Made by a program: the position numbers and the translations under genes. The notes below the pieces were generated by a model that was not told where the DNA came from, did no database searches, and saw only the letters and a list, made by a program, of their open reading frames with translations. Shown piece after piece: positions 1 through 64,000 of a DNA stretch of 64,000 nt (its first letter is position 1; each line of letters starts with the position of its first letter). This DNA is from Roseovarius bejariae (GTDB lineage Bacteria; Pseudomonadota; Alphaproteobacteria; Rhodobacterales; Rhodobacteraceae): positions 1,803,501-1,867,500 of the forward strand of contig NZ_SZWE01000001.1 of assembly GCF_009669325.1 (NCBI RefSeq). The letters are read 5' to 3'.

Positions 1-612
1 CGCTGCCGCGACATCCTGCGCTCCATGGGGCGGGCGGGCAAAAGCGACCAGATGCTACGCCGCGCCCCCCTGACCGCCGTTGTCGAAGAGGCTGCTGAGC
101 CACATGTTGAGCGCGGCAAGGTCATTCTGTTCGAACACGGCACCGAAAGCGACGGGGAGCCGCCCACAGTGCTGCGCCGTCCCGATGTGATCCACGGGCT
201 GCGCAACCTTGTACAGAATGCCGTGGATTTCGCCCGCGAGACCGTCTGGGTCGAAAGCCGCTGGACCGAGGACCGGATCGTCGTGCGCATCATGGACGAT
301 GGGCGGGGATACCCGCCGCATGTTTTGGGCCGTATCGGTGACCCCTTCGTGCGTCGCCGTAGCAACACCACCGATACCCGACGGCCGGAATACGAAGGGA
401 TGGGCCTTGGCCTGTTCATCGCCAAAACGCTTCTGGAACGGTCTGGCGCGGACCTCAGCTTTGCCAATGGCTCGGACAGTTTCAAACGGCAATCTGACCT
501 GGCCGAACGCACCGGCGCCTTTGTCGAGGTCAGTTGGCCACGCGCCGTAATGGAGGCCGAACCGCGCAGCGACCGCGCGCCGATGGGTGAAAACCTCCAG
601 ATCCGCGACTGA
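1..612 (+). CDS. regB: Sensor histidine kinase RegB/PrrB, C-terminal part (5' end outside window)
   Basis: The frame is open from base 1, so only about the last 203 residues are present. They form the ATP-binding catalytic domain of a histidine kinase: N box (LRNLVQNAVDFA), G1 box (DDGRGYP), F box (DPFVRRR) and G2 box (GMGLGLFIAKTLLERSGA). The residues just inside the edge (CRDILRSMGR) and the whole tail read like the RegB/PrrB/ActS redox kinases of Rhodobacteraceae, which phosphorylate RegA and control redox-dependent genes from the inner membrane. The H box, the redox-active cysteine and the membrane domain lie upstream and cannot be checked. Its place before the PAS-protein/tsaE genes fits Rhodobacteraceae. 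The family call is firm; the name regB is inferred from similarity and context. Confidence 0.85.
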   Translation, partial: RCRDILRSMGRAGKSDQMLRRAPLTAVVEEAAEPHVERGKVILFEHGTESDGEPPTVLRRPDVIHGLRNLVQNAVDFARETVWVESRWTEDRIVVRIMDDGRGYPPHVLGRIGDPFVRRRSNTTDTRRPEYEGMGLGLFIAKTLLERSGADLSFANGSDSFKRQSDLAERTGAFVEVSWPRAVMEAEPRSDRAPMGENLQIRD

Positions 613-685
613 AATCTCGGTCGGGTTAACCCCCGATTAACCAATTTTGCACCATTCTGGCCCCGAAGTTCGCCAAGGGGGCCCG

Positions 686-2203
686 ATGGACGCCATCACA
701 CCGATCCAAATCCTGATCCTGATGGGGGCGGCGATCACCTCGGCGCTTCTCGTGCTGTGGCTTGCGGGGGTCGTGATTTCGCGTCCGGCCCGCAGCGCAA
801 CACAGGACTCGACCCATGAAGGAGACGCCTTCTTCCTCTATCGCAACGACCAGCTTGTCGATCTGGACGTCGGATCACCCCCCACCGGCGACGGCACTTT
901 GGACCGGTTGAGCCGTTGGGACGGGCTGCGCACAAGGCTTCAGGCCGTGTTTCCCGCGCTCCCCGAAACCCTCTCCGATCTGCGAAACGGCAGCGAGACC
1001 CGGTTTAGCGTCCAGAACGAGGCACACGGTATGCACCTGATTTGTCATCGTGATGGGGCCGACAGCCGCCTGCGCCTTCAGACAGCCCAAAGGCTCACCG
1101 CATGGGACAGCCTTGTCAACATCACCGAAGGTCAGGCTCAGACCGAACAGGTCGAAGCGCTACGCGATGCCCCCTGTGCCATCTGCATGACCGACACCGA
1201 GGGGCGAAACACCTGGCACAATACAGCGTGGACGGCCCTCCCCGAGAGCGTCGCGCAACAGGCGCTCACCGAAGCCACCGACAATGAGGCCACCGACGGT
1301 CAGGTCACCCGGATCAAGGACCCGGACGCAGGGCGTTGTTTCGAAATGTTGACAGCCCGGCAGGGGGCTGGATCTGCGCTGTACGTGACCGAGGTGACCG
1401 GCCTTGTCCGGGCCGAAAACGCCCAGCGCAAATTCGTTCAGACCCTGACCAAGACCTTTGCCAACCTGACCACCGGGCTTGCCGTCTTTGACCGAAATAA
1501 GGAACTCGCCCTGTTCAATCCCGCGCTTCTTGACCTGACGGCCCTGCCTGCCGCCTTCCTGACGGCCCGCCCCCATGTCATGAGTTTTTTCGACGGGCTG
1601 CGCGACCGGCAGGTGATGCCCGAGCCGCGCAGTTACCCGAAATGGCGAAAACACATCCTGGACATGATCGAAAGCGCCAGTGACGGGTTGTATCAGGAAA
1701 ACTGGGCCCTGCCCTCGGGCCTGACCTATCGGATCACCGGCCGCCCGCACCCCGACGGCGCGGTGGCCTTCCTGATCGAGGACATCACCGACGAGATATC
1801 GATCAAGCGACGCTTTCGCGCGCAACTCGACCTGCGGCAACTGGTCATGGACGAACTGGACGAGGCGATCACCGTCTTCGATTCCCGCAACCTGTTGATG
1901 TTCTGCAATCAACGCTGCGCGGATTTTCTGGGGATCGACCCCGATAGCAGTTTTGCTGATTTCAGCGTGGCCGACATCATCAAGGCCTATAAAGACACCC
2001 CTTTGGGCGATGCCGATTGGACGGCGGTCGAGGAGAAACTCATCACGGAGCAATCGGCATTGAATGAGAAATGGACACTGCAAGGCCGTGCCGGGCACTG
2101 TCTTGAATGCCGGGTGCAGTCGCTTTCCGGCGGCTCCAAGATGCTGTTGGTCAAGCGCCTTGCCGCCTCCTCCAAAAGCCAACCAACGCCCGCGCACGCC
2201 TGA
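686..2203 (+). CDS. Membrane-anchored PAS-domain protein without a kinase domain
   Basis: This 505-residue protein has one N-terminal membrane segment (about residues 7-29, ILILMGAAITSALLVLWLAG) followed by a cytoplasmic sensor region. Two PAS-like modules can be seen: residues about 250-365 (starting near QTLTKTFANLTTGLAVFD, ending in FLIEDITDE) and about 375-480 (DELDEAITVFDSRNLLMFCNQRC). No histidine kinase, GGDEF or EAL domain follows. I chose the ATG at 686 because it has an AAGGGG Shine-Dalgarno five bases upstream; an in-frame TTG at 647 would need an unusual leader. It follows regB by 73 bases and precedes tsaE on the same strand. The ligand and role are unknown; a redox or membrane signalling partner of RegB is only a guess from position. 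Confidence 0.8.
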   Translation: MDAITPIQILILMGAAITSALLVLWLAGVVISRPARSATQDSTHEGDAFFLYRNDQLVDLDVGSPPTGDGTLDRLSRWDGLRTRLQAVFPALPETLSDLRNGSETRFSVQNEAHGMHLICHRDGADSRLRLQTAQRLTAWDSLVNITEGQAQTEQVEALRDAPCAICMTDTEGRNTWHNTAWTALPESVAQQALTEATDNEATDGQVTRIKDPDAGRCFEMLTARQGAGSALYVTEVTGLVRAENAQRKFVQTLTKTFANLTTGLAVFDRNKELALFNPALLDLTALPAAFLTARPHVMSFFDGLRDRQVMPEPRSYPKWRKHILDMIESASDGLYQENWALPSGLTYRITGRPHPDGAVAFLIEDITDEISIKRRFRAQLDLRQLVMDELDEAITVFDSRNLLMFCNQRCADFLGIDPDSSFADFSVADIIKAYKDTPLGDADWTAVEEKLITEQSALNEKWTLQGRAGHCLECRVQSLSGGSKMLLVKRLAASSKSQPTPAHA

Positions 2204-2241
2204 CCCCTTGCAGGCGGGGACCGCGCGTGTACTGTCGCGGC

Positions 2242-2718
2242 ATGTCTTGCCACAGCGCCCAAATCAGCACCCGAAGCCCCGAGGAAACCTGCGCCCTTGC
2301 GCAGGCGCTTGGCCCGCGTCTGGCCCCTGGCGATTGCCTGCTGCTTGAGGGTGAGGTTGGCGCGGGCAAAACCCATTTTGCACGCTGCCTGATACAGGCA
2401 CTTCAAGAGGTGCCCGAGGATGTCCCCTCGCCCACCTATACGCTGGTGCAAACCTACCCGGGCCGCCACGGCGAGATATGGCATTCTGACCTCTATCGCC
2501 TGACGGACATCACCGAGATCGAGGAATTGGGCCTGCTTGAAGCCTTTGAAACCGCGATTTGCCTTGTGGAATGGCCCGACCGCCTAGGGGATCTGGCGCC
2601 ACCTGATGCCCTGACGCTACGCCTTGACGCACCGACAGGCGATGACACCCGCACACTCACCTTCGAATGGTCCGGCGGGACATGGGCGGACCGTATAAAG
2701 GACATTTGCAATGCCTGA
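2242..2718 (+). CDS. tsaE: tRNA threonylcarbamoyladenosine biosynthesis ATPase TsaE
   Basis: 158 residues, normal for the family. TsaE is the small ATPase that works with TsaB and TsaD to place threonylcarbamoyl on A37 of ANN-decoding tRNAs. Visible marks are the Walker A loop GEVGAGKT (residues 37-44), the PSPTYTLVQTY motif, HSDLYRL and the late LVEWPDRLGD motif. The ATG at 2242 gives the family length; a longer frame back to 2107 would overlap the previous gene by about 100 bases and has no matching domain. The 3' end overlaps the start of the next kinase gene (2711), so the two are probably translationally coupled. Confidence 0.93.
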   Translation: MSCHSAQISTRSPEETCALAQALGPRLAPGDCLLLEGEVGAGKTHFARCLIQALQEVPEDVPSPTYTLVQTYPGRHGEIWHSDLYRLTDITEIEELGLLEAFETAICLVEWPDRLGDLAPPDALTLRLDAPTGDDTRTLTFEWSGGTWADRIKDICNA

Positions 2719-3733
2719 TCGCGATAGCCTGATCCGCGATTTCATCGACCAGACCGATTGGCAGGGTGCATCGCTGGCCCCACTGGCGGGCGATGCTTCG
2801 AACCGGCGCTACCTGCGCTTGGACCACCCCGAGCACGGCAGCGCCGTCTTGATGGATGCCCCCCGCGAAAAGGGCGAGGATACCGCACCGTTCATCCAGA
2901 TTGCCGAATACCTCACCGCGCAGGGCCTGAGCGCGCCCCGCATTCTGGCCCGCGACACGGCGCAGGGGTTTTTGCTGCTGGAGGATCTGGGCGATGACCT
3001 GTTTGCGCGGGTCATTCCCCGCGACCCGACATGCGAAAACAGGCTCTATTCCGCCGCAACTGACCTTTTGGTGCATCTGCACAGGGCCCCGCCCCCCACC
3101 GGATTGGCAGCTTATGACCCCCCGCTGATGGCCGACCTCGCGGCGCTGGCTTTCGACTGGTACGCCAAGGGTGCAACAGGCGAAGTGCCCAGCGCCCGGT
3201 CAGAGTTCGCCGCCGCCATGCAGGCCACGCTTGAAGGGTTGACCGCGGCACACGAGGTTCTGATCCAGCGCGACTATCACGCCGAAAACCTGCTATGGCT
3301 GCCGGATCGGGCCGGGGTGGCGCGTGTCGGCCTTCTGGATTTCCAGGACGCCATGCGTGGCCACCGGGCCTATGATCTGGTCTCGCTCCTGCAAGATGCC
3401 CGGCGCGATGTGCCCCCCGCGGTCGAAGAGGCGATGATCGCGCGCTACGTCGAGAAAACCGGGCTGGACCTCGTGCCGTTCCGCGCCGACTACAACCGGC
3501 TGGGCGCACAGCGAAACCTGCGGATCGTCGGCGTCTTCGCCCGGCTTTGCATCCGCGACGGCAAAGCGCATTATGTTGACCTGATCCCGCGCGTTTGGGG
3601 CCACCTGATGCGCAATCTCGAGGACCCGTCGCTTGCCGATGTGGCGGGCCTCGTAAAGGGCGACCTGCCCGCCCCCGACCCCGCCATTCTTCAAAGGCTG
3701 AAAGACCAATGCGCGACACACCCAACGCCCTGA
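2711..3733 (+). CDS. amgK: Aminoglycoside-phosphotransferase-fold sugar kinase, AmgK-like (MurNAc/GlcNAc anomeric kinase)
   Basis: 340 residues with the phosphotransferase fold. The substrate loop is DASNRRYLRL near residue 30. The catalytic loop QRDYHAENLL lies near residue 187, with the metal-binding segment LLDFQDAMRGHRAYDLVSLL just after it. In Pseudomonas and several alphaproteobacteria the paralogue AmgK phosphorylates MurNAc/GlcNAc at C1 and feeds MurU, bypassing de novo UDP-MurNAc synthesis during peptidoglycan recycling. The following gene is a MurU-like nucleotidyltransferase, which supports this assignment over a true aminoglycoside-resistance enzyme. It overlaps tsaE by 8 bases and murU by 25 bases. 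Function is inferred from family and pairing. Confidence 0.82.
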   Translation: MPDRDSLIRDFIDQTDWQGASLAPLAGDASNRRYLRLDHPEHGSAVLMDAPREKGEDTAPFIQIAEYLTAQGLSAPRILARDTAQGFLLLEDLGDDLFARVIPRDPTCENRLYSAATDLLVHLHRAPPPTGLAAYDPPLMADLAALAFDWYAKGATGEVPSARSEFAAAMQATLEGLTAAHEVLIQRDYHAENLLWLPDRAGVARVGLLDFQDAMRGHRAYDLVSLLQDARRDVPPAVEEAMIARYVEKTGLDLVPFRADYNRLGAQRNLRIVGVFARLCIRDGKAHYVDLIPRVWGHLMRNLEDPSLADVAGLVKGDLPAPDPAILQRLKDQCATHPTP

Positions 3734-4401
3734 TGCTATTCGCCGCCGGGTTCGGCACCCGTATGGGCGCTCTCACAGCCGAGCGGCCCAAACCCATGGT
3801 CGAGGTGGCGGGCAAGCCGCTCATCGATCACGCGTTAGAGCAGGTACGGGCGCATGGCGTGCCAACCGTGGTCGCCAACCTGCATTACAAACCCCAACCC
3901 CTGATCGACCACCTGCACGGCAGCGACGTTCGGTTTTCTCATGAAACCCCTGACATCCTGGACACCGGCGGGGGCCTGCGCGCCGCGCTGCCGCTACTGG
4001 GCAACGGGCCGGTTTTTACCATGAACACCGACGCGGTTTGGCAAGGGCCGAACCCGCTTGATGAACTGGCCACGGCATGGAACCCGGCCCGAATGGATGC
4101 CCTCCTTCTTTGCCTGCCGCGGGAAAACGCGGTGGGCCACAAGGGCGCGGGCGATTTCGTGATCGACGCGGAGGGCCGCGCCACGCGCGGGCCGGGGCAT
4201 GTCTATTCCGGCCTGCAAATCCTGAAAACCGATCTTTTGCAGGACATCGAGGAGGATATTTTCTCACTCAACCTCCTCTGGAACCGGATGCTTGAGGCGG
4301 GCCGCCTCTATGCCGCGCCCTACCCGGGCAAATGGTGCGACGTGGGCCACCCCGAGGGTATCGCGCTGGCCGAAGAGATGCTTGGATACCCCCATGTTTG
4401 A
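3709..4401 (+). CDS. murU: Nucleotidyltransferase, MurU-like (MurNAc-1-phosphate uridylyltransferase)
   Basis: 230 residues of the sugar-1-phosphate nucleotidyltransferase fold. The N-terminal signature LFAAGFGTRMGALTAERPKP binds the NTP; the metal-site segment NTDAVW is near residue 107; DTGGGLR lies between them. The short length without a C-terminal hexapeptide-repeat domain fits MurU rather than GlmU or RmlA. The ATG at 3709 overlaps the kinase gene and removes 38 out-of-family residues that a longer frame would add. Paired with the AmgK-like kinase it would make UDP-MurNAc from recycled MurNAc. The 3' end overlaps addB by 8 bases, so cell-wall recycling, tRNA modification and DNA repair genes form one compact run. 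Confidence 0.82.
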   Translation: MRDTPNALMLFAAGFGTRMGALTAERPKPMVEVAGKPLIDHALEQVRAHGVPTVVANLHYKPQPLIDHLHGSDVRFSHETPDILDTGGGLRAALPLLGNGPVFTMNTDAVWQGPNPLDELATAWNPARMDALLLCLPRENAVGHKGAGDFVIDAEGRATRGPGHVYSGLQILKTDLLQDIEEDIFSLNLLWNRMLEAGRLYAAPYPGKWCDVGHPEGIALAEEMLGYPHV

Positions 4402-7333
4402 CCCAACCGATGCCCCCCGCGTTTTCGGCGTGCCGCTTGGCGTGGATTTCCCCAAAGCGCTGGTCGATGGGCTTTTGGCGCTGCATGAACGCCACCCGCC
4501 CGAGGCGCTGGCGCGGGTCCACCTGATCGTCAACACCCGCCGCATGGCGCGGCGAATCCGCGAAATGTTCGATCAGGGTCCGGCGCTCCTGTTGCCGCGC
4601 ATCTCGCTGGTCACCGATCTGGGCGAGGATTGGGCCATGGCCGACCTGCCCGATGCGGTGCCACCCCTTCAGCGGCGACTGGAGCTTTTGACAACCGTTG
4701 AGCGCCTGCTGGATCAGTCCCCCGATCTGGCCCCACGCGCCGCGCTTTACGACCTGTCCGACAGCCTTGCCGCCCTGATGGACGAAATGCATGGCGAAGG
4801 CGTGCCGCCCGAGGTGATCGAGGATTTGGACATCACCGATCAGTCCGGCCATTGGGAGCGGATCAAGGCGTTTTTGGGCATTGTCAGACCCTATTTCGAC
4901 ACGGGCCAGGCCGAACCCGACGTGGAAACCCGACAGCGGATGGTGATCGAACGATTGATCGCCCAATGGGCCGAAACGCCCCCCGATCATCCTGTGATCA
5001 TCGCGGGTTCCACCGGCTCACGCGGGGCGACGCAGATGTTGATGCAGGCGGTGGCGCGGCTTCCGCAGGGGGCCATCGTTTTCCCCGGCTTTGACGCGGA
5101 TATGCCCGAGGAGGTCTGGGAAACGCTGGAAACCCCGCTGACGTCCGAGGATCACCCGCAATACCGCTTTGCCCAGTTCATGGCGCAGTTGGGCGGCCAC
5201 CCGCGCGACGTGGCCCCATGGCCCTGGGCCTCCAGACCCGTCAGCCCGGAGCGCAACAAGGTGATCTCGCTTGCCCTGCGCCCCGCGCCAGTGACCGATC
5301 AATGGCTGCGCGACGGGCCAAACCTGCCCGATCTGACCAAGGCCATGGCCAATGTCACGCTGCTTGAGGCCGACTCCACCCGGCAGGAGGCGCTGACCAT
5401 CGCCATGCGCCTGCGCAAGGCCGCCGAAGATCAGACGGCGGCGGCCCTGATCACCCCTGACCGGACGCTGACCCGGCAGGTCACGGCACTTCTGGACCGC
5501 TGGGGCATCATCCCCGACGATTCCGCCGGGATGCCGCTGCAACTTTCGGTGCCGGGCCGCTTCCTGCGCCATGTGGCCGACTTGATGCGCAACCGCCTGA
5601 CGGCGGACTCGCTTCTGACCCTTCTCAAACATCCGCTGACCCACACCGGCGTTGATCGCGGCCCGCACCTGCGCCTGACGCGGGAGTTGGAGTTGCACCT
5701 GCGCCGCTACGGCCCCCCTTTCCCTGATGCCGAAAGCCTCAGCACTTGGGCCGCCGCCCGGAAAGAGCCGGAAGCCGCCGGTTGGGTGGCTTGGATTCGA
5801 GACTGTTTTTGCGACAAAGAACTGTCATCCTCCAAACCCCTGACCCAACTCGTGACCGATCATATCGCGCTGGCCGAACGCATCGCGCAAGGCCCGGATG
5901 GGGACGGCGCGGGCACGCTTTGGGATAAGGAGGCCGGGCGCGAAGCCCTCAAGGCCGTCACCGAATTGCGGGACAATGCCAAACATGGCGGCGCGCTCAA
6001 TGCCCCGGATTACGCCAACCTTTTCACTGCCGTCCTGAACCGGGGCGAGGTGCGCAACCCCGACACGCCGCACCCGTATATCCGCATCTGGGGCACGTTG
6101 GAGGCCCGTGTTCAGGGGGCCGACCTGCTGATCCTTGCCGGACTGAACGAAGGAAGCTGGCCCGAAGCGCCCAAGCCCGACCCGTGGCTCAATCGTAAAC
6201 TGCGTAACGAGGCGGGGCTTTTGCTGCCGGAACGGCGCATCGGCCTTTCGGCGCATGATTTTCAACAGGCCGCCTCTGCGCCCGAGGTCTGGATGACGCG
6301 CGCCATCCGCTCGGACGATGCCGAAACCGTGGTCTCCCGCTGGCTCAACCGCCTGCAAAACCTTCTTGATGGCCTCCCTGATCGCGGCGGCAAGGAGGCC
6401 CTCGCCGCCATGCGTGCCCGTGGGCAGCATTGGCTATCGCTGGCCGAACAACTCGAAGACCCGGGGCAGGTCACACCGGCCACGCGCCCCGCGCCAATCC
6501 CCCCGGCCACGGCGCGGCCCCGGAAGCTTTCGGTGACCGAGATCAAGACCCTGATCCGCGACCCTTACGCCATCTATGCCAAGCATGTGCTGGGTCTGCG
6601 CCCGCTCGATCCGCTGATGAAAGCACCCGACGCCCTGTTGCGCGGCACGGTCCTGCACAAGGTTCTGGAAGAGTTCATCAGGGATACTTTGAATGATCCC
6701 GGCCTGCTGACCCGCGATCACCTGATTGCACAAAGTGAGACTATTCTTGCCCAAAACGTCCCATGGCCCGAGGTGCGCGCCATGTGGCTGGCGCGGATGG
6801 AGCGGGTGGCGGATTGGATACTGGACACGGAATCCACCCGCCGTGCCCGTGCCAATCCCACCCTGTTCGAGGAAAAAGGAAGTGCCGAGTTGCCCTCGCT
6901 TGGTTTTACCCTCACCGGCACAGCAGACCGCATCGACATGGACGAGACCGGTCAGCTTTATATCTACGATTACAAGACCGGCGCCGCCCCTACGAAAGAT
7001 CAGCAAACCCATTTCGACAAACAGCTTCTGCTTGAGGCCGCGATGGCCGAACAATCGGGCTTTGGCCAACTGGCGCCCAATCCCGTCGCCGGGGCCTATT
7101 ACCTTAGCCTCAACACCACCCCGAAGGAGGTTGAGGCCCCCCTGGCCGAAGAGCCGGTCGAGAAAGTCTGGCAGGAGTTCGAAGCCCTGATTGCCGCCTA
7201 TCTGGACGAAACCAAAAGCTTTCCGTCACGCCGCGCGATGTTCACCAAGGACATGGCCGGCAATTACGATCAATTGGCGCGCTTCGGGGAATGGGACATC
7301 ACCGATGACCCGGATGAGGAGCCGGTGACATGA
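4394..7333 (+). CDS. addB: Double-strand break repair protein AddB
   Basis: 979 residues. AddB is the inactive-helicase, active-nuclease partner of AddA in the RecBCD-like AddAB complex that resects double-strand ends for recombination. The N-terminal part shows the AddB-like VHLIVNTRRMARRI segment without a clear Walker A lysine motif. The C-terminal PD-(D/E)XK nuclease is obvious at about residues 840-865 (GTADRIDMDETGQLYIYDYKTG). The ATG at 4394 overlaps murU by 8 bases. The stop codon overlaps the addA start by four bases (ATGA), a common arrangement for stoichiometric partners. Confidence 0.95.
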   Translation: MFDPTDAPRVFGVPLGVDFPKALVDGLLALHERHPPEALARVHLIVNTRRMARRIREMFDQGPALLLPRISLVTDLGEDWAMADLPDAVPPLQRRLELLTTVERLLDQSPDLAPRAALYDLSDSLAALMDEMHGEGVPPEVIEDLDITDQSGHWERIKAFLGIVRPYFDTGQAEPDVETRQRMVIERLIAQWAETPPDHPVIIAGSTGSRGATQMLMQAVARLPQGAIVFPGFDADMPEEVWETLETPLTSEDHPQYRFAQFMAQLGGHPRDVAPWPWASRPVSPERNKVISLALRPAPVTDQWLRDGPNLPDLTKAMANVTLLEADSTRQEALTIAMRLRKAAEDQTAAALITPDRTLTRQVTALLDRWGIIPDDSAGMPLQLSVPGRFLRHVADLMRNRLTADSLLTLLKHPLTHTGVDRGPHLRLTRELELHLRRYGPPFPDAESLSTWAAARKEPEAAGWVAWIRDCFCDKELSSSKPLTQLVTDHIALAERIAQGPDGDGAGTLWDKEAGREALKAVTELRDNAKHGGALNAPDYANLFTAVLNRGEVRNPDTPHPYIRIWGTLEARVQGADLLILAGLNEGSWPEAPKPDPWLNRKLRNEAGLLLPERRIGLSAHDFQQAASAPEVWMTRAIRSDDAETVVSRWLNRLQNLLDGLPDRGGKEALAAMRARGQHWLSLAEQLEDPGQVTPATRPAPIPPATARPRKLSVTEIKTLIRDPYAIYAKHVLGLRPLDPLMKAPDALLRGTVLHKVLEEFIRDTLNDPGLLTRDHLIAQSETILAQNVPWPEVRAMWLARMERVADWILDTESTRRARANPTLFEEKGSAELPSLGFTLTGTADRIDMDETGQLYIYDYKTGAAPTKDQQTHFDKQLLLEAAMAEQSGFGQLAPNPVAGAYYLSLNTTPKEVEAPLAEEPVEKVWQEFEALIAAYLDETKSFPSRRAMFTKDMAGNYDQLARFGEWDITDDPDEEPVT

Positions 7334-10300
7334 TCCAACGCGACGACGCCAGCCAACGACAGGTGGACGCCGCCCGCCCCGACCGCTCGACCTGGCTGTC
7401 GGCCAATGCCGGCTCGGGCAAGACACGGGTGCTGACCGACCGGGTGGCGCGGCTTTTGCTCGATGATGTCGATCCGCAGCATATCCTGTGCCTGACCTAC
7501 ACCAAGGCCGCCGCCAGCGAGATGCAGAACCGCCTGTTCAACCGCTTGGGCGGCTGGGCGATGCTGCCGGATGATGCCTTGCGGGCGGAACTGGAAAAGC
7601 TTGGGGTCGAGCGGGACCTTGGCCCCGAAACCCTGCGCAAGGCGCGGCGGTTGTTCGCCTGCGCCATCGAAACCCCCGGCGGGTTGAAGATCCAGACGAT
7701 CCACTCCTTCTGCTCCTCGCTCCTGCGCCGCTTTCCCTTGGAGGCGGGCGTCACACCGCAGTTCACCGAGATGGACGATCGCACCGCCAGCCTGCTGCGC
7801 GCCGAGATCGTCGAGGAGATTGCCGAGGGGCCGGAGGCCGGGGTGCTTTATGCCCTCGCGCGGCACTATACCGGCGATGATCTGGATAAGCTGACCGCGG
7901 AAATCGTGCGGCACGGAACCGCCCTGCAAGCCCCTGTCAGCGATGCCAAGTTGGCGCAGGTGTTCGCCGTGCCCGCCGATCTGAGCGAAACTTCCCTGCT
8001 GTCCGACGTGTTCCTCGGCAGCGAACAGGCGCTACTGGATCAATTGATCCCCGCGCTTGAAGCCAGTAGTTCTAACGACCAGAAAGCGGCCAAAAGTCTG
8101 CGCGAGATAACACAGTTCGACCTGTCGGCTCTGGCCGAACTTGAAGGACTATTCCTGTTCAAGTCAGGGGCAAAAGCCTTTACGGCCAAGATAGGCTCTT
8201 TCCCAACCAAACCGTGCCGCGAAAACCTTACCCCGATCATGCCGCAGATCGAAGATTGGATGGCCCGCGTCGAATCTGCCCGTGACCGGCGCTTGGCCCT
8301 CGGTGCGATGCGCAAAACCCGCGCCCTGCACGATTTCGCCGCCATCTTTTTGAAAGCCTACGAAAAGGCCAAACTTCGCCGCGGCCTTCTGGATTTCGAC
8401 GATCTGATCCTGCGCACCCGTGACCTGCTCACCAATCCCGATGTCGCGGCCTGGGTGCTGTATCGGCTCGACGGCGGAATCGACCATATCCTTGTCGACG
8501 AGGCGCAGGATACCAGCCCCGTGCAATGGCAGGTGATCGAGCGGCTGGCACAGGAATTCACCAGCGGCGAAGGCGCGCGCGCCGATGTCCCCCGGACGAT
8601 TTTCGTGGTGGGTGACAAGAAACAATCGATCTATTCCTTTCAAGGGGCCGACCCGCGCGAATTCGACCGGATGAAAGACGAGTTCGCCAATCGCCTGAAA
8701 TCCACCAACACCCCGCTCAGCGTGCTGGGAATGGAGTATTCCTTCCGCTCGTCCAATGCGGTCCTGTCCCTGGTCGATCAAACCTTTGCCAATGCCGAAC
8801 AAAGCGGTTTTGCGCCGGATCAGGGTCACAAATCCTTCAAATCCGACATGCCGGGCCGGGTCGATCTCTGGCCGGTGATCGAAAAACCTGACAAGGAAGA
8901 CCAGCCCGAGTGGTACCTGCCCGTCGATACCAAGGCACCCAATGATCCGGCGATCCTTCTGGCGCGCAAAATCGCCCGCACGATCCGCCAGATGATCGAC
9001 GACAACACCCCGATCCCCGATGGCAAGGGCGGCATGGCCCCCGCCCAACCGGGCGATTTTTTGATCCTCGTGCAACGCCGCAGCGCGCTGTTTCACGAGA
9101 TCATCCGCGAGTGCAAGGATCAAAACCTGCCCATCGCCGGGGCCGACCGCCTCAAGGTGGGGGCGGAAATGGCAGTGCGTGACCTTGGCGCGCTGCTGTC
9201 TTATCTTTCCACGCCCGAAGACAGCCTTGCACTGGCCACCGCCCTGCGCTCCCCGCTGTTCGGCTGGAGCGAGGCGCAGCTATACAACCTCGCCCATGGC
9301 CGCGCGCAAAAATACCTCTCCGCCGAACTGCGCGACCGGGCGGCGGAGTTCCCCGAAACCACCGCCATTCTCGATGACCTGCGCAAACAGGCCGATTACC
9401 TTCGGCCATATGACCTTCTGCAACGCATCCTCACCCGCCACGATGGCCGCCGCAAACTGCTTGCCCGGCTGGGGGTTGAGGCCGAGGATGGCATCGACGC
9501 CCTGCTGTCACAGGCCATGGCCTATGAACAACGCGCGGTCGATAGCCTCACGGGCTTCCTTGTCTGGCTGGAAACCGATGATCTTGAGATCAAGCGCCAG
9601 ATGGACAGCGCCGGCAACCGTATCCGGGTGATGACCGTCCATGGCGCCAAGGGGCTGGAGGCCCCCATCGTCATCCTGCCCGACACCGGCCAGCGCAAGA
9701 ATGACATCAAGGACCAGATCCTTGACCATAAGGGCACCGCGCTTTGGAAAACCGGCGCCGATGACGCGCCCCAAGTGATCCGCGAGGTGGTCGAGCGGGC
9801 AAAGGCCGCCCAGATCGCCGAACGCGACCGCCTGCTTTACGTCGCCATAACGCGGGCCGAGAAATGGCTGATCGTGGCCGCAGCGGGCGATTTGGGCAAG
9901 ACTGGAGACACATGGCACGACAAGGTGCGCACCGCGCTTGAGGCCACGGGTGCCGCGCCGCACCCAACCGAGGGCGATGGCGCGCTGCGCTTGGAACACG
10001 GCGATTGGGCGATGAGACCCACGCACGAGGCGGCCGGTAAAACCCCGGATGGCCCCCCCGCCCTGCCCGGGTATTTCAACAAACCCGCCCCCGGCGGGGC
10101 CGCGGCTTTGGACACCCTCAAGCCCTCCGAACTGGGCGGGGCCAAGGCCCTTCCCGGTGAAGGCCTGGAAGAAGAGGCCGCCAAGCGCCGCGGGCGGCAA
10201 ATCCACCTCCTGCTGGAAATCTTGCCCACGGTCGCACCAGATAGCTGGCCCGACACCGCCGCCCGCATCCTTGCCAATGGCCCCGACGCTGCCGAGGGCG

Positions 10301-10695
10301 CGGAATTGGACGCACTATTGAGCGAGGCGCAGGGCGTTTTGACAAAGCCAGATCTGGCGCATCTCTTCGCTCCCGACGTGCTGGCCGAGGTGCCAATCAG
10401 CGCCAATATCGAGGCTCTGCAAAACCGCCGCATTCACGGCATCATCGACGCGCTTATCGTCACGCCCGACCGGGTGCTCGCGGTGGATTTCAAGACCAAC
10501 ACCGTCGTTCCCGACAGCCCTGAAACCTGCCCGGACGGCCTTTTGCGGCAAATGGGGGCCTATGCCCACGCGCTTGCCGCGATCTACCCGGGCCGCGACA
10601 TCCAGACGGCCCTTCTTTGGACCCGCAACGCAGCCCTCATGCCCCTGCCGCACGATCTTGTGACCAAAGCACTCAGGGATACGACCATCGCTTGA
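7330..10695 (+). CDS. addA: Double-strand break repair helicase-nuclease AddA
   Basis: 1121 residues, usual for alphaproteobacterial AddA. UvrD-type helicase motifs are present in order: Walker A SANAGSGKTRVLTDRVARLL (residues about 24-43), motif Ia ILCLTYTKAAASEM, the DEAQD box (LVDEAQDTSPVQW, about residue 388), the GDKKQSIYSFQGADP motif, MTVHGAKGLE (about residue 770) and LLYVAITRAEKW. A C-terminal nuclease follows at about residues 1036-1058 (IHGIIDALIVTPDRVLAVDFKTN). AddA unwinds and cuts DNA ends together with AddB, directly upstream. Start ATG 7330 is in an ATGA overlap with the addB stop. Confidence 0.96.
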   Translation: MIQRDDASQRQVDAARPDRSTWLSANAGSGKTRVLTDRVARLLLDDVDPQHILCLTYTKAAASEMQNRLFNRLGGWAMLPDDALRAELEKLGVERDLGPETLRKARRLFACAIETPGGLKIQTIHSFCSSLLRRFPLEAGVTPQFTEMDDRTASLLRAEIVEEIAEGPEAGVLYALARHYTGDDLDKLTAEIVRHGTALQAPVSDAKLAQVFAVPADLSETSLLSDVFLGSEQALLDQLIPALEASSSNDQKAAKSLREITQFDLSALAELEGLFLFKSGAKAFTAKIGSFPTKPCRENLTPIMPQIEDWMARVESARDRRLALGAMRKTRALHDFAAIFLKAYEKAKLRRGLLDFDDLILRTRDLLTNPDVAAWVLYRLDGGIDHILVDEAQDTSPVQWQVIERLAQEFTSGEGARADVPRTIFVVGDKKQSIYSFQGADPREFDRMKDEFANRLKSTNTPLSVLGMEYSFRSSNAVLSLVDQTFANAEQSGFAPDQGHKSFKSDMPGRVDLWPVIEKPDKEDQPEWYLPVDTKAPNDPAILLARKIARTIRQMIDDNTPIPDGKGGMAPAQPGDFLILVQRRSALFHEIIRECKDQNLPIAGADRLKVGAEMAVRDLGALLSYLSTPEDSLALATALRSPLFGWSEAQLYNLAHGRAQKYLSAELRDRAAEFPETTAILDDLRKQADYLRPYDLLQRILTRHDGRRKLLARLGVEAEDGIDALLSQAMAYEQRAVDSLTGFLVWLETDDLEIKRQMDSAGNRIRVMTVHGAKGLEAPIVILPDTGQRKNDIKDQILDHKGTALWKTGADDAPQVIREVVERAKAAQIAERDRLLYVAITRAEKWLIVAAAGDLGKTGDTWHDKVRTALEATGAAPHPTEGDGALRLEHGDWAMRPTHEAAGKTPDGPPALPGYFNKPAPGGAAALDTLKPSELGGAKALPGEGLEEEAAKRRGRQIHLLLEILPTVAPDSWPDTAARILANGPDAAEGAELDALLSEAQGVLTKPDLAHLFAPDVLAEVPISANIEALQNRRIHGIIDALIVTPDRVLAVDFKTNTVVPDSPETCPDGLLRQMGAYAHALAAIYPGRDIQTALLWTRNAALMPLPHDLVTKALRDTTIA

Positions 10696-10720
10696 CGCTT
10701 CCCGCAGGTCTACATAGGTT
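10691..10720 (+). promoter_or_regulatory. Candidate promoter of trxA
   Basis: CTTGAC at 10691-10696 is followed 13 bases later by CTACAT at 10710, inside CTACATAGG. The layout resembles alphaproteobacterial RpoH-type promoters (CTTG ... CNATA). It sits about 40 bases upstream of the trxA start and overlaps the addA stop region. Seen by eye only; no start site is known. Confidence 0.3.
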
Positions 10721-10756
10721 GCCAATCAAACGCACACCCCTGTCAGGAGAAAGCCA

Positions 10757-11077
10757 ATGGCCACCGTTGCCGTAACCGACGATACCTTCGACGCCGAAGT
10801 CCGTAATTCCGATATCCCCGTTGTGGTGGATTTCTGGGCCGAATGGTGCGGCCCCTGTAAACAGATCGGCCCGGCCCTGGAAGAAATTGCCGCCGAAATG
10901 AACGGCAAGGTCAAGGTTGCCAAGATCGATGTCGACAGCAACCCCAACGCCGCCGTGCAAATGGGCATCCGTGGTATTCCCGCGCTGTTCATCTTCAAGA
11001 ACGGCGAAGTGGTGTCCAACAAGACCGGCGCCGCTCCCAAGGCCGCGCTGCAAAGCTGGATCGAAGAAAGCATCTAA
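10757..11077 (+). CDS. trxA: Thioredoxin
   Basis: 106 residues, a standard thioredoxin. The redox motif WCGPCK is at residues 30-35 in the context [14 protein letters not shown], and the cis-proline motif [11 protein letters not shown] follows near residue 75. TrxA reduces cytoplasmic protein disulfides with electrons from thioredoxin reductase. It has a good AGGAGAAAG Shine-Dalgarno upstream of the ATG and its own terminator downstream, so it is probably a single-gene unit despite lying 61 bases after addA. Confidence 0.97.
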
Positions 11078-11098
11078 GCGATCCGCGCATAGGTTTCG

Positions 11099-11130
11099 AA
11101 AGGGCTGCCTGCGGGCGGCCCTTTTCTTTT
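11099..11130 (+). terminator. Rho-independent terminator after trxA
   Basis: AAAGGGCTGCC, then a short TGC loop, then GGGCGGCCCTTTTCTTTT: a G+C-rich stem with G-U tolerance followed by a T-rich tract. It begins about 20 bases after the trxA stop. Confidence 0.85.
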
Positions 11131-11257
11131 GCCGCTGGGCCTAAACGGTTTGACAAGGGACGCGCCCGACCCTGGGTGGGCGCTCACTACGGCTAATTCA
11201 ATTGAAAACCCCCGCCTTACGCAAAACCATGGTTCGACACGCAACGGTACCCATGCG

Positions 11258-11302
11258 CCCTCCCGGGGGGAGGGTCGGGCGCGGCCCGGGGCAAGCCCGG
11301 GC
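11258..11302. repeat. Two adjacent G+C-rich inverted repeats (REP-like intergenic element)
   Basis: CCCTCCC-GGG-GGGAGGG (11258-11274) is followed closely by GCCCGGG-GCAAG-CCCGGGC (11284-11302). Both arms are perfect. They lie in the roughly 300-base gap between trxA and the amidohydrolase gene, which otherwise shows no gene. The look is that of a dispersed intergenic repeat, but no second copy occurs in this window, so the repeat status is unproven. Confidence 0.45.
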
Positions 11303-11374
11303 GGGACGGAGAAGGAGTGTTGCTCAATTAAACAGCCCCTTCCCTTTTCCCCCTCACCACGCGACAAATGGCAC

Positions 11375-12523
11375 ATGACCCTCACCAATTCCGATATCAT
11401 CGACCTGATCGCCCTGCGCCACGATCTGCACCGCCACCCCGAGGTGTCGGGGAACGAGGCGCAAACCGCCCAGCGCATCGTGCAGGAATTCGCGCCGCTG
11501 TCGCCCGATACCCTGATCACCGATCTGGGCGGGCATGGTGTGGCGGCGGTGTTCGACGGGTCCAAGGACGGCCCCACCGTGCTTTTCCGCTGCGAACTCG
11601 ATGCCTTGCCGATCTACGAGACAGGAACGCCCGCCCATCGCTCCCTGATCGACGGGGTCGGGCACCTTTGCGGCCATGACGGGCACATGGCAATCCTCAT
11701 GGGGCTTGCCCGGCTCTTGTCGCGGCAACGCCCCGCGCGGGGGCGCGTTGTTCTCCTCTTCCAACCGGCCGAGGAAACCGGCGCCGGGGCCAAGGCGGTT
11801 CTGGAAGACGCCAAATTCGACCCTGTTCAACCGGATTTTGCCTTTGCGCTGCATAACACCCCCGGTCTGCCACTCGGGCATGTGGCGCTGACCTCCGGGC
11901 CGGTCACCTGTGCCTCGCGTGGTCTTGAGGTACAGTTCACGGGCCGCTCCGCTCATGCCTCGCAACCCGAAACAGGGATTTCCCCCATGGCGGCGCTGGC
12001 TCAGGTCATGCCAGAGATGACCGCCCTCAGCCACGGCACTACGCAAGACCCCGATTTCGCACTGGTCACCGTGACACATGCGCAAATGGGCGAACCCGCC
12101 TTCGGCATCGCCCCGGGTGATGCACGGCTTTTCGTGACCCTGCGCACGCTTACCGATGATCGCATGGCCGATCTGTGTGAACAGGGTCTAACCTTGCTGA
12201 AAACCGCTTGTGAGCCGCACGGCCTTGGCTTCACTCACGCCTTCCACGACGTCTTCCTGCACAGCGAGAACGACGCAGAGGCCACGGCCATCGCCACCGC
12301 CGCACTCGATGCGCTCAACATCCCGCATGACGCCACCGGCCTGCCCTGGCGCCCGTCCGAGGATTTCGGGCGCTTCGGCCATAACGCCCGCGCCGCCATG
12401 CTGTTTCTGGGTGCGGGCCACGGCCACGCGGCCCTGCATAACCCCGATTACGATTTTCCCGATGATCTGATCCCCACCGGAACAGGCATCTTTCACCGCA
12501 TCGCGCGTGACCTTCTGGGGTGA
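11375..12523 (+). CDS. M20D-family amidohydrolase (N-acyl-amino-acid / hippurate hydrolase type)
   Basis: 382 residues. The metal and catalytic residues of M20 peptidases are visible: CELDALPI (Asp), [12 protein letters not shown] (Cys/His ligands), the catalytic pair in [22 protein letters not shown], and the late [14 protein letters not shown]. The lid/dimerisation domain with [15 protein letters not shown] sits in the middle. Such enzymes cut amide bonds of N-acylated amino acids in the cytoplasm; the actual substrate cannot be read from sequence. The ATG at 11375 starts directly at the conserved [14 protein letters not shown] motif. A longer in-frame extension to 11129 covers non-conserved intergenic repeat DNA and was not accepted. 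Confidence 0.88.
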
Positions 12524-12526
12524 ACC

Positions 12527-12556
12527 CTTGCACCACGCGCCACAGCCTTCCATATA
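12527..12556 (+). promoter_or_regulatory. Candidate heat-shock (RpoH-type) promoter of hslVU
   Basis: CTTGCA at 12527-12532, a 17-base spacer, then CCATATAGG from 12550. It lies 27 bases upstream of the hslV ATG. RpoH-type promoters of alphaproteobacteria have CTTG and a C-rich/TAT -10 box at this distance, and hslVU is a classical heat-shock operon. Spacing and context fit, but this is motif reading only. Confidence 0.45.
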
Positions 12557-12582
12557 GGCACGAACCAAAGCGGAGGCGGACA

Positions 12583-13137
12583 ATGAGCAACGAATTCCCC
12601 GGCTGGCACGGCACCACCATCATCGGTGTGAAAAAAGGCGGCGAGGTGGTCATCGCGGGCGACGGTCAAGTCAGCCTCGGCCAAACCGTGATCAAGGGCA
12701 CCGCCCGCAAGGTCCGCCGCATCTCGCCGGGCGGCTATGACGTGGTCGCAGGCTTCGCAGGCTCCACCGCCGATGCCTTCACCCTGCTGGAGCGGCTTGA
12801 GGCGAAACTCGAATCCACCCCCGGCCAGTTGCAACGCGCCTCTGTCGAACTCGCCAAGGACTGGCGCACCGACAAATACCTGCAAAAGCTCGAGGCGATG
12901 CTGATCGTTACCGACGGTGATCAGATCTACGTCATCACCGGCGCGGGCGACGTGCTGGAACCCGAACACAACTGCACCGCCATCGGCTCGGGCGGCAACT
13001 ACGCCCTCGCCGCCGCCCGCGGCATGATGGACAGCGACCGCACCGCCGAACAGATCGCCCGCGACGCCATGGCCATCGCCGCCGATATCTGCGTCTACAC
13101 CAACGGCAACCTGACCGTAGAAAGCATTTCCAAATGA
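12583..13137 (+). CDS. hslV: ATP-dependent protease HslVU, proteolytic subunit HslV
   Basis: 184 residues. The catalytic N-terminal threonine is Thr11 (…[15 protein letters not shown]) and would be exposed by removing a 10-residue propeptide, as is usual in alphaproteobacteria. [22 protein letters not shown] and the [18 protein letters not shown] segment are typical of HslV. HslV forms a double hexamer and is gated by HslU. The ATG at 12583 has a GGAGGCGGA Shine-Dalgarno. The stop codon overlaps the hslU start (ATGA), so the two subunits are co-translated. Confidence 0.97.
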
Positions 13138-14441
13138 CCGACCTGACCCCCCGCGAAATCGTCAGCGAACTCGACCGTTTCATCATCGGCCAGAAGGACG
13201 CCAAGCGCGCCACCGCCGTCGCCCTGCGCAACCGCTGGCGCCGCAAGCAACTCTCCGATGACCTGCGCGAGGAAGTCTACCCGAAGAACATCCTGATGAT
13301 CGGCCCCACCGGCGTCGGCAAAACCGAAATCTCCCGCCGTCTGGCGAAACTCGCCCGCGCCCCCTTCATCAAGGTCGAGGCCACCAAGTTCACCGAGGTC
13401 GGCTATGTCGGCCGCGACGTCGAACAGATCATCCGCGATCTGGTGGATACCGCCATCGCCCAAACCCGCGACTACATGCGCGAGGATGTCAAAGCCTCCG
13501 CCCACCAGAACGCCGAGGACCGGGTGATCGAGGCCATCGCCGGCGAAGACGCCCGCGACACCACGCGCGAAATGTTCCGCAAGAAGCTCCGCGACGGGCT
13601 GCTTGATGACACGGTGATCGAACTCGACGTCGCCGACAATTCCAACCCCATGGGCATGATGGACATCCCCGGCCAACCCGGCTCCCAGATGGGGATGATG
13701 AACTTGGGCGATCTCTTCGGCAAGGCCTTCGGCGGGCGCACCACCCGCAAGAAACTCACCGTCGCCGAAAGTTATGAACTGTTGATCAGCGAAGAGGCCG
13801 ACAAGCTGCTTGATGATGAAACCGTCAACAAGGCCGCGCTGGACTCGGTCGAACAGAACGGCATCGTCTTCCTGGACGAGATCGACAAGGTCTGCGCCAA
13901 ATCCGAGGCCCGCGGCGGCGATGTCTCCCGCGAGGGGGTGCAGCGCGACCTGCTGCCGCTGATCGAAGGCACCACCGTGTCAACCAAGCACGGCCCGGTG
14001 AAAACCGATCATATCCTGTTCATCGCCTCGGGTGCCTTCCACATCGCCAAACCCTCCGACCTTCTGCCCGAACTGCAAGGCCGCCTGCCCATCCGGGTCG
14101 AGTTGCGCGCCCTGACCGAAGAAGATTTCGTGCGCATCCTGACCGAAACCGACAACGCCCTCACCCGCCAATACACCGCGCTCATGGGGACCGAGGAGGT
14201 GACGGTTGACTTCACCCAAGACGGCATCGCGGCGCTCGCCCGCATCGCGGCGGAGGTCAACCAGACCGTTGAAAACATCGGCGCCCGGCGGCTCTATACC
14301 GTCATGGAACGGGTGTTCGAGGAACTAAGCTTCACCGCCCCCGACCGCGCCGGCGAAGGCGTGACGGTGGACGCGGGCTTTGTCGAGGAGAACCTGGGCG
14401 AGCTTATGAAATCGGCGGATTTGTCGAGGTATGTTCTTTAG
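13134..14441 (+). CDS. hslU: ATP-dependent protease HslVU, ATPase subunit HslU
   Basis: 435 residues, the normal length. Walker A GPTGVGKT is at residues 57-64, Walker [10 protein letters not shown] near residue 245, and the pore motif [14 protein letters not shown] follows Walker A. The I-domain lies between residues about 105 and 235. The C terminus …SADLSRYVL fits the HslU tail that inserts into HslV pockets. HslU unfolds substrates and threads them into HslV. It is coupled to hslV by a four-base overlap. No clear terminator follows; foreign-looking DNA begins within 100 bases of the stop. Confidence 0.97.
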
Positions 14442-14547
14442 TCATAAACAGGCCTTTGCGGACATCCGTGCTGATCGCCGCGCCTAACAAGTCTCCGATC
14501 TAGATGCCACAGTGGGCAGTAACCTGTTCACGATTTCTTAGGGAAAC

Positions 14548-14578
14548 TTGCTAAATATACCGCACAGTGCCATATAAT
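14548..14578 (+). promoter_or_regulatory. Candidate promoter of the Panacea toxin-antitoxin pair
   Basis: TTGCTA at 14548 and a perfect TATAAT at 14573-14578 with a 19-base spacer (17 if CATATA is taken as the -10 box). It stands 31 bases before the antitoxin ATG in a visibly A+T-rich gap. The near-consensus -10 box is unusual for the G+C-rich host DNA around it. Confidence 0.4.
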
Positions 14579-14608
14579 TAATCGACCAGAGGCTCAAGGA
14601 AACCAACC

Positions 14609-15172
14609 ATGTCGTATGATCCGCGCAAAGCTGCGCAGACCATTGCATATTTTTCCATGAAAAATGGAGGGCAACCGCTTCACGTCGTGAAAGCGGTTAA
14701 GTTGGTGTATCTTGCGGACCGCGAAAGCACCGCTCGGTCAGGTTTTCCGATTCAAGATGAGTCTCGAGTTTCGATGAAGCACGGTCCTGTGAATTCGTCT
14801 ACATATTCTTTCATTAATGGAGAATATGATCCGACGACTTGCGGATGGTCCGAATTTCTAAGTGATCGCTCAAAGCATCGCGTTGGGCTTTCTCGGTCGG
14901 ATTTGACTGAAGACGATTTGGACGAATTGAGCGAAGCTGAGATTCAGGTTCTTGATTCAGTTTGGGAAAAGTTCGGTCCAATGGACACTTGGGCTTTGCG
15001 CGACTGGACTCATGATTCAGATAACATTCCCGAATGGGAAGACCCAGGCAATTCATCGTTTGAGATTCCCTTAGAGCGCATGATGCATTCGCTTGCCATT
15101 GAGGAAGCAAACGCACAGGCCGACACTGTGAAAAGTTTAGGCTACGCGAAACATCTTGTTAAGAGTCTCTAA
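14609..15172 (+). CDS. Panacea-domain (DUF4065, SocA/GepA-like) antitoxin
   Basis: 187 residues. The start (MSYDPRKAAQTIAYFSMKNG...LHVVKAVKLVYLADRES) followed by SRVSMKHGPVNSSTYSFING is the Panacea/DUF4065 pattern, a helical domain known from SocA and from antitoxins that neutralise many unrelated toxins. An acidic helical region (DLTEDDLDELSEAEIQVLDSVW) closes the domain, as in the family. An AAGGA Shine-Dalgarno sits eight bases before the ATG. The next gene begins six bases after the stop, the typical two-gene layout antitoxin-then-toxin. Base composition is clearly more A+T-rich than hslU upstream, which suggests transfer. Family call is from motif memory; the antitoxin role is inferred from family and pairing. 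Confidence 0.82.
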   Translation: MSYDPRKAAQTIAYFSMKNGGQPLHVVKAVKLVYLADRESTARSGFPIQDESRVSMKHGPVNSSTYSFINGEYDPTTCGWSEFLSDRSKHRVGLSRSDLTEDDLDELSEAEIQVLDSVWEKFGPMDTWALRDWTHDSDNIPEWEDPGNSSFEIPLERMMHSLAIEEANAQADTVKSLGYAKHLVKSL

Positions 15173-15178
15173 GTTTGG

Positions 15179-15562
15179 ATGCCAATTTACCGTGCGGGAA
15201 CGCTTCTCATACCCTCTGGTCCTTCGCATGATCCCGACAGGAAGCATCTCCACGTAGTCTGTAACGATACAGACGATGACGGGAACAATTTGATCGTCCC
15301 GGTTGCTTCTTGGACCAATAGTCTCTGCGACGACACTTGTATTCTTTTGCCGCATGAACATGATTTTGTGCGGCACAAATCTTGGGTTGTTTATCGGAAC
15401 TGCACAATTGTCGCAGCCAAGAGTTTGGAACGCGGGATTATAGAAAAGCAAATTGCCCCACACGCAGACATGAACGCAGCTGCGTTCTTACGTGTCCGCA
15501 ACGGTGTTTGCCGCTCAATACATACCCCAAAGAAAATCAAACGATATTTTGCATGTGCTTAG
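15179..15562 (+). CDS. Candidate toxin paired with the Panacea antitoxin
   Basis: 127 residues, six bases downstream of the antitoxin stop. The order IYRAGTLLIPSGPSHDPDRKHLHVV … NLIVPVASW … DDTCILLPHEHDFVRHKSWVVYRNCTIV suggests a small all-beta protein, possibly of the PemK/MazF-like barrel type. Conserved-looking charged and aromatic residues include HDPDRKH, the C/D pair in CDDTC, and H(E)HDF. The C terminus HTPKKIKRYF is basic. I do not recognise a proven family. Toxicity is inferred only from its position next to a Panacea protein, its size and the shared low-G+C composition. An alternative is a small phage or plasmid accessory protein. Confidence 0.6.
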   Translation: MPIYRAGTLLIPSGPSHDPDRKHLHVVCNDTDDDGNNLIVPVASWTNSLCDDTCILLPHEHDFVRHKSWVVYRNCTIVAAKSLERGIIEKQIAPHADMNAAAFLRVRNGVCRSIHTPKKIKRYFACA

Positions 15563-15583
15563 TGTGTTACACCTTTCTAATCA

Positions 15584-16072
15584 ATCGGACCTAAAAACGG
15601 TGGGCGCCTTCGTTGGCCCCACTTTGCCCACAAAATCGCTTTACTGGCGTTCCATGTCTGTCCCGATAAGCTAACGCATGGCGTAAGAAAAGGTCGATGT
15701 ATCCAGTGCCTCATTCCTGCGGCCAGAGAGTACTTCCTATATTCGCATGAGGCGGCCTCGGCTGAATTTCGTGACCTGTCGTTCCTCACATATCTGGTCG
15801 AAACAATCCTCAGACAGGTCTTCGGAAAAGAATGGTGTCGCCGAGTGCAGGGCGATGGTCCAAGGTCAGTTTCAGCCCGGCAGCACCCAACATTGCCAGC
15901 CGGACCAGTCACGCTGTTACATTTTTCGAATAAGCAACTCTCTGAGCATAGCCCCCGTTGGAGCAAGTCGCTGCGAAGCTCCGCTCCCAGTCCAAATCCC
16001 TCCACGTCCGCGCAACCCCCGTACACACCCCCCAAACCCCACCGACGGGATACCGACAAAATACCGACGTGA
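15584..16072 (+). pseudogene. Possible 3' gene remnant without a start codon
   Basis: This frame is open from a TAA just upstream to a stop at 16072, but it has no plausible start or Shine-Dalgarno in its first part. The stretch RCIQCLIPAAREYFLYSHE followed by SAEFRDLSFLTYLVETILRQ and VFGKEWCRR reads like real protein; after about 16000 the composition becomes proline-rich and non-protein-like. It could be the tail of a gene cut off when the toxin-antitoxin segment was inserted. I do not recognise the family. It may equally be chance. Confidence 0.25.
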
Positions 16073-16079
16073 TACCGAC
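16039..16079. repeat. Direct repeats with 11-bp period, core ATACCGAC
   Basis: ATACCGAC occurs at 16050-16057, 16061-16068 and 16072-16079, separated by three-base spacers (AAA, GTG). A fourth, partial copy (CCACCGAC) lies at 16039-16046 in the same phase. The exact 11-bp period places all copies on about the same face of the helix. A similar array exists at 47037-47080. Confidence 0.75.
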
Positions 16080-16104
16080 AGGGGTTTTTCGGCTTTTCGG
16101 GGCG

Positions 16105-16120
16105 AGGTCGGCCCCGACCT
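16105..16120. repeat. Inverted repeat AGGTCGG-CC-CCGACCT
   Basis: Seven-base perfect arms around CC. It lies between the 11-bp direct repeats and the larger palindromes. No T-tract follows, so a terminator is unlikely. Confidence 0.6.
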
Positions 16121-16140
16121 ATCCGCCCCCTTCAAATCTC

Positions 16141-16160
16141 CGAGTTTCGTACGAAACTCG
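16141..16160. repeat. 20-bp perfect palindrome
   Basis: CGAGTTTCGTACGAAACTCG is identical to its reverse complement over all 20 bases. A perfect, unspaced palindrome of this length suggests a dimeric protein site rather than an RNA hairpin. It is followed four bases later by a second long inverted repeat that shares the CGTACG core. Confidence 0.8.
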
Positions 16161-16164
16161 CGTA

Positions 16165-16189
16165 CAAAACGTACGACTCGTACGTTTTG
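16165..16189. repeat. Inverted repeat with 11-bp arms, CAAAACGTACG-ACT-CGTACGTTTTG
   Basis: Perfect 11-base arms with a three-base spacer. The T4 run in the right arm could give a weak terminator-like hairpin, but there is no following T-tract on either strand. Its CGTACG core is shared with the palindrome just upstream. Confidence 0.75.
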
Positions 16190-16345
16190 CACCCCTGCGG
16201 GCCGGGCGTTGTTGTGGGCGCGGTTTGGCTGCTGATTTTCGCTAAATTCTAGCCAAAGGACACCGGGTTGCCATAAAGCCTCCCCGCCCATTTCCGCCTT
16301 TGTTTGCAAGCCTTTAGGCAGGTGGAACTTTGTGGGTGTCTGGTC

Positions 16346-18841
16346 ATGGCGGGACAAATCAATCATGTGGCAACGGTTTTTGATCGCGGGTTGGAAACCC
16401 CCTCGCCCGTGGTCACCTTCACCCACACCAACAGTGGCCCGACCCCGAAAATCACTTTGATTAATTGGGGTTACGGGGAATCGCAGGTGTTCGATCTCAC
16501 CCCCACGGGGCCACAGGCGGGCGCGATGCGGGTGCTGGGCAGCGGCGATTTGCTGACCCTTGATCTGGGTAGCTATGGTACTGGAAGCATTGAAGAAATC
16601 CAGCTCGGGCAGGTGTTTGAAGACTGGCAACTGGGCCATCACAGCGCCACGCTGACCTATCTCGGAAACACCGCCCACCAAGGCGATGCTACCTCTCTCA
16701 TGGCCCTGGAAACCTCCAGTGGCACCCCCCTCCTCTTCGCCGCTCCGGCCTCGGGAAGTGGCATCACGGGCTTTCGCCTGAACGGGGAAAATCTGTTATC
16801 TGACAGTGTCTTAACCCCCGATCAGGATGGGCGCTACCTCGATCGGATCGCCGACATGGCCGCCATCAACATCGGCGGGCAGGCCTATCTCTACGCCGGA
16901 TCGTCCAGTGAACACGGCATCAGCGCCTGGCGCGTCAACGACGACGCCTCCCTGACCGAAATCACCCAACTCGGCCGCAACCAAAGCCTTCCCGTACAGG
17001 CCATAACCGCCCTGGACATGGTGCATGTGGGCAGCCAGCCCTTCCTCATCGCAGCCGCCGCTGGCACCTCCAGCCTGAGCGTCATGCGCATCGCCGAGGA
17101 TGGCACATTGGAGGTCACCGACCACGCGATCGATACGCGGCATACAAGGTTTCGCGACGCGGCGACACTATCCGTCGTCGACCATGAAGGGCAGGCCTTT
17201 GTTGTGGTCAGCGGACGCGACGACGGACTGAGCCTGTTCACCCTGACCCAAGCGGGACGGTTGGTGCATCTTGATAGCCTTGCCGATAGCCAGATAAGCG
17301 CATTGGGCAATGTTAGTGCCTTAAAAATGCTGATCCGCGATGGCGACCTTGAGATTCTGACAACGGGCAGTGCCGATGCCGGGCTGAGCCAGTTCCGCTA
17401 CGATCTCGGAGAGTTGGGCGAGGTGCGTAGCACGGCCTCGGGTAATTTGAGCGGCACCATCGGCAATGACCTTTTGTCCCTGAATGGCGGCTCAGGCCGG
17501 GTCGGCGCGGGAGGCGGCGACGACCTGATCAGTGATGGGGATGGGGTCGATACGCTGACGGGCGGGCAAGGTCAGGATACCTTTGTGATGCGGGCCGACA
17601 GGGCCCGCGACGTGATCACCGATTTCACCGCTGGCGAGGATCTGCTTGATCTGTCGGCTTGGCCCTTACTCCGTTCAGCGGATCAGATCGAAGTGACCCA
17701 AACCGCAACCGGCGCGCTGCTGCGCTATGGGCAGGAAGCGTTGGAATTGCAGAGCGGAAATGAAAGCCCGCTTGAAGCCGAACAGGTTGCGTCGTGGCTG
17801 CGGTTTGGTGCGGATCACTTCAGCGTAATTTTGGCCCCCTTGCAGGAGCCAGAGCCAAGGCCCGACCCCGAGCCGACACCGGAACCGGAGCCCAATCCCG
17901 ATCCGCCACCTGAACCCGAGCCGCAACCAGAACCGCAGCCAGAACCGGGCCGTATCCTTTCAGGTAGTGACGGGCCAGACAGCATGGTCGGGGGGACCGG
18001 TAACGATTTCATAAGAGCTGACGCGGGGGAGGATACGATCGAAGGCGGTGCCGGGAACGACTCGCTTGTGGCAGGTTCGGGTTCAGACCTCGTGCGCGGA
18101 GGGCCGGGCGATGACAACATCCCGGGCAAAGCGGGGAACGACACGATTTATGGTGATGATGGTAATGATCAACTGGGAGGAAGCGATGGTTTCGATCTGA
18201 TCTTCGGCGGCGAAGGCCATGATCTTGCGGGCGGCGGTGATCAGAATGATACGATGGACGCAGGCCCCGGTGACGATTGGTTTTCCGGCGGCTGGGGCAA
18301 TGACATCGTGCGTGGCAATACCGGCGATGACAAGCTGGCCGGGAGTTACGATGATGATTGGGTCTACGGCGGTGACGGGAATGACTCTCTCGGTGGCGGA
18401 GAGGGCCGGGATGAGTTGTATGGCGACACCGGGAATGACGTTCTTGGGGCCGGGGAAGATAATGACAGTTTGTGGGGCGGCCTGGGCAGCGACTCTTTGG
18501 GCGGAGCTGATGGCGACGACGTGTTATACGGTGAAGAGGGAAACGATACATTGAACGGTGCGCATGGTAACGACACCCTCACAGGGGGGCTCGGTGCGGA
18601 TGTGTTCTTTTTCAACAATTTCTTCTCAAGCGGCACAGATATGATTACCGACTTCGACCCAGGGGAAGATTACCTGCGGCTGGTCGGGCTGCCTTTGGGG
18701 AACGATCCGATTGGCAAGCTTGAGCCGACCGAAGGACCCCACGAGGGAAGAAGCGGTCTGTGGCTGGATTTCGGGAACAACCTGATCTTCGTGGAAGGGC
18801 TTTCCGCAGGCGATCTTGATGAAAGCCACTTTCTGTTTTGA
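16346..18841 (+). CDS. Secreted RTX-type calcium-binding repeat protein with N-terminal propeller-like repeats
   Basis: 831 residues with no signal peptide, as for type I secreted proteins. Residues about 175-365 hold at least four similar units (for example GQAYLYAGSSSEHGISAW, GQAFVVVSGRDDGLSLF) that look like beta-propeller blades. A first RTX block follows at about 366-425. A proline/acidic linker of repeated E-P and D-P pairs covers about 501-535. A second, longer RTX block of GGxGxDxxx nonapeptides (GDGNDSLGG, GGAGNDSLV and relatives) spans about 537-757. The C-terminal end carries DMITDFDPGEDYLRL, typical before T1SS tails. The ATG at 16346 was preferred over a TTG at 16304; neither has a good Shine-Dalgarno. 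No T1SS genes are nearby. It may be a surface or matrix protein acting with the polysaccharide made by the genes to the right. Confidence 0.85.
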   Translation: MAGQINHVATVFDRGLETPSPVVTFTHTNSGPTPKITLINWGYGESQVFDLTPTGPQAGAMRVLGSGDLLTLDLGSYGTGSIEEIQLGQVFEDWQLGHHSATLTYLGNTAHQGDATSLMALETSSGTPLLFAAPASGSGITGFRLNGENLLSDSVLTPDQDGRYLDRIADMAAINIGGQAYLYAGSSSEHGISAWRVNDDASLTEITQLGRNQSLPVQAITALDMVHVGSQPFLIAAAAGTSSLSVMRIAEDGTLEVTDHAIDTRHTRFRDAATLSVVDHEGQAFVVVSGRDDGLSLFTLTQAGRLVHLDSLADSQISALGNVSALKMLIRDGDLEILTTGSADAGLSQFRYDLGELGEVRSTASGNLSGTIGNDLLSLNGGSGRVGAGGGDDLISDGDGVDTLTGGQGQDTFVMRADRARDVITDFTAGEDLLDLSAWPLLRSADQIEVTQTATGALLRYGQEALELQSGNESPLEAEQVASWLRFGADHFSVILAPLQEPEPRPDPEPTPEPEPNPDPPPEPEPQPEPQPEPGRILSGSDGPDSMVGGTGNDFIRADAGEDTIEGGAGNDSLVAGSGSDLVRGGPGDDNIPGKAGNDTIYGDDGNDQLGGSDGFDLIFGGEGHDLAGGGDQNDTMDAGPGDDWFSGGWGNDIVRGNTGDDKLAGSYDDDWVYGGDGNDSLGGGEGRDELYGDTGNDVLGAGEDNDSLWGGLGSDSLGGADGDDVLYGEEGNDTLNGAHGNDTLTGGLGADVFFFNNFFSSGTDMITDFDPGEDYLRLVGLPLGNDPIGKLEPTEGPHEGRSGLWLDFGNNLIFVEGLSAGDLDESHFLF

Positions 18842-18875
18842 TCATGCACCAATGCCCTGCGACATCCGCCAATCC

Positions 18876-19685
18876 TTATAGGTTGGCGATCTCGCGATTG
18901 TAACGGCGCAACAGCAGGAGGCCGGCGGCAAAGGTGACAAGGGCAACAGCATAAACGTAAAGGGGCGAAATATAGTCGCCGACATAGGTGTTGAAGATTC
19001 CGCGGCGTACTTCGCCTACAACATGAACCAGCGGGTTCCACATCAGCCAACCTTGGTAAGGTTCGGGCACGGAATCGACCAGGAACAGTACCCCGGAAAT
19101 AATGAAGAGCGGCCGGGTTACCACGGCCCAAGTCCTTTCCCACACCGGGAAAAGCGACAGCAAATAGCAGTTCAGGGTTCCAATCCCCAAAGCCAGAACA
19201 AAGGCCATGAAGAACCCATGCGCCAAGGCCACCGGATCAAACAGAATATCAACACCCGAGAACCAGATGATCGCCCCGAATACGATGCCGGCCACCATGA
19301 TTTGTGTGATGCTGTTGATCAACAAACGTGCGGTCAACGCATCCAGAAAGGTGACACCGGGATAGAACATCAGTGCTTTGGAGAACCGGAGCGATACCGA
19401 GACTTTCTGACTGATATCATTATAGGCCATGAACGGAAGAAAGCCGCTGGCATAGAAAAGTGGAAAGTTGGTACCAAGCGGCGGGCTGCGCAACATCAAC
19501 GAAAAGATCATCGTTAACAAAAGAATACCTGCCGCTGGCTCTAGAATGGCCCAGACATAGCCCAATGCCGAGCGGCCATAGGTCGTTGACATCTCGCGCA
19601 ACATCAACGCCGAAATCGTCCTTAGGGTCGCCTGACGCCTAGGGGGTTGTGCTGGCGGCAATGGAGCACTGATATCCGATGGCAT
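18876..19685 (-). CDS. kpsM: Capsule polysaccharide ABC exporter, permease subunit (KpsM-like)
   Basis: 269 residues of an ABC-2 type permease with about six hydrophobic segments. The amphipathic start RTISALMLREMSTTYGRSALGYVWAILEPAAG is the hallmark of KpsM/Wzm polysaccharide export permeases. It would form the inner-membrane channel with two KpsT-like ATPases. The ATG at 19685 gives the family length; an in-frame start at 19775 would run into the divergent kpsE start. It is convergent with the RTX gene (34-base gap) and divergent from kpsE-kpsT, so the exporter genes are split over two transcripts, which is less usual than a single operon. Confidence 0.85.
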   Translation of the reverse strand: MPSDISAPLPPAQPPRRQATLRTISALMLREMSTTYGRSALGYVWAILEPAAGILLLTMIFSLMLRSPPLGTNFPLFYASGFLPFMAYNDISQKVSVSLRFSKALMFYPGVTFLDALTARLLINSITQIMVAGIVFGAIIWFSGVDILFDPVALAHGFFMAFVLALGIGTLNCYLLSLFPVWERTWAVVTRPLFIISGVLFLVDSVPEPYQGWLMWNPLVHVVGEVRRGIFNTYVGDYISPLYVYAVALVTFAAGLLLLRRYNREIANL

Positions 19686-19763
19686 GTCTGGTGTCTGGCC
19701 GAAAGTTTGACTAATATTGGCGCTGAGTAGCCGATTTCCACGTATTAAACAACGAGTTCCCTT

Positions 19764-20942
19764 TTGGAAAAGCAACAGCCGAAATCGTCAGACCCTGAAC
19801 CCAAGGGGTCGGACGGGCCCGCCTTCGCGCCACCAGCCAGACTTGCACGGACCAAGACACGCCATGTCATTCTGCTACTCAGCTTCATACTCTGGGTGCT
19901 GGTACCCACCAGCGGGGTTGCGGTATATCTTTATACTGTCGCCAAGGATCAATATGCCAGCCATGTCGGGTTTTCCGTCCGTCGGGAAGAAGTCGGATCG
20001 GCAATGGAGCTATTGGGGGGGATCTCGGCGCTATCGGGGTCGTCTTCGACGGATACGGACATTCTGTATGAATTTATCCGTAGTCGGCAAATGGTGCGTC
20101 TGGTGGATGATCGTTTGGATCTTCAAAGCATCTACACCGTGAATGGCGATCCCTATTTCAGCCTTGGCACGGATGCCAGGATCGAGGCCCTTGTCGAATA
20201 CTGGCAACGGGTGGTCAGCGTCTATTATGACAATTCCAGCGGGCTGATCGAAGTTCGTGCCCTAGCCTTCGATCCAAAGGATGCCCACGCGATCACACAG
20301 GTCGTTTTCGACGAAAGCAGCCGCATGATCAATGAATTGTCGGCCATCGCGAGGGAAGATACCACGCGATATGCCCGCAAGGAACTTGATCAGGCCATTG
20401 ACCGGCTGAAGACAACCCGTAGCAAACTGACCAAGTTCCAGAACCGGACGCGCATTGTTGATCCTACGGCGGACCTCCAGGGTCAGATGGGCCTGCTGAA
20501 TTCATTGCAGCAACAACTGGCCACCGGGAAAATCGAGCTTGAACAGCTCTTGGGCAGCACGACGGTGACCGACCCGCGGGTCAAGGCCCTGCGCAAGAAG
20601 ATCGCCGCGATCGAAAAGCTGATTGATCAGGAACGATCCTCGTTCAGTAGCTCCGAGACCGGATCGGATGCATTTTCACAGCTTTTTGCCCAGTTTCAGG
20701 AATTGCAGGTCAACCTTGAGTTCGCCGAGAAAAGCTATCTCTCCGCGCAAGCCGCTTATGACGTGGCTCAGGCCGAAGCGGTACGCAAGTCCCGGTATCT
20801 GGCAACCTATATAAAGCCGACGCTGGCCGAAACGGCGGAGTATCCGCGCCGTCTCGAGTTCGTGCTGTTGACCTTGGGGGCGTTGGTTCTGTCTTGGTCG
20901 ATCTTGGTGATGATCTATTACTCACTGCGGGACCGGCGATGA
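19764..20942 (+). CDS. kpsE: Capsule polysaccharide export inner-membrane protein (KpsE-like polysaccharide co-polymerase)
   Basis: 392 residues: a proline-rich cytoplasmic tail, a first membrane helix at about 35-57 (HVILLLSFILWVLVPTSGVA), a long periplasmic part with coiled-coil stretches (about 200-345) and a second membrane helix at about 365-386 followed by a short basic tail. This is the topology of KpsE/Wzc-type adaptors without a kinase domain. KpsE links the ABC exporter to the outer-membrane pore. The likely start is TTG 19764; the first downstream ATG lies beyond the membrane helix. The stop overlaps kpsT (ATGA). Confidence 0.85.
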   Translation: MEKQQPKSSDPEPKGSDGPAFAPPARLARTKTRHVILLLSFILWVLVPTSGVAVYLYTVAKDQYASHVGFSVRREEVGSAMELLGGISALSGSSSTDTDILYEFIRSRQMVRLVDDRLDLQSIYTVNGDPYFSLGTDARIEALVEYWQRVVSVYYDNSSGLIEVRALAFDPKDAHAITQVVFDESSRMINELSAIAREDTTRYARKELDQAIDRLKTTRSKLTKFQNRTRIVDPTADLQGQMGLLNSLQQQLATGKIELEQLLGSTTVTDPRVKALRKKIAAIEKLIDQERSSFSSSETGSDAFSQLFAQFQELQVNLEFAEKSYLSAQAAYDVAQAEAVRKSRYLATYIKPTLAETAEYPRRLEFVLLTLGALVLSWSILVMIYYSLRDRR

Positions 20943-21619
20943 TCGAGCTGCGTAATGTCTGCAAGACATTTGTGTTGAACGGGCGCTCCAAGACTGTTGC
21001 CGACCGGATCAGCGTAACCTTCCCGCATCATACAGCCGTTGGCGTGCTCGGCCGGAACGGCGCCGGAAAGACGACCATGCTCAAGATGCTGGCCGGTTCA
21101 ATGGAACCGGACTCAGGTGAGGTGAAGGTGCATGGATCCATCTCTTGGCCGGTGGGATTTGCCGGCTCGTTTCACCCGGATCTGACCGGGTTGCAAAATA
21201 CCCGGTTCATCGCCCGTGTTTACGGGGTGGATACGGATGAACTTGCCGATTTTGTTGCTGATTTCTCGGAGCTCAGGGAACATTTCTATTTGCCGGTTCG
21301 AAGCTATTCTTCTGGCATGAAATCGCGTTTGGCTTTCGGCGTCTCCATGGGAATCAAGTTTGATACCTACCTTGTGGATGAAGTGACAGCGGTCGGTGAC
21401 GCCTCGTTCAAACAAAAAAGCGAAGCGTTATTTCGGGCACGGATGAACGAAAGCTCCGCGGTGATGGTGACACATGCCTTGGGCCAGGTAGAGCGGCTTT
21501 GTGATCATGTCGCGGTGCTGGAGGGCGGGCAGTTGCATTACTTCACAGATGTCATGGAAGGCATCGCTTTTCATCAAGAAAACATGCACCGCGCCCCTCC
21601 GGAAACCGGGGTTCGATAG
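20939..21619 (+). CDS. kpsT: Capsule polysaccharide ABC exporter, ATP-binding subunit (KpsT-like)
   Basis: 226 residues. Walker A GRNGAGKT is at residues 38-45. The signature loop is degenerate but recognisable as KpsT-type (YSSGMKSRLAFGVSM), and Walker B TYLVDEVTAVGDASF follows. KpsT subfamily ATPases drive export of finished capsule chains. The start at 20939 is in a four-base overlap with kpsE; an upstream in-frame start at 20894 would add unrelated residues. The gene is followed, convergently, by a sulfotransferase gene 15 bases away. Confidence 0.9.
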   Translation: MIELRNVCKTFVLNGRSKTVADRISVTFPHHTAVGVLGRNGAGKTTMLKMLAGSMEPDSGEVKVHGSISWPVGFAGSFHPDLTGLQNTRFIARVYGVDTDELADFVADFSELREHFYLPVRSYSSGMKSRLAFGVSMGIKFDTYLVDEVTAVGDASFKQKSEALFRARMNESSAVMVTHALGQVERLCDHVAVLEGGQLHYFTDVMEGIAFHQENMHRAPPETGVR

Positions 21620-21634
21620 TCCTGTTCGATAAGG

Positions 21635-22465
21635 TTATAATGGCCGGGATACATCCAGCCGGTTATCGAAGCCGAATAATTCATGAAGCTTCTTGTTTCG
21701 ATCAAGGAACAAAGCCTCGATCCAGCGGTCTCGTTCCTGGGTGCGTCCCGCATCAGGCTCATCAACCTTGTGAAACGCCGACCGGAACATCTCTTTTAAT
21801 TCCGGAGCCGGGATTTCATGATTGGCCAAGGCTGCTGCAAGAGCTTCGCAATCACTCACTCTCAGTGATCGGTTCGTTTGGGTCGCCGGGACTGTCCAGT
21901 TCATGTCAGAGGGCAGGTCAAGCTGCGACTCGATCACCGGACGAATGTCGCGATGACTGGCCAAAACCAAGGAGTTTTCAGTCAAATCACTCCAAGCCTT
22001 GAGCCAACCGGCAACCGGCATATCCTGTGATCGCTTGACGGCAAATTCTTCGAAATTGCGTCCGTCATAGGCACGGCGGGCAGCGCTGAATTGGTGGAAC
22101 CGCTGCTTCATGAACTGGGAATAATCGCCATAGATGAACTGGCTGAACGGGCGCAGGAAAACCACGGCCTTCAACTTGATACCCTGTGAGCGTGACAGTT
22201 GCGCCAGTGACTTCCCGCGGGGCGGTTGCGAAAAAAGGTCTTCATGGCTCAGGACGACCGTGTACGCATCATTGGCAAACATGGCATTGAGCCCTGCTTC
22301 GTTCAGCTTGGCAATTTCGGCGGCGTTTCCGGGGTGCCCGCCCTCATTATGGGGATACTCGATACCTTGGACCCTGAGTTTATCTCGGTTGTTCAGCATA
22401 ACGCGCTGCAAATAGGTGGAGCCACACTTGGGGGAACCGATATGAAGAAGGATTTGTCGTGTCAT
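21635..22465 (-). CDS. Sulfotransferase-family protein
   Basis: 276 residues. The PAPS-binding 5'-phosphosulfate loop is at the N terminus (LLHIGSPKCGSTYLQ, residues 6-20), and a second motif VVFLRPFSQFIYGDY near residue 105 corresponds to the 3'-phosphate-binding region. The enzyme would move sulfate from PAPS to a sugar hydroxyl in the cytoplasm. Its start overlaps the stop of the glycosyltransferase gene upstream by four bases, so ugd, the glycosyltransferase and this gene look like one minus-strand operon. The acceptor is unknown; a capsule repeat unit is the natural guess. Confidence 0.75.
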   Translation of the reverse strand: MTRQILLHIGSPKCGSTYLQRVMLNNRDKLRVQGIEYPHNEGGHPGNAAEIAKLNEAGLNAMFANDAYTVVLSHEDLFSQPPRGKSLAQLSRSQGIKLKAVVFLRPFSQFIYGDYSQFMKQRFHQFSAARRAYDGRNFEEFAVKRSQDMPVAGWLKAWSDLTENSLVLASHRDIRPVIESQLDLPSDMNWTVPATQTNRSLRVSDCEALAAALANHEIPAPELKEMFRSAFHKVDEPDAGRTQERDRWIEALFLDRNKKLHELFGFDNRLDVSRPL

Positions 22466-24864
22466 GACATTTTCTTTCCATAGGACGCGACACCGGGTGT
22501 TGCACCAAGTTGCTCATGAAGACGGTCAAGCATCTTGTCCAACGGGTCACCTAACAGGGTCAGGTCGATCCGGCGGTCGGCATCGCATACGGGCGGCATA
22601 TTCCAAGCCCGCAACAATGCCTCGGCCAAGGCCGGGCCAGTGGGGGCGCTTGACAAGATGGCGGGGCTGAGTGTGGCCAGATCCTTGCCACCAAAACGGT
22701 TGGTAACAACGCGCACCCCCGAAGCCGCCATTTCAATAGGCGGATGGCTGGGGTGTGGAGAATACATCAAGGTCAATCCCAAGTCGGTCCCAAGGAGGTA
22801 AGGCGGATAATCATCCCACGCCAGTTTGCCCATGCTTTCCAGAACGACACCACCGGGTAGCTTCACCGGATCATGCCGCAGGCCGATAGAGACCGGGGCA
22901 ATGTCATCCGGCCCCAAGCCGCAGTCTTGGATAAACAGGCCCAGTGCTTCGATGGCGGTGGCAAACATATTCCGCGGCACTTCGGGCCGACCATACAATG
23001 CCAGCCGACGCGCCCCACTTTCAGAAGGTACGGGATTGCGTGGCGCATCCGCATATCGGGCAATGTCGATCGAGGGGTGGAATGCCAGCGCACCCGCCGT
23101 GGCAAACCCGAACCCCTGCGTCGCGAAATGATCGCGCAGAAGCGTTGTATTGAAAATCGGTTCGAATCCCAATTCATACGAGGCCATGGCATCGGCAAAC
23201 TCTGGCCCCCAAGGGTAAAAATTGGGTTCGAAATCCTGTATCAGATACCAAAACCGTGTCTCGTTCAGGTCGTACTCATCAATCAAATGGCGGGCGATGT
23301 GGGCACTCCACCACGCGGTTGCCAGAATGCGGTCATCGGGATTGAGGGTAAGGCCACGACCCAGCACACCGCATTGCAATTCGATGCGGTTGGCGGCACC
23401 GCTTTCGATGGCCTCGGGTGCCAATCGCCGAGTCACGAACAGCCGTGATGCGGCGGGGTTCACCAATGGCATATCCGTGGCAATGAAGCGTACCCGGCGG
23501 CCCCGTGCGGCAAGGCCCAGACCAATATCCAGTGCCGTCGCAATACCAGCGAAGATTTCCGTCGGGTTCAGGGTCGGCACAAGGATGATGATCGCGGCAT
23601 CGGTTTCAGGCGTCACGACCGGTTCCCAAGAGGGCATTTTCCGCGTGTCGATCAGGCTTTTGTAATCTTGCGGTTGCTTCGTTCCGCCGCCAATCGCACC
23701 CGTGATATCGGATTTTTTCGGCGGCACCCCCGGAGACAAGCCGTAAAGCCGGTTATCGAAGTCATCGAGGGCTTTGGGCAGCCGCGAATAAAAGGTATCG
23801 CGCAGGGTCCAGACCAGACGTCCGGCATTGACCAAGGCAAAGCCAGCAGCGATCCGGGAAAGCCGGGCATGACCTGTAAACAGCAGCCGCGCCGCGTCCA
23901 GTAGATGGGGCCCCGCCCCAAGACGGTGTCGCAGGTAGGGGCGCAATGATCCTGTTCGGGCGCTATCGACAGGTATCCCGCCATTCGCCATGGTCTCTGC
24001 CATACGGTTGTGGACAGATATTCCCAGATAGCGCGCCAGCGCATAAGGCCCTGCCTCGCGGCGCATCCATGACAGGCGTTCTTCACGACTACGCCGACGC
24101 AACCACCGACGCGCGGAGCGGTCGACGGCACCGATGGCATTCTTTTCGTGTTGACGGTAATCGACCAAGGCTTCCTGTATCAGATGCACACCCGGTCCGG
24201 GAAGCGCTTCGGCAATCAGGCCCAACCAAAGATCATGGTAGAAGTGGACACCGTTTTGCTGCGGGAAGGGCAATGCCGTTCGCAATAACCCCACCTGCAT
24301 CAGTGTCGTCATCCCGGTGATGTTGTTCCGATAGAGCAGCCCACGCAGCCCCGGCGCGCGGTGTCTTCGCTCGTATCTGAACATCGAAGGATGAAGCTCG
24401 GTGCCGGAGTCATCTATGAGTCGGGCATCGGAATGCACCAGCAACGCACCGGTTCGCCGAATTTCGGCACATCCACGCGAAAGGCGCTGTGGATGCCACA
24501 GATCGTCTTGATCACTCATGGCGATCAACGGTTCTGGGCCGTCCGCTGCCTGTTTCTCACTTATTGTGAGAGCCTCTGTCAGCCCGGCCTCAAAGGCTCG
24601 TACCGCGTCAAGCTGACCGCCCGGGTTCAGGACATGCACATCAACACCGGCACCGGCGGCAGTATCGCGCAACAGGGTTTCAGAGGTCCCGTCTGCGATC
24701 ACGGCAATCAGCGTAAGCGGACCGATGTCGGTTTGCTCGGCTATGGATTTGATCTGTGTCGCCAGGTGCGCAGGGTCAGGCCGGAAAACCGCCATCACCA
24801 CCAGGATTGGCTGTGCATCCCGTGTCACGATGGGCCGGTCCGGCGAATGTGACTCAGAGGTCAT
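22462..24864 (-). CDS. Two-domain glycosyltransferase: GT2 plus WsaF-like rhamnosyltransferase domain
   Basis: 800 residues. The N-terminal part (about 15-260) is a GT2 enzyme with ILVVMAVFRP at the fold start and the metal site IAMSDQDDLWHPQRL. The C-terminal part (about 430-790) is a GT-B enzyme of the WsaF type, with FWYLIQDFEPNFYPWG, LALYGRPEVPRNMF and SPHPSHPPIEMAASGVRVVTN. WsaF-type enzymes are rhamnosyltransferases, in line with the dTDP-rhamnose operon at 40-43.5 kb. The start at 24864 overlaps the ugd stop by 11 bases; a longer frame would run deep into ugd. The fusion suggests addition of two sugars in sequence by one polypeptide. Confidence 0.82.
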   Translation of the reverse strand: MTSESHSPDRPIVTRDAQPILVVMAVFRPDPAHLATQIKSIAEQTDIGPLTLIAVIADGTSETLLRDTAAGAGVDVHVLNPGGQLDAVRAFEAGLTEALTISEKQAADGPEPLIAMSDQDDLWHPQRLSRGCAEIRRTGALLVHSDARLIDDSGTELHPSMFRYERRHRAPGLRGLLYRNNITGMTTLMQVGLLRTALPFPQQNGVHFYHDLWLGLIAEALPGPGVHLIQEALVDYRQHEKNAIGAVDRSARRWLRRRSREERLSWMRREAGPYALARYLGISVHNRMAETMANGGIPVDSARTGSLRPYLRHRLGAGPHLLDAARLLFTGHARLSRIAAGFALVNAGRLVWTLRDTFYSRLPKALDDFDNRLYGLSPGVPPKKSDITGAIGGGTKQPQDYKSLIDTRKMPSWEPVVTPETDAAIIILVPTLNPTEIFAGIATALDIGLGLAARGRRVRFIATDMPLVNPAASRLFVTRRLAPEAIESGAANRIELQCGVLGRGLTLNPDDRILATAWWSAHIARHLIDEYDLNETRFWYLIQDFEPNFYPWGPEFADAMASYELGFEPIFNTTLLRDHFATQGFGFATAGALAFHPSIDIARYADAPRNPVPSESGARRLALYGRPEVPRNMFATAIEALGLFIQDCGLGPDDIAPVSIGLRHDPVKLPGGVVLESMGKLAWDDYPPYLLGTDLGLTLMYSPHPSHPPIEMAASGVRVVTNRFGGKDLATLSPAILSSAPTGPALAEALLRAWNMPPVCDADRRIDLTLLGDPLDKMLDRLHEQLGATPGVASYGKKMS

Positions 24865-26185
24865 CTTTTGCGGAATATCCGGAACGTCCGATACTTTCAT
24901 AGGCAGCGAATCCAGCCTGCTTGGCATCGGCGACTGTGTAGACATTACGAAGATCCGCCATCCGCGGAACACTCATGATTTCGGCGATACGGCCCAGATC
25001 CAACGCACGGAATTCATTCCACTCGGTCAGGATGACCAGAAGATCGGCACCGCCTGCTGCATCATAGGCATCGTCACACCATGTGACCCCGGGCAAAAGC
25101 TTCTCACCTTCATGACGGCCTTGCGGGTCCGCAACCTGAACCCGCGCACCGCCACCCACGAGGGCAGGTACAATGGTAAGCGACGGCGCATCGCGCATGT
25201 CGTCGGTATTCGGTTTGAAGGTCACACCCAGCACGGCCACGGTTTTGCCATTGAAGCTTCCGTCGCAAAGATCGAGAAGTTTATCGATCATTCGACGTTT
25301 GACCTTGTCGTTCACCTCGATCACGGTCTCGGTAATGAGCATCGGAACACTGTGATCCTGACCAATGCGAGCAAGTGCATTCGTGTCCTTTGGAAAGCAC
25401 GAGCCGCCATAACCGGGGCCAGCGTGCAGGAACTTGTTGCCAATACGCCCATCAAGACCCATGCCTTGTGCCACTTTTTTGACATCGGCGCCGGTGCGCT
25501 CACAAAGTGCCGCAATCTCGTTGATAAAGGTGATCTTGGTCGCCAGAAACGCGTTGGCAGCATACTTGATCATCTCGGCGCTTTCCAGATCGGTCGAGAT
25601 GATGGGAAAGTCGCGCAGGTAGAGCGGGCGATAGATCTCGGCCATGACATCGGCAGCACGATCGGTCTCGACCCCCACAACGACGCGATCGGGCTTCATG
25701 AAATCGTCGATCGCGGCACCTTCGCGCAAGAACTCGGGGTTCGAGGCTACGTCGAAATCCAAATCAGGATTGGCATTTTGCACGACCTCCTTGACCTGAC
25801 GGTTGGTCCCGACGGGCACGGTGGATTTGGTGACAATCACCATATAATCCTTTGCCGCACGGGCGATTTCCTCGGCGGCCGCCATGACGTAACTCAGATC
25901 AGCATGACCGTCACCGCGCCGCGTCGGTGTACCCACGGCAATGAACACCGCATCGACGCCATCGATGGCCTGTGCCAGATCATTGGTAAAGCTCAGGTGC
26001 CCGATGTCGACGTTCTTGGCCATGAGCCGATCCAGACCCGGCTCGAATATCGGAACCTCACCGCGTTCAAGCATCGCGATCTTGTCCAGGTCTTTGTCGA
26101 CGCAAGTCACATCATGACCGAAATCCGAGAAGCACACCCCGGATACAAGACCCACATAACCGGTTCCAATCATTGCGATTTTCAT
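24854..26185 (-). CDS. ugd: UDP-glucose 6-dehydrogenase
   Basis: 443 residues, normal length. The NAD-binding start MKIAMIGTGYVGLVSGVCFS, the central signature and the catalytic cysteine motif GYGGSCFPKDTNAL (about residue 260) are all present, as is the late GVTFKPNTDDMRDAPSL. It makes UDP-glucuronate from UDP-glucose with two NAD, supplying an acidic sugar or its derivatives for the polysaccharide. It is the first gene of a minus-strand operon and is divergent from a GT2 gene, with a 227-base gap that must hold both promoters; I could not fix these. Confidence 0.95.
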   Translation of the reverse strand: MKIAMIGTGYVGLVSGVCFSDFGHDVTCVDKDLDKIAMLERGEVPIFEPGLDRLMAKNVDIGHLSFTNDLAQAIDGVDAVFIAVGTPTRRGDGHADLSYVMAAAEEIARAAKDYMVIVTKSTVPVGTNRQVKEVVQNANPDLDFDVASNPEFLREGAAIDDFMKPDRVVVGVETDRAADVMAEIYRPLYLRDFPIISTDLESAEMIKYAANAFLATKITFINEIAALCERTGADVKKVAQGMGLDGRIGNKFLHAGPGYGGSCFPKDTNALARIGQDHSVPMLITETVIEVNDKVKRRMIDKLLDLCDGSFNGKTVAVLGVTFKPNTDDMRDAPSLTIVPALVGGGARVQVADPQGRHEGEKLLPGVTWCDDAYDAAGGADLLVILTEWNEFRALDLGRIAEIMSVPRMADLRNVYTVADAKQAGFAAYESIGRSGYSAKDDL

Positions 26186-26412
26186 ACGAGATGCACCTTT
26201 GCAAACAAATTAACTTACCTACCCTGAAAACATGGGTTTTATCTGCTTGATCGTCTGATAATTGGTTTCAACGGAGTTATCAATGACCCGCGAACCGCCA
26301 TAAGACAACCCCGGTTACACTCGCTAAGGTTGCTAGCCCCGTGCCCGGGAATCATCTATGCAGAGAGTTTGTAGAAGCGTCGGGACCGATTCCCACTGAC
26401 AGGTACGGTAAA

Positions 26413-27351
26413 ATGGACGATGTCATGACAAGGCAAGAAAAAGATGTGACCATCTTGCTTGGCGTCCGTAATGGTGAAACCCACCTGACCGAACAATTGA
26501 ACAGCATCGCCCGCCAAACCAACGCCGATTGGACGTTGATCGTAAGTGACGATCAATCTTCGGATGGCAGCCAGAACATTCTGCAACGGTTTGCTACGGA
26601 TCACCCTGTCACCGTCCTGAATGGGCCGGGTGAAGGTTTTGTTCGGAACTTCATGCACTTGATCAAAGCACTGCCGGGTGATCCTTCCTATGTGGCGTTC
26701 TGCGATCAGGATGATGTTTGGTTGCCAGATAAGTTGGCATCGGGGATGGATGCGCTGCGGCAAATTCCTTCTGGTGTACCAGCGCTATACTGTAGCCGGC
26801 GCATAGTCTGGAATCCGAAAATCGATAGTCGCCGATTGTCACTGGCCTATGATCGGCCGCCATCCTTTGCCAATGCCTGCATTGAAAACATCGCACCGGC
26901 CAATACAATCCTTCTCAATAGGACCGCAGCACAATTGGCACGCGAAACCGCTGAAAGTGGGGAAAAGGTTTTTGCCCACGACTGGTGGCTATATCTTTTG
27001 ATTACAGGGGTCGGCGGGAAAGTCGTATATGATCCCGAACCCCATGTGCTTTATCGTCAACACACAGGCAACCAGATCGGGGCCGGAGAACAGATCGGTC
27101 GCCGCCTGAAAAACAAATTGGCGGTCTTACGCGGAAGCTATGCCGAGCGGATGAACCGCAACATTGCTGCACTCGAAGACATTGCTGACCATTTGACGCC
27201 AGAAAACAGACAGTGTCTGGCTCTGCTTTCCGAGGCGCGAAAGGCACCACTTATGCGCAGGTTGACGCTGTTGCGCCAAGCGGGAGTGTACCGTCAGGGT
27301 CGTGCGTCGATGCTGTCATTCTGGGGGGCGGCCTGTCTTGGCAAAATCTGA
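26413..27351 (+). CDS. Family 2 glycosyltransferase
   Basis: 312 residues of the GT2 fold. The nucleotide-sugar site starts with VTILLGVRNGETHLTEQLNSI, followed by LIVSDDQSSDGSQNIL and the metal motif AFCDQDDVWLPDKL, all in the first 110 residues. This subtype is common in rhamnan and O-antigen loci. Start choice is uncertain: ATG 26413 or ATG 26425; a more distant in-frame start at 26341 has no support. The 3' end overlaps the next glycosyltransferase gene, so both belong to one transcript. Confidence 0.85.
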   Translation: MDDVMTRQEKDVTILLGVRNGETHLTEQLNSIARQTNADWTLIVSDDQSSDGSQNILQRFATDHPVTVLNGPGEGFVRNFMHLIKALPGDPSYVAFCDQDDVWLPDKLASGMDALRQIPSGVPALYCSRRIVWNPKIDSRRLSLAYDRPPSFANACIENIAPANTILLNRTAAQLARETAESGEKVFAHDWWLYLLITGVGGKVVYDPEPHVLYRQHTGNQIGAGEQIGRRLKNKLAVLRGSYAERMNRNIAALEDIADHLTPENRQCLALLSEARKAPLMRRLTLLRQAGVYRQGRASMLSFWGAACLGKI

Positions 27352-28489
27352 TCGGCTTCACATCCTGTTATTGGGCGGCGATGGTGGCTACTCTGGCGTT
27401 CCGACTTATCTTGCACAACTCAGTAAGGCGCTGGGCGAACAGGCTGACCTGAGCGTAGTCGCAGACTTAAATCGCGGCGGGTATGATTTTTGTGCCGATA
27501 CCGGCATAAACCTGCACGAAGTCCCGGGAATGAAAACCGGGCTATCGCCTCTACGTATGAGAAGGGCACTGCGAAAACTTAACAGAGTGATCGACGATAC
27601 GGCCCCCGATCTGATCTGGGCACATGCCCGCATGAGCCTGATCCTCTTGCGGTGTCTGGCGGTTCTTCGGCGGGTGTCCGGGCGGCCAATGCCATCTTTC
27701 GCAGTCACGTATCATGGATTGCCTTTTGGTCCCGGGCACCGGCTGACAGCGTCTGTCGTGTCGCTCATACTCGAGCGTTTTTGGCTACGCATGGCACCGC
27801 CGCATCACCTCCACTTCCTATCGGACGCCGCCAAGGCTGAGTTTGCCTCTCGCGTTCCAAGGCAGAGTCTTGGCCGCCACGCATGTCACGTACTCACCAA
27901 TTGCTCTGATCTTGGCCCAATCAAACCAGCGGCCCGCCCAGCGCATCCGACCCTGCTCATGTCAGGACGCAGTAGCTATCAGAAAAACCATATGGCGGCA
28001 GTCGAGCTTTTGGCCGCTTTGCCATCGAACTATCGGCTCATTCTTTGCGGTGAAGGCACCGAGACGCTGGCGCCACTGTTCGAACAGCACCAGCAGGGTT
28101 TGTCGAAAAGGGTACAATTCGTCGGGCCCGTTGCGGATGTTCGCCCACTTCTTGCCGAGGCGGATCTGTTCCTGCTGCCATCGCGTTACGAAGGTATGCC
28201 ACTTGCGGCATTGGAGGCCTTCGAAGCCGGGTTACCGGTCGTTCTGAGCGATACACCCGGCATGTCCGAGATACTGGCCACGCACCCGTTGGCCCATCCG
28301 ATGGATATTCGAAACCCCGCCGGGTCAGCCGGGGCCGTCGCTCAACTGGTGGACCACTTCCGCGCCAACCCCAATATTCGCCGGGACATTCATGCCGCAT
28401 GGGAAAAAGCCTTTTCCAAGGCCCACTGGCGGGATGGAGCAGAAATTCTTCTGACCAAGTTTTCAACGCCCCCGGATGAACACGAATGA
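27338..28489 (+). CDS. Family 4-type (GT-B) glycosyltransferase
   Basis: 383 residues. The N-terminal LHILLLGGDGGYSGVPTYLAQL is the acceptor-side glycine loop. The C-terminal domain has LLMSGRSSYQKNHMAAVELL, LILCGEGTE, VGPVADVRPLLAEADLFLLPSRYEGMPLAALEAFEAG and the E-x7-E motif, which is GT4-like and retaining. The TTG at 27338 is chosen because GGGGGGCGG lies seven bases upstream; a GTG at 27302 in the same frame has no good Shine-Dalgarno. It overlaps the preceding GT2 gene by 14 bases. Sugar donor and acceptor cannot be read from sequence. Confidence 0.83.
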   Translation: MAKSDRLHILLLGGDGGYSGVPTYLAQLSKALGEQADLSVVADLNRGGYDFCADTGINLHEVPGMKTGLSPLRMRRALRKLNRVIDDTAPDLIWAHARMSLILLRCLAVLRRVSGRPMPSFAVTYHGLPFGPGHRLTASVVSLILERFWLRMAPPHHLHFLSDAAKAEFASRVPRQSLGRHACHVLTNCSDLGPIKPAARPAHPTLLMSGRSSYQKNHMAAVELLAALPSNYRLILCGEGTETLAPLFEQHQQGLSKRVQFVGPVADVRPLLAEADLFLLPSRYEGMPLAALEAFEAGLPVVLSDTPGMSEILATHPLAHPMDIRNPAGSAGAVAQLVDHFRANPNIRRDIHAAWEKAFSKAHWRDGAEILLTKFSTPPDEHE

Positions 28490-28705
28490 AGCCCTGCTGA
28501 CGGTGGCAATGTCGGTTGGATAGGGCAGGACTGTCGCAACAAGGTGTCCTGCCCAGAGACAAATGAAACGCTTGCGGCGCATTGGATTGCTGTTCACAAA
28601 GACCGAAAAATCAATGTGTCGAATATGGTTGATGGTATCCGTCGACCACAGGACGTATTACATTTCAACGATCTGCTGCCGCAGACGTGCCATAGGGAGA
28701 TGTCC

Positions 28706-29500
28706 ATGAAGACAATTATCATCATTCCGGCCCGTTATGCCTCAACCCGATACCCCGGCAAACCGTTGGCTGAACTGACGTTACCCGATGGCACGCGCAA
28801 AAGCCTGATCCAAATGAGCTGGGAGGCCGCAACACAAGTTAGCGGCGTTGACGCGATCTACGTCGCCACAGATGACACACGCATTGCAGAGGCCGCAAAG
28901 GCGTTTGGGGCAGATGTTATCATGACGAGTGAAGCCTGTGAAAACGGGACCGCTCGCTGTGCCGATGCCTTGGATAAAGCGGGCATCAAGGCCGATCTGA
29001 TCGTGAATTTACAAGGGGACGCGCCACTTACGCCGGAATGGTTCATCGAGGATTTGATCGCGGCGATGGCCCGTGACCCGGACGCGCAAGTGGCGACGCC
29101 GGTCTTGCAGTGCGATCCCCAGACCTATGGGATGTTCGTGGAAGACCGCAAAGCCGGGCGCGTTGGCGGCACCACCGCTGTTTTCGACCGCAACCAGCAC
29201 GCCCTGTATTTTTCCAAGGAAGTGTTACCCTATATCGACCCTAGAAAGGTCCCCGAGAAGGATATTCCTGTATATCACCACGTGGGCGTCTACGCCTATC
29301 GACCTGCGGCATTGGCTGCATATACATCATGGCCGGAAGGGTCATTGGAAACCCGCGAGGGACTGGAGCAACTACGGTTTCTGGAGAATGCAACGACAGT
29401 TCGCTGTGTCATTGTCGATGGCCGTGGCCGTGTCTTTTGGGAGCTGAACAATCCAGAAGATGTGAAACGAATTGAATCCGTATTGAAAGAACGATCATGA
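28706..29500 (+). CDS. kdsB: 3-deoxy-manno-octulosonate cytidylyltransferase (CMP-Kdo synthetase)
   Basis: 264 residues. The N-terminal signature IIIIPARYASTRYPGKPLAE, the CTP-binding region VATDDTRIAEAAKAFGADV and the metal-site motif LIVNLQGDAPL match KdsB/KpsU. It activates Kdo with CTP to CMP-Kdo. I chose ATG 28706, which has TAGGGA seven bases upstream, over ATG 28700 (too close to it). Directly coupled to kdsA by ATGA overlap. Its place in a capsule locus suggests a KpsU-like second copy supplying the Kdo linker of an exported capsule rather than the lipopolysaccharide housekeeping copy, but the window cannot show whether another copy exists. Confidence 0.92.
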   Translation: MKTIIIIPARYASTRYPGKPLAELTLPDGTRKSLIQMSWEAATQVSGVDAIYVATDDTRIAEAAKAFGADVIMTSEACENGTARCADALDKAGIKADLIVNLQGDAPLTPEWFIEDLIAAMARDPDAQVATPVLQCDPQTYGMFVEDRKAGRVGGTTAVFDRNQHALYFSKEVLPYIDPRKVPEKDIPVYHHVGVYAYRPAALAAYTSWPEGSLETREGLEQLRFLENATTVRCVIVDGRGRVFWELNNPEDVKRIESVLKERS

Positions 29501-30327
29501 CCGACCAAAAAGTCATTCACGTGGGCGACATCGCTATCGGTGGCCAAGAACCGATTTCCTTTATCACCGGTCCTTGCCAACTTGAGGGGCTGGACCATGC
29601 CCGGATGATGGCCGAGAAGATTTCCGAGGCCTGTGCCCCAACCGGAACCCGGTTCATCTTCAAGGCCAGCTACGACAAGGCCAACCGGTCTTCGATCACG
29701 ACGCAACGCGGATTGGGCATGGACGAGGGCCTGACGATCCTGAGCAAGATTCGGGACGAATTCGGCTGTCCCATTCTGACCGATGTTCACGATGCCGGAC
29801 AGTGCGCGCCCGCAGGCGAGGTTGTGGACGTGATCCAGATCCCGGCGTTTCTGTGCCGCCAAACCGATCTGTTGCTGGCGGCTGGCAAGACTGGCTGTGC
29901 CATCAACATCAAGAAGGGCCAGTTCCTGGCGCCTTGGGATATGGGCAATGTCGCCGAAAAGGTCGCGAGCACGGGAAACGAGCGGATCATGTTGTGTGAT
30001 CGCGGAACGTCCTTTGGGTACAACACTCTGGTCACTGATTTCCGCGGTCTGCCAACGATGGCGGCGACGGGATACCCGGTCGTGTTTGACGCGACACACT
30101 CCGTACAGCAGCCGGGTGGCCAGGGGGTCACATCCGGCGGACAACGCGAATTCGCGCCGATCCTGGCGCGCGCGGCCTGTGCGGTCGGTGTATCCGCGCT
30201 GTTTATCGAAACACACGAAGACCCGGACAATGCACCATCTGATGGACCAAACATGATTCCGGTCAATCAAATGGGGAACTTGATTGCCAGATTGCGCGCG
30301 TTCGATGCCTTGAACAAAGGCCTTTGA
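29497..30327 (+). CDS. kdsA: 3-deoxy-D-manno-octulosonate 8-phosphate synthase
   Basis: 276 residues, the normal length. KdsA condenses PEP with arabinose 5-phosphate to Kdo 8-phosphate. Typical segments are FITGPCQLEGLDHARMMAE, FKASYDKANRSS, LTDVHD, DVIQIPAFLCRQTDLL, INIKKGQFLAPWDM, LCDRGTSFGYNTLVTD and FDATHSVQQPGG. No KdsD or KdsC is nearby. The start lies inside the kdsB stop (ATGA). The next gene is on the opposite strand, so this plus-strand run ends here. Confidence 0.95.
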   Translation: MTDQKVIHVGDIAIGGQEPISFITGPCQLEGLDHARMMAEKISEACAPTGTRFIFKASYDKANRSSITTQRGLGMDEGLTILSKIRDEFGCPILTDVHDAGQCAPAGEVVDVIQIPAFLCRQTDLLLAAGKTGCAINIKKGQFLAPWDMGNVAEKVASTGNERIMLCDRGTSFGYNTLVTDFRGLPTMAATGYPVVFDATHSVQQPGGQGVTSGGQREFAPILARAACAVGVSALFIETHEDPDNAPSDGPNMIPVNQMGNLIARLRAFDALNKGL

Positions 30328-30393
30328 TAACTCGGATAGCCATATCGAGTGGCGCGGACGGATGCGCAGATTTTCATGCAAAGGTACCGGTTA

Positions 30394-31338
30394 TCACGTT
30401 TGATCACAAAGCGGCCGGCCGAGTTTTCCAACTTCTGACTGCAAGGCATGCGCGCGGGTAAGGGTGTCTTGTGTAAAATCCGACAAATCATGATCGGCGC
30501 TGCGCCCGATGGTTGACGGCTCGACCAATCCCTCGGGCAAGGGGCGATCCGCAGGCAAACCCAGAAACTTCTGTATACGAATCCAGTGTTGCGCAGGGCG
30601 AGCGCAGAAATCCTCATACTCCACGACCATAAAGCGCCCTGCCATATGGCTCATGCCATAGGAAATGGCCGCCGTGTTGGCAGCGATCCAATAGCGTAAC
30701 TGCCTCACAGGTAGTGGTACGTCCGGATCTTCAGGGACTTGGTACAAATGGGCCCAATGGCGCACTTGCCAGGTGTTCTTGCTGAACGCCATATCAAGCC
30801 CGTTGCGGACAATATGGATATAGCGAAGCCCCGGGATCTGCTGATCGAGATGCGGCAAGAACACATGTGTGTTCGGTTCCTTCCAACCCCAAAGGAGGGT
30901 ATCACCATTTTCAGGCACAGAACTGGCAACAAGATTATCGGCATGAACCGACCTTGCGCCGCACTGCCAATCCCCGATCGGAATCAAATCACGTCGCAAT
31001 CCCTCCAACAGATCCTGCTCGGCTTGCGTCAAGCTGTCAGCAAGACCAACGGTCATCGCACGATGAAAAAGGTCGATCGATCTGGCAATGTCAGCCGGAT
31101 CAGGCGCTTGCGCGACATCGGGACGGCCCCAAGCGGCACGCTTGAAAAGCACCGTGAACCAAAGATTGTCGAGCGCAGCATTGAGGCAATCGCCAATATG
31201 AACCCCTGCCGCCCGCAAAAGCGCCGCAAAAACCCGCGTACCACTTCCACCAAGCCCACCAATGGCGATGGGGGATGGGGCAAATGGGGTGAATTCGACT
31301 GAAGGAGTAGTCTTTGAGTTAGCGCTAGACCCTCTCAT
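30394..31338 (-). CDS. Sulfotransferase-family protein
   Basis: 314 residues. The phosphosulfate loop is IAIGGLGGSGTRVFAALLRAAG (starting near residue 24), and the second PAPS motif is YIHIVRNGLDMAFSKN near residue 175, followed by WKEPNTHVFLP upstream of it and a late VVEYEDFCARP segment. These match cytosolic sulfotransferases acting on carbohydrates or tyrosine. It is convergent with kdsA and stands alone on the minus strand, at the left edge of the A+T-rich segment. The acceptor is unknown; it is unrelated in detail to the sulfotransferase at 21635-22465. Confidence 0.75.
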   Translation of the reverse strand: MRGSSANSKTTPSVEFTPFAPSPIAIGGLGGSGTRVFAALLRAAGVHIGDCLNAALDNLWFTVLFKRAAWGRPDVAQAPDPADIARSIDLFHRAMTVGLADSLTQAEQDLLEGLRRDLIPIGDWQCGARSVHADNLVASSVPENGDTLLWGWKEPNTHVFLPHLDQQIPGLRYIHIVRNGLDMAFSKNTWQVRHWAHLYQVPEDPDVPLPVRQLRYWIAANTAAISYGMSHMAGRFMVVEYEDFCARPAQHWIRIQKFLGLPADRPLPEGLVEPSTIGRSADHDLSDFTQDTLTRAHALQSEVGKLGRPLCDQT

Positions 31339-31809
31339 AAGTCAATTGTGAGATAGATATTCATATGCCTAAAACTGAGTTATAATGGTTAACACATCAT
31401 TAAAATGAGAAGTTTGAACGTCTTCAACCAATACGGCTAAATCAGTACGCAGCCACTTTAGCTGCGCTCTTTTGGGGGAATTTCACGCTAATAGGTGTTC
31501 GCACTATGGCTCATGGATTTGTCGCCAGTCTGCGAGGTGCCCCATAACGTATATGCGGCGGATCAAGTTGCGGAGATCAGTGGATAGTCTGAACCCGATT
31601 CAGTTTGTGTGTGCTACCCGGCAAAACACAGGTGAGCTCTCTGATAATGCCTGCAACTTCTTACCCACAGCAGCAATATCAGACGATTTACTTAAAACAG
31701 TCTCTTACACCTAAAAGTAGTTTACATTATGGAAATTCTACAATTGCATGCACGTGCTGTGGTGTCTAGAAAGCGGCGTCCCCTTCTCGAATAAGAAGCA
31801 CAGTAGTAT
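31339..31809. other. A+T-rich gap without a recognised gene
   Basis: No frame in these roughly 470 bases looks like a protein I know. A short frame at 31472-31714 has a GGGGGAA run near its start, but its residue make-up is unconvincing. The gap carries the promoter for the plus-strand genes that follow; no clear boxes were found. Base composition changes here from the G+C-rich flank to A+T-rich DNA. Confidence 0.6.
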
Positions 31810-32427
31810 ATGGTTTTTACAGAACGTATCTCCTTTATTCACCGCAGGTTTGGTGCGTCTTTCAATGTAAACATCGACCATATGATGCATCGGTTTGTCT
31901 CTGGATGGATCGTTTGCCGTGGCACAGGGCAAAGCGTGGCTTACGAGCTTAGGGTCAATGGTGAAATCGTCGCTCGAAAACAGCGCGCCGATCTGTTTCG
32001 CGTAGATCTTGCCCAACATTTTACCGAACATGAAAAGCATGGCTACCATGTCGAGCTGGATGCGAAAATCACCACCCCAACAGCCGTTGTTGAATTTCTG
32101 ATGCCACGAAGTGGCAAAGTGATTGCCAGGTTCGGAAAGCAGATCCACACTCAAGGATTGATGTTGCGGTCGCCTTTAAAAGGAAAGTGGCCCAGACGAG
32201 CACTTGGGCGGCACAAAAACGTGACAGGTTCAGGGATGTTTCCGAATGAATCAAATACCGGCCTACAGCGTTCTCTACTCCAAGCTGATCTTGGCATTCG
32301 GATATTGAATGAGTCCAGAGTTACACGCGTCAGTGAACGGCGCAGACTAAACATCGCGCTGCAAAGACCGGATCGCTCCGTGCACAACGAAAGCAAGCCA
32401 AACATGTCAGCAACGGGGGGATCGTGA
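31810..32427 (+). CDS. Hypothetical protein with a beta-sandwich domain seen in glycosyltransferase loci
   Basis: 205 residues. The first 120 hold a pattern known from N-terminal accessory domains of exopolysaccharide glycosyltransferases: VSGWIVCRG, then YELRVNGEIVARKQRADLFRVDL and a glycine/histidine turn (HGYHVEL). The rest is basic and without a recognised fold. The ATG at 31810 lacks a good Shine-Dalgarno. The stop codon overlaps the next gene by one base (TGATG), so both are probably co-expressed. It may bind sugars or act as a partner of the sulfotransferase-like protein downstream; no enzyme motif is visible. Confidence 0.65.
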   Translation: MVFTERISFIHRRFGASFNVNIDHMMHRFVSGWIVCRGTGQSVAYELRVNGEIVARKQRADLFRVDLAQHFTEHEKHGYHVELDAKITTPTAVVEFLMPRSGKVIARFGKQIHTQGLMLRSPLKGKWPRRALGRHKNVTGSGMFPNESNTGLQRSLLQADLGIRILNESRVTRVSERRRLNIALQRPDRSVHNESKPNMSATGGS

Positions 32428-33470
32428 TGAAAAAAACACTCTATATGCACGTAGGAGCTGGTAAGACCGGCACCTCGGTTCTCCAGCAATTCTTTCTTGC
32501 AAACCAGAATGCTCTGGCGGAACGCGGATACATTTTCCCGCATCAATGCCAAGTCAACGTCAATCACGGCGTTCAGCATCATCTGCTAGCGGATCTCGGG
32601 AGTTACAAGAATCCCTCGGCCATTGACGCTTGGGCAGAGATCGCAGTGGGTTCTCGGCAAACGGCAGTGATAAGTTCGGAACTTTTGCACAATAAGATCA
32701 GCACCGGAGAGGGGCCGACATTTTTCCGTCAGTTGCGTGAGTTGTTTGCAGACTGGAATATTCGGGTGGTTTTCTATATCCGTAGGCAAAGCCAATGGCT
32801 CCAGAGTGCGTATGCTCAGCATGTCAAGGGCGCACTGGAGGTTCGCAAATATCCCGACTTTGTGGGCCATTACAAGCGCAATCTACCGGACCAGATTATA
32901 GAGTTTAGCGAAATCTTTGGCCCAAAAGCAATGGTAGTTCGCCCATTCGAGCGTGCTCAATTTGTTGGCAGCGACATTTGCAAAGACTTCTGTACGGCTA
33001 TTGATCTTGAGTGGTCTAATGAATTCAAAATTCCAAAGATAAATGCCAACCCGCGCCTTACCCTTGATGCTCTAGAACTTAAGCGGCAATTAAACCATTA
33101 CTTCGATTCACCAAAAGACATGAAATGCATCCTGGATGCACTTCTGGATTATTCCAAAAGGGAAGACAGTAAAGCAAGTGCTGACGCTTTTCATACGCAT
33201 GATCTCTTCGATCCGGCAATTCAACTGAAGATCGAACAGGAAAACGCCTCCAAATACGCCCGCATTGCAGGTGAGTTAATGGGGCGCTCCGATGGTGTAC
33301 TATTCCGCGACGGTTTGGATGCACGGCTAAGCGGCGCCATTGCCGCAGAACAACCCAAATATAAAGTGCCGCAAACGGATGCGGCAACAGCCTTTGTCAT
33401 CGACCAACTCTTACATCGGATAGATGGATTCGAGAATCGCCTTAAACAATTGAAGGCCAAAATCAAATGA
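32427..33470 (+). CDS. Sulfotransferase-like P-loop protein
   Basis: 347 residues. The N terminus YMHVGAGKTGTSVLQQFFLA is a sulfotransferase-type phosphate loop (usual form H-x-G-x-x-K-T-G-T-T), and VVFYIRRQSQWLQSAYAQHV near residue 112 corresponds to the 3'-phosphate motif. The C-terminal part is helical and ends in a lysine-rich coil (LKQLKAKIK). ATG 32427 has GGGGGG seven bases upstream; a GTG three bases earlier is possible. It belongs to the A+T-rich segment. Either a carbohydrate sulfotransferase or a related enzyme of unknown acceptor. Confidence 0.7.
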   Translation: MKKTLYMHVGAGKTGTSVLQQFFLANQNALAERGYIFPHQCQVNVNHGVQHHLLADLGSYKNPSAIDAWAEIAVGSRQTAVISSELLHNKISTGEGPTFFRQLRELFADWNIRVVFYIRRQSQWLQSAYAQHVKGALEVRKYPDFVGHYKRNLPDQIIEFSEIFGPKAMVVRPFERAQFVGSDICKDFCTAIDLEWSNEFKIPKINANPRLTLDALELKRQLNHYFDSPKDMKCILDALLDYSKREDSKASADAFHTHDLFDPAIQLKIEQENASKYARIAGELMGRSDGVLFRDGLDARLSGAIAAEQPKYKVPQTDAATAFVIDQLLHRIDGFENRLKQLKAKIK

Positions 33471-33517
33471 ACCGACTTTCCCAATAACTGAAGTACAAAT
33501 ACAAGCCTGAGTTTGAA

Positions 33518-36397
33518 ATGAACAACAAGTCACCAGAACGTCAGATATCGAATAGCCCACTATTTGATCGCACTTGGTATCTAGCAACCTATCAGGATGT
33601 GGAGCTTTCAGGGATCGATCCGGTACGCCATTACCTTCACTATGGTGCGAAACTAGGTCGGGATCCGGGGCCCTATTTCAGCACTACATTTTATCTCAAA
33701 ATGAACCCCGACGTGGCGCAAGCTGGAGTCAATCCACTACTGCATTACGAGCGTTCAGGCCGGCTCGAGCGGCGCCGATATCATCCGTCTCAAGATTTAG
33801 AGGTAATATCTGACAAGCCTCTGACAAAAAAGCGCCCAGAAGTTGATGTGGTTATCCCTGTTTACAACGCCCTCTCTGATGTACAGTCCTGCCTCGCTTC
33901 GCTGACTTGCGCAGAGACACGTTTTCAATTGCGGGTGCAGGTGGTCAATGACGGCTCTGACGCCACCACCACTGCTTGGTTACGCCGTGCGGTGAACCTG
34001 CTGGCGGGTCCACACATATCATTTGAACTGCACGAGCACGAAAGCAACTGTGGTTATACAGTGGCGGTTAATACAGGATTACGCGCATCAAGGGCTGATT
34101 ACGTTGTTACACTCAACAGTGATACCATTGTCACCTCCGGTTGGCTTGACGGATTGGTACGCTGCCTTGAAAGCGCGCCCGATATTGGAATCGTCGGACC
34201 ACTATCGAACGCCGCCACTTGGCAGAATGTGCCAGAGCTTTATGATGAGACTGGTAGGCATGCGATCAATATCCTACCCAAAGGCACGACACCTGAGCAA
34301 ATTGCGCAGTTGGTGCGCAGAGTTAGTATAAAGTGCTACCCACGAACGACTTTCGTCAACGGTTTTTGCTTTTTGATCGCCCGGACAGTGTTAGATGCAG
34401 TGGGCTACATGGACGAGGAAGCCTTCCCGACGGGTTACGGAGAAGAAAACGATTTCTGCATCCGAGCAATGGATGCGAAATTCGAGCTTGCCTATGCCGA
34501 CGATGTTTACGTGTATCACGCCAAATCCAAAAGTTTCGGCTCAGAACGACGCGTCGCGCTTTCCAAAGCTGGCGGTGAGGCACTGCGCCGCAAGCATGGC
34601 ACGAATAAGATCGCTGACCTAGTCGACAGGGTAAATCAAACTGAAAAGATGGACGCAGTGCGTGATCGATTACGGTCGGCAATGAAAGACACCGCTAACT
34701 CCGTTGGCGCGATCGTCACACCTGAGGAAATGCAGCTGCTACCACCAGCAATCCATGCACCTAAAGGCTACGTGGTGACACCCAGTATTGGAGGACCGAT
34801 GCTTAAATTGCCCTTCCATAACGAGTCTGGGCGAGTGCCAGAGCTTGATTTGGGTATCCACCTGCATCTGCACTATGTTGATCTGGCCGAGGAATTCACG
34901 AACTATTTGCGCCACGTACCGGTTCCATTTCACCTCTATGTCTCGGTACCCCTTGACAGCGACGTGAAGGAAATCGAGGAACTATTTACCAAAGTGCTGC
35001 CGAAGGCAAAAATTCGAATTGAAGCGTTTGAGAACCGCGGTCGCGATATCGGACCGTTCCTTGCTGGATTCGGCTCGATAATCTCGAAACACGACTATAT
35101 CTGCCACATCCATTCCAAGCGAAGCCCACACAATTTTGCCAAGAACGATTGGCGGTTACAACTAATGACCAACCTCATGGGCTCACCGTCCGTAGTTGGG
35201 GAGGTCTTGAGGCTTTTTGACCAGAATCCCGACTTGGGGATCGTTTTCCCGGAATATCATTGGTCTCTGGCCAATCAAATATCGTGGGGATCCAACTATG
35301 CAATTTGCACCGAACTGGCGCACCTTCTCGAGATCGAAATTAGCCCTGTGGTGATGGCACCGTTTCCTGCCGGCTCAATGTTCTGGGCTCGTCGGGCTGC
35401 CCTTGCACCTCTCTTTGACCTCGGTTTGTCATTCGAAGACTTTCCTAGTGAAGGCAATCAAGTCGACGGAACACTAGCTCACGCAATTGAACGATTGTTA
35501 GGTAATATCGTTGCAGCGACCGGTTACAAACTGCAACAATTGTCCACCGCAAAACCATACGATTTGCAGAGCTATTACACGGTTGCTTGGCCTTATCCGG
35601 CGAAGCCAGCCAACGAGCTGAGTAAAGTCGCAGAAACCTATCGAACCGAAAGAAAAAAAGTCCCGGCAAAGGTGGGGCTTCTATGCGCCAATGCTGGTGG
35701 GTATGATGCTACAGTAATGCATGAATATCTAGACCCGGCGATTGATTATCATTTGGTGACGGATTTTCCAGCTCCCAATTGTGGTTTTTGGATTCAACAT
35801 GACATGGCCAAAATTGGCAACCCGACCGGGCGGGCACGTGCTGTAAAGACTGATCCATTACCCTATATCGGAAGCTACGATATTGGTGTTTGGATTGATG
35901 CCAATGTTATGATTCGTGGCACATTGGAACAGTATTTCAAGATAGTTGAAGCAAATCCCGACGTTCCGATATTTGGTATTCCGCACCCTCAAAGAAACTG
36001 CATCTATGATGAGGCACAGGCCGTGATCGAGCACAAAAAGGCAGACTCTGATAAGGTTCGTGCGCAGATGGCAGTCTATCAAGCGGACGGGTATCCCAAG
36101 CGGCATGGGCTAATCGAAACTAATCTCCTAGTTTATAATCTAAAGCATCCTCGCATAGCGGAGATTCTAACAGCTTGGCGCGCCGAGGTAAACGAACGCA
36201 CCCACCGCGATCAGTTGAGTCTGAATTATGTCTTGTGGAAGCTTGGTTTGCAGTGGATGCCGTTGATGGGCGAAGGGCGCTGCCTGCGCACGAACAATGA
36301 TTTCGCCTATATCGGACATGGTCGCAACGCAGGGTATTCAACTCCGATACTGCCACCTCACACCGTAAAACCCCGTAATCCGACCAAGGCAGCATAA
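33518..36397 (+). CDS. Three-domain glycosyltransferase: GT2, RgpF-like and DUF616-like modules
   Basis: 959 residues. Residues 15-95 hold two units of the pattern W/FYLxxYxDV…HYLxYG (FDRTWYLATYQDV and STTFYLKMNPDV) common at the N terminus of polysaccharide enzymes. A GT2 domain runs from about 108 (VDVVIPVYNAL) to 340, with VTLNSDT and the GYGEENDF motif. An RgpF-type rhamnan-synthesis domain spans about 440-700 (LHLHYVDLAEEF, ENRGRDIGPFLAGF, HIHSKRSPH). A DUF616-like glycosyltransferase module closes the protein from about 718 (YDIGVWIDANVMI, HPQRNCIYDEA, GLIETNLLVYN). This combination suggests stepwise assembly of a rhamnan-like oligosaccharide on one polypeptide. Domain names are from motif memory; the architecture itself is clear. 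Confidence 0.8.
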   Translation: MNNKSPERQISNSPLFDRTWYLATYQDVELSGIDPVRHYLHYGAKLGRDPGPYFSTTFYLKMNPDVAQAGVNPLLHYERSGRLERRRYHPSQDLEVISDKPLTKKRPEVDVVIPVYNALSDVQSCLASLTCAETRFQLRVQVVNDGSDATTTAWLRRAVNLLAGPHISFELHEHESNCGYTVAVNTGLRASRADYVVTLNSDTIVTSGWLDGLVRCLESAPDIGIVGPLSNAATWQNVPELYDETGRHAINILPKGTTPEQIAQLVRRVSIKCYPRTTFVNGFCFLIARTVLDAVGYMDEEAFPTGYGEENDFCIRAMDAKFELAYADDVYVYHAKSKSFGSERRVALSKAGGEALRRKHGTNKIADLVDRVNQTEKMDAVRDRLRSAMKDTANSVGAIVTPEEMQLLPPAIHAPKGYVVTPSIGGPMLKLPFHNESGRVPELDLGIHLHLHYVDLAEEFTNYLRHVPVPFHLYVSVPLDSDVKEIEELFTKVLPKAKIRIEAFENRGRDIGPFLAGFGSIISKHDYICHIHSKRSPHNFAKNDWRLQLMTNLMGSPSVVGEVLRLFDQNPDLGIVFPEYHWSLANQISWGSNYAICTELAHLLEIEISPVVMAPFPAGSMFWARRAALAPLFDLGLSFEDFPSEGNQVDGTLAHAIERLLGNIVAATGYKLQQLSTAKPYDLQSYYTVAWPYPAKPANELSKVAETYRTERKKVPAKVGLLCANAGGYDATVMHEYLDPAIDYHLVTDFPAPNCGFWIQHDMAKIGNPTGRARAVKTDPLPYIGSYDIGVWIDANVMIRGTLEQYFKIVEANPDVPIFGIPHPQRNCIYDEAQAVIEHKKADSDKVRAQMAVYQADGYPKRHGLIETNLLVYNLKHPRIAEILTAWRAEVNERTHRDQLSLNYVLWKLGLQWMPLMGEGRCLRTNNDFAYIGHGRNAGYSTPILPPHTVKPRNPTKAA

Positions 36398-36399
36398 AT

Positions 36400-37587
36400 A
36401 TGGCACACCGCGAAGGACTAATGGACCTCGTTACTACAACGACAGGTGATATTGAGGCCAACTTCCGAGCTATTGAAGAGGGGCGGAAACGAGTGATCAA
36501 GCAGCCTCAGGTGATCACTTGGTTTCTACCAATTGTAACCCATGCGCTAAAGGGAGGTGTTCGAACCGTATTCGCCTTTTCTGAATATATGTCAGTCAAA
36601 TATGGCACGTTAAACGTCTTTGTGGTCTATGCTTATAACGGAGTTGATTTCGATTCTGCGTCACTTTCAAATTCATTGCGCGATCATTTCCCAAATCTCA
36701 AATTCGTGATACGCAAGTTTCTACATGGAAAGGACCGTGTCGAAGACCTTCCACATTCCGATATCTCGGTTTGTACGCTGTGGACCACAGCGTATATCAT
36801 GCTACGCTACAATCAAACCGCTCGGAAATTTTATTTCATGCAGGATTTTGAACCGATGTTCTATGCTGGTGGCGATCTGTACATGATGATCGAACAGACT
36901 TACCGGCTGGGATATTCCTGCATTGCCAATACCCCTGGTGTCGGCAACAAATATCGCGCCTATAGTTCTGACGTAGTCAGTTTTCTGCCAGGCATCGACG
37001 GCAGTGTGTTTTATGCTGATCCCGAGAAGAGTGATCGGATCAACGCTGACGGGATGTGGCAGATTGTGTTCTACGGACGGCCCGGAAATGCTCGGAACGG
37101 TTTTTTTCTTGGAGCAGAAACCCTTAAGTCGGTTAAGGACCGGCTTGGTAACAAAGTACGTATCATCTCCGTAGGCGCGGACTGGGCTCCGGCAGAATTC
37201 GGGCTTGAGGGGGTTGTCGAAAATCTAGGCTTGCTCAAGCGTATTGAGGAGGTAGCCGATCTTTATCGCAAATCAGATCTAGGGCTGGTGTTTATGGCCA
37301 CACCGCACCCGTCATACCAACCATTGGAATATATGGCCTGCGGCTGTGTCGTGGCCACCAATCGCAACGAATCTAACAACTGGCTCTTAAATGCCAATAA
37401 TTCGCTACTGCTAGATCCAATCCCAAGTGTTGCAGCAGACTGCATAGTTAGACTACTGCAATCACCCGATAAGCGCCGCCGCCTAATCGAAAATGGTATC
37501 GAAACCGTCAAGGAGCTTAATTGGAGTACCGCTTTCGAAGTGATTGAGACGCGGATGATTTGGAGTGCTCCCTTGGCCGACTCATAA
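36400..37587 (+). CDS. WsaF-family glycosyltransferase (rhamnosyltransferase-like)
   Basis: 395 residues, GT-B fold. The motifs FYFMQDFEPMFYAGGDLYMM (about residue 145), WQIVFYGRPGNARNGF and ATPHPSYQPLEYMACGCVVATN parallel the C-terminal half of the protein at 22462-24864, so the locus holds two WsaF-type enzymes. The first ATG is 36400; ATG 36421 seven codons on, with AAGGA close by, is an alternative start. It follows the three-domain glycosyltransferase after only two bases. WsaF-type enzymes use dTDP-rhamnose, which fits the nearby rml operon. Confidence 0.82.
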   Translation: MAHREGLMDLVTTTTGDIEANFRAIEEGRKRVIKQPQVITWFLPIVTHALKGGVRTVFAFSEYMSVKYGTLNVFVVYAYNGVDFDSASLSNSLRDHFPNLKFVIRKFLHGKDRVEDLPHSDISVCTLWTTAYIMLRYNQTARKFYFMQDFEPMFYAGGDLYMMIEQTYRLGYSCIANTPGVGNKYRAYSSDVVSFLPGIDGSVFYADPEKSDRINADGMWQIVFYGRPGNARNGFFLGAETLKSVKDRLGNKVRIISVGADWAPAEFGLEGVVENLGLLKRIEEVADLYRKSDLGLVFMATPHPSYQPLEYMACGCVVATNRNESNNWLLNANNSLLLDPIPSVAADCIVRLLQSPDKRRRLIENGIETVKELNWSTAFEVIETRMIWSAPLADS

Positions 37588-37646
37588 GCGCTTTGGAAAA
37601 TACATCGTGCCAAACAAACCTAAGAAATGCGACAAGACATAAGCTT

Positions 37647-39542
37647 ATGACTGCTACCCCTAATACAAAAAAAAATAGCCCCGTGAACGCTAAGACAAAG
37701 TCCCGTACCAAAACAAAAGAACATCCTCAAACAAAGCGCACCGCCTTGGTGGTTTTAGGGATGCATCGTTCTGGTACTTCGGCATTGGCCGGCACCTTGG
37801 GGATACTGGGCGCTGACCTTCCCAAAACCCCAATACCAGCCAGTGGCTCGAACGAGAAAGGCTATTTCGAGTCCCATGTAATCAACGACTTTCACGAAGA
37901 CCTTTTACATTCGGCCGCATCATGCTGGCAAGACTGGTTGGAAATGCCTCAAGGATGGTTTGAAAGTCCGCGAACCGACGAATTCCGTAAGCGAGCTGCT
38001 AGACTTGTCGAAGAAGAATTCGGTGAATCTTCTCTTTTTGTATTGAAAGATCCCCGATCGTGCCGTTTCGTTCAATTCTGGGAAGATGTACTGCTTGGAG
38101 AGGGCATAGAACCACACTACGTTCTGATAAACCGGAATCCACTTGAAGTTGCGGCTTCGCTTTTGAGGCGCGACTCGATTGACCAAAATTTGGGGCTACT
38201 AATTTGGTTACGGCATGTCCTCGATTCCGAGGCGATGAGCCGGGGACGCAAACGCGTTTTCGTGAACTACACCGGGCTGATCCGGAACTGGGCAAAGGTT
38301 GTTGAAACCATCCAGACAAATATTTCCTTGCGATTTCCCCGTATGTCTCTCGGCGTGGCCAATGAAGTTGAGAATTTTTTATCAGCCAAACTACAGCACC
38401 ATCAGGAAAGCACGGATGAAATCTTACAAAATCCTCTTATAACTAGCTGGGTTAAAGATACTTACGAAATAATGGAGCGCTGGGTTAAATTAGGCGAAGA
38501 TAGCGCAGATTTTACTTCACTTGATGCCATTCGTGAATCTTTGGGGTCAACTGCTCCGGCCTTTGCGCGACTTGTCCAAGCTGGTTCTGAGAGCGCCAGA
38601 CAAACAAGAGAGCTTTCTGATGAAAAAAATAAAATTTCAACTCAACTAGCTGATGCCAATACTAGTATCGCAGCATTGACAGAGAAGCTTGAGCAAGCGC
38701 AAAATGAGAATGATAAGGTAGAAGCCAAATATATAGAAGCGCATGATGTGCAATCGGAGATGGCTCAACAGTTGGCTGTCCGTCAACAAGAATTGGAATC
38801 TCGAAGCGACGAACTGAATTCCATAAAAGCAACTGTTAAAGATCTCCAAAAAAAGCTCACCGAAAGTGACGATGCTTTGCAGCAGAGTCGTCTTGAGGTT
38901 GAGGAAAGGGCCCGTGCATTGCAGGAGCTGAAAGAAGCTCGCTCTGCCATTCACGCTGCCCGGGACAAGGAGCTGCAGACTCGCAATGCCGAACTGACTT
39001 CTGCGGAGGCACGCGTTGAGCACCTTCAGCATAAGCTGGCAGAGATAAATAGCGCCTTACAGCAGCGTCGTCATGAGGCAGAAGAAAGCGCCCGTGCATT
39101 GCAGGAACTGAGAGAGGCTCGCTCTGCCGATCAGGCTGCTCACGAGTCTTTGATGACCACATTGCAAGATGAGTTAAAGCAAGCTCAAAACTCATATGAG
39201 AAGGCGGAGGCAGCGAGGGTTTCAGAGGAGAAGATTCACGGGAAGCAAACTGCAAAGCTTAGTGACAAAGTCACTAACCTAGAGTCACAACTGCAAACGA
39301 AGACACACGAGTTGGCCGAGATAACCCGAATGCTGTCGGGAGCAGAAGAGAAGTTGAAGATAGTGTTTGATGAGCAATTACAGGAGCGCAATCGTGTAGA
39401 AGAAATGGAGGCGGCACTCGACGAGGCACATGATCGAGCCGCGCGGGCAGAGCATAGTGTTATGGAGCTGACGGGTAGTACTTCTTGGAAATTGACGGCC
39501 CCCGTACGAACAGTCGCCATTCTCTTGAAGCGTATAACCTGA
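37647..39542 (+). CDS. Sulfotransferase fused to a long coiled-coil tail
   Basis: 631 residues. The sulfotransferase domain covers about 35-300, with the phosphosulfate loop VVLGMHRSGTSALAGTLGIL, FVLKDPRSCRFVQFW and YVLINRNPLEVAASLLRRD. Residues about 305-605 are heptad-rich coiled coil. Within it, residues 382-441 and 442-501 are an imperfect tandem duplication of exactly 60 residues (180 bases). The C terminus ends in STSWKLTAPVRTVAILLKR, a tail often found on glycosyltransferases and methyltransferases of large exopolysaccharide complexes. The ATG at 37647 begins just after the previous gene; a frame back to 37560 would overlap it. The coil may act as a ruler or a docking arm that fixes where sulfate is added, which is speculation. 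Confidence 0.78.
   Translation: MTATPNTKKNSPVNAKTKSRTKTKEHPQTKRTALVVLGMHRSGTSALAGTLGILGADLPKTPIPASGSNEKGYFESHVINDFHEDLLHSAASCWQDWLEMPQGWFESPRTDEFRKRAARLVEEEFGESSLFVLKDPRSCRFVQFWEDVLLGEGIEPHYVLINRNPLEVAASLLRRDSIDQNLGLLIWLRHVLDSEAMSRGRKRVFVNYTGLIRNWAKVVETIQTNISLRFPRMSLGVANEVENFLSAKLQHHQESTDEILQNPLITSWVKDTYEIMERWVKLGEDSADFTSLDAIRESLGSTAPAFARLVQAGSESARQTRELSDEKNKISTQLADANTSIAALTEKLEQAQNENDKVEAKYIEAHDVQSEMAQQLAVRQQELESRSDELNSIKATVKDLQKKLTESDDALQQSRLEVEERARALQELKEARSAIHAARDKELQTRNAELTSAEARVEHLQHKLAEINSALQQRRHEAEESARALQELREARSADQAAHESLMTTLQDELKQAQNSYEKAEAARVSEEKIHGKQTAKLSDKVTNLESQLQTKTHELAEITRMLSGAEEKLKIVFDEQLQERNRVEEMEAALDEAHDRAARAEHSVMELTGSTSWKLTAPVRTVAILLKRIT
38790..39149 (+). repeat. Tandem 180-bp duplication inside the coiled-coil gene
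   Basis: The two halves (38790-38969 and 38970-39149) align with a constant 180-base offset. For example the segment starting AGCAGAGTCGTCTTGAGG at 38881 matches AGCAGCGTCGTCATGAGG at 39061, and CCCGTGCATTGCAGGA is identical in both. Reading frame is kept, so the coil grew by 60 residues. Confidence 0.85.
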
Positions 39543-40145
39543 TCCCACTTTTTGTCGCGACTTCACGGAAAGTGCACACCGCTTCGGCATCAGATCAAAG
39601 GCGTCATGCGTGGCGCCGCATTTACCGAACACCTCACAACCGCTACCGACACCCGAGCTGCGCCAGCCGGCGTATCACCCAAAGGGCTCCGGTTCCGGCT
39701 GGATGATAGTTCAGTGGCAGGCCATCGGAGACGTTGATTGAAGGATAGACGGTCAAGGGTGCGGCTCGGCACCATGATCTGATTCCGAGCACGTCATCGG
39801 TTTGGCGTCGCATGGCACGGCACTATGACACATCCTGACCCTGGGGGTGAATATATGCGTGGCGACCAGTCCCGTCGATTTTAGCACCCTTCAAAATAGC
39901 ATTCTCCAAACACAAAACACATCTGAATCTGATCGGCGCGCGCGCTTCACAGACATACTCTACGCAATCAACAACATCTACTCGTCTTACGAAAGCTGGA
40001 ACTACTTCAAAGCCGCCGGATATATCCCAGGATATAAAGGTAGGAAGCTTTAGGTCTACTAATGTGCCAATCTTAAATCTATGAATCACCGAGTCATTTC
40101 CAATATTAGACGAAAAAACGGTCAGCTATTGACCGTCCATGCAAC
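39543..40145. other. Gap at the right edge of the A+T-rich segment; no convincing gene
   Basis: About 600 bases between the coiled-coil sulfotransferase and the rml operon. A small frame at 39847-40053 (68 residues, GTG start, containing RARFTDILYAINNIYSSYESW) might be a short gene or the remnant of one; I do not recognise it. Another frame at 39552-39737 is basic and low in hydrophobic residues. The region may mark an old insertion boundary. The rml terminator lies at its end. Confidence 0.5.
40113..40136 (-). terminator. Rho-independent terminator of the rml operon
   Basis: On the minus strand ACGGTCA-ATAGC-TGACCGT is followed by TTTTTT. Seven-base perfect stem, five-base loop and a T6 run (including the stem-closing base), ten bases after the rmlA stop. 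Confidence 0.88.
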
Positions 40146-41021
40146 TCAGCCCTGCAACAGACTCTCAAGATACCGGCCATAGTCATTCTTGGCAAAAACC
40201 TTCGCGCGTTCTTCTAGCGCGTCACGGCTGATCCAGCCTTCCTGAAATGCAATCTCATCCGGGCTTCCTGATTGTTGGCCCTGACGCTTCTCAAGCGTAC
40301 GAACGAAATTACCCGCATCGAGCAGCGAACCATGTGTGCCGGTGTCCAGCCAGGCATAGCCGCGGCCCATGCGCTGCACCTCCAACAGCCCATCCTCCAG
40401 GTACATCTCCAGCAAGGTGGTGATCTCAAGCTCGCCGCGCTGTGACGGCGTTACTTTCTTTGCCCGATCTGGCGCAGTTCCATCGAGGAAATAAAGCCCT
40501 GTCACCGCATAGTTCGAGGGCGGCACCTCGGGCTTCTCGATAATCTCCGAGGCACGCCCGTCTGCATCGAAGGCCACCACACCATAGCGTTCCGGGTCGG
40601 AGACCCGATACCCAAAGACCGTACCGCCGGTTTGCTTGAGACTGGCGGTGCGCAGCACTTCAGAAAGCCCATGCCCGTAAAAGATGTTGTCACCCAGGAC
40701 CAACGCAGAAGGGGCCCCGGCCAGGAAATCTTCGGCCAACAAGTAGGCCTGCGCCAGACCGTCCGGGCTGGGCTGAACGATATAGCTTAATTCGAGCCCC
40801 CATTGATGACCGTCACCAAGGATACGCTTGAACTGATCCTGATCCTGCGGCGTGGTGATGATCGCAATCTCGCGAATCCCGGCGAGCATCAGGACCGACA
40901 GCGGATAATAGATCATCGGCTTGTCATAGATCGGCAAAAGCTGTTTCGACACACCCATCGTTATCGGATACAGCCGTGTGCCCGATCCACCAGCCAGAAT
41001 GATACCTTTTCTGTTACTCAT
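40146..41021 (-). CDS. rmlA: Glucose-1-phosphate thymidylyltransferase
   Basis: 291 residues, normal length. The signature [30 protein letters not shown] covers residues 5-34, and [24 protein letters not shown] and ITTLLEMYL follow in the family order. RmlA makes dTDP-glucose, the first step to dTDP-L-rhamnose. It is the last gene of the minus-strand operon rmlC-rmlB-rmlD-rmlA and overlaps rmlD by four bases. Confidence 0.97.
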
Positions 41022-41881
41022 GTACTCAGTGCTCCCAGATCACGTAAAATATCCTTCAACCCGGCCCGCCAATCCGGACGCGGGAGGCCAAAGGTGGCTT
41101 CCGTCTGACTATTGTCCAAGCGGCTGTTCAAAGGCCGTTTTGCCGGGGTCGGGTAATCGGACGAAGGGATATCGGTTACGGCGCAATCGGTATCTGACAA
41201 ACGGAAAATCTCCCGTGCGAAATCGGCCCAGCTGACATCCGGTCCACCCGACAGGTGGTAGATCCCGCTTTTGTCCGGGTTTGCCGCCAACTGACCAGCG
41301 GCGGCAAGGCATGTGTCGGCGATATCCGCCGCGCATGTCGGTCCGCCCACTTGATCGGCCACGATGGTCAGGGCGTCACGCTCTGCGCCAAGCCGCAACA
41401 TGGTTTTAACAAAGTTACCACCATGTGATGACACCACCCAAGAGGTGCGAAAGATCGCATACCGGCCACCAGCTGCGCGCACCTCTTCCTCACCCTTGAG
41501 CTTGCTTCGTCCATAAGCGCCCAAGGGGCTGGTGGGATGATCGGGCACAAAGGGTGTTTGCCCGGACCCGTCAAAAACGTAATCGGTCGAAATATGCACG
41601 AATGGCAGGTCTCGCTCGGCACACGCACGGGCGATCGCCCCCGGCGTGGTGCCATTGACCACGCGTGCGATGTCCTCCTCTTCTTCCGCCTTGTCGACGG
41701 CTGTGTAGGCCACGGCATTGATCACGGCATCCGCGTCGGTTTCGCGCACCAAACGCACACAAGATTCCGGGTCCGCAAAATCGGCCTCGTCACGGCCGCA
41801 AACATCCAGCGTGATATCGCCCGCCCTGCGTGCAAGCTCTTGCGCCACCTGCCCGGTTTTTCCGAACACCAAAACTTTCAT
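41018..41881 (-). CDS. rmlD: dTDP-4-dehydrorhamnose reductase
   Basis: 287 residues. NAD(P)-binding glycine motif [15 protein letters not shown] at the N terminus; SDR-type catalytic segment ISTDYVFDG … [14 protein letters not shown] with the tyrosine and lysine in place. RmlD carries out the last step, giving dTDP-L-rhamnose. Four-base overlaps with rmlB upstream and rmlA downstream show tight coupling. Confidence 0.96.
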
Positions 41882-42957
41882 GCTGTCCCCGCCTTCACGG
41901 CCTTGTCGGCGTCGGCCCCGATACGTTCCCCGACCCCGTCACGGTCTTGCAGGGCCCGCCACCAGGTTTCGTTCTCAAGATACCAGCGCACCGTCTTGCG
42001 CAAACCCTGTTCCACCGTGACCGAAGGACGCCAGCCAAGTTCAGACGCGATACGAGTGGGATCAATGGCATAGCGGGCATCATGGCCGGGCCGGTCGGCG
42101 ACAAACTCGATTTGTGTTTCGTATTTCTCGCCATCGGCGCGCGGGCGCATATCGTCCAGAATGGCACAAAGCATCTTGACCAGTTCGAGGTTGGTCAGTT
42201 CGTTTTCGCCACCGATATTATAGGAGCGCCCCAATTCACCCTTCTGCAACACGGTCAGAAGAGCATCGGCGTGATCTTCCACGTAAAGCCAATCACGAAT
42301 GTTATCTCCCCGCCCGTAAATTGGGAGGGGCTTGCCCGAGAGGGCATTCAGGATCGTCACCGGCACCAGCTTCTCGGGGAAATGGAAAGGGCCATAGTTG
42401 TTGGAACAATTGGTCATTACAACCGGCAGACCGTAGGTTTCAAACCACGCCCGCACCAGATGATCGCTGGCCGCCTTTGAGGCAGAATAGGGACTGCGTG
42501 GGTCATAGGGCGTGTCTTCGGTGAACTGCACCGAGGGGTCCGCGGGAAGCGATCCGAACACCTCGTCGGTCGAGATATGATGGAACCGGAAATGCGCTGG
42601 CTTGCCCTGCGCGACCCAGAATTTCCGCGCCGCTTCAAGCATATTGTATGTGCCCGTGATATTGGTCTCGATGAAATCGCCCGGCCCGTCGATCGACCTG
42701 TCGACATGGCTCTCGGCGGCAAGATGCATCACCGCATCGGGGGTGTGTTCGGCAAACACCCGGTCTATCTCGGCCCGGTTGCGGATATTGACCTGCTCAA
42801 ACACATATCCCGGTGTGTTCGAGACGCTTTCGACATTGGCCAAACAGCCCGCATAGGTCAGCGCATCAAGGTTGATGACTTGATGACCGTCATGAATGGC
42901 CTGCCGCACTACAGCTGAGCCAATGAACCCCGCACCACCGGTTACCAGAAGCTTCAT
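41878..42957 (-). CDS. rmlB: dTDP-glucose 4,6-dehydratase
   Basis: 359 residues. NAD-binding start [20 protein letters not shown], the [15 protein letters not shown] segment, [11 protein letters not shown] and the catalytic [15 protein letters not shown] are diagnostic for RmlB. It oxidises and dehydrates dTDP-glucose. It follows rmlC by three bases. Confidence 0.97.
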
Positions 42958-42960
42958 GGC

Positions 42961-43527
42961 CTATCCTTCCCAAACAAAGGGGCTGTCGAAATCCTTGAAA
43001 AACGGTGCCTTTGCATCTTTATCGCTAAGTGCTGCACTGTCCACATCGAAGCCCCAGTCAATTCCGATCTGCGGGCAATCGAACCGAACCGCGCCGTCGC
43101 ACTCGGGCGCGTAATAGTCCGAACATTTATAAACGATCTCCGTATCGGGCGCACGGGTAACAAATCCGTGCAAGAACCCCTTGGGCACCAGCAATTGCCG
43201 ACCGTTCTCAAAGCTCAGCTCGTAACCCACCCATTTCCCATAGGTGGGCGATCCCTTGCGGATATCCACCGCCACATCGAACAACGCACCACGCCCACAA
43301 CGCACCAACTTGTCCTGAGCATGTGGGGGCGCCTGAAAATGCAAGCCTCGCACGGTACCGGGCTGTACCGACAAAGAGTGATTGTCCTGAACAAAATCGA
43401 TCGTCACCCCATGCTCGGCCATGCGTGATCGGTTGTAACTTTCCGAGAAAAACCCGCGCGAGTCACCAAACCGGCGGGGCGTGATCAATAAAACCCCCGG
43501 TAAAGTTGTTTTTTCAACCTGCAACAT
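42961..43527 (-). CDS. rmlC: dTDP-4-dehydrorhamnose 3,5-epimerase
   Basis: 188 residues of a cupin-fold epimerase. GDSRGFFSESYN, DNHSLSVQPGTVRGLHFQ, KLVRCGRGALFDVAVDIRKG and PKGFLHGFVT carry the expected histidine and aspartate residues. The ATG at 43527 is preferred because GGAG stands nine bases upstream; an ATG at 43548 adds seven residues without a Shine-Dalgarno. First gene of the rml operon, divergent from the DUF2793 gene; the 190-base gap must carry both promoters. Confidence 0.95.
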   Translation of the reverse strand: MLQVEKTTLPGVLLITPRRFGDSRGFFSESYNRSRMAEHGVTIDFVQDNHSLSVQPGTVRGLHFQAPPHAQDKLVRCGRGALFDVAVDIRKGSPTYGKWVGYELSFENGRQLLVPKGFLHGFVTRAPDTEIVYKCSDYYAPECDGAVRFDCPQIGIDWGFDVDSAALSDKDAKAPFFKDFDSPFVWEG

Positions 43528-43717
43528 AAAAGAGCGCTCCGGTTTCAACTAAATTACTCGTTCTCATGGCCGCTTTAGCGCAATTTCAAACCAAGGAAAA
43601 GAAGACAGATCACTGCCGTTTCAGCGTCATGTTACAAGGTGCGCGCGCTGCTTTAAGACATTCGCAAGCAATCAGGGCGGTAATCCAGACGAACAAACCT
43701 ATTTAACAGAGGTCCCC

Positions 43718-44752
43718 ATGTCTGACATATCCCCCAACTTGCAACTGCCCTTTTTGCAACCCTCCCAAGCGCAAAAACACGTCACGCACAACACCGCACT
43801 AGAGCGCCTTGACATCCTGGTGCAGCTCCGCCTTCAAGAGGTCTCGGCCACGACCCCACCCGCTGTACCCGTCGAGGGTCAGATCTTTGCTTTGGGTAGC
43901 GGGGCAACCGGGGATTGGGCCGGTCATGATGGCGAACTGGCGATTTATCTCAACGGTGGATGGGACTTCGAGCCTCCCTTGGAAGGTTGGCAGGCGGTTG
44001 ATCTTTCGACCGGAGCGTTTCTTGTATGGCAAAATGGTGCATGGCAAGCCCCCGCCCTACCGCACGACAACCTTGAGGGGGTTGGCATTGCCACGACATC
44101 CGACGCAACCAACCGGCTTGCCTTGGCAAGTCCAGCGGCGCTGTTCTCCCATGCCGGTGCTGGCCATCAACTGAAAATCAACAAGGCCAACGAAACAGAA
44201 ACCGGGACAGTATTGTTTCAGACAAATTGGTCTGGACGGGCCGAGATGGGTCTTGCCGGAGAGGATGATTGGTCAATCAAGGTCAGTCCCGAAGGCAACG
44301 CATGGAAAACGGCACTGCGCGTCGATGCTACCAGCGGCCGCGTCGGTATCGGGCCCGAAGCGGACACCGCCCAGCAACTGAGTGTCACGGCCGATGCCAC
44401 CGAACCCACTATTCAGGTTCGCAATGCCGGTGGGAACGGCGGCGCAACCTTTCGAATGATCGATGACACCTCCGGCAGTGATTGGAAATTCAAAACCACG
44501 GGTGATGGCTCTTTCAAATTACGTGACCATGCCAGCGGATTGGACGTGCTCTATCTTGAAAAGGCAACCCGCGTTTCTGATTTCGTCGGGCCGCTACGCC
44601 CGGCCAGCTTCACCGTTGCCACCCTGCCCGATCCGATCGCAGCCGGGGCCGGATCTATGGTTTTCGTCAGTGATGTAAGTGGCGGTGCGGTGCCTGCCTT
44701 CTCTGACGGGTCCGAGTGGCGTCGAATGACCGACCGCGCTGTCGTGACCTGA
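43718..44752 (+). CDS. DUF2793 domain-containing protein
   Basis: 344 residues. The N-terminal 130 residues (NLQLPFLQPSQAQKHVTHNTALERLD …) are the DUF2793 domain widespread in Rhodobacteraceae. The rest is glycine-, threonine- and serine-rich beta-type sequence (repeated short strands such as GRVGIGPEADTAQQL and DWKFKTTGDGSFKLRD), as in phage tail-fibre or spike proteins. No signal peptide is visible. An AGAGGT Shine-Dalgarno precedes the ATG. DUF2793 proteins have been linked to tail-like fibres in this family as far as I recall; I cannot confirm that here. Next to the polysaccharide genes it might be a surface-binding fibre whose receptor is that polysaccharide. Confidence 0.8.
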   Translation: MSDISPNLQLPFLQPSQAQKHVTHNTALERLDILVQLRLQEVSATTPPAVPVEGQIFALGSGATGDWAGHDGELAIYLNGGWDFEPPLEGWQAVDLSTGAFLVWQNGAWQAPALPHDNLEGVGIATTSDATNRLALASPAALFSHAGAGHQLKINKANETETGTVLFQTNWSGRAEMGLAGEDDWSIKVSPEGNAWKTALRVDATSGRVGIGPEADTAQQLSVTADATEPTIQVRNAGGNGGATFRMIDDTSGSDWKFKTTGDGSFKLRDHASGLDVLYLEKATRVSDFVGPLRPASFTVATLPDPIAAGAGSMVFVSDVSGGAVPAFSDGSEWRRMTDRAVVT

Positions 44753-44792
44753 TCGATTTTCCCCGCGAAAACGAACATCCAAATCTAATGCC

Positions 44793-44822
44793 GCGGCCCC
44801 AATCACTTTGGATTGGGGCCGC
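44793..44822. terminator. Strong hairpin after the DUF2793 gene
   Basis: GCGGCCCCAATC, a six-base loop, then GATTGGGGCCGC: twelve perfect base pairs. There is no T-tract on either side, so it may act as a pause or mRNA-stabilising structure as well as a terminator. It separates the DUF2793 gene from the phospholipid operon. Confidence 0.6.
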
Positions 44823-44919
44823 AATGCCATGGGTATGACTTCGGCCTTGCAAACCAATCTCTTTGCAAAGCCCGGGTAATGGCGTATTCCCGCGTGATCC
44901 AAGCCAAGCGGGGCCGCCC

Positions 44920-45594
44920 ATGAACATGCTTTCCACCTTCGTCAAACCCATGCACCCGGAGGGCCGCAAGTTCGTGGCCATTTTCGCGGCGATTACCCTT
45001 GTCCTGTTCCTGATCTGGGATGTCTTGGGATGGGTCGGTGTCGGCCTGACGATCTGGTGCTACTACTTCTTCCGCGACCCCGAACGGTTCGCCCCCGCGC
45101 GCGACGGCCTTGTTCTCAGCCCTGCGGATGGCATCGTTTCCCTGATCGAACCCGCCACGCCCCCTGCGGAACTGGGCCTGCCCGATGCACCGCTGACCCG
45201 GGTCAGTGTCTTCATGTCGGTTTTCAATTGCCACGTGAACCGCGCCCCGGTTCCGGGCAAGATCACTGCCATCGCCTATCGTCCGGGCAAGTTTTTCAAT
45301 GCCTCGCTTGACAAGGCCAGCAAGGACAACGAACGAAACAGTCTCGTGATCCACATGGAGGATGGACAGGACATTGCCGTCGTTCAAATTGCCGGTCTTG
45401 TCGCTCGGCGGATTGTCTGTTTCGTCAACAAGGGCGATCATGTACAAGCAGGGGGTAGGTTCGGGCTGATCCGCTTTGGATCACGCCTTGATGTCTACCT
45501 GCCCGATGGCGTGAAACCCCTTGTTCGCGTCGGGCAAACCATGATCGCCGGGGAAACGGTGATCGCCGAATTGGCAAAGGATGATCAAGCGTAA
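44920..45594 (+). CDS. psd: Phosphatidylserine decarboxylase proenzyme
   Basis: 224 residues of the short (PSD-A type) form. One or two membrane segments near the N terminus (about 20-50), [35 protein letters not shown] and the self-cleavage site RFGSRLD, with Ser188 as the future pyruvoyl residue, are all present. The enzyme makes phosphatidylethanolamine from phosphatidylserine. ATG 44920 is used; an ATG two codons later is possible. It overlaps pssA by 14 bases, so the substrate-making enzyme is made from the same message. Confidence 0.95.
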
Positions 45595-46351
45595 GCGCAT
45601 GTCTGACTACCGCGACAAACCAGAATCCCTCTCTCCTTTTGTGAGGGTTCTGCCCAACGCCGTGACCTTGGCAGCTATTTGCGCAGGACTCACGGCAATG
45701 CGCTCCGCCATTCAGGATCATCATACAGCCGCCGTTCTCTTGGTCCTGTTCGCTGCTGTCCTCGACGGACTCGACGGGCGCCTCGCGCGCCGCGTGGGCT
45801 GTGATAGCGAACTTGGGGCCGAACTCGACTCTCTCGCCGATGCTATCAACTTTGGTGTGGCCCCGGCGCTGATCCTTTATTTCTGGGCACTCGAAGGCAT
45901 GGGGGCCTTTGGCTGGAGCACGGTTTTGGTCTTTGCGCTTTGCTGCGTCATACGACTTGCCCGGTTCAATGTCTCATCCCGACAGGATACCTCGGGTGAG
46001 TGTAACGTTCATTTCACCGGCGTCCCGGCCCCCGCCGGTGCCTTCCTCGCGCTGGCTCCGATGTTCCTGTCCTTTTCCTTTGCCGACAAACCGGTTTTGC
46101 CCGGTGTCGTCATTTGCCTTTACATGCTGTTCATAGGCTTGCTCATGATCAGCCGCATACCGACCGTTTCATTGAAGGCGTTTAAAATCTCACCCGAAAA
46201 CAAGGCTGTTTTGATCTCGGGTGTCATCCTCCTGATAGTTTCGCTGGTTATGTTTGAGTGGGTAACGCTTGTAGCGATCGCGGCGGTCTATTTGGCCATG
46301 GTGATCAAATCCATGCTGACACCCGGATTGCACACCGAAGAAAACGAGTAA
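45581..46351 (+). CDS. pssA: CDP-diacylglycerol-serine O-phosphatidyltransferase
   Basis: 256 residues with several membrane helices. The CDP-alcohol phosphatidyltransferase motif D-x2-D-G-x2-A-R-x8-G-x3-D-x3-D is intact ([10 protein letters not shown] … GAELDSLAD, about residues 62-87). It makes phosphatidylserine, which Psd then decarboxylates. The start is ATG 45581 or ATG 45599; neither has a strong Shine-Dalgarno, as is common in translationally coupled genes. pmtA starts five bases after the stop. Confidence 0.94.
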
Positions 46352-46356
46352 CGACA

Positions 46357-46977
46357 ATGGATCTCAAGGCGATTGAATCGTCCTATGCCCGGTGGGCGCC
46401 GGTATATGATGCGACTTTTGGGCGTATCACCAATGCCGGTCGCCGTCGCGCCGTGTCCCTGATCAACCAAAAACCCGCGACTGTCTTGGAGGTGGGCGTC
46501 GGCACCGGCCTCGCGCTGCCGCATTACGCACCGGAATGCCAAGTGACCGGCATCGACTTCAGCGAGGACATGCTGAAAAAGGCCCGTCGCCGCGTCGCTG
46601 AACATGATCTGTCTCACGTCACGGCGCTGCGCCCGATGGATGCACGCCACCTCGATTTTCCGGACAACAGTTTCGAGACGGTGGCCGCAATGCATGTGCT
46701 TTCCGTCGTGCCGGAACCCGAGCGCGTCATGGCAGAAATCGCCCGCGTCTGTGCGCCGGGTGGGCGGGTGATCATCACCAACCATTTCGTCCGCGAAAAG
46801 GGTTTCATGGCCTTCCTTGAAAAGGTCGCCGCGCCCTTTGCCAACGTGCTTGGCTGGCACTCGGATTTCCGGATCGACACTGTCTTGCGGGACGATCTTG
46901 ACGTGACCCAGAAAAAATCGCTGCCGCCGGTGGGCATGATGACCTTCCTCGTCATGGAAAAGCCGCGCCCGTCCTAA
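46357..46977 (+). CDS. pmtA: Phosphatidylethanolamine N-methyltransferase (PmtA type)
   Basis: 206 residues, close to the length of the Rhodobacter-type enzyme. The SAM-binding motif VLEVGVGTGLALPHY is at residues 44-58, followed by GIDFSEDMLKKAR and the PDNSFETVAAMHVLSVVPEP segment; the start IESSYARWAPVYDATFG is typical of PmtA. It methylates phosphatidylethanolamine three times to give phosphatidylcholine. Placed directly after psd and pssA it completes a pathway operon, which supports this over a ubiquinone-type methyltransferase. Confidence 0.88.
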   Translation: MDLKAIESSYARWAPVYDATFGRITNAGRRRAVSLINQKPATVLEVGVGTGLALPHYAPECQVTGIDFSEDMLKKARRRVAEHDLSHVTALRPMDARHLDFPDNSFETVAAMHVLSVVPEPERVMAEIARVCAPGGRVIITNHFVREKGFMAFLEKVAAPFANVLGWHSDFRIDTVLRDDLDVTQKKSLPPVGMMTFLVMEKPRPS

Positions 46978-47036
46978 GGGGACATCCTTTCCCCAATTCT
47001 TAACGCACACCCTGTTAACCATCGGTCTGCCCACAG

Positions 47037-47080
47037 GTCTGACCGACGCAATACCGACATTTTACCGACGCGATACAGTT
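47037..47080. repeat. Second 11-bp-period direct repeat array, core TACCGAC
   Basis: TGACCGAC (47040-47047), ATACCGAC (47051-47058), TTACCGAC (47062-47069) and a decayed ATACAGTT (47073-47080), each separated by three bases. Same core and period as the array at 16039-16079. It sits in the 226-base gap between pmtA and the MFS gene, together with three GTTAAC sites (47014, 47095, 47154). Confidence 0.7.
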
Positions 47081-47203
47081 TGCGGTTTGGCCTTGTTAAC
47101 AAAGCGATTCGACACGTTTTACAGAAAGCAGGCGCACACTCCCCGGACGCTGCGTTAACGAATTGCCCTTTCCTTCCTCTTTATTTCGTCCGACCAAAGG
47201 CAT

Positions 47204-48427
47204 ATGCCGATTCTCGCCTTTCTTCGTGACAACGCACCATGGCTTGCCGCCGGGGTCCTGCTGACCTTCCTCAGCAGCTTTGGCCAGACATTCTTTATCT
47301 CGATCTTCGCGGGCAAGATCATGGAAGACTTCAGCCTCAGCCACGGCCAATGGGGTGGGATCTATACCTTGGGCACCACGGCTTCGGCTGCCCTCATGGT
47401 CTGGGCCGGGGGCCTGACCGACCGTTTCCGCGTCCGCGCCCTTGGCACCGTGATCCTGTTGATGCTGATGGGCGCCTGCCTCTTCATGGCACTGAATCCC
47501 GTATGGTGGCTCTTGCCCGCAGTGGTCTTTGCCCTGCGCTTTACCGGTCAGGGCATGACCAGCCACATCGCCGTTGTTGCCATGTCCCGCTGGTTCATCG
47601 CCACCCGGGGCAAGGCCCTGTCCATCGCGACGCTGGGGTTCGCCGGGGGTGAGGCCCTTTTACCGCTGATCTTCGTGGCCCTCATGCTGACATGGGATTG
47701 GCGGGCCTTGTGGATCATGGCGGCCCTCATTGCCGTCGTAGGGATTCCTGTGCTCTTGTTGCTTTTACGGCAGGAACGCACCCCGCAATCCTGGGCTAAA
47801 TCGGACCAGTCCCTTGGCATGTTGTCCCGCCATTGGACCCGGAAACAGACGCTTCGTCATTTCCTCTTTTGGTTCATGGTCCCGGCCCTTTTGGGCCCTG
47901 CCGCCTTCAACACCGCCTTCTTTTTCCATCAGGTCCATTTTGCCGAGGTGAAAGGGATCGCGCATGTGGAACTGGTGGCCATGTTCCCGCTTTATACGGG
48001 CGTCAGCATCGCCTCTATGGTCCTGTCCGGCTGGGCGCTTGATCGTTTGGGCACCGCCCGCCTGATCCCCTTTATGCAACTGCCAATGGTCGCGGCCTTT
48101 ATCCTGTTTTCCATCGCCAACGGGCCGATCACCACGCTTTTGGGCTTTGTTTTTCTCGGTATCACAACAGGCGCAAACACCACCCTGCCCAATGCCTTCT
48201 GGGCCGAGTTTTATGGCACGGGTCATATCGGTTCGATCAAAGCCATGGCAGCGGCAATCATGGTCTTCGGGTCGGCCATCGGTCCCGGCCTGACAGGGCT
48301 GGGCATCGACCTTGGCCTGGGGATCGAAGCACAATACCTGTTGGTCGCCGCTTATTTCGTCTTCACCTCCGTCATGATGGGCATCGGCATTAGCCGTGCC
48401 CGCCCCGACCTATCGGGCGCGGCGTAA
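47204..48427 (+). CDS. Major facilitator superfamily transporter
   Basis: 407 residues with about twelve hydrophobic segments. The loop between helices 2 and 3 has the MFS-type GGLTDRFRVRALG motif (residues about 68-80), and a second related loop GWALDRLGTARL occurs after helix 8. No substrate-specific signature is recognisable. A long upstream gap with the TACCGAC array and GTTAAC sites may carry its control region. The 3' end overlaps the convergent smr gene by 18 bases. Confidence 0.88.
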   Translation: MPILAFLRDNAPWLAAGVLLTFLSSFGQTFFISIFAGKIMEDFSLSHGQWGGIYTLGTTASAALMVWAGGLTDRFRVRALGTVILLMLMGACLFMALNPVWWLLPAVVFALRFTGQGMTSHIAVVAMSRWFIATRGKALSIATLGFAGGEALLPLIFVALMLTWDWRALWIMAALIAVVGIPVLLLLLRQERTPQSWAKSDQSLGMLSRHWTRKQTLRHFLFWFMVPALLGPAAFNTAFFFHQVHFAEVKGIAHVELVAMFPLYTGVSIASMVLSGWALDRLGTARLIPFMQLPMVAAFILFSIANGPITTLLGFVFLGITTGANTTLPNAFWAEFYGTGHIGSIKAMAAAIMVFGSAIGPGLTGLGIDLGLGIEAQYLLVAAYFVFTSVMMGIGISRARPDLSGAA

Positions 48428-48991
48428 ATATACGTAATAGGCCCCGCCGCCACCGTGTTTCAGATGCGCTTCGCTGACCTGCAAGACAACCTGCGCCAAG
48501 GGTGGTGTTGACAGCCAATGCGGCACGTTATGGCGCAAGACCCCTCGGCGCACCGGGATCGGACCGCCCTCGTCGCGGTCCTTGCCCTTCCCCGTGATCA
48601 CCAGAACAAGGCGCTTTCCCTGCGCATGTGCCCGCAGGATGAAGGCCGTCAGCGCCGGATGCGCCCGATCCATCGTCATCCCATGCAGGTCCAGCTTCCC
48701 TTCGGGCACCAGTTTTCCACGCTTCAACCTGCCAAAGGTCTTGCGATCCATTTGCACTGGCGCTGACTTGATCCGCTCTGTCACACTGGGCGCCAGATCA
48801 TGATCATTGCCTTTGGGTTTTGCGTTTTGGCCCAGATCAAATCCATCAATCCGTGCCTGCGGGCTTTTCCGCGGTGTCGGCTTGGGAAGGGGGGTATCCA
48901 CATGCTTGCGCTCGGGGTGGAGTTTCTCGGTCGTCTGGGCGACCTTACGCCACAGCTCAAGCTCCTCGGGCTTCAGGCGCCTGCGCGTCAT
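48410..48991 (-). CDS. Smr (small MutS-related) domain protein
   Basis: 193 residues. The basic N-terminal half is variable. The Smr domain occupies about 95-193 with the core KLDLHGMTMDRAHPAL, LVLVITGKGK, GVLRHNVPHWL and HGGGGAYYVYLRR. Smr proteins are nucleic-acid nicking or binding enzymes of uncertain role in bacteria. The start overlaps the mltA stop by four bases (ATGA), and the order smr-mltA-timA is usual in Rhodobacteraceae. Confidence 0.92.
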   Translation of the reverse strand: MTRRRLKPEELELWRKVAQTTEKLHPERKHVDTPLPKPTPRKSPQARIDGFDLGQNAKPKGNDHDLAPSVTERIKSAPVQMDRKTFGRLKRGKLVPEGKLDLHGMTMDRAHPALTAFILRAHAQGKRLVLVITGKGKDRDEGGPIPVRRGVLRHNVPHWLSTPPLAQVVLQVSEAHLKHGGGGAYYVYLRRAR

Positions 48992-50025
48992 GGCAACAGA
49001 TCCGTCGCCATGGCAAAGGCACGCTGAATAGGCATCAGCACGACCAGCCGACCAGGGTCGCGCAACTTCCCGGCGGCACGCCCCGCGGCATCACCCGTGC
49101 CAAAGAAAATATCGGCACGTTGCGGCCCCTTGATGGCTGAGCCCGTATCCTGCGCCACCATCAGGCGTTGTATGGGGCTTTTGCCGCCCTTCTCAATCCA
49201 GACCGGCGCACCAAGAGGTGTGTATTTTGGATCAACGGCAACCGTGCGCTTTGGCGTGATTGACCTGTTCATCGCGCCAAGCGGCCCGGCATGTGCGGGC
49301 ACTTCATCCAACCTGCGGAAAAAGACATAGGCCGGATTATGAAACAAAAGCTCACGCCCCGCCACAGGATTGCGCCGCACCCAATTCTTGATCACCTGCG
49401 CCGATACCTGATGTGCTTTGTAAATTCCACGCCGCACCAATTCGACACCGATTGACCTGTAATCGTGCCCATTCGACCCGCCATAGCCAACACGGATCAT
49501 CCGACCATCCGGCAGGCGTATACGCCCCGAACCCTGAATTTGCAGGAAGAACAATTCGACCGGGTCATCGACCCAGGCAATCTCAAGGCCCTTGTCGGCC
49601 ATGACATCGCCGGTTTCGATCTCGCGGCGGGTCAGCCACGGGTTGGACACCTTCGAGACGTTCGGCTCCCGATAGAGAGGATACTGATAGCGCATCGACG
49701 GACGTAAAGAGCCGTTCAACTCCGGCTCGAAATACCCGGTAAAAAGGGGGCGTGATCCATTTTCGATCACTACAGGGCGAAAGAACAATTCGAAAAACGA
49801 TTTCGCATCAGGCCCCTGCTGGGCCAATGCGCAAAGTGATCGCCAATCCGGGTCATCCATATCCGCGCAGGTATTCACAAAGGTCTGCAACGCGGCGGCG
49901 TGATCATCCTCTTGCCAACCCTGCAATTCATCGAATTGCAAGATCTTACGCGTGACCTCCTCGGCCGTGGCGGGCAAGGCCAGCCACGGCAAAAGACACA
50001 GGACAAACCGCAGCGCGCGGATCAT
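48988..50025 (-). CDS. mltA: Membrane-bound lytic murein transglycosylase A
   Basis: 345 residues with a signal peptide at 1-21 (IRALRFVLCLLPWLALPATA). The MltA domain shows FTGYFEPELNGS, GSGRIRLPDGRMIRVGYGGS and NPAYVFFR. The C-terminal 3D domain carries KRTVAVDPKYTPLGAPVWI and VAQDTGSAIKGPQRADIFFG with its catalytic aspartates. It cleaves the peptidoglycan glycan chain to 1,6-anhydro products, which the AmgK/MurU genes at 2.7-4.4 kb could help recycle. No lipobox cysteine is obvious. Start 50025 is in an ATGA overlap with the timA stop. Confidence 0.94.
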   Translation of the reverse strand: MIRALRFVLCLLPWLALPATAEEVTRKILQFDELQGWQEDDHAAALQTFVNTCADMDDPDWRSLCALAQQGPDAKSFFELFFRPVVIENGSRPLFTGYFEPELNGSLRPSMRYQYPLYREPNVSKVSNPWLTRREIETGDVMADKGLEIAWVDDPVELFFLQIQGSGRIRLPDGRMIRVGYGGSNGHDYRSIGVELVRRGIYKAHQVSAQVIKNWVRRNPVAGRELLFHNPAYVFFRRLDEVPAHAGPLGAMNRSITPKRTVAVDPKYTPLGAPVWIEKGGKSPIQRLMVAQDTGSAIKGPQRADIFFGTGDAAGRAAGKLRDPGRLVVLMPIQRAFAMATDLLP

Positions 50026-50687
50026 TCGCCCGTGGCAACAAGCCGCCAATTGGGATCGTCCGCTCCCATGATGCGCTCGAAAGTCCAGCTGTCCTTCTGG
50101 CGCTTGGGCTGTCCCGGCTTGCCCTCGATAATCTCACCATCCTTGTCCCGTACAACGGAAACAAGCTCACCTACAAAACGTACGGTCAATTCGGCACGGC
50201 GCGTTTCGGTATCAAATCTGGCCTCCTTCAGCACGGTTTCCCGCACGCCGATAAACTCGGCCTCAACGGACAGGCCTTGTTCCTCGCGGGTATCCACAAC
50301 CTGTGCGAAGGCTTCGAAAACATCTTCCGAAAGGAAGGGCGCAACCTCTTCCAGCTTTGCATTCTCAAAGGCCATCAAGATCATCTCATAGGCACCACGA
50401 GCACCTTGCAGGAATTCACCGACACCAAAAGACGGCTCGACCCGCTTCATCTCGGCCAGGGCCTGGGCACTGTCCGACCCTTCGGGGACGTTGTCGATGA
50501 TGTCGTAATCCGGGCCGCCTTCGATCACCTCGAAGTCCTGACGACGTGTGTCGGATGGGCTTTCGCGGCGTCCATCCTGCGGTGATCCTTCGAAACCGTC
50601 ACGCGTTCCCAAGACGCTTTTCAGCCTCAGAATGAGAAAAATCGCGATACCAGCCAGTACCAGAAGCTGAATGATGGGCGAATTCAT
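50022..50687 (-). CDS. timA: Tim44/TimA-family putative adaptor protein
   Basis: 221 residues. One N-terminal membrane helix (about 4-21, IIQLLVLAGIAIFLILRL), an acidic linker, and a C-terminal Tim44-like NTF2-fold domain (about 90-221: GEFLQGARGAYEMILMAFEN … LSEDVFEAFAQVV … WTFERI). This is the bacterial homologue of the mitochondrial import motor subunit Tim44. The ATG at 50687 has AGAGGTG upstream; a longer frame to 50852 covers the divergent promoter region. It lies opposite fxsA and close to secB, in a protein-export neighbourhood. Confidence 0.92.
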   Translation of the reverse strand: MNSPIIQLLVLAGIAIFLILRLKSVLGTRDGFEGSPQDGRRESPSDTRRQDFEVIEGGPDYDIIDNVPEGSDSAQALAEMKRVEPSFGVGEFLQGARGAYEMILMAFENAKLEEVAPFLSEDVFEAFAQVVDTREEQGLSVEAEFIGVRETVLKEARFDTETRRAELTVRFVGELVSVVRDKDGEIIEGKPGQPKRQKDSWTFERIMGADDPNWRLVATGE

Positions 50688-50796
50688 GGGCACCTCTTTT
50701 TGTGCGGGGCATGGTATGAAAACCGTTCCGCACTTATGTAGGTGACTGACCGGCCCAAGTCTACCACAAGGGCCAAGTGATAACGGAGTTTCGCCA

Positions 50797-51273
50797 ATGT
50801 GGCTTTTCGCGGCATTTCTTATGGTCCCGCTGATCGAGATCGCGCTTTTCATTCAAGTCGGCGGTGCAATCGGGCTTTGGCCAACCCTTGGTATCGTGAT
50901 CCTGACCGCGATCCTCGGCACGTGGTTGGTGCGGACGCAAGGCATCATGGCCATGGGGAATCTGCGGCGATCGTTTTCAGAGCTGGACGATCCGACGGAA
51001 CCCTTGGCCCACGGTGCAATGATCCTGATTGCCGGTGCGTTGCTTCTGACGCCGGGGTTTTTCACCGACGGCATAGGTTTCGCCCTGCTCGCGCCGCCGG
51101 TCAGACATGCGGTTTTCAATTATCTGCGCAAGCGTGTTCATGTTCAAAAGTTTGAAATGGGTCCGGAAAACCCGCGCCGCCCGAGACATCCCGACATCAT
51201 CGAAACAGACTATCATGAGGTTGATCGTAACGATCCTCATTCCAAGGGTGATTCCGGCTGGACAAGGCATTGA
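50797..51273 (+). CDS. fxsA: FxsA family membrane protein
   Basis: 158 residues. Two or three membrane helices at the N terminus (LFAAFLMVPLIEIALFIQVG, LGIVILTAILGTWLV) and a third near residue 80 (MILIAGALLLTPGFFTDGIG) are the FxsA pattern; the C-terminal tail is hydrophilic. In E. coli FxsA affects F-exclusion of phage T7. Divergent from timA. The stop lies 62 bases before the secB start. Confidence 0.92.
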   Translation: MWLFAAFLMVPLIEIALFIQVGGAIGLWPTLGIVILTAILGTWLVRTQGIMAMGNLRRSFSELDDPTEPLAHGAMILIAGALLLTPGFFTDGIGFALLAPPVRHAVFNYLRKRVHVQKFEMGPENPRRPRHPDIIETDYHEVDRNDPHSKGDSGWTRH

Positions 51274-51335
51274 GACAATCGAACCATGCTGCTAAGCCAC
51301 TGAGCAACAATATTGTCCTTTCCGGAGATCGAAAA

Positions 51336-51836
51336 ATGGCCGAAGAAACACCCGGCGCACAAGACCAGCAACAGATCAAGATGAACGCCCTCACGCAATT
51401 CGTGCGGGATCTGTCGTTTGAAAACATCCTTTCGCAACGCGGCGGGAGCGGCGAAGTCCAGCCTGACGTGCAGGTTGGCGTGAACCTTGATGCAAAGAAG
51501 CGGTCAACAGAAAACCAATATGAAGTGATCGCGAAACTTTCAGTCAGCTCCAAGAACAAAGATAGTGAAGACGCACTCTTTTTGCTTGAGATGGAATACG
51601 TTGGCGTTTTCCATGTCGAGGGCGTTCCCGAAGATCAATTGCATCCTTTCCTTCTGATTGAATGTCCCCGGATGATGTTCCCCTTCATCCGCCGGATCGT
51701 CAGCGACGTGACCCGCGATGGAGGGTTCCCGCCGCTGAACCTTGAAAACATCGATTTCGTGCAGCTTTACCGCAATGAAATCGCACGTCGCCAAGCGGCG
51801 GCCGAGGCCGAGAAAAAAGAAACCCCTGACGCCTAA
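51336..51836 (+). CDS. secB: Protein-export chaperone SecB
   Basis: 166 residues. FVRDLSFENI near residue 25, the beta-sheet core (QYEVIAKLSVSSK, FLLEMEYVGVFHVEG) and FPFIRRIVSDVTRDGGFPPLNLENIDF are diagnostic. SecB keeps precursors unfolded and hands them to SecA. The ATG at 51336 has GGAG at an ordinary distance; an in-frame start at 51270 is not conserved. Convergent with dnaQ, whose stop lies two bases away. Confidence 0.96.
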   Translation: MAEETPGAQDQQQIKMNALTQFVRDLSFENILSQRGGSGEVQPDVQVGVNLDAKKRSTENQYEVIAKLSVSSKNKDSEDALFLLEMEYVGVFHVEGVPEDQLHPFLLIECPRMMFPFIRRIVSDVTRDGGFPPLNLENIDFVQLYRNEIARRQAAAEAEKKETPDA

Positions 51837-51837
51837 G

Positions 51838-52575
51838 TCAGCCCAGTTTCTTCCAAAGCGCACCGTCGCCCATTGCCTCGACAAATTCGGCATGGGCGGC
51901 GGTTTCTTTTTCGGTCAGGCGTGACGCCAGCGGCGTTGGCCGGGGTTGCGGGCGCCACGCAGACTCCGCGCTACTGGCCTGCTCCGATCCCGCATTCGAC
52001 GACACGTTCAGCGCAAAGTCAGGCTGCCGTCCTCCAATCAGTTCCAGATAAACCTCGGCCAGAATCTCGGAGTCGAGCAAGGCCCCGTGTAACGTCCGGG
52101 AAGAGTTGTCGATATTGAACCGTCGGCACAATGCATCCAAGGATGCCGGAGACCCCGGGAATTTCCTTCGTGCAATCGCCAGAGTATCCACGGCCTGTTC
52201 CCACGGAAGCTGCGGGAAACTCAGCCATCTCAATTCGGCGTTCAGGAATTTCATGTCGAAGGCCGCATTGTGAATGACCAGCTTCGCATCGGCCACGAAA
52301 TCCACAAACGCCTGGGCGACCTGATCGAAAAGTGGTTTGTCTTTCAGGGTGACTTCGCCATCTTTTGGAGGGCGCGGCGTATCCAAAAGGTCGGGCCCGA
52401 TCCCATGAATATCAAACGCGTCCTGCGGCATCCCGCGTTTCGGGTTGATGTATTCATGAAACGTCCGCCCCGTGGGCATATGATTATAAAGCTCAATCGC
52501 CCCGATTTCGACAATCCGGTCGCCTTGTTCGGGGTCGAACCCCGTGGTTTCGGTATCCAGAACGATCTCACGCAT
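51838..52575 (-). CDS. dnaQ: DNA polymerase III epsilon subunit (3'-5' exonuclease)
   Basis: 245 residues. Exo [22 protein letters not shown] (starting near residue 5), Exo [18 protein letters not shown] and Exo [20 protein letters not shown] supply the four metal-binding acids and the catalytic histidine. The C-terminal 60 residues are the flexible part that binds the polymerase subunit. The ATG at 52575 begins right at the family's [12 protein letters not shown]; a longer frame runs back through coaE. Overlaps coaE by 8 bases in the operon maf-aroE-coaE-dnaQ. Confidence 0.96.
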
Positions 52576-53161
52576 CAGCCAACCCGCATCTGATTTTCCT
52601 GACGACATCATGAACCTGCGCGCGCGCATGCTCAAGCGTATCGGTTTCAATGATAAAATCCGAATGGGCGACCTTTTCCTCATTCGGCATTTGACGGGAT
52701 AGAATATCCTCGAACTGCTCCTCGGACATGGTGCCACGCTCCATGACCCGCTGCTTTTGCAGGTTTGGGGAAACTGTCACGCAGGCCACGGCATCCACGT
52801 TTTTTTCATACCCGTTTTCGAACAAAAGCGGGATGTCCAATACGATAATCGCGGTTTCAGACCCGGCAATGAATGCCTCCCGATCCTGCGCGACAAGCGG
52901 ATGAACAATTTTTTCGATGGCCTTGAGTGCCGCCGGATCACGGTCAATGATCTCTTTCAGGCGTTCTCGTGAAATTCCGCCATCTTCGACAGCCTCGGGA
53001 AAGGCCGCACCCATAGGCGCGACTGCCGCGCCGCCCCTGGCATAAAGCCGATGCACCGCCGCATCCGCATCCCATACGGCACAGCCTTCCTCGGCAAACA
53101 TTCTGGCCGTGGTGGATTTGCCCATCCCGATTGAGCCGGTAAGCCCCAGAAGAAAGCTCAT
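52568..53161 (-). CDS. coaE: Dephospho-CoA kinase
   Basis: 197 residues. Walker [21 protein letters not shown] (residues 8-27), [15 protein letters not shown] and the ATPase lid [23 protein letters not shown] are as expected. It phosphorylates dephospho-CoA in the last step of CoA synthesis. Overlaps aroE upstream by four bases and dnaQ downstream by eight. Confidence 0.95.
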
Positions 53162-53991
53162 CTCAATGCCGCGGCGCGTGTGGCGCTATCCACTTCGGGG
53201 CGGACGCCAAACCAACGCTCGAATGCCGGCACGGCCTGATGCAAAAGCATTCCAAGCCCATCGACCGTGGTACATCCCATCTTTTCGGCCTCGGCCAAAA
53301 GATGGGTTTTCAGCGGCGCATAAACCAGATCGGTCACGACAGCATCTTTGCGCAATCCATCCAATGGCACCCGAAGGGGCGGTTTTCCAAGCATACCAAG
53401 AGAGGTGGTATTCACCACCGTCGTCGCCTCCTCCAGCATGTTCCCGGCCTGAACCCACTCCACGACTTCGATCCGCTTGCCGAACTCGGATTGCAGCGCC
53501 TCGGCGCGTACACGAGTCCGGTTCGACAGAAGGATATGTGGGACACCCGCATCAAGAAGCGATGCAATCACCGCACGCGCCGCACCGCCAGCCCCCAAAA
53601 CCGCAGCTGGGCCCGCCTTCACGTTCCAGTTCGGTGCATTCTGTCGGAGGTTTTCAAAGAAGCCATAGCCATCCGTATTGTCGGCGCGAAGCTTCCCGTC
53701 TTTTTGAAAGGTCAGGGTATTCGCCGCCCCGATGAGCGTTGCACGATCCGTCACCAGATCCGCAAATTCCATAACCTTTTCTTTGTGCGGAACCGTTATG
53801 TTGACACCGACAAATCCCATTTTCGGCAACGCATCCAAGACCTGACCAAGGTTGTCTGTACTGACATCCATCGGAATATAATGCCCTCTCAGACCATAAG
53901 TCTTGAGCCAATGCCCGTGAAGTTGTGGGGATTTTGAATGTGCAATCGGCGACCCGATGACACCGGCAAGGGGAATGCGGTTTTCACTCAT
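53158..53991 (-). CDS. aroE: Shikimate dehydrogenase
   Basis: 277 residues. The shikimate-binding motif GSPIAHSKSPQLHGHWL, the catalytic NITVPHKEKVMEFAD, the DNTDGYGF segment and the NADP-binding loop VLGAGGAARAVIASLL are in the family order. It reduces 3-dehydroshikimate in aromatic amino acid synthesis. Coupled by four-base overlaps to maf and coaE. Confidence 0.96.
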   Translation of the reverse strand: MSENRIPLAGVIGSPIAHSKSPQLHGHWLKTYGLRGHYIPMDVSTDNLGQVLDALPKMGFVGVNITVPHKEKVMEFADLVTDRATLIGAANTLTFQKDGKLRADNTDGYGFFENLRQNAPNWNVKAGPAAVLGAGGAARAVIASLLDAGVPHILLSNRTRVRAEALQSEFGKRIEVVEWVQAGNMLEEATTVVNTTSLGMLGKPPLRVPLDGLRKDAVVTDLVYAPLKTHLLAEAEKMGCTTVDGLGMLLHQAVPAFERWFGVRPEVDSATRAAALR

Positions 53992-54587
53992 GCAGGAAGA
54001 TCTCCTCTTACCGTCAGGTAGTTCAAAAGCTCCAGCAAGGGCAGCCCGAGAACCGTAAAATAATCGCCCTGCACCTGAGTAAAAAGCCGAACGCCCTCTT
54101 CCTCAAGCTTATAGCCACCAACAGAGTGCCGAATGCTATCCCAGTTACGCTCAAGGTATGCATCAAGATAATCGTCCGAGAAATCCCGCATCGCCATCCG
54201 AACGATCCCGATGTGTCGCCATACCGGCTTACCACCCTCACAGATCACGGCCGCGGATAAAAGCTCATGCCGGTTCCCGCGGAGTTTCTTTAGCTGCTCA
54301 CGCGCATCATCCGGCGTCGTGGGTTTTGATAAAAGCGTCTTTTCAAAGCTCAAAACCTGATCACAGCCTATGACAAGCGCCCCAGGGTATTTTGCACTGA
54401 CTTTCTGCGCTTTAAGTTCGGCAAGGGCATCTGCAATGTCCCGCGCAGGCGTACCATCCGACAAAAGGGCATCCCGCACCATCACCTCATCAACACGCGG
54501 AACGCTGACATCATAATCCACCCCTGCATTTCGCAAGAGGGTCGCCCGGATGTCCGAGCCTGACGCCAAGATGATTTGCTGTGTCAT
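53988..54587 (-). CDS. maf: Maf-like nucleoside triphosphate pyrophosphatase
   Basis: 199 residues. The N-terminal LASGSDIRATLLRNAGVDY replaces the more common LAS-S-P-R-R form, a frequent variant in alphaproteobacteria. IGCDQVLSFEKTLLSKP and DSIRHSVGGYKLEEEGVRLF are the other family motifs. Maf proteins hydrolyse non-canonical or specific nucleoside triphosphates. ATG 54587 is the first gene start next to the candidate origin; a DnaA-box-like 9-mer overlaps this start. Confidence 0.93.
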   Translation of the reverse strand: MTQQIILASGSDIRATLLRNAGVDYDVSVPRVDEVMVRDALLSDGTPARDIADALAELKAQKVSAKYPGALVIGCDQVLSFEKTLLSKPTTPDDAREQLKKLRGNRHELLSAAVICEGGKPVWRHIGIVRMAMRDFSDDYLDAYLERNWDSIRHSVGGYKLEEEGVRLFTQVQGDYFTVLGLPLLELLNYLTVRGDLPA

Positions 54588-55005
54588 GTGGACAACTCGC
54601 GGCATAAGTTTGTTAACGTTCTATGAACCGTTCAATGAAATTTCCAGAGTTCTTGGGCCTCGCCTTGGGCAATGGGATAAATCCGGTGGTTTTGTAAGAA
54701 TGTCCAAAAGTGGAAAAGGATAAACCGACAAAGGGTCATATCCCTTCATCTTCGCAAAGTTTCCCGATTTCATGAACATGGGCAGTGCCAGCAGTGAATA
54801 CTGTAAGTCCTTATTTTTAATCACTAAATTTTCATATCATCCAATACTTCCATCTTTATCAACACGTTTGTCAACATATCTGGCTGACTGTTGAAAACCC
54901 TGTAGAAAGGTGGTTAATCCACAATCAAAGCCACCTCCTAAAACATCATCATCTCTTTTCTTTTCTTTTTTATTTATAGAGAAGGAAACCAAACCGGGGC
55001 ACTGA
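54587..55005. other. Candidate chromosomal replication origin (oriC)
   Basis: A 418-base gap between divergent maf and hemJ. DnaA-box-like 9-mers (consensus TTATCCACA) are TTGTCCACA on the minus strand at 54587-54595, TTATCAACA at 54856-54864 and TAATCCACA at 54915-54923 (each one mismatch), plus weaker TTGTCAACA at 54868-54876 and TTTTCAACA on the minus strand at 54889-54897. A+T-rich blocks lie at about 54805-54855 and 54945-54985. The neighbours (rho, mnmE, mnmG, rsmG, parA, parB, two parS sites within 5.5 kb) are the classical origin surroundings. hemE and dnaA are not here. No perfect DnaA box is present, which keeps confidence moderate. Confidence 0.55.
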
Positions 55006-55455
55006 ATGACTGATTTCCTGATCACGCTTTATCCATGGAACAAGGCCATACATATCATGGCTGTCATATCCTGGATGGCAGGAATCTTTTATCTGCCTCG
55101 CCTGTATGTCTACCATACCGAGCAATCCCAACCCGGGGACAGTCGCGATGAAGTTTTCCAAACTATGGAAGATAAGCTGCTTCGCGTGATCATGACACCG
55201 GCAATGATCGCAACATGGATCTTTGGGCTTGCCTTGGTCTTTACCCCCGGCATTGTCGATTGGGGTGCGGTCTGGCCCTATACCAAGGGGGCTTCGATCT
55301 TGGCGATGACTTGGTTTCACCATTGGCTTGGCATGCGGCGTAAAGATTTCGCATCGGGTTCGAACACTCTGACAGGCCGTCAATACCGGATGATGAACGA
55401 GGTTCCCACGGTTCTCATGGTTATCATCGTCCTGTCGGTTGTCGTTCGTTTCTGA
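55006..55455 (+). CDS. hemJ: Protoporphyrinogen IX oxidase HemJ
   Basis: 149 residues with four membrane helices. WNKAIHIMAVISWMAGIFYLPRLYVYH near the N terminus contains the conserved histidine and the FYLPRL motif of HemJ, and LRVIMTPAMIATWIFGLAL and KDFASGSNTLTGRQYRMMNEVPTVLM follow. HemJ oxidises protoporphyrinogen to protoporphyrin in haem and chlorophyll synthesis. Its Shine-Dalgarno (GAAGGAAAC) sits at the edge of the A+T-rich origin candidate. Confidence 0.93.
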   Translation: MTDFLITLYPWNKAIHIMAVISWMAGIFYLPRLYVYHTEQSQPGDSRDEVFQTMEDKLLRVIMTPAMIATWIFGLALVFTPGIVDWGAVWPYTKGASILAMTWFHHWLGMRRKDFASGSNTLTGRQYRMMNEVPTVLMVIIVLSVVVRF

Positions 55456-55575
55456 GAAACATTGACTCATGCCAAGAGGCTGAGTATGAACCGCGCAAGC
55501 ACCCGTCCGGGTGGCTATTTCTCCTGAGACACATATCGACACGGCGCAAGTGGCGCTATGTCCCGAGGTACCCCC

Positions 55576-56847
55576 ATGTCCGATGATCGTCTGAACCTGT
55601 CCGATCTCAAGGCGCGTAGCGCCAAAGACCTGCTTGCCATGGCCGAGGAGCTTGAGATCGAGAACGCCTCGACCATGCGCAAGGGTGAGATGATGTTCCA
55701 GATCCTTCGTGAGCGCGCTGACGAGGGATGGACAGTCTATGGCGACGGTGTTCTTGAAGTCCTGCAAGATGGGTTCGGGTTCCTGCGGTCGTCCGAGGCG
55801 AACTACCTGCCCGGTCCGGATGACATCTATGTTTCTCCTGATACGATCCGTCAGCACTCATTGCGCACTGGCGATACCGTCGAAGGGCAAATCAAGGCAC
55901 CGGACGATAACGAGCGGTATTTCGTGCTCACTTCGGTCACTCAGATCAACTATGAAGATCCCGAGCGCGCACGCCATAAGATCGCTTTCGACAACCTGAC
56001 GCCCCTTTACCCCGACGAGCGCCTGAAAATGGAGGTCGACGATCCGACGATCAAGGATCGCTCGGCGCGTGTGATCGATCTTGTGGCGCCTATCGGGAAA
56101 GGTCAGCGGTCCTTGATCGTGGCGCCGCCGCGGACAGGTAAAACCGTCATCTTGCAGAACATCGCCAGCAGCATCGAGAAAAACCACCCCGAGTGTTACC
56201 TGATCGTCCTGCTGATCGACGAACGCCCCGAAGAGGTGACGGACATGAAGCGCAGCGTGAAGGGCGAAGTCATCAGCTCGACCTTCGATGAACCCGCCGC
56301 GCGGCACGTGGCCGTGGCCGAGATGGTCATCGAGAAAGCCAAGCGTTTGGTCGAACATAAACGAGATGTTGTTATCCTGCTCGACTCAATCACAAGACTT
56401 GGTAGGGCTTACAACACAACCGTGCCTTCCTCGGGGAAGGTCCTGACGGGTGGTGTGGATGCGAACGCGCTGCAACGCCCCAAGCGGTTCTTCGGTGCGG
56501 CGCGGAATATCGAGGAAGGCGGGTCGCTCACCATCGTTTCGACTGCCCTGATCGATACCGGCAGCCGGATGGATGAAGTGATCTTCGAAGAATTCAAGGG
56601 CACGGGTAACTCCGAACTGGTCCTTGATCGCAAGATCGCGGATAAGCGCGTCTTCCCGGCCATCGACATCCTCAAGTCGGGCACCCGGAAAGAGGATCTT
56701 CTTATCGATAAGGTGGACCTGCAGAAAACCTATGTCCTGCGCCGAATCCTGAACCCGATGGGCACCACTGATGCCATCGAGTTCCTGTTGTCGAAGCTCA
56801 AGCAGACCAAGACAAACGCCGAATTCTTCGATTCAATGAATACCTAA
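55576..56847 (+). CDS. rho: Transcription termination factor Rho
   Basis: 423 residues, the compact form without a long insertion. N-terminal RNA-binding domain up to about 125 ([20 protein letters not shown] … DGFGFLRS), then the ATPase with Walker A APPRTGKT (residues 183-190), Walker [17 protein letters not shown] and the RNA-contacting Q/R loops. The ATG at 55576 starts [12 protein letters not shown]; an ATG 18 bases upstream is in frame but lies in the leader. The 120-base leader after hemJ contains a small imperfect hairpin (ACCCGTCCGGGT) that might play a part in autoregulation; this is a guess. Confidence 0.97.
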
Positions 56848-56871
56848 AGGGTATCGCACGGGGTCATTCCC

Positions 56872-58158
56872 ATGGACACGATCTATGCACTTTCGACGGC
56901 GCAAGGCAAAGCGGGCGTCGCCGTGATCCGCGTGTCTGGCCCCTTGGCGTTTCAGGCGTGTGAGGCCTTGGCCGGTGACGTCCCGATGCGCCGTCAGGCG
57001 GCGCTACGGACACTGCGGGATGCTGAGGGTGTTCACCTTGACGACGCTCTGGTCCTGACGTTTTCAAAGGATGCAAGCTTTACAGGCGAAGACGTGGTCG
57101 AGTTCCAGTGCCACGGAAGCACGGCAATCATCGCCTCAATCCTTCACACCCTTGGAAACTTGGATGGTCTGCGTTCTGCCGATCCTGGCGAATTCACGCG
57201 CCGCGCCTTGGAAAACGGGCAACTTTCTCTTGCCCAGGTCGAAGGTCTGGCTGATCTCATCGATGCCGAAACCGAAGCACAAAGGCGTCAGGCCTTGCGC
57301 GTGCTATCGGGTGATCTTGGCAATCTGGCCGAAAGCTGGCGCCGTGACCTGATCCGCGCGGCTGCACTCCTTGAGGCGACGATCGATTTCGCGGACGAAG
57401 AGGTTCCGGTCGATGTCGCGCCCGAGGTTTCCGCGCTTGTTGAACGCGTCATGACTGCTCTTGAGCATCAGATCGAGGGCGTCGGCATATCCGAGCGGAT
57501 CAGAACGGGGTTCGAGGTCGCGATTGTTGGGGCGCCCAACGTCGGGAAATCCACCCTTCTCAACGCCATTGCAGGCCGAGATGCCGCCATCACGTCCGAA
57601 TTTGCAGGAACGACTCGGGATGTGATCGAGGTCAGGATGGATTTGAAGGGCTTGCCGGTAACCATCCTTGATACGGCTGGCCTGCGAGAAACCGATGATA
57701 AGGTGGAATCAATTGGCATCGACCGGGCAAAACAGCGCGCTGAACTGGCCGATTTGCGCGTTTTCCTTGTTGAGGGGGACGAAGCCCCTGACATCCCGGT
57801 TCTTGCAGATGACATCGTGGTCAAGGCCAAGGCCGATCTTCTTGATGATCCCGCCAATGCGATCTCAGGGGTGTCAGGATATGGCCTTGGAACGTTGATT
57901 AACCGGATCACGGCAACCCTCTCGGAGCGGGCCTCTCATGCGGCTGTCGCCACGCGTGAAAGGCACCGTATTTCCATGGCCAATGGGCTCAGCGCTTTAC
58001 AATCGGCGAAAACCCTCCTTCCCGGTGGCGAAGAAACCGCGGATATTTCCGCCGAAGAAATTCGAACAGCTATCCGCGCCCTTGATTCTTTGGTAGGACG
58101 CATAGATGTCGAAAACGTGCTCGACGAAATCTTCAGTAGCTTTTGCCTTGGCAAATGA
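56872..58158 (+). CDS. mnmE: tRNA modification GTPase MnmE
   Basis: 428 residues. N-terminal folate-binding domain ([22 protein letters not shown]), helical domain, and a GTPase insert with G1 GAPNVGKS (about 220-227), G2 [14 protein letters not shown] and G3 [10 protein letters not shown]. The terminal FCLGK carries the catalytic cysteine. With MnmG it makes the 5-carboxymethylaminomethyl modification at U34 of certain tRNAs. It is followed by mnmG after three bases. Confidence 0.96.
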
Positions 58159-58161
58159 GGA

Positions 58162-60033
58162 GTGTTTCACGTGAAACATTTTGATGTCATCGTCATCGGG
58201 GGTGGCCACGCCGGCGCTGACGCCGCACATGCGGCGGCCCGCACCGGGGCGCAGACCGCGCTGGTTACCCTGTCACGTAGCGACATCGGGGTGATGTCCT
58301 GCAATCCGGCGATTGGTGGCTTGGGAAAAGGTCATCTTGTGCGTGAAATCGATGCGCTCGATGGGGTTATGGCTCGCGTCGCTGATAAGGCTGGTATTCA
58401 ATTCCGCCTTTTGAACCGCCGTAAAGGTCCCGCCGTACAAGGGCCACGTGCACAGGCGGACCGGAAAATTTACCGCGAGGCGATGCTGCAGGAGATCGAC
58501 AGTCAGCCAAACCTTTCGATCATCGAAGGCGAAGCTGCCGATTTTCTGATGGAGGGTGAGCGGGTCACAGGCATCACCTTGCTGGATGGGTCCGAGATTC
58601 TTGCGAAAGCGGTCGTTTTGACGACGGGGACCTTTCTGCGCGGTGTGATCCATATTGGCGATGTGTCTCGCGCGGGTGGCCGGATGGGCGACAAGCCATC
58701 GATCAAATTTGCAGAGCGCGTCGACTCGTTCGGTCTGACGCTTGGCCGCTTGAAAACGGGTACGCCGCCGCGTCTGGACGGAAATACAATTTCTTGGGAC
58801 GGTTTGGATGAACAACCGGGTGACGATGACCCGGTTCTGTTTTCCTTTCTCTCGAAAGGCGTCAGTGCGGCGCAAGTGTCCTGCGGCATCACCCATACCA
58901 ACGAAAAAACACACGATATCATTCGGGAGAATCTGGATCGTTCGGCCATGTACGGCGGTCATATCGATGGGGTAGGGCCACGGTATTGCCCCTCGATCGA
59001 AGATAAAATCGTTCGATTTGCCGATAAAACGTCGCATCAGATTTTTCTTGAGCCGGAAAGCTTATCGGACAGCGTGATTTACCCTAATGGCATCTCAACG
59101 TCCCTCCCCGAGGAGGTGCAACAGGATTACGTTCGCTCCATTACCGGCCTTGAGAACGCGGAGATTTTGCAGCCGGGTTATGCGATTGAATACGACTATG
59201 TCGACCCCAGGAACCTCGATGCGACACTGGCGGTCAAATCCGTCCCAGGGCTATATCTGGCCGGCCAGATCAACGGAACAACCGGCTACGAAGAAGCGGC
59301 GGCCCAGGGGCTTGTCGCCGGATTGAATGCCGCCCGGTCGGTGACGGGGAAAGAGCCAGTGCTGTTCAGCCGTGCGGATAGCTACATCGGCGTGATGATT
59401 GATGATTTGATCACCCGCGGCGTGTCCGAGCCCTATCGCATGTTCACCTCTCGCGCCGAATTCCGTCTTTCCCTTCGGGCGGATAACGCGGACCAGCGGC
59501 TTACGCCTGTTGGGCTAGAGGCTGGTTGCATTGGTGAGAAACGGCAGAAAGCCTTCGAAGACAAAATGGAACGCCTGAACGGTGCGAGGGAGCTTCTCAC
59601 GTCTGAAAGCTACACGCCAAAACATCTGGCAATTTGCGGCTTGAAGATTAACCAAGACGGGACACGAAGAACGGGGTTCCAGTTGCTCGCGTTTCCTGAT
59701 GTGAACTTTGATACATTGGTGCAACTCAATAGCGACCTGGCTGATGTGGATACGGAAACCCGCGCCCAACTTGAAAAAGATGCACTTTATGCCAACTACA
59801 TCACCAGACAAAAACAAGATGTTGAAATGATGAAGCGGGACGAGGCACAGGAAATCCCCAAGGACTTCCCGTTTCAAAGCATCGAAGGCTTGTCAAATGA
59901 ACTCAAAAACAAGCTTAGTGCGGCTCAGCCGGCAAATTTGGCTCAGGCGTCGCGTGTTGATGGCGTGACGCCTGCGGCCCTGACCCTCATTCTGGCGCGC
60001 TTGCGCAAGGATAAACGGGAAAAATCTGCATGA
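58162..60033 (+). CDS. mnmG: tRNA uridine-5-carboxymethylaminomethyl modification enzyme MnmG
   Basis: 623 residues, normal length. FAD-binding GGGHAG at residues 13-18; the later signatures [15 protein letters not shown] and [17 protein letters not shown] are intact. The start is GTG 58162, and the first six codons (encoding MFHVKH) are at the same time a perfect parS site, a layout common in alphaproteobacteria. It works as a complex with MnmE. The stop overlaps rsmG by four bases. Confidence 0.97.
58163..58178. promoter_or_regulatory. parS: parS site 1
   Basis: TGTTTCACGTGAAACA is a perfect 16-bp palindrome and a perfect match to the chromosomal ParB-binding consensus. It covers the first codons of mnmG and its upstream edge. 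parA-parB lie 2.5 kb to the right. ParB loading here would mark the origin region for segregation. Confidence 0.95.
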
Positions 60034-60644
60034 GGCGTGCGGGGCTGCCCTTCGATGTTTCACGTGAAACATCGGACAAGCTAGAGCATTTTGCCGACCT
60101 TTTGCTCAAGTGGAATCCGCGTATCAATCTTGTCTCTCGCAGCACCTTGGATGATCTTTGGGCGCGCCACATCCTTGATTCCGCTCAAATCTATGATCTT
60201 GCCCCCCATCCCGTGACCCACTGGGCGGATCTTGGCTCGGGTGGCGGGTTTCCTGGCCTTGTGCTTGCAATCCTTGGGGCCGAGAGCGGCTCCCCCAAGA
60301 AAGTCACCCTTGTCGAAAGCGATGTCCGAAAATGTGCGTTTTTGCGCACGGTTATTCGCGAAACCGGCGTATCGGCCCAGGTGATCAATGACCGGATCGA
60401 AGATATTCCTGCGCTCGGCGCGGATGTTCTTTCGGCCCGCGCGCTAGCGGATTTGCCAAAACTTTTAGCATTTACCGAGCGGCATTTGTCCGCAGATGGT
60501 ACGGCTCTTTTCCCAAAGGGCGCAACATGGGAGAAAGAATTGCAAGATGCTCAAAGTCAGTGGAACTTTGAGTACCGTGTTGCTAAAAGCAAAACAGAAG
60601 ACGGCCCCGCCATTCTTGCAATTACAGGAGTCTCCCGTGTCTGA
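60030..60644 (+). CDS. rsmG: 16S rRNA (guanine527-N7)-methyltransferase RsmG
   Basis: 204 residues. [27 protein letters not shown] is the family start, and SAM-binding [18 protein letters not shown] follows; a later [14 protein letters not shown] segment completes the fold. It methylates the 530-loop of 16S rRNA. A second parS site lies inside the coding sequence (FDVSRETS). The start is in an ATGA overlap with mnmG, and the 3' end overlaps parA by eight bases. Confidence 0.95.
60056..60071. promoter_or_regulatory. parS: parS site 2, inside rsmG
   Basis: A second perfect TGTTTCACGTGAAACA, here encoding residues of RsmG in the frame D-V-S-R-E-T. The two sites are 1893 bases apart, centre to centre, and both lie within 2.3 kb of parA. 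Confidence 0.95.
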
Positions 60645-61446
60645 TCCCACGCGCCCCCACGGTCCGAAAATCATTGCCGTCGCCAACCAGAAAGGCGGAG
60701 TTGGGAAGACCACGACAACCATCAATCTTGGCGCTGCGCTGGCCGAAGCCGGGCAGCGGGTATTGATCGTCGATCTCGACCCGCAAGGAAACGCATCGAC
60801 TGGCCTCGGGATCGAGCCGGATGAGCGTGAGTTCACGACATACGAGTTGCTGTTGGAAGATATAGACCTGTCCGAGGTCATTCGCCCGGCCAACCCGGAG
60901 AACCTCATGATCATCCCCGCGACGGTTGATCTGAGCTCCGCGGATATCGAGCTTATTGCCAATGAAAAGCGCAGTTTCCTGTTGCATGATGCGCTACGGC
61001 AGCACGCGATGGATACCTATTCCCTCGATTATATCCTGATCGATTGCCCGCCGTCGCTCAATCTTTTGACGGTGAACGCCATGGTGGCCTCTCATTCGGT
61101 CTTGGTGCCCTTGCAAAGCGAGTTTTTTGCTCTTGAAGGTCTGTCACAGCTCATGCTGACCATCCGCGAGGTGCGCCAATCCGCCAATCCCGGTTTGCGG
61201 ATCGAAGGGATTGTCCTGACAATGTACGATGCCCGCAACAATCTGTCGTCGCAGGTTGAACAGGACGCCCGCGACAACCTTGGAGATCTCGTGTTTCAAA
61301 CGCGAATCCCCAGAAACGTGCGTGTCAGCGAGGCGCCCTCCTACTCTACCTCCGTTCTTGAGTATGATACCACCTCCAAAGGGGCGCAGGCCTATCGTGA
61401 GTTGGCACAGGAGCTCATGAAAAATCAGGCACGCGTAGCCGCCTAA
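60637..61446 (+). CDS. parA: Chromosome partitioning ATPase ParA
   Basis: 269 residues. The deviant Walker A KGGVGKT is at 19-25 in the context IIAVANQKGGVGKTTTTINL; VDLDPQGNAST and the Walker B region DYILIDCPPSLNLLT follow. ParA forms DNA-bound dimers that pull ParB-parS complexes apart. The start is GTG 60637 with ACAGGAG upstream, inside the end of rsmG; an ORF back to 60496 would overlap rsmG fully. parB follows after 15 bases. Confidence 0.96.
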   Translation: MSDPTRPHGPKIIAVANQKGGVGKTTTTINLGAALAEAGQRVLIVDLDPQGNASTGLGIEPDEREFTTYELLLEDIDLSEVIRPANPENLMIIPATVDLSSADIELIANEKRSFLLHDALRQHAMDTYSLDYILIDCPPSLNLLTVNAMVASHSVLVPLQSEFFALEGLSQLMLTIREVRQSANPGLRIEGIVLTMYDARNNLSSQVEQDARDNLGDLVFQTRIPRNVRVSEAPSYSTSVLEYDTTSKGAQAYRELAQELMKNQARVAA

Positions 61447-61461
61447 CGAAAGGAATCGGGA

Positions 61462-62373
61462 ATGGCCGAGAAAAAATCAAAACAACGCGGGCTTGGCCGG
61501 GGGCTTTCGGCCTTGATGGCGGATGTGGCGGAAGATAGTGCGCCTGCCGGCGAGGCGGCCAAACCGGCAGATCGTGCAATTCCGATCGAACTGATTTCCC
61601 CCAACCCCGATCAGCCGCGCCGGAGCTTTGATCCTGAAAAACTGGACGATCTGGCGGCCTCGATCAAGGAAAAGGGGATCATTCAGCCGTTGATCGTACG
61701 GCCCAAGCCCGGCAAGGACGGCGAATTCGAGATTGTTGCCGGCGAACGGCGCTGGCGTGCGGCCCAGATGGCCAAGCTGCACGAGATTCCCGTTCTTGTG
61801 CGTGATTTCGACGATACCGAGGTTCTCGAAGTTGCGATCATCGAAAACATTCAGCGTGCTGACCTGAACCCGGTTGAAGAAGCGGCTGGATACCAGCAAT
61901 TGATGGATAAATTTGGCCACACGCAGGAAAAACTCGCCGAGGCTTTGGGCAAAAGCCGGAGTCATATTGCCAATTCCATGCGTTTGTTGGGTCTGCCTGA
62001 TGAGGTGCAGACGTATCTTGGGGAAGGCAAGCTTTCCGCCGGACATGCCCGCGCACTCATCACATCTGACGATCCTGCAAAGCTGGCTCGCGAAGTGATC
62101 AAGAAGGGCTTGTCGGTGAGAGAGACCGAGAAACTCGCCAAAAAACCAATGGGCAATATCTTTTCCGATGATGGAAAAGCCAAGAAATCTTCGGCGCCTG
62201 CGAAAGATGCCGATACAAAGGCTTTGGAAGGCGATCTGGCCGCGAATTTGGGGATGAAGGTCTCGTTGAACCACAAGCCGGGTCGCGAAAATGGCCAGAT
62301 CACGATCAGCTATGACACTTTGGATCAACTGGACAATTTGTGCCGCATCCTGACGTCTAGTAGTTCGGCCTAG
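61462..62373 (+). CDS. parB: Chromosome partitioning protein ParB
   Basis: 303 residues. N-terminal ParA-contact region (KSKQRGLGRGLSALMADV), the CTP-binding domain with PNPDQPRRSFD and GERRWRAAQ (about 94-102), the helix-turn-helix centre (YQQLMDKFGHTQEKLAEALG, SRSHIANSMRLLGLP) and a C-terminal dimerisation domain (NGQITISYDTLDQLDNLCRIL). It binds the parS sites in mnmG and rsmG and spreads as a CTP-loaded clamp. The end overlaps the convergent DUF454 gene by 17 bases. Confidence 0.97.
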   Translation: MAEKKSKQRGLGRGLSALMADVAEDSAPAGEAAKPADRAIPIELISPNPDQPRRSFDPEKLDDLAASIKEKGIIQPLIVRPKPGKDGEFEIVAGERRWRAAQMAKLHEIPVLVRDFDDTEVLEVAIIENIQRADLNPVEEAAGYQQLMDKFGHTQEKLAEALGKSRSHIANSMRLLGLPDEVQTYLGEGKLSAGHARALITSDDPAKLAREVIKKGLSVRETEKLAKKPMGNIFSDDGKAKKSSAPAKDADTKALEGDLAANLGMKVSLNHKPGRENGQITISYDTLDQLDNLCRILTSSSSA

Positions 62374-62710
62374 TCCAGATAAACAAAAGAACGCAGCTCA
62401 AAACCAGAGCCTGAATCACCAGAACCAGCGGTTTTATTCCCATGGCAAGTGACAGGCTGAAAACTGCGATGATTGCGATGGTCGATATCCGTTTTACGCG
62501 CGGATTGATGGCGCCGCGTTCATGCCAATCGACAATCGCGGGCCCAAACTGTCGATGCGACAGCAGCCAATTATGCAACCGCTCGGATGAGCGGGCAAAG
62601 AAAAATGCCGCCAAAAGCATAAAAGGAACAGTCGGAAGTAACGGAAGGATCACGCCAAGCATTCCCAACCCGACACAGATAAGTCCCAAGGTTGCCCAGA
62701 AAATGCGCAC
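62357..62710 (-). CDS. DUF454 (YbaN) family inner-membrane protein
   Basis: 117 residues with three to four membrane helices. The start IFWATLGLICVGLGMLGVILPLLPTVPFML, then AAFFFARSSERLHNWLLSH and GPAIVDWHERGAI, is the YbaN pattern. The function is unknown. It follows hemW by three bases on the minus strand, so rdgB, hemW and this gene look like one operon. Confidence 0.92.
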   Translation of the reverse strand: MRIFWATLGLICVGLGMLGVILPLLPTVPFMLLAAFFFARSSERLHNWLLSHRQFGPAIVDWHERGAINPRVKRISTIAIIAVFSLSLAMGIKPLVLVIQALVLSCVLLFIWTRPNY

Positions 62711-62713
62711 GAT

Positions 62714-63871
62714 CTAATCCCCGATCAATTCAACAAGCACGGAATTTAGCACAATCCGCCCCTTCTGCGTGGCCCTTATCGCATTTGCGTTCGTTTCGAT
62801 TAGCCCCAGATCTTGAAGATAGTACAGTCGATCCTGCGGCAAAGGCTTGCCCGCCAATTTGGCATACCGATCTGGATCAATCCCTTCCCGGACGCGCAGG
62901 CCCATCATAAGGTATTCGCCAGCCTGATCTGTTGGCAAAATGGCTTCATTTCTCTTTTCGCCATCACCCTCCGCAACGGCACGCAACCAGCGGTCTGGAT
63001 TTGACCATGCTTCGGTTGCATATCGCTGACCATTCAGTGTGACACGACCATGTGCACCAGGCCCGATCCCAACATAATCCCCATAACGCCAATAAATCAG
63101 ATTATGCCGTGATTCCGCGCCGAGTTTGGCATGGTTAGAGACTTCATAAGCCCCAAGACCCGCAGTATCGCAAATCTCTTGCGTCGCCTCGTACATATCG
63201 GCGGCCAAATCCTCTTCGGGCAGGCCGCGCAACTTTCCCCGGTCATAGCGATCGCCAAATGCCGTTCCGGGCTCGATCGTCAATTGGTATAAAGACAGGT
63301 GATCCACCGCCATGGTCAGCGCTTCGGAAAGTTCGTTGCGCCATGCTGCAAGCGTTTGGTCTTGCCGGGCATAGATAAGGTCAAAACTCACACGATCAAA
63401 GTTTTTTCTAGCAATATCAAAGGCTTGCCTTGCTTCCTCTATCGTATGAATACGCCCAAGCCGCCGAAGGTCCGTGTCATTGAGCGCCTGAACACCCATT
63501 GACACCCGCGAAACGCCACCCTGCGCATACGCTTGAAACCGTCCAGCTTCTACCGAACCGGGGTTTGCTTCAAGCGTGACCTCCAGATCATTGGCAGCGG
63601 GCCACAGTTTACGCACACGCTCCAGAATTGCGGCAACGGTTTCGGGGGCCATCAAACTGGGGGTGCCACCACCAAAGAAAACCGAATTCAAGACACGATC
63701 AGGCACCAATTCGGCGTAACGGTCCAACTCCTTGAGATACGCCGCCTGCCAATGCGCCTGATTTATCTGACGGGATACATGAGAATTGAAGTCGCAATAG
63801 GGGCATTTGGCCTCGCAAAACGGCCAGTGGATATACAGGCCAAAGCCCCCGTTTTGCCAATCCTCAGCCAA
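62714..63871 (-). CDS. hemW: Radical SAM protein HemW (coproporphyrinogen-III-oxidase-like)
   Basis: 385 residues. The radical SAM cluster motif C-x3-C-x2-C is at Cys19, Cys23 and Cys26 (FCEAKCPYC); [16 protein letters not shown] and [20 protein letters not shown] follow. The longer cysteine motif of true HemN is absent. HemW is thought to be a haem chaperone. The start TTG 63871 overlaps the rdgB stop by eight bases and has an AGGG five bases upstream. The frame stays open to 63994, but that DNA encodes the rdgB tail in another frame, so the longer start is rejected. Confidence 0.92.
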
Positions 63872-64000
63872 AACAACCCTGCACGAGCTTGCCAAAGGCG
63901 TCGGCACGATGGCTGATCTTGTTCTTTTCCCAGCGATCCATTTCGCCGAAGGTCTGATCATAACCGTCAGGCTGGAAAATCGGATCGTACCCATGCCCCT
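63864..64000 (-). CDS. rdgB: XTP/dITP pyrophosphatase RdgB, C-terminal end (rest outside window)
   Basis: The last 44 residues are present on the minus strand. They read [20 protein letters not shown], then [19 protein letters not shown] and QGCFG before the stop. The [13 protein letters not shown] and K-x-x-I-SHR-x-x-A motifs are diagnostic for RdgB, which removes deaminated purine triphosphates. It is directly upstream of hemW and overlaps its start; the pairing rdgB-hemW is common in Rhodobacteraceae. Confidence 0.93.

Follow-up and report, generated by a model that had tools for sequence, protein, structure and literature searches.

The capsule locus studied here in Roseovarius bejariae, which resembles group 2/3 systems in its KpsMTE exporter, stands beside a gene of the gene transfer agent (GTA) tail-fibre family, and the capsule is probably the receptor of that fibre. 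A wider reading, under which Roseovarius and neighbouring genera carry the GTA fibre in their own capsule locus behind a GTA-type promoter and exchange capsule type and particle specificity together, is a tentative one that we consider quite possible.

The capsule locus

Positions refer to the window, i.e., the whole 64-kb stretch that was analysed. The capsule parts named in the original prediction were all found in place as open reading frames, with family matches far beyond chance (Table 1); profile matches recover a KpsM/E/T-type exporter, the CMP-Kdo supply (KdsA/KdsB), a Ugd-type enzyme and RmlABCD, and the claimed numbers of glycosyltransferase genes (five) and of genes for sulfotransferase-like proteins (four) are borne out. 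The block at 31-39 kb has a G+C content of 0.48-0.50, compared with 0.54-0.59 on both flanks, as expected for exchanged cargo. No Rfam match at gathering scores was found between 15 and 47 kb of the window. An RTX gene, which might correspond to the RTX-type GTA repressor described in the literature, lies at 16304-18841.

Table 1. Features of the capsule locus and the adjoining fibre gene (window positions).
Feature	Position	Strand	Evidence
KpsM-like ABC-2 permease	18876..19775	-	PF01061 39 bits; NCBIfam KpsM 78.5 bits (below equivalog cut-off of 300)
KpsE/CtrB/BexC-type inner-membrane export protein	19764..20942	+	TIGR01010 227.5 bits (below cut-off of 437.5)
KpsT-like ATPase	20894..21619	+	PF00005 53.5 bits
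ST1, PAPS-type sulfotransferase fold	21635..22465	-	predicted structure
WsaF1 glycosyltransferase	22462..24972	-	WsaF_N/WsaF_C behind weak N-terminal GT2 match (E 0.032)
Ugd-type nucleotide-sugar dehydrogenase	24854..26185	-	TIGR03026 450.6 bits, over cut-off
GT2 glycosyltransferase	26341..27351	+	PF00535
GT4 glycosyltransferase	27302..28489	+	PF13692/PF00534
KdsB, CMP-Kdo synthetase	28706..29500	+	NF003950 334 bits, over cut-off
KdsA, Kdo-8-phosphate synthase	29497..30327	+	NF003543 410 bits, over cut-off
ST2, sulfotransferase	30394..31338	-	PF13469 52.3 bits
Small protein without family	31810..32427	+	no Pfam or PHROG match
ST3, PAPS-type sulfotransferase fold	32424..33470	+	predicted structure
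Multi-domain glycosyltransferase	33518..36397	+	GT2 + RgpF + TOD1/MUCI70
WsaF-like glycosyltransferase (WsaF2)	36400..37587	+	PF22772, PF21374
ST4, sulfotransferase-like N-terminal domain and long coiled-coil-like tail	37560..39542	+	relatives with PF13469
RmlA	40146..41021	-	TIGR01207 458.6 bits, over cut-off
RmlD	41018..41881	-	TIGR01214 292.3 bits, over cut-off
RmlB	41878..42957	-	TIGR01181 477.3 bits, over cut-off
RmlC	42961..43548 (ATG at 43527)	-	TIGR01221 213.4 bits, over cut-off
Promoter motif of stand-alone tail-fibre genes	43638..43657	+	19.1 bits, matrix trained without own genome
DUF2793 tail-fibre gene	43718..44752	+	PF10983 95 bits

The exporter combines KpsM and KpsT with a KpsE-type adaptor (PF01061, PF00005, TIGR01010), at scores below the equivalog or subfamily cut-offs, and the top NCBIfam matches of the KpsT-like ATPase, likewise under cut-off, are teichoic acid and galactan exporters. 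The partners for which a genome-wide check had been proposed, KpsC, KpsS and KpsD, have counterparts in KpsC, KpsS and an OPX exporter, which lie in one stretch at 2.826-2.830 Mb of contig C1, 1 Mb from the locus, with PF05159 in two of the proteins and PF02563 in the third. The KpsC-type protein contains four PF05159 stretches and has no NCBIfam match at 1e-20, while KpsS (211 bits) and the OPX protein, like KpsM and KpsE, score under the NCBIfam equivalog or subfamily cut-offs. The possibility that KpsC and KpsS really belong to a second capsule locus was considered and rejected: just one other KpsE-like gene came up, with 25% identity and a longer frame.

The longest reading frame of kdsB opens at 28544, and the NF003950 profile begins at residue 55 of this long frame; the internal ATG at 28706 is probably the start. 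KdsA has one match in the genome, the sole copy found, hence a dedicated second set of Kdo genes is absent from the matches. PF04413, the Kdo-transferase family of LPS, has two matches. Because KdsA is single-copy and PF04413 proteins are present, the Kdo genes are probably not dedicated to the capsule, and KdsA probably serves LPS as well. A second Kdo gene copy is not known to be obligatory in the family of Kdo-linked, ABC-dependent capsules.

The Ugd-type dehydrogenase, whose best equivalog is TuaD (523 bits, under the cut-off of 700), is by its sequence probably a UDP-glucose 6-dehydrogenase. Both WsaF_N and WsaF_C domains are found, and WsaF is presumably a rhamnosyltransferase. The capsule had been described as Kdo-linked, rhamnose-rich and probably sulfated: the exporter type, the Kdo anchoring machinery and the capacity for sulfation hold, whereas "rhamnose-rich" was drawn from the dTDP-rhamnose genes and the WsaF/RgpF family names and is unsupported, because these names do not fix specificity. 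A Kdo-linked, probably sulfated capsule is well supported.

Sulfotransferases and the ST1-WsaF1 module

ST2 alone among ST1 to ST4 is matched directly by a Pfam sulfotransferase family, while the PAPS-type fold with its phosphosulfate loop is assigned to ST1 and ST3 by predicted structure and to ST4 through its relatives only. ST1 and ST3 are mutually related (hhalign 99.3%), and by predicted structure heparan-sulfate N-/3-O-sulfotransferases and one bacterial sulfotransferase fill the top 14 VIA rows of ST1 and the top 13 of ST3; the predicted folds are alike, but identity to these proteins is 9-15%. Of 7996 scored candidates, 2849 are relatives of ST4, several PF13469 carriers being among the best 120, and its relative P0156 (50% identity) carries this domain. 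The genes for PAPS synthesis that had been sought elsewhere in the genome are there, as a fused ATP sulfurylase/APS kinase (1044 bits as bifunctional sulfate adenylyltransferase/APS kinase). A candidate sulfotransferase upstream of this synthase (L008, 3325-4461) was discarded: it has no Pfam match and its translation resembles a spurious frame.

In relatives, ST1 adjoins a two-domain WsaF1 in all 24 alphaproteobacterial loci of named records, and its coupling extends beyond WsaF1 to a single exporter subtype; in one relative, P0042, an ST1 match and a WsaF_C domain are even joined within one protein. Both R. mucosus and Roseovarius sp. 217, which are culturable, have the ST1-WsaF1-KpsTEM type of locus. 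At least 26 such loci were detected, a lower bound because the scan used just two short peptide patterns, and with 13 named Rhodobacterales genera represented, capsule loci of this kind are not exceptional. On a bold reading, ST1 and WsaF1 would form a conserved, sulfated chain segment on which export by one KpsMTE subtype depends.

A tail-fibre gene beside the locus

The DUF2793 gene, which was missed in the original prediction, lies just past the capsule locus, 190 bp from the rmlC start, and is the only copy found in the genome; with it, the locus has a biological role that is more tangible than mimicry. Its protein matches PHROG tail fiber families (63 and 44 bits), outscored by PHROGs of unknown function, and its top PDB match is 8gtc chain S (6.7e-11). 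The base (about residues 1-209) is conserved and the tip variable, and the stand-alone fibre genes of Roseovarius likewise combine a conserved base with interchangeable tips. The tail fibre of the Rhodobacter capsulatus GTA (RcGTA), Rcc00171, is a DUF2793 protein encoded outside the main GTA cluster (PMC10883770). The same arrangement is found here, with a DUF2793 base domain and a GTA head-tail cluster that lies on contig C2 (PF13547, in a megatron-type frame of 1332 aa), while the fibre gene is on C1.

The promoter motif upstream of the gene is the top-scoring site in the window. A score of at least 10 bits is reached upstream of 26/38 stand-alone and 0/11 prophage-type fibre genes and in 13/335 control upstreams, the matrix having been trained after removal of 7 of the 38 stand-alone regions (near-duplicates chosen by hand), with the own genome held out. 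Half of the held-out fibre upstreams (4/8) score at least 10 bits, and the other 4/8 are without the motif. At the GTA clusters, after 6 of 20 stretches without a g1 match were dropped, the motif scores at least 10 bits in 4/15 upstreams vs. 1/15 on the wrong strand, and 8/15 located upstreams have their best site between -122 and -141; about half of the clusters tested thus carry the motif, often with a weak score. At the own GTA cluster it is weak (7.5 bits), near the 90th percentile of controls (7.3).

The genus scan gave 53 DUF2793 matches, from which 49 stretches were used (four weak ones of genome G037 being excluded, and stretches close to contig ends falling short of 20 kb), a fibre gene being called stand-alone when its stretch has no megatron match. 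Capsule-like genes make up 180/511 neighbours (35%) at the 38 stand-alone Roseovarius regions vs. 19/352 (5%) in controls, a contrast that may be somewhat inflated, because the reference set of 20 stretches around ST1 includes flanking genes and 5/20 also hold a fibre gene. Genes of the rml set (at least 50% identity) lie within 10 kb of the fibre in 14/38 stand-alone regions and in 0/20 control regions. Among the 27 genus genomes with a stand-alone fibre and a close KpsE relative, the gap between the two is below 23 kb in 14, while they are 94-532 kb apart in 4 and on different contigs in 9.

Alternative readings

An ordinary Kps capsule locus with sulfotransferases, next to which the fibre gene lies by chance or ancestry and is functionally unconnected to the capsule, is unlikely but carries some weight. 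ST1-WsaF1 loci occur in the 13 genera named above, only 5/24 such stretches (spanning no more than 10 kb on either side) contain a fibre gene, and fibre and exporter are apart in 13/27 genus genomes. Moreover, similarity of the fibre tips, with fibre-base similarity controlled, follows that of polysaccharide-like neighbours without rml (partial r 0.239, p 0.0002) and of other neighbours (partial r 0.304, p 0.0002), where the p-values overstate independence because genomes within the genus are related. Lock-and-key co-evolution as judged by tip similarity was hence rejected: non-polysaccharide neighbours track the tip equally well, so there is no evidence of specific co-evolution, and the linkage could be accounted for by nothing more than a common origin of the segment. 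Against a chance neighbour, polysaccharide surroundings are enriched at fibre genes in several different arrangements, and the association extends to other genera, RmlC lying less than 200 bp from the fibre gene in Sinirhodobacter, Sedimentimonas and two Roseivivax. The recurrence of this pairing in relatives points to a lock-and-key link between coat and particle, and most likely the capsule would be the receptor of the cell's own GTA.

Other alternatives concern the polymer itself. It is improbable that the product is an O-antigen or loose exopolysaccharide, not anchored to a Kdo-lipid, with KdsA and KdsB acting for LPS only; the sole kdsA copy, the PF04413 proteins and the distance of 1 Mb to KpsC, KpsS and OPX would fit this, but the exporter has a KpsE-type adaptor, all three of these proteins exist, and no better partner for them was seen, the only other KpsE-like gene found being the divergent, longer one rejected above. 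A sulfated rhamnan-like capsule serving as a mimic of green-algal polysaccharide or as a barrier to phages, to which RmlABCD, the WsaF/RgpF families and four sulfotransferase-like genes would be suited, has a similarly low probability, as the family names leave rhamnose specificity unfixed, none of the results bears on mimicry, and sulfated rhamnose polymers are also made by other bacteria, e.g., the cyanobacterial spirulan. Some of the four sulfotransferase-like proteins might be inactive or modify a target other than the capsule, which is rather unlikely but deserves consideration: the genome has five further PF13469 matches (three over cut-off), hence PAPS has other users, and ST4 ends in a long coiled-coil-like tail, whereas the coupling of ST1 to WsaF1 and one exporter subtype, and their union in P0042, speak for the capsule.

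Proposed mechanism and comparison with known systems

Under the preferred reading, in which the capsule is the fibre's receptor, the locus builds an ABC-exported, group 2/3-like capsule. KpsC and KpsS would initiate the chain on a lipid-borne Kdo linker, and WsaF1, the GT2 and GT4 enzymes, the RgpF-containing protein and WsaF2 would extend it with a deoxy-sugar (probably rhamnose) and probably a uronate. ST1 to ST4 would sulfate the chain from PAPS in the cytoplasm, before export by KpsMTE and the OPX protein. The DUF2793 gene would supply the receptor-binding tail fibre of the own RcGTA-type GTA; with the capsule as its receptor, both partners of the binding pair would be passed on together in a single segment.

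Group 2/3 ABC-dependent capsules are those of the E. coli K1/K5 type (KpsMTE-KpsD-KpsC-KpsS). The present system shares with them the exporter, the KpsE adaptor, OPX, KpsC, KpsS and CMP-Kdo genes, but differs in its unlinked KpsC/KpsS/OPX genes (1 Mb), single-copy KdsA and several sulfotransferases. WsaF and RgpF are domain families common to proteins of the locus, but WsaF1 is here a two-domain protein tied to a sulfotransferase. In R. capsulatus, the RcGTA tail fibre binds capsule, and the head-spike genes adjoin capsule genes and share their regulation (PMC10218006). The capsule genes rcc01081-01086 thus likewise adjoin genes of a GTA receptor-binding protein, but the neighbour there is the head spike and here a DUF2793 tail fibre of the rcc00171 family, and the exporter is Wza/Wzb/Wzc there vs. 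KpsMTE with sulfotransferases here (PMC10218006). Compared with Rcc00171 (PMC10883770), the fibre shares its base domain and its place outside the main cluster, but has a variable tip and is sited at the capsule locus. Among the titles and abstract openings listed in a limited search, none describes a sulfated capsule locus of such kind in roseobacters or a GTA tail-fibre gene in capsule loci.

If the proposed link is true, gene transfer would be limited to cells of the same capsule type, which would answer how GTA particles from a dying cell find their way to kin rather than to strangers. A single inherited segment would carry both the synthesis of the receptor and the fibre that binds it, and a functional reading would follow for the sulfotransferase-WsaF-exporter module, which is found again and again across Rhodobacterales genera.

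Content of the Capsule Locus

The source genome comprises 3.5 Mb in three contigs, the window being C1:1803501-1867500. A Kdo-linked, rhamnose-rich and probably sulfated capsule had been proposed for this locus, and every one of its claimed parts is present in the window, as judged by family or profile matches to predicted ORFs, in the order KpsM; KpsE-KpsT; ST1-WsaF1-Ugd; GT2-GT4-KdsB-KdsA; ST2; a small orf-ST3-RgpF-WsaF2-ST4; RmlA-D-B-C; and a DUF2793 tail-fibre gene, hereafter the fibre gene (ST1-ST4, sulfotransferase-like genes; WsaF1 and WsaF2, WsaF-type glycosyltransferases). The ST3-RgpF-WsaF2-ST4 block is probably acquired cargo, because its G+C content is low, as expected for exchanged cargo. 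At the kpsM end of the locus, an RTX calcium-binding repeat protein directly adjoins kpsM; an RTX-type protein has been described as a repressor of the Rhodobacter capsulatus gene transfer agent (RcGTA).

Coordinates of features in the window
Feature	Position	Remark
RTX calcium-binding repeat protein	16304-18841	
WsaF1	22462-24972	
KdsA	29497-30327	
Low-G+C block	31000-39500	G+C ~0.49
205-aa protein without family	31810-32427	Overlaps ST3 start
WsaF2	36400-37587	
Nearly palindromic motif region	43632-43657	
Best motif site	43638	19.1 bits; 80 bp upstream of fibre start codon
DUF2793 fibre gene	43718-44752	Divergent from rmlC

The genes to be sought elsewhere in the genome as a check on the original prediction were recovered as well, namely a KpsC-type protein, an OPX protein and KpsS, grouped at 2.826-2.830 Mb, and, for PAPS supply, a fused sulfate adenylyltransferase/APS kinase. 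The KpsC-type protein has 700 aa and four PF05159 stretches, and is without an NCBIfam match at 1e-20. LPS probably draws on the same Kdo supply, because a single copy of KdsA was found in the genome, inside the capsule locus, and the genome also has two proteins of PF04413, the Kdo-transferase family. Five more PF13469 matches lie outside the capsule locus (G000:C1:1301231 and others; stretches L156 and L158-L161), three of them over the cut-off. Judged by gene content, the capsule locus is a real, well-equipped Kps-type locus with predicted sulfation capacity.

The ST1-WsaF1 Module

Relatives of ST1 were found at 26 loci among named records; two are distant ones in Oceanimonas, and the other 24 are alphaproteobacterial, from two unclassified bins and 13 named genera. 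WsaF1 directly adjoins ST1 in all 24 alphaproteobacterial loci and a KpsE gene lies within the stretch in 18; among the remaining six, four stretches end <2 kb from ST1 on its far side, and in two (L040, L043) a glycosyltransferase takes the place of KpsE. The genus sample added 29 loci that have a close KpsE relative, some of them as short stretches; five carry ST1-WsaF1, 23 lack it within the stretch and one (L128) ends just past KpsT. The five carriers and L128 have the six KpsE most like that of the window (58-64% identity; other loci ≤52%). ST1-WsaF1 is thus linked to one exporter subtype, which suggests that a conserved portion of the chain is its target. A sulfotransferase-like frame of any kind was present in 8 of the 29 genus KpsE stretches vs 1 of 20 controls. 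The ST1-type genus loci (L127-L132) have an ST3-like gene near kpsM, on its other side, the ST3 of the window being located elsewhere. A 76-kb contig, a putative plasmid, of an R. faecimaris-type genome (G003 C1; L096, L132) carries ST1-WsaF1-KpsTEM, rml genes and a fibre gene, and the capsule stretch of this genome has ST1, ST3-like and ST4-like genes.

The Fibre Gene and Its Neighborhood

The fibre gene is the sole DUF2793 copy found in the genome, and the GTA cluster lies on a different contig. Among PDB entries, its product is matched best by 8gtc chain S (label, ribonuclease III), from what is presumably a marine siphophage tail structure. The RcGTA tail fibre belongs to the DUF2793 family (PMC10883770). 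A DUF2793 match was found in 40 of 48 genus genomes, and the 49 stretches fetched comprise 38 genomes with one stand-alone fibre gene each (no megatron match in the stretch) and 11 fibre genes whose stretch also contains a megatron homologue, a prophage-like setting. A stand-alone fibre gene and a close KpsE relative are both present in 27 genomes; the two are <23 kb apart in 14 of these, 94-532 kb apart on one contig in four and on different contigs in nine, the chance expectation of such closeness being ~1% per genome by our own estimate. The arrangements differ between genomes, and therefore the fibre-capsule pairing is not one frozen gene order. Genes resembling those of ST1 stretches from other genera (a reference of 20 stretches, five of which themselves contain a fibre gene) account for 180/511 genes within 10 kb of the fibre vs 19/352 in 20 control regions of the genus.

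The fibre base (first ~209 residues) is alike throughout, 701 of 703 pairs exceeding 0.25 of the self score, a level exceeded by 74 of 703 tip pairs. The tips form 12 single-linkage groups, the biggest having 18 members. At the same level, the tip of the window is common only to G003, with weaker likeness in L073, L078 and L082 (33-39% over the C-terminal part).

A Promoter Motif Upstream of Fibre Genes

A 20-base motif (consensus GCAGCGCACGGnnCnnTnAG) was trained on 30 stand-alone fibre upstreams without the source genome. With both strands scanned, the best site in the window outscores the top control (15.9 bits; 336 controls). Scores of at least 10 bits were reached by 26/38 stand-alone upstreams, including four of the eight held out of training, by 13/335 controls and by 0/11 prophage-type upstreams. 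Outside the training set, two Roseivivax fibre genes have sites of 14.5 and 14.7 bits at -79 and -83, and the Sinirhodobacter, Sedimentimonas and Puniceibacterium fibre upstreams are without the motif (6.7, 6.7 and 5.3 bits). The motif is nearly palindromic, and the second-best site in the window (15.1 bits) is in the opposite orientation, pointing toward rmlC; because of this orientation the fibre and rhamnose genes might be under common control.

Upstream of GTA clusters, motif scores exceed those of controls (p 0.0019), yet reach at least 10 bits in only 4/15 (wrong strand, 1/15); the best site lies at -122 to -141 in 8 of the 15 located upstreams, two of the eight sites being identical, and the GTA cluster of the source genome has a weak site (7.5 bits). 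The tetranucleotide TTAA, which belongs to the CtrA half-site described in PMC6363796, lies near the motif at 10/26 fibre sites vs 2/13 control sites. For late RcGTA loci, PMC9638019 gives putative CtrA half-sites at 3/3 and putative GafA sites at 2/3.

The nearest precedent for a fibre at a capsule edge is R. capsulatus, where head-spike genes adjoin capsule genes and are co-regulated with them (PMC10218006). The capsule locus stands out for the GTA-type fibre gene on its border and for the recurrence of that pairing.
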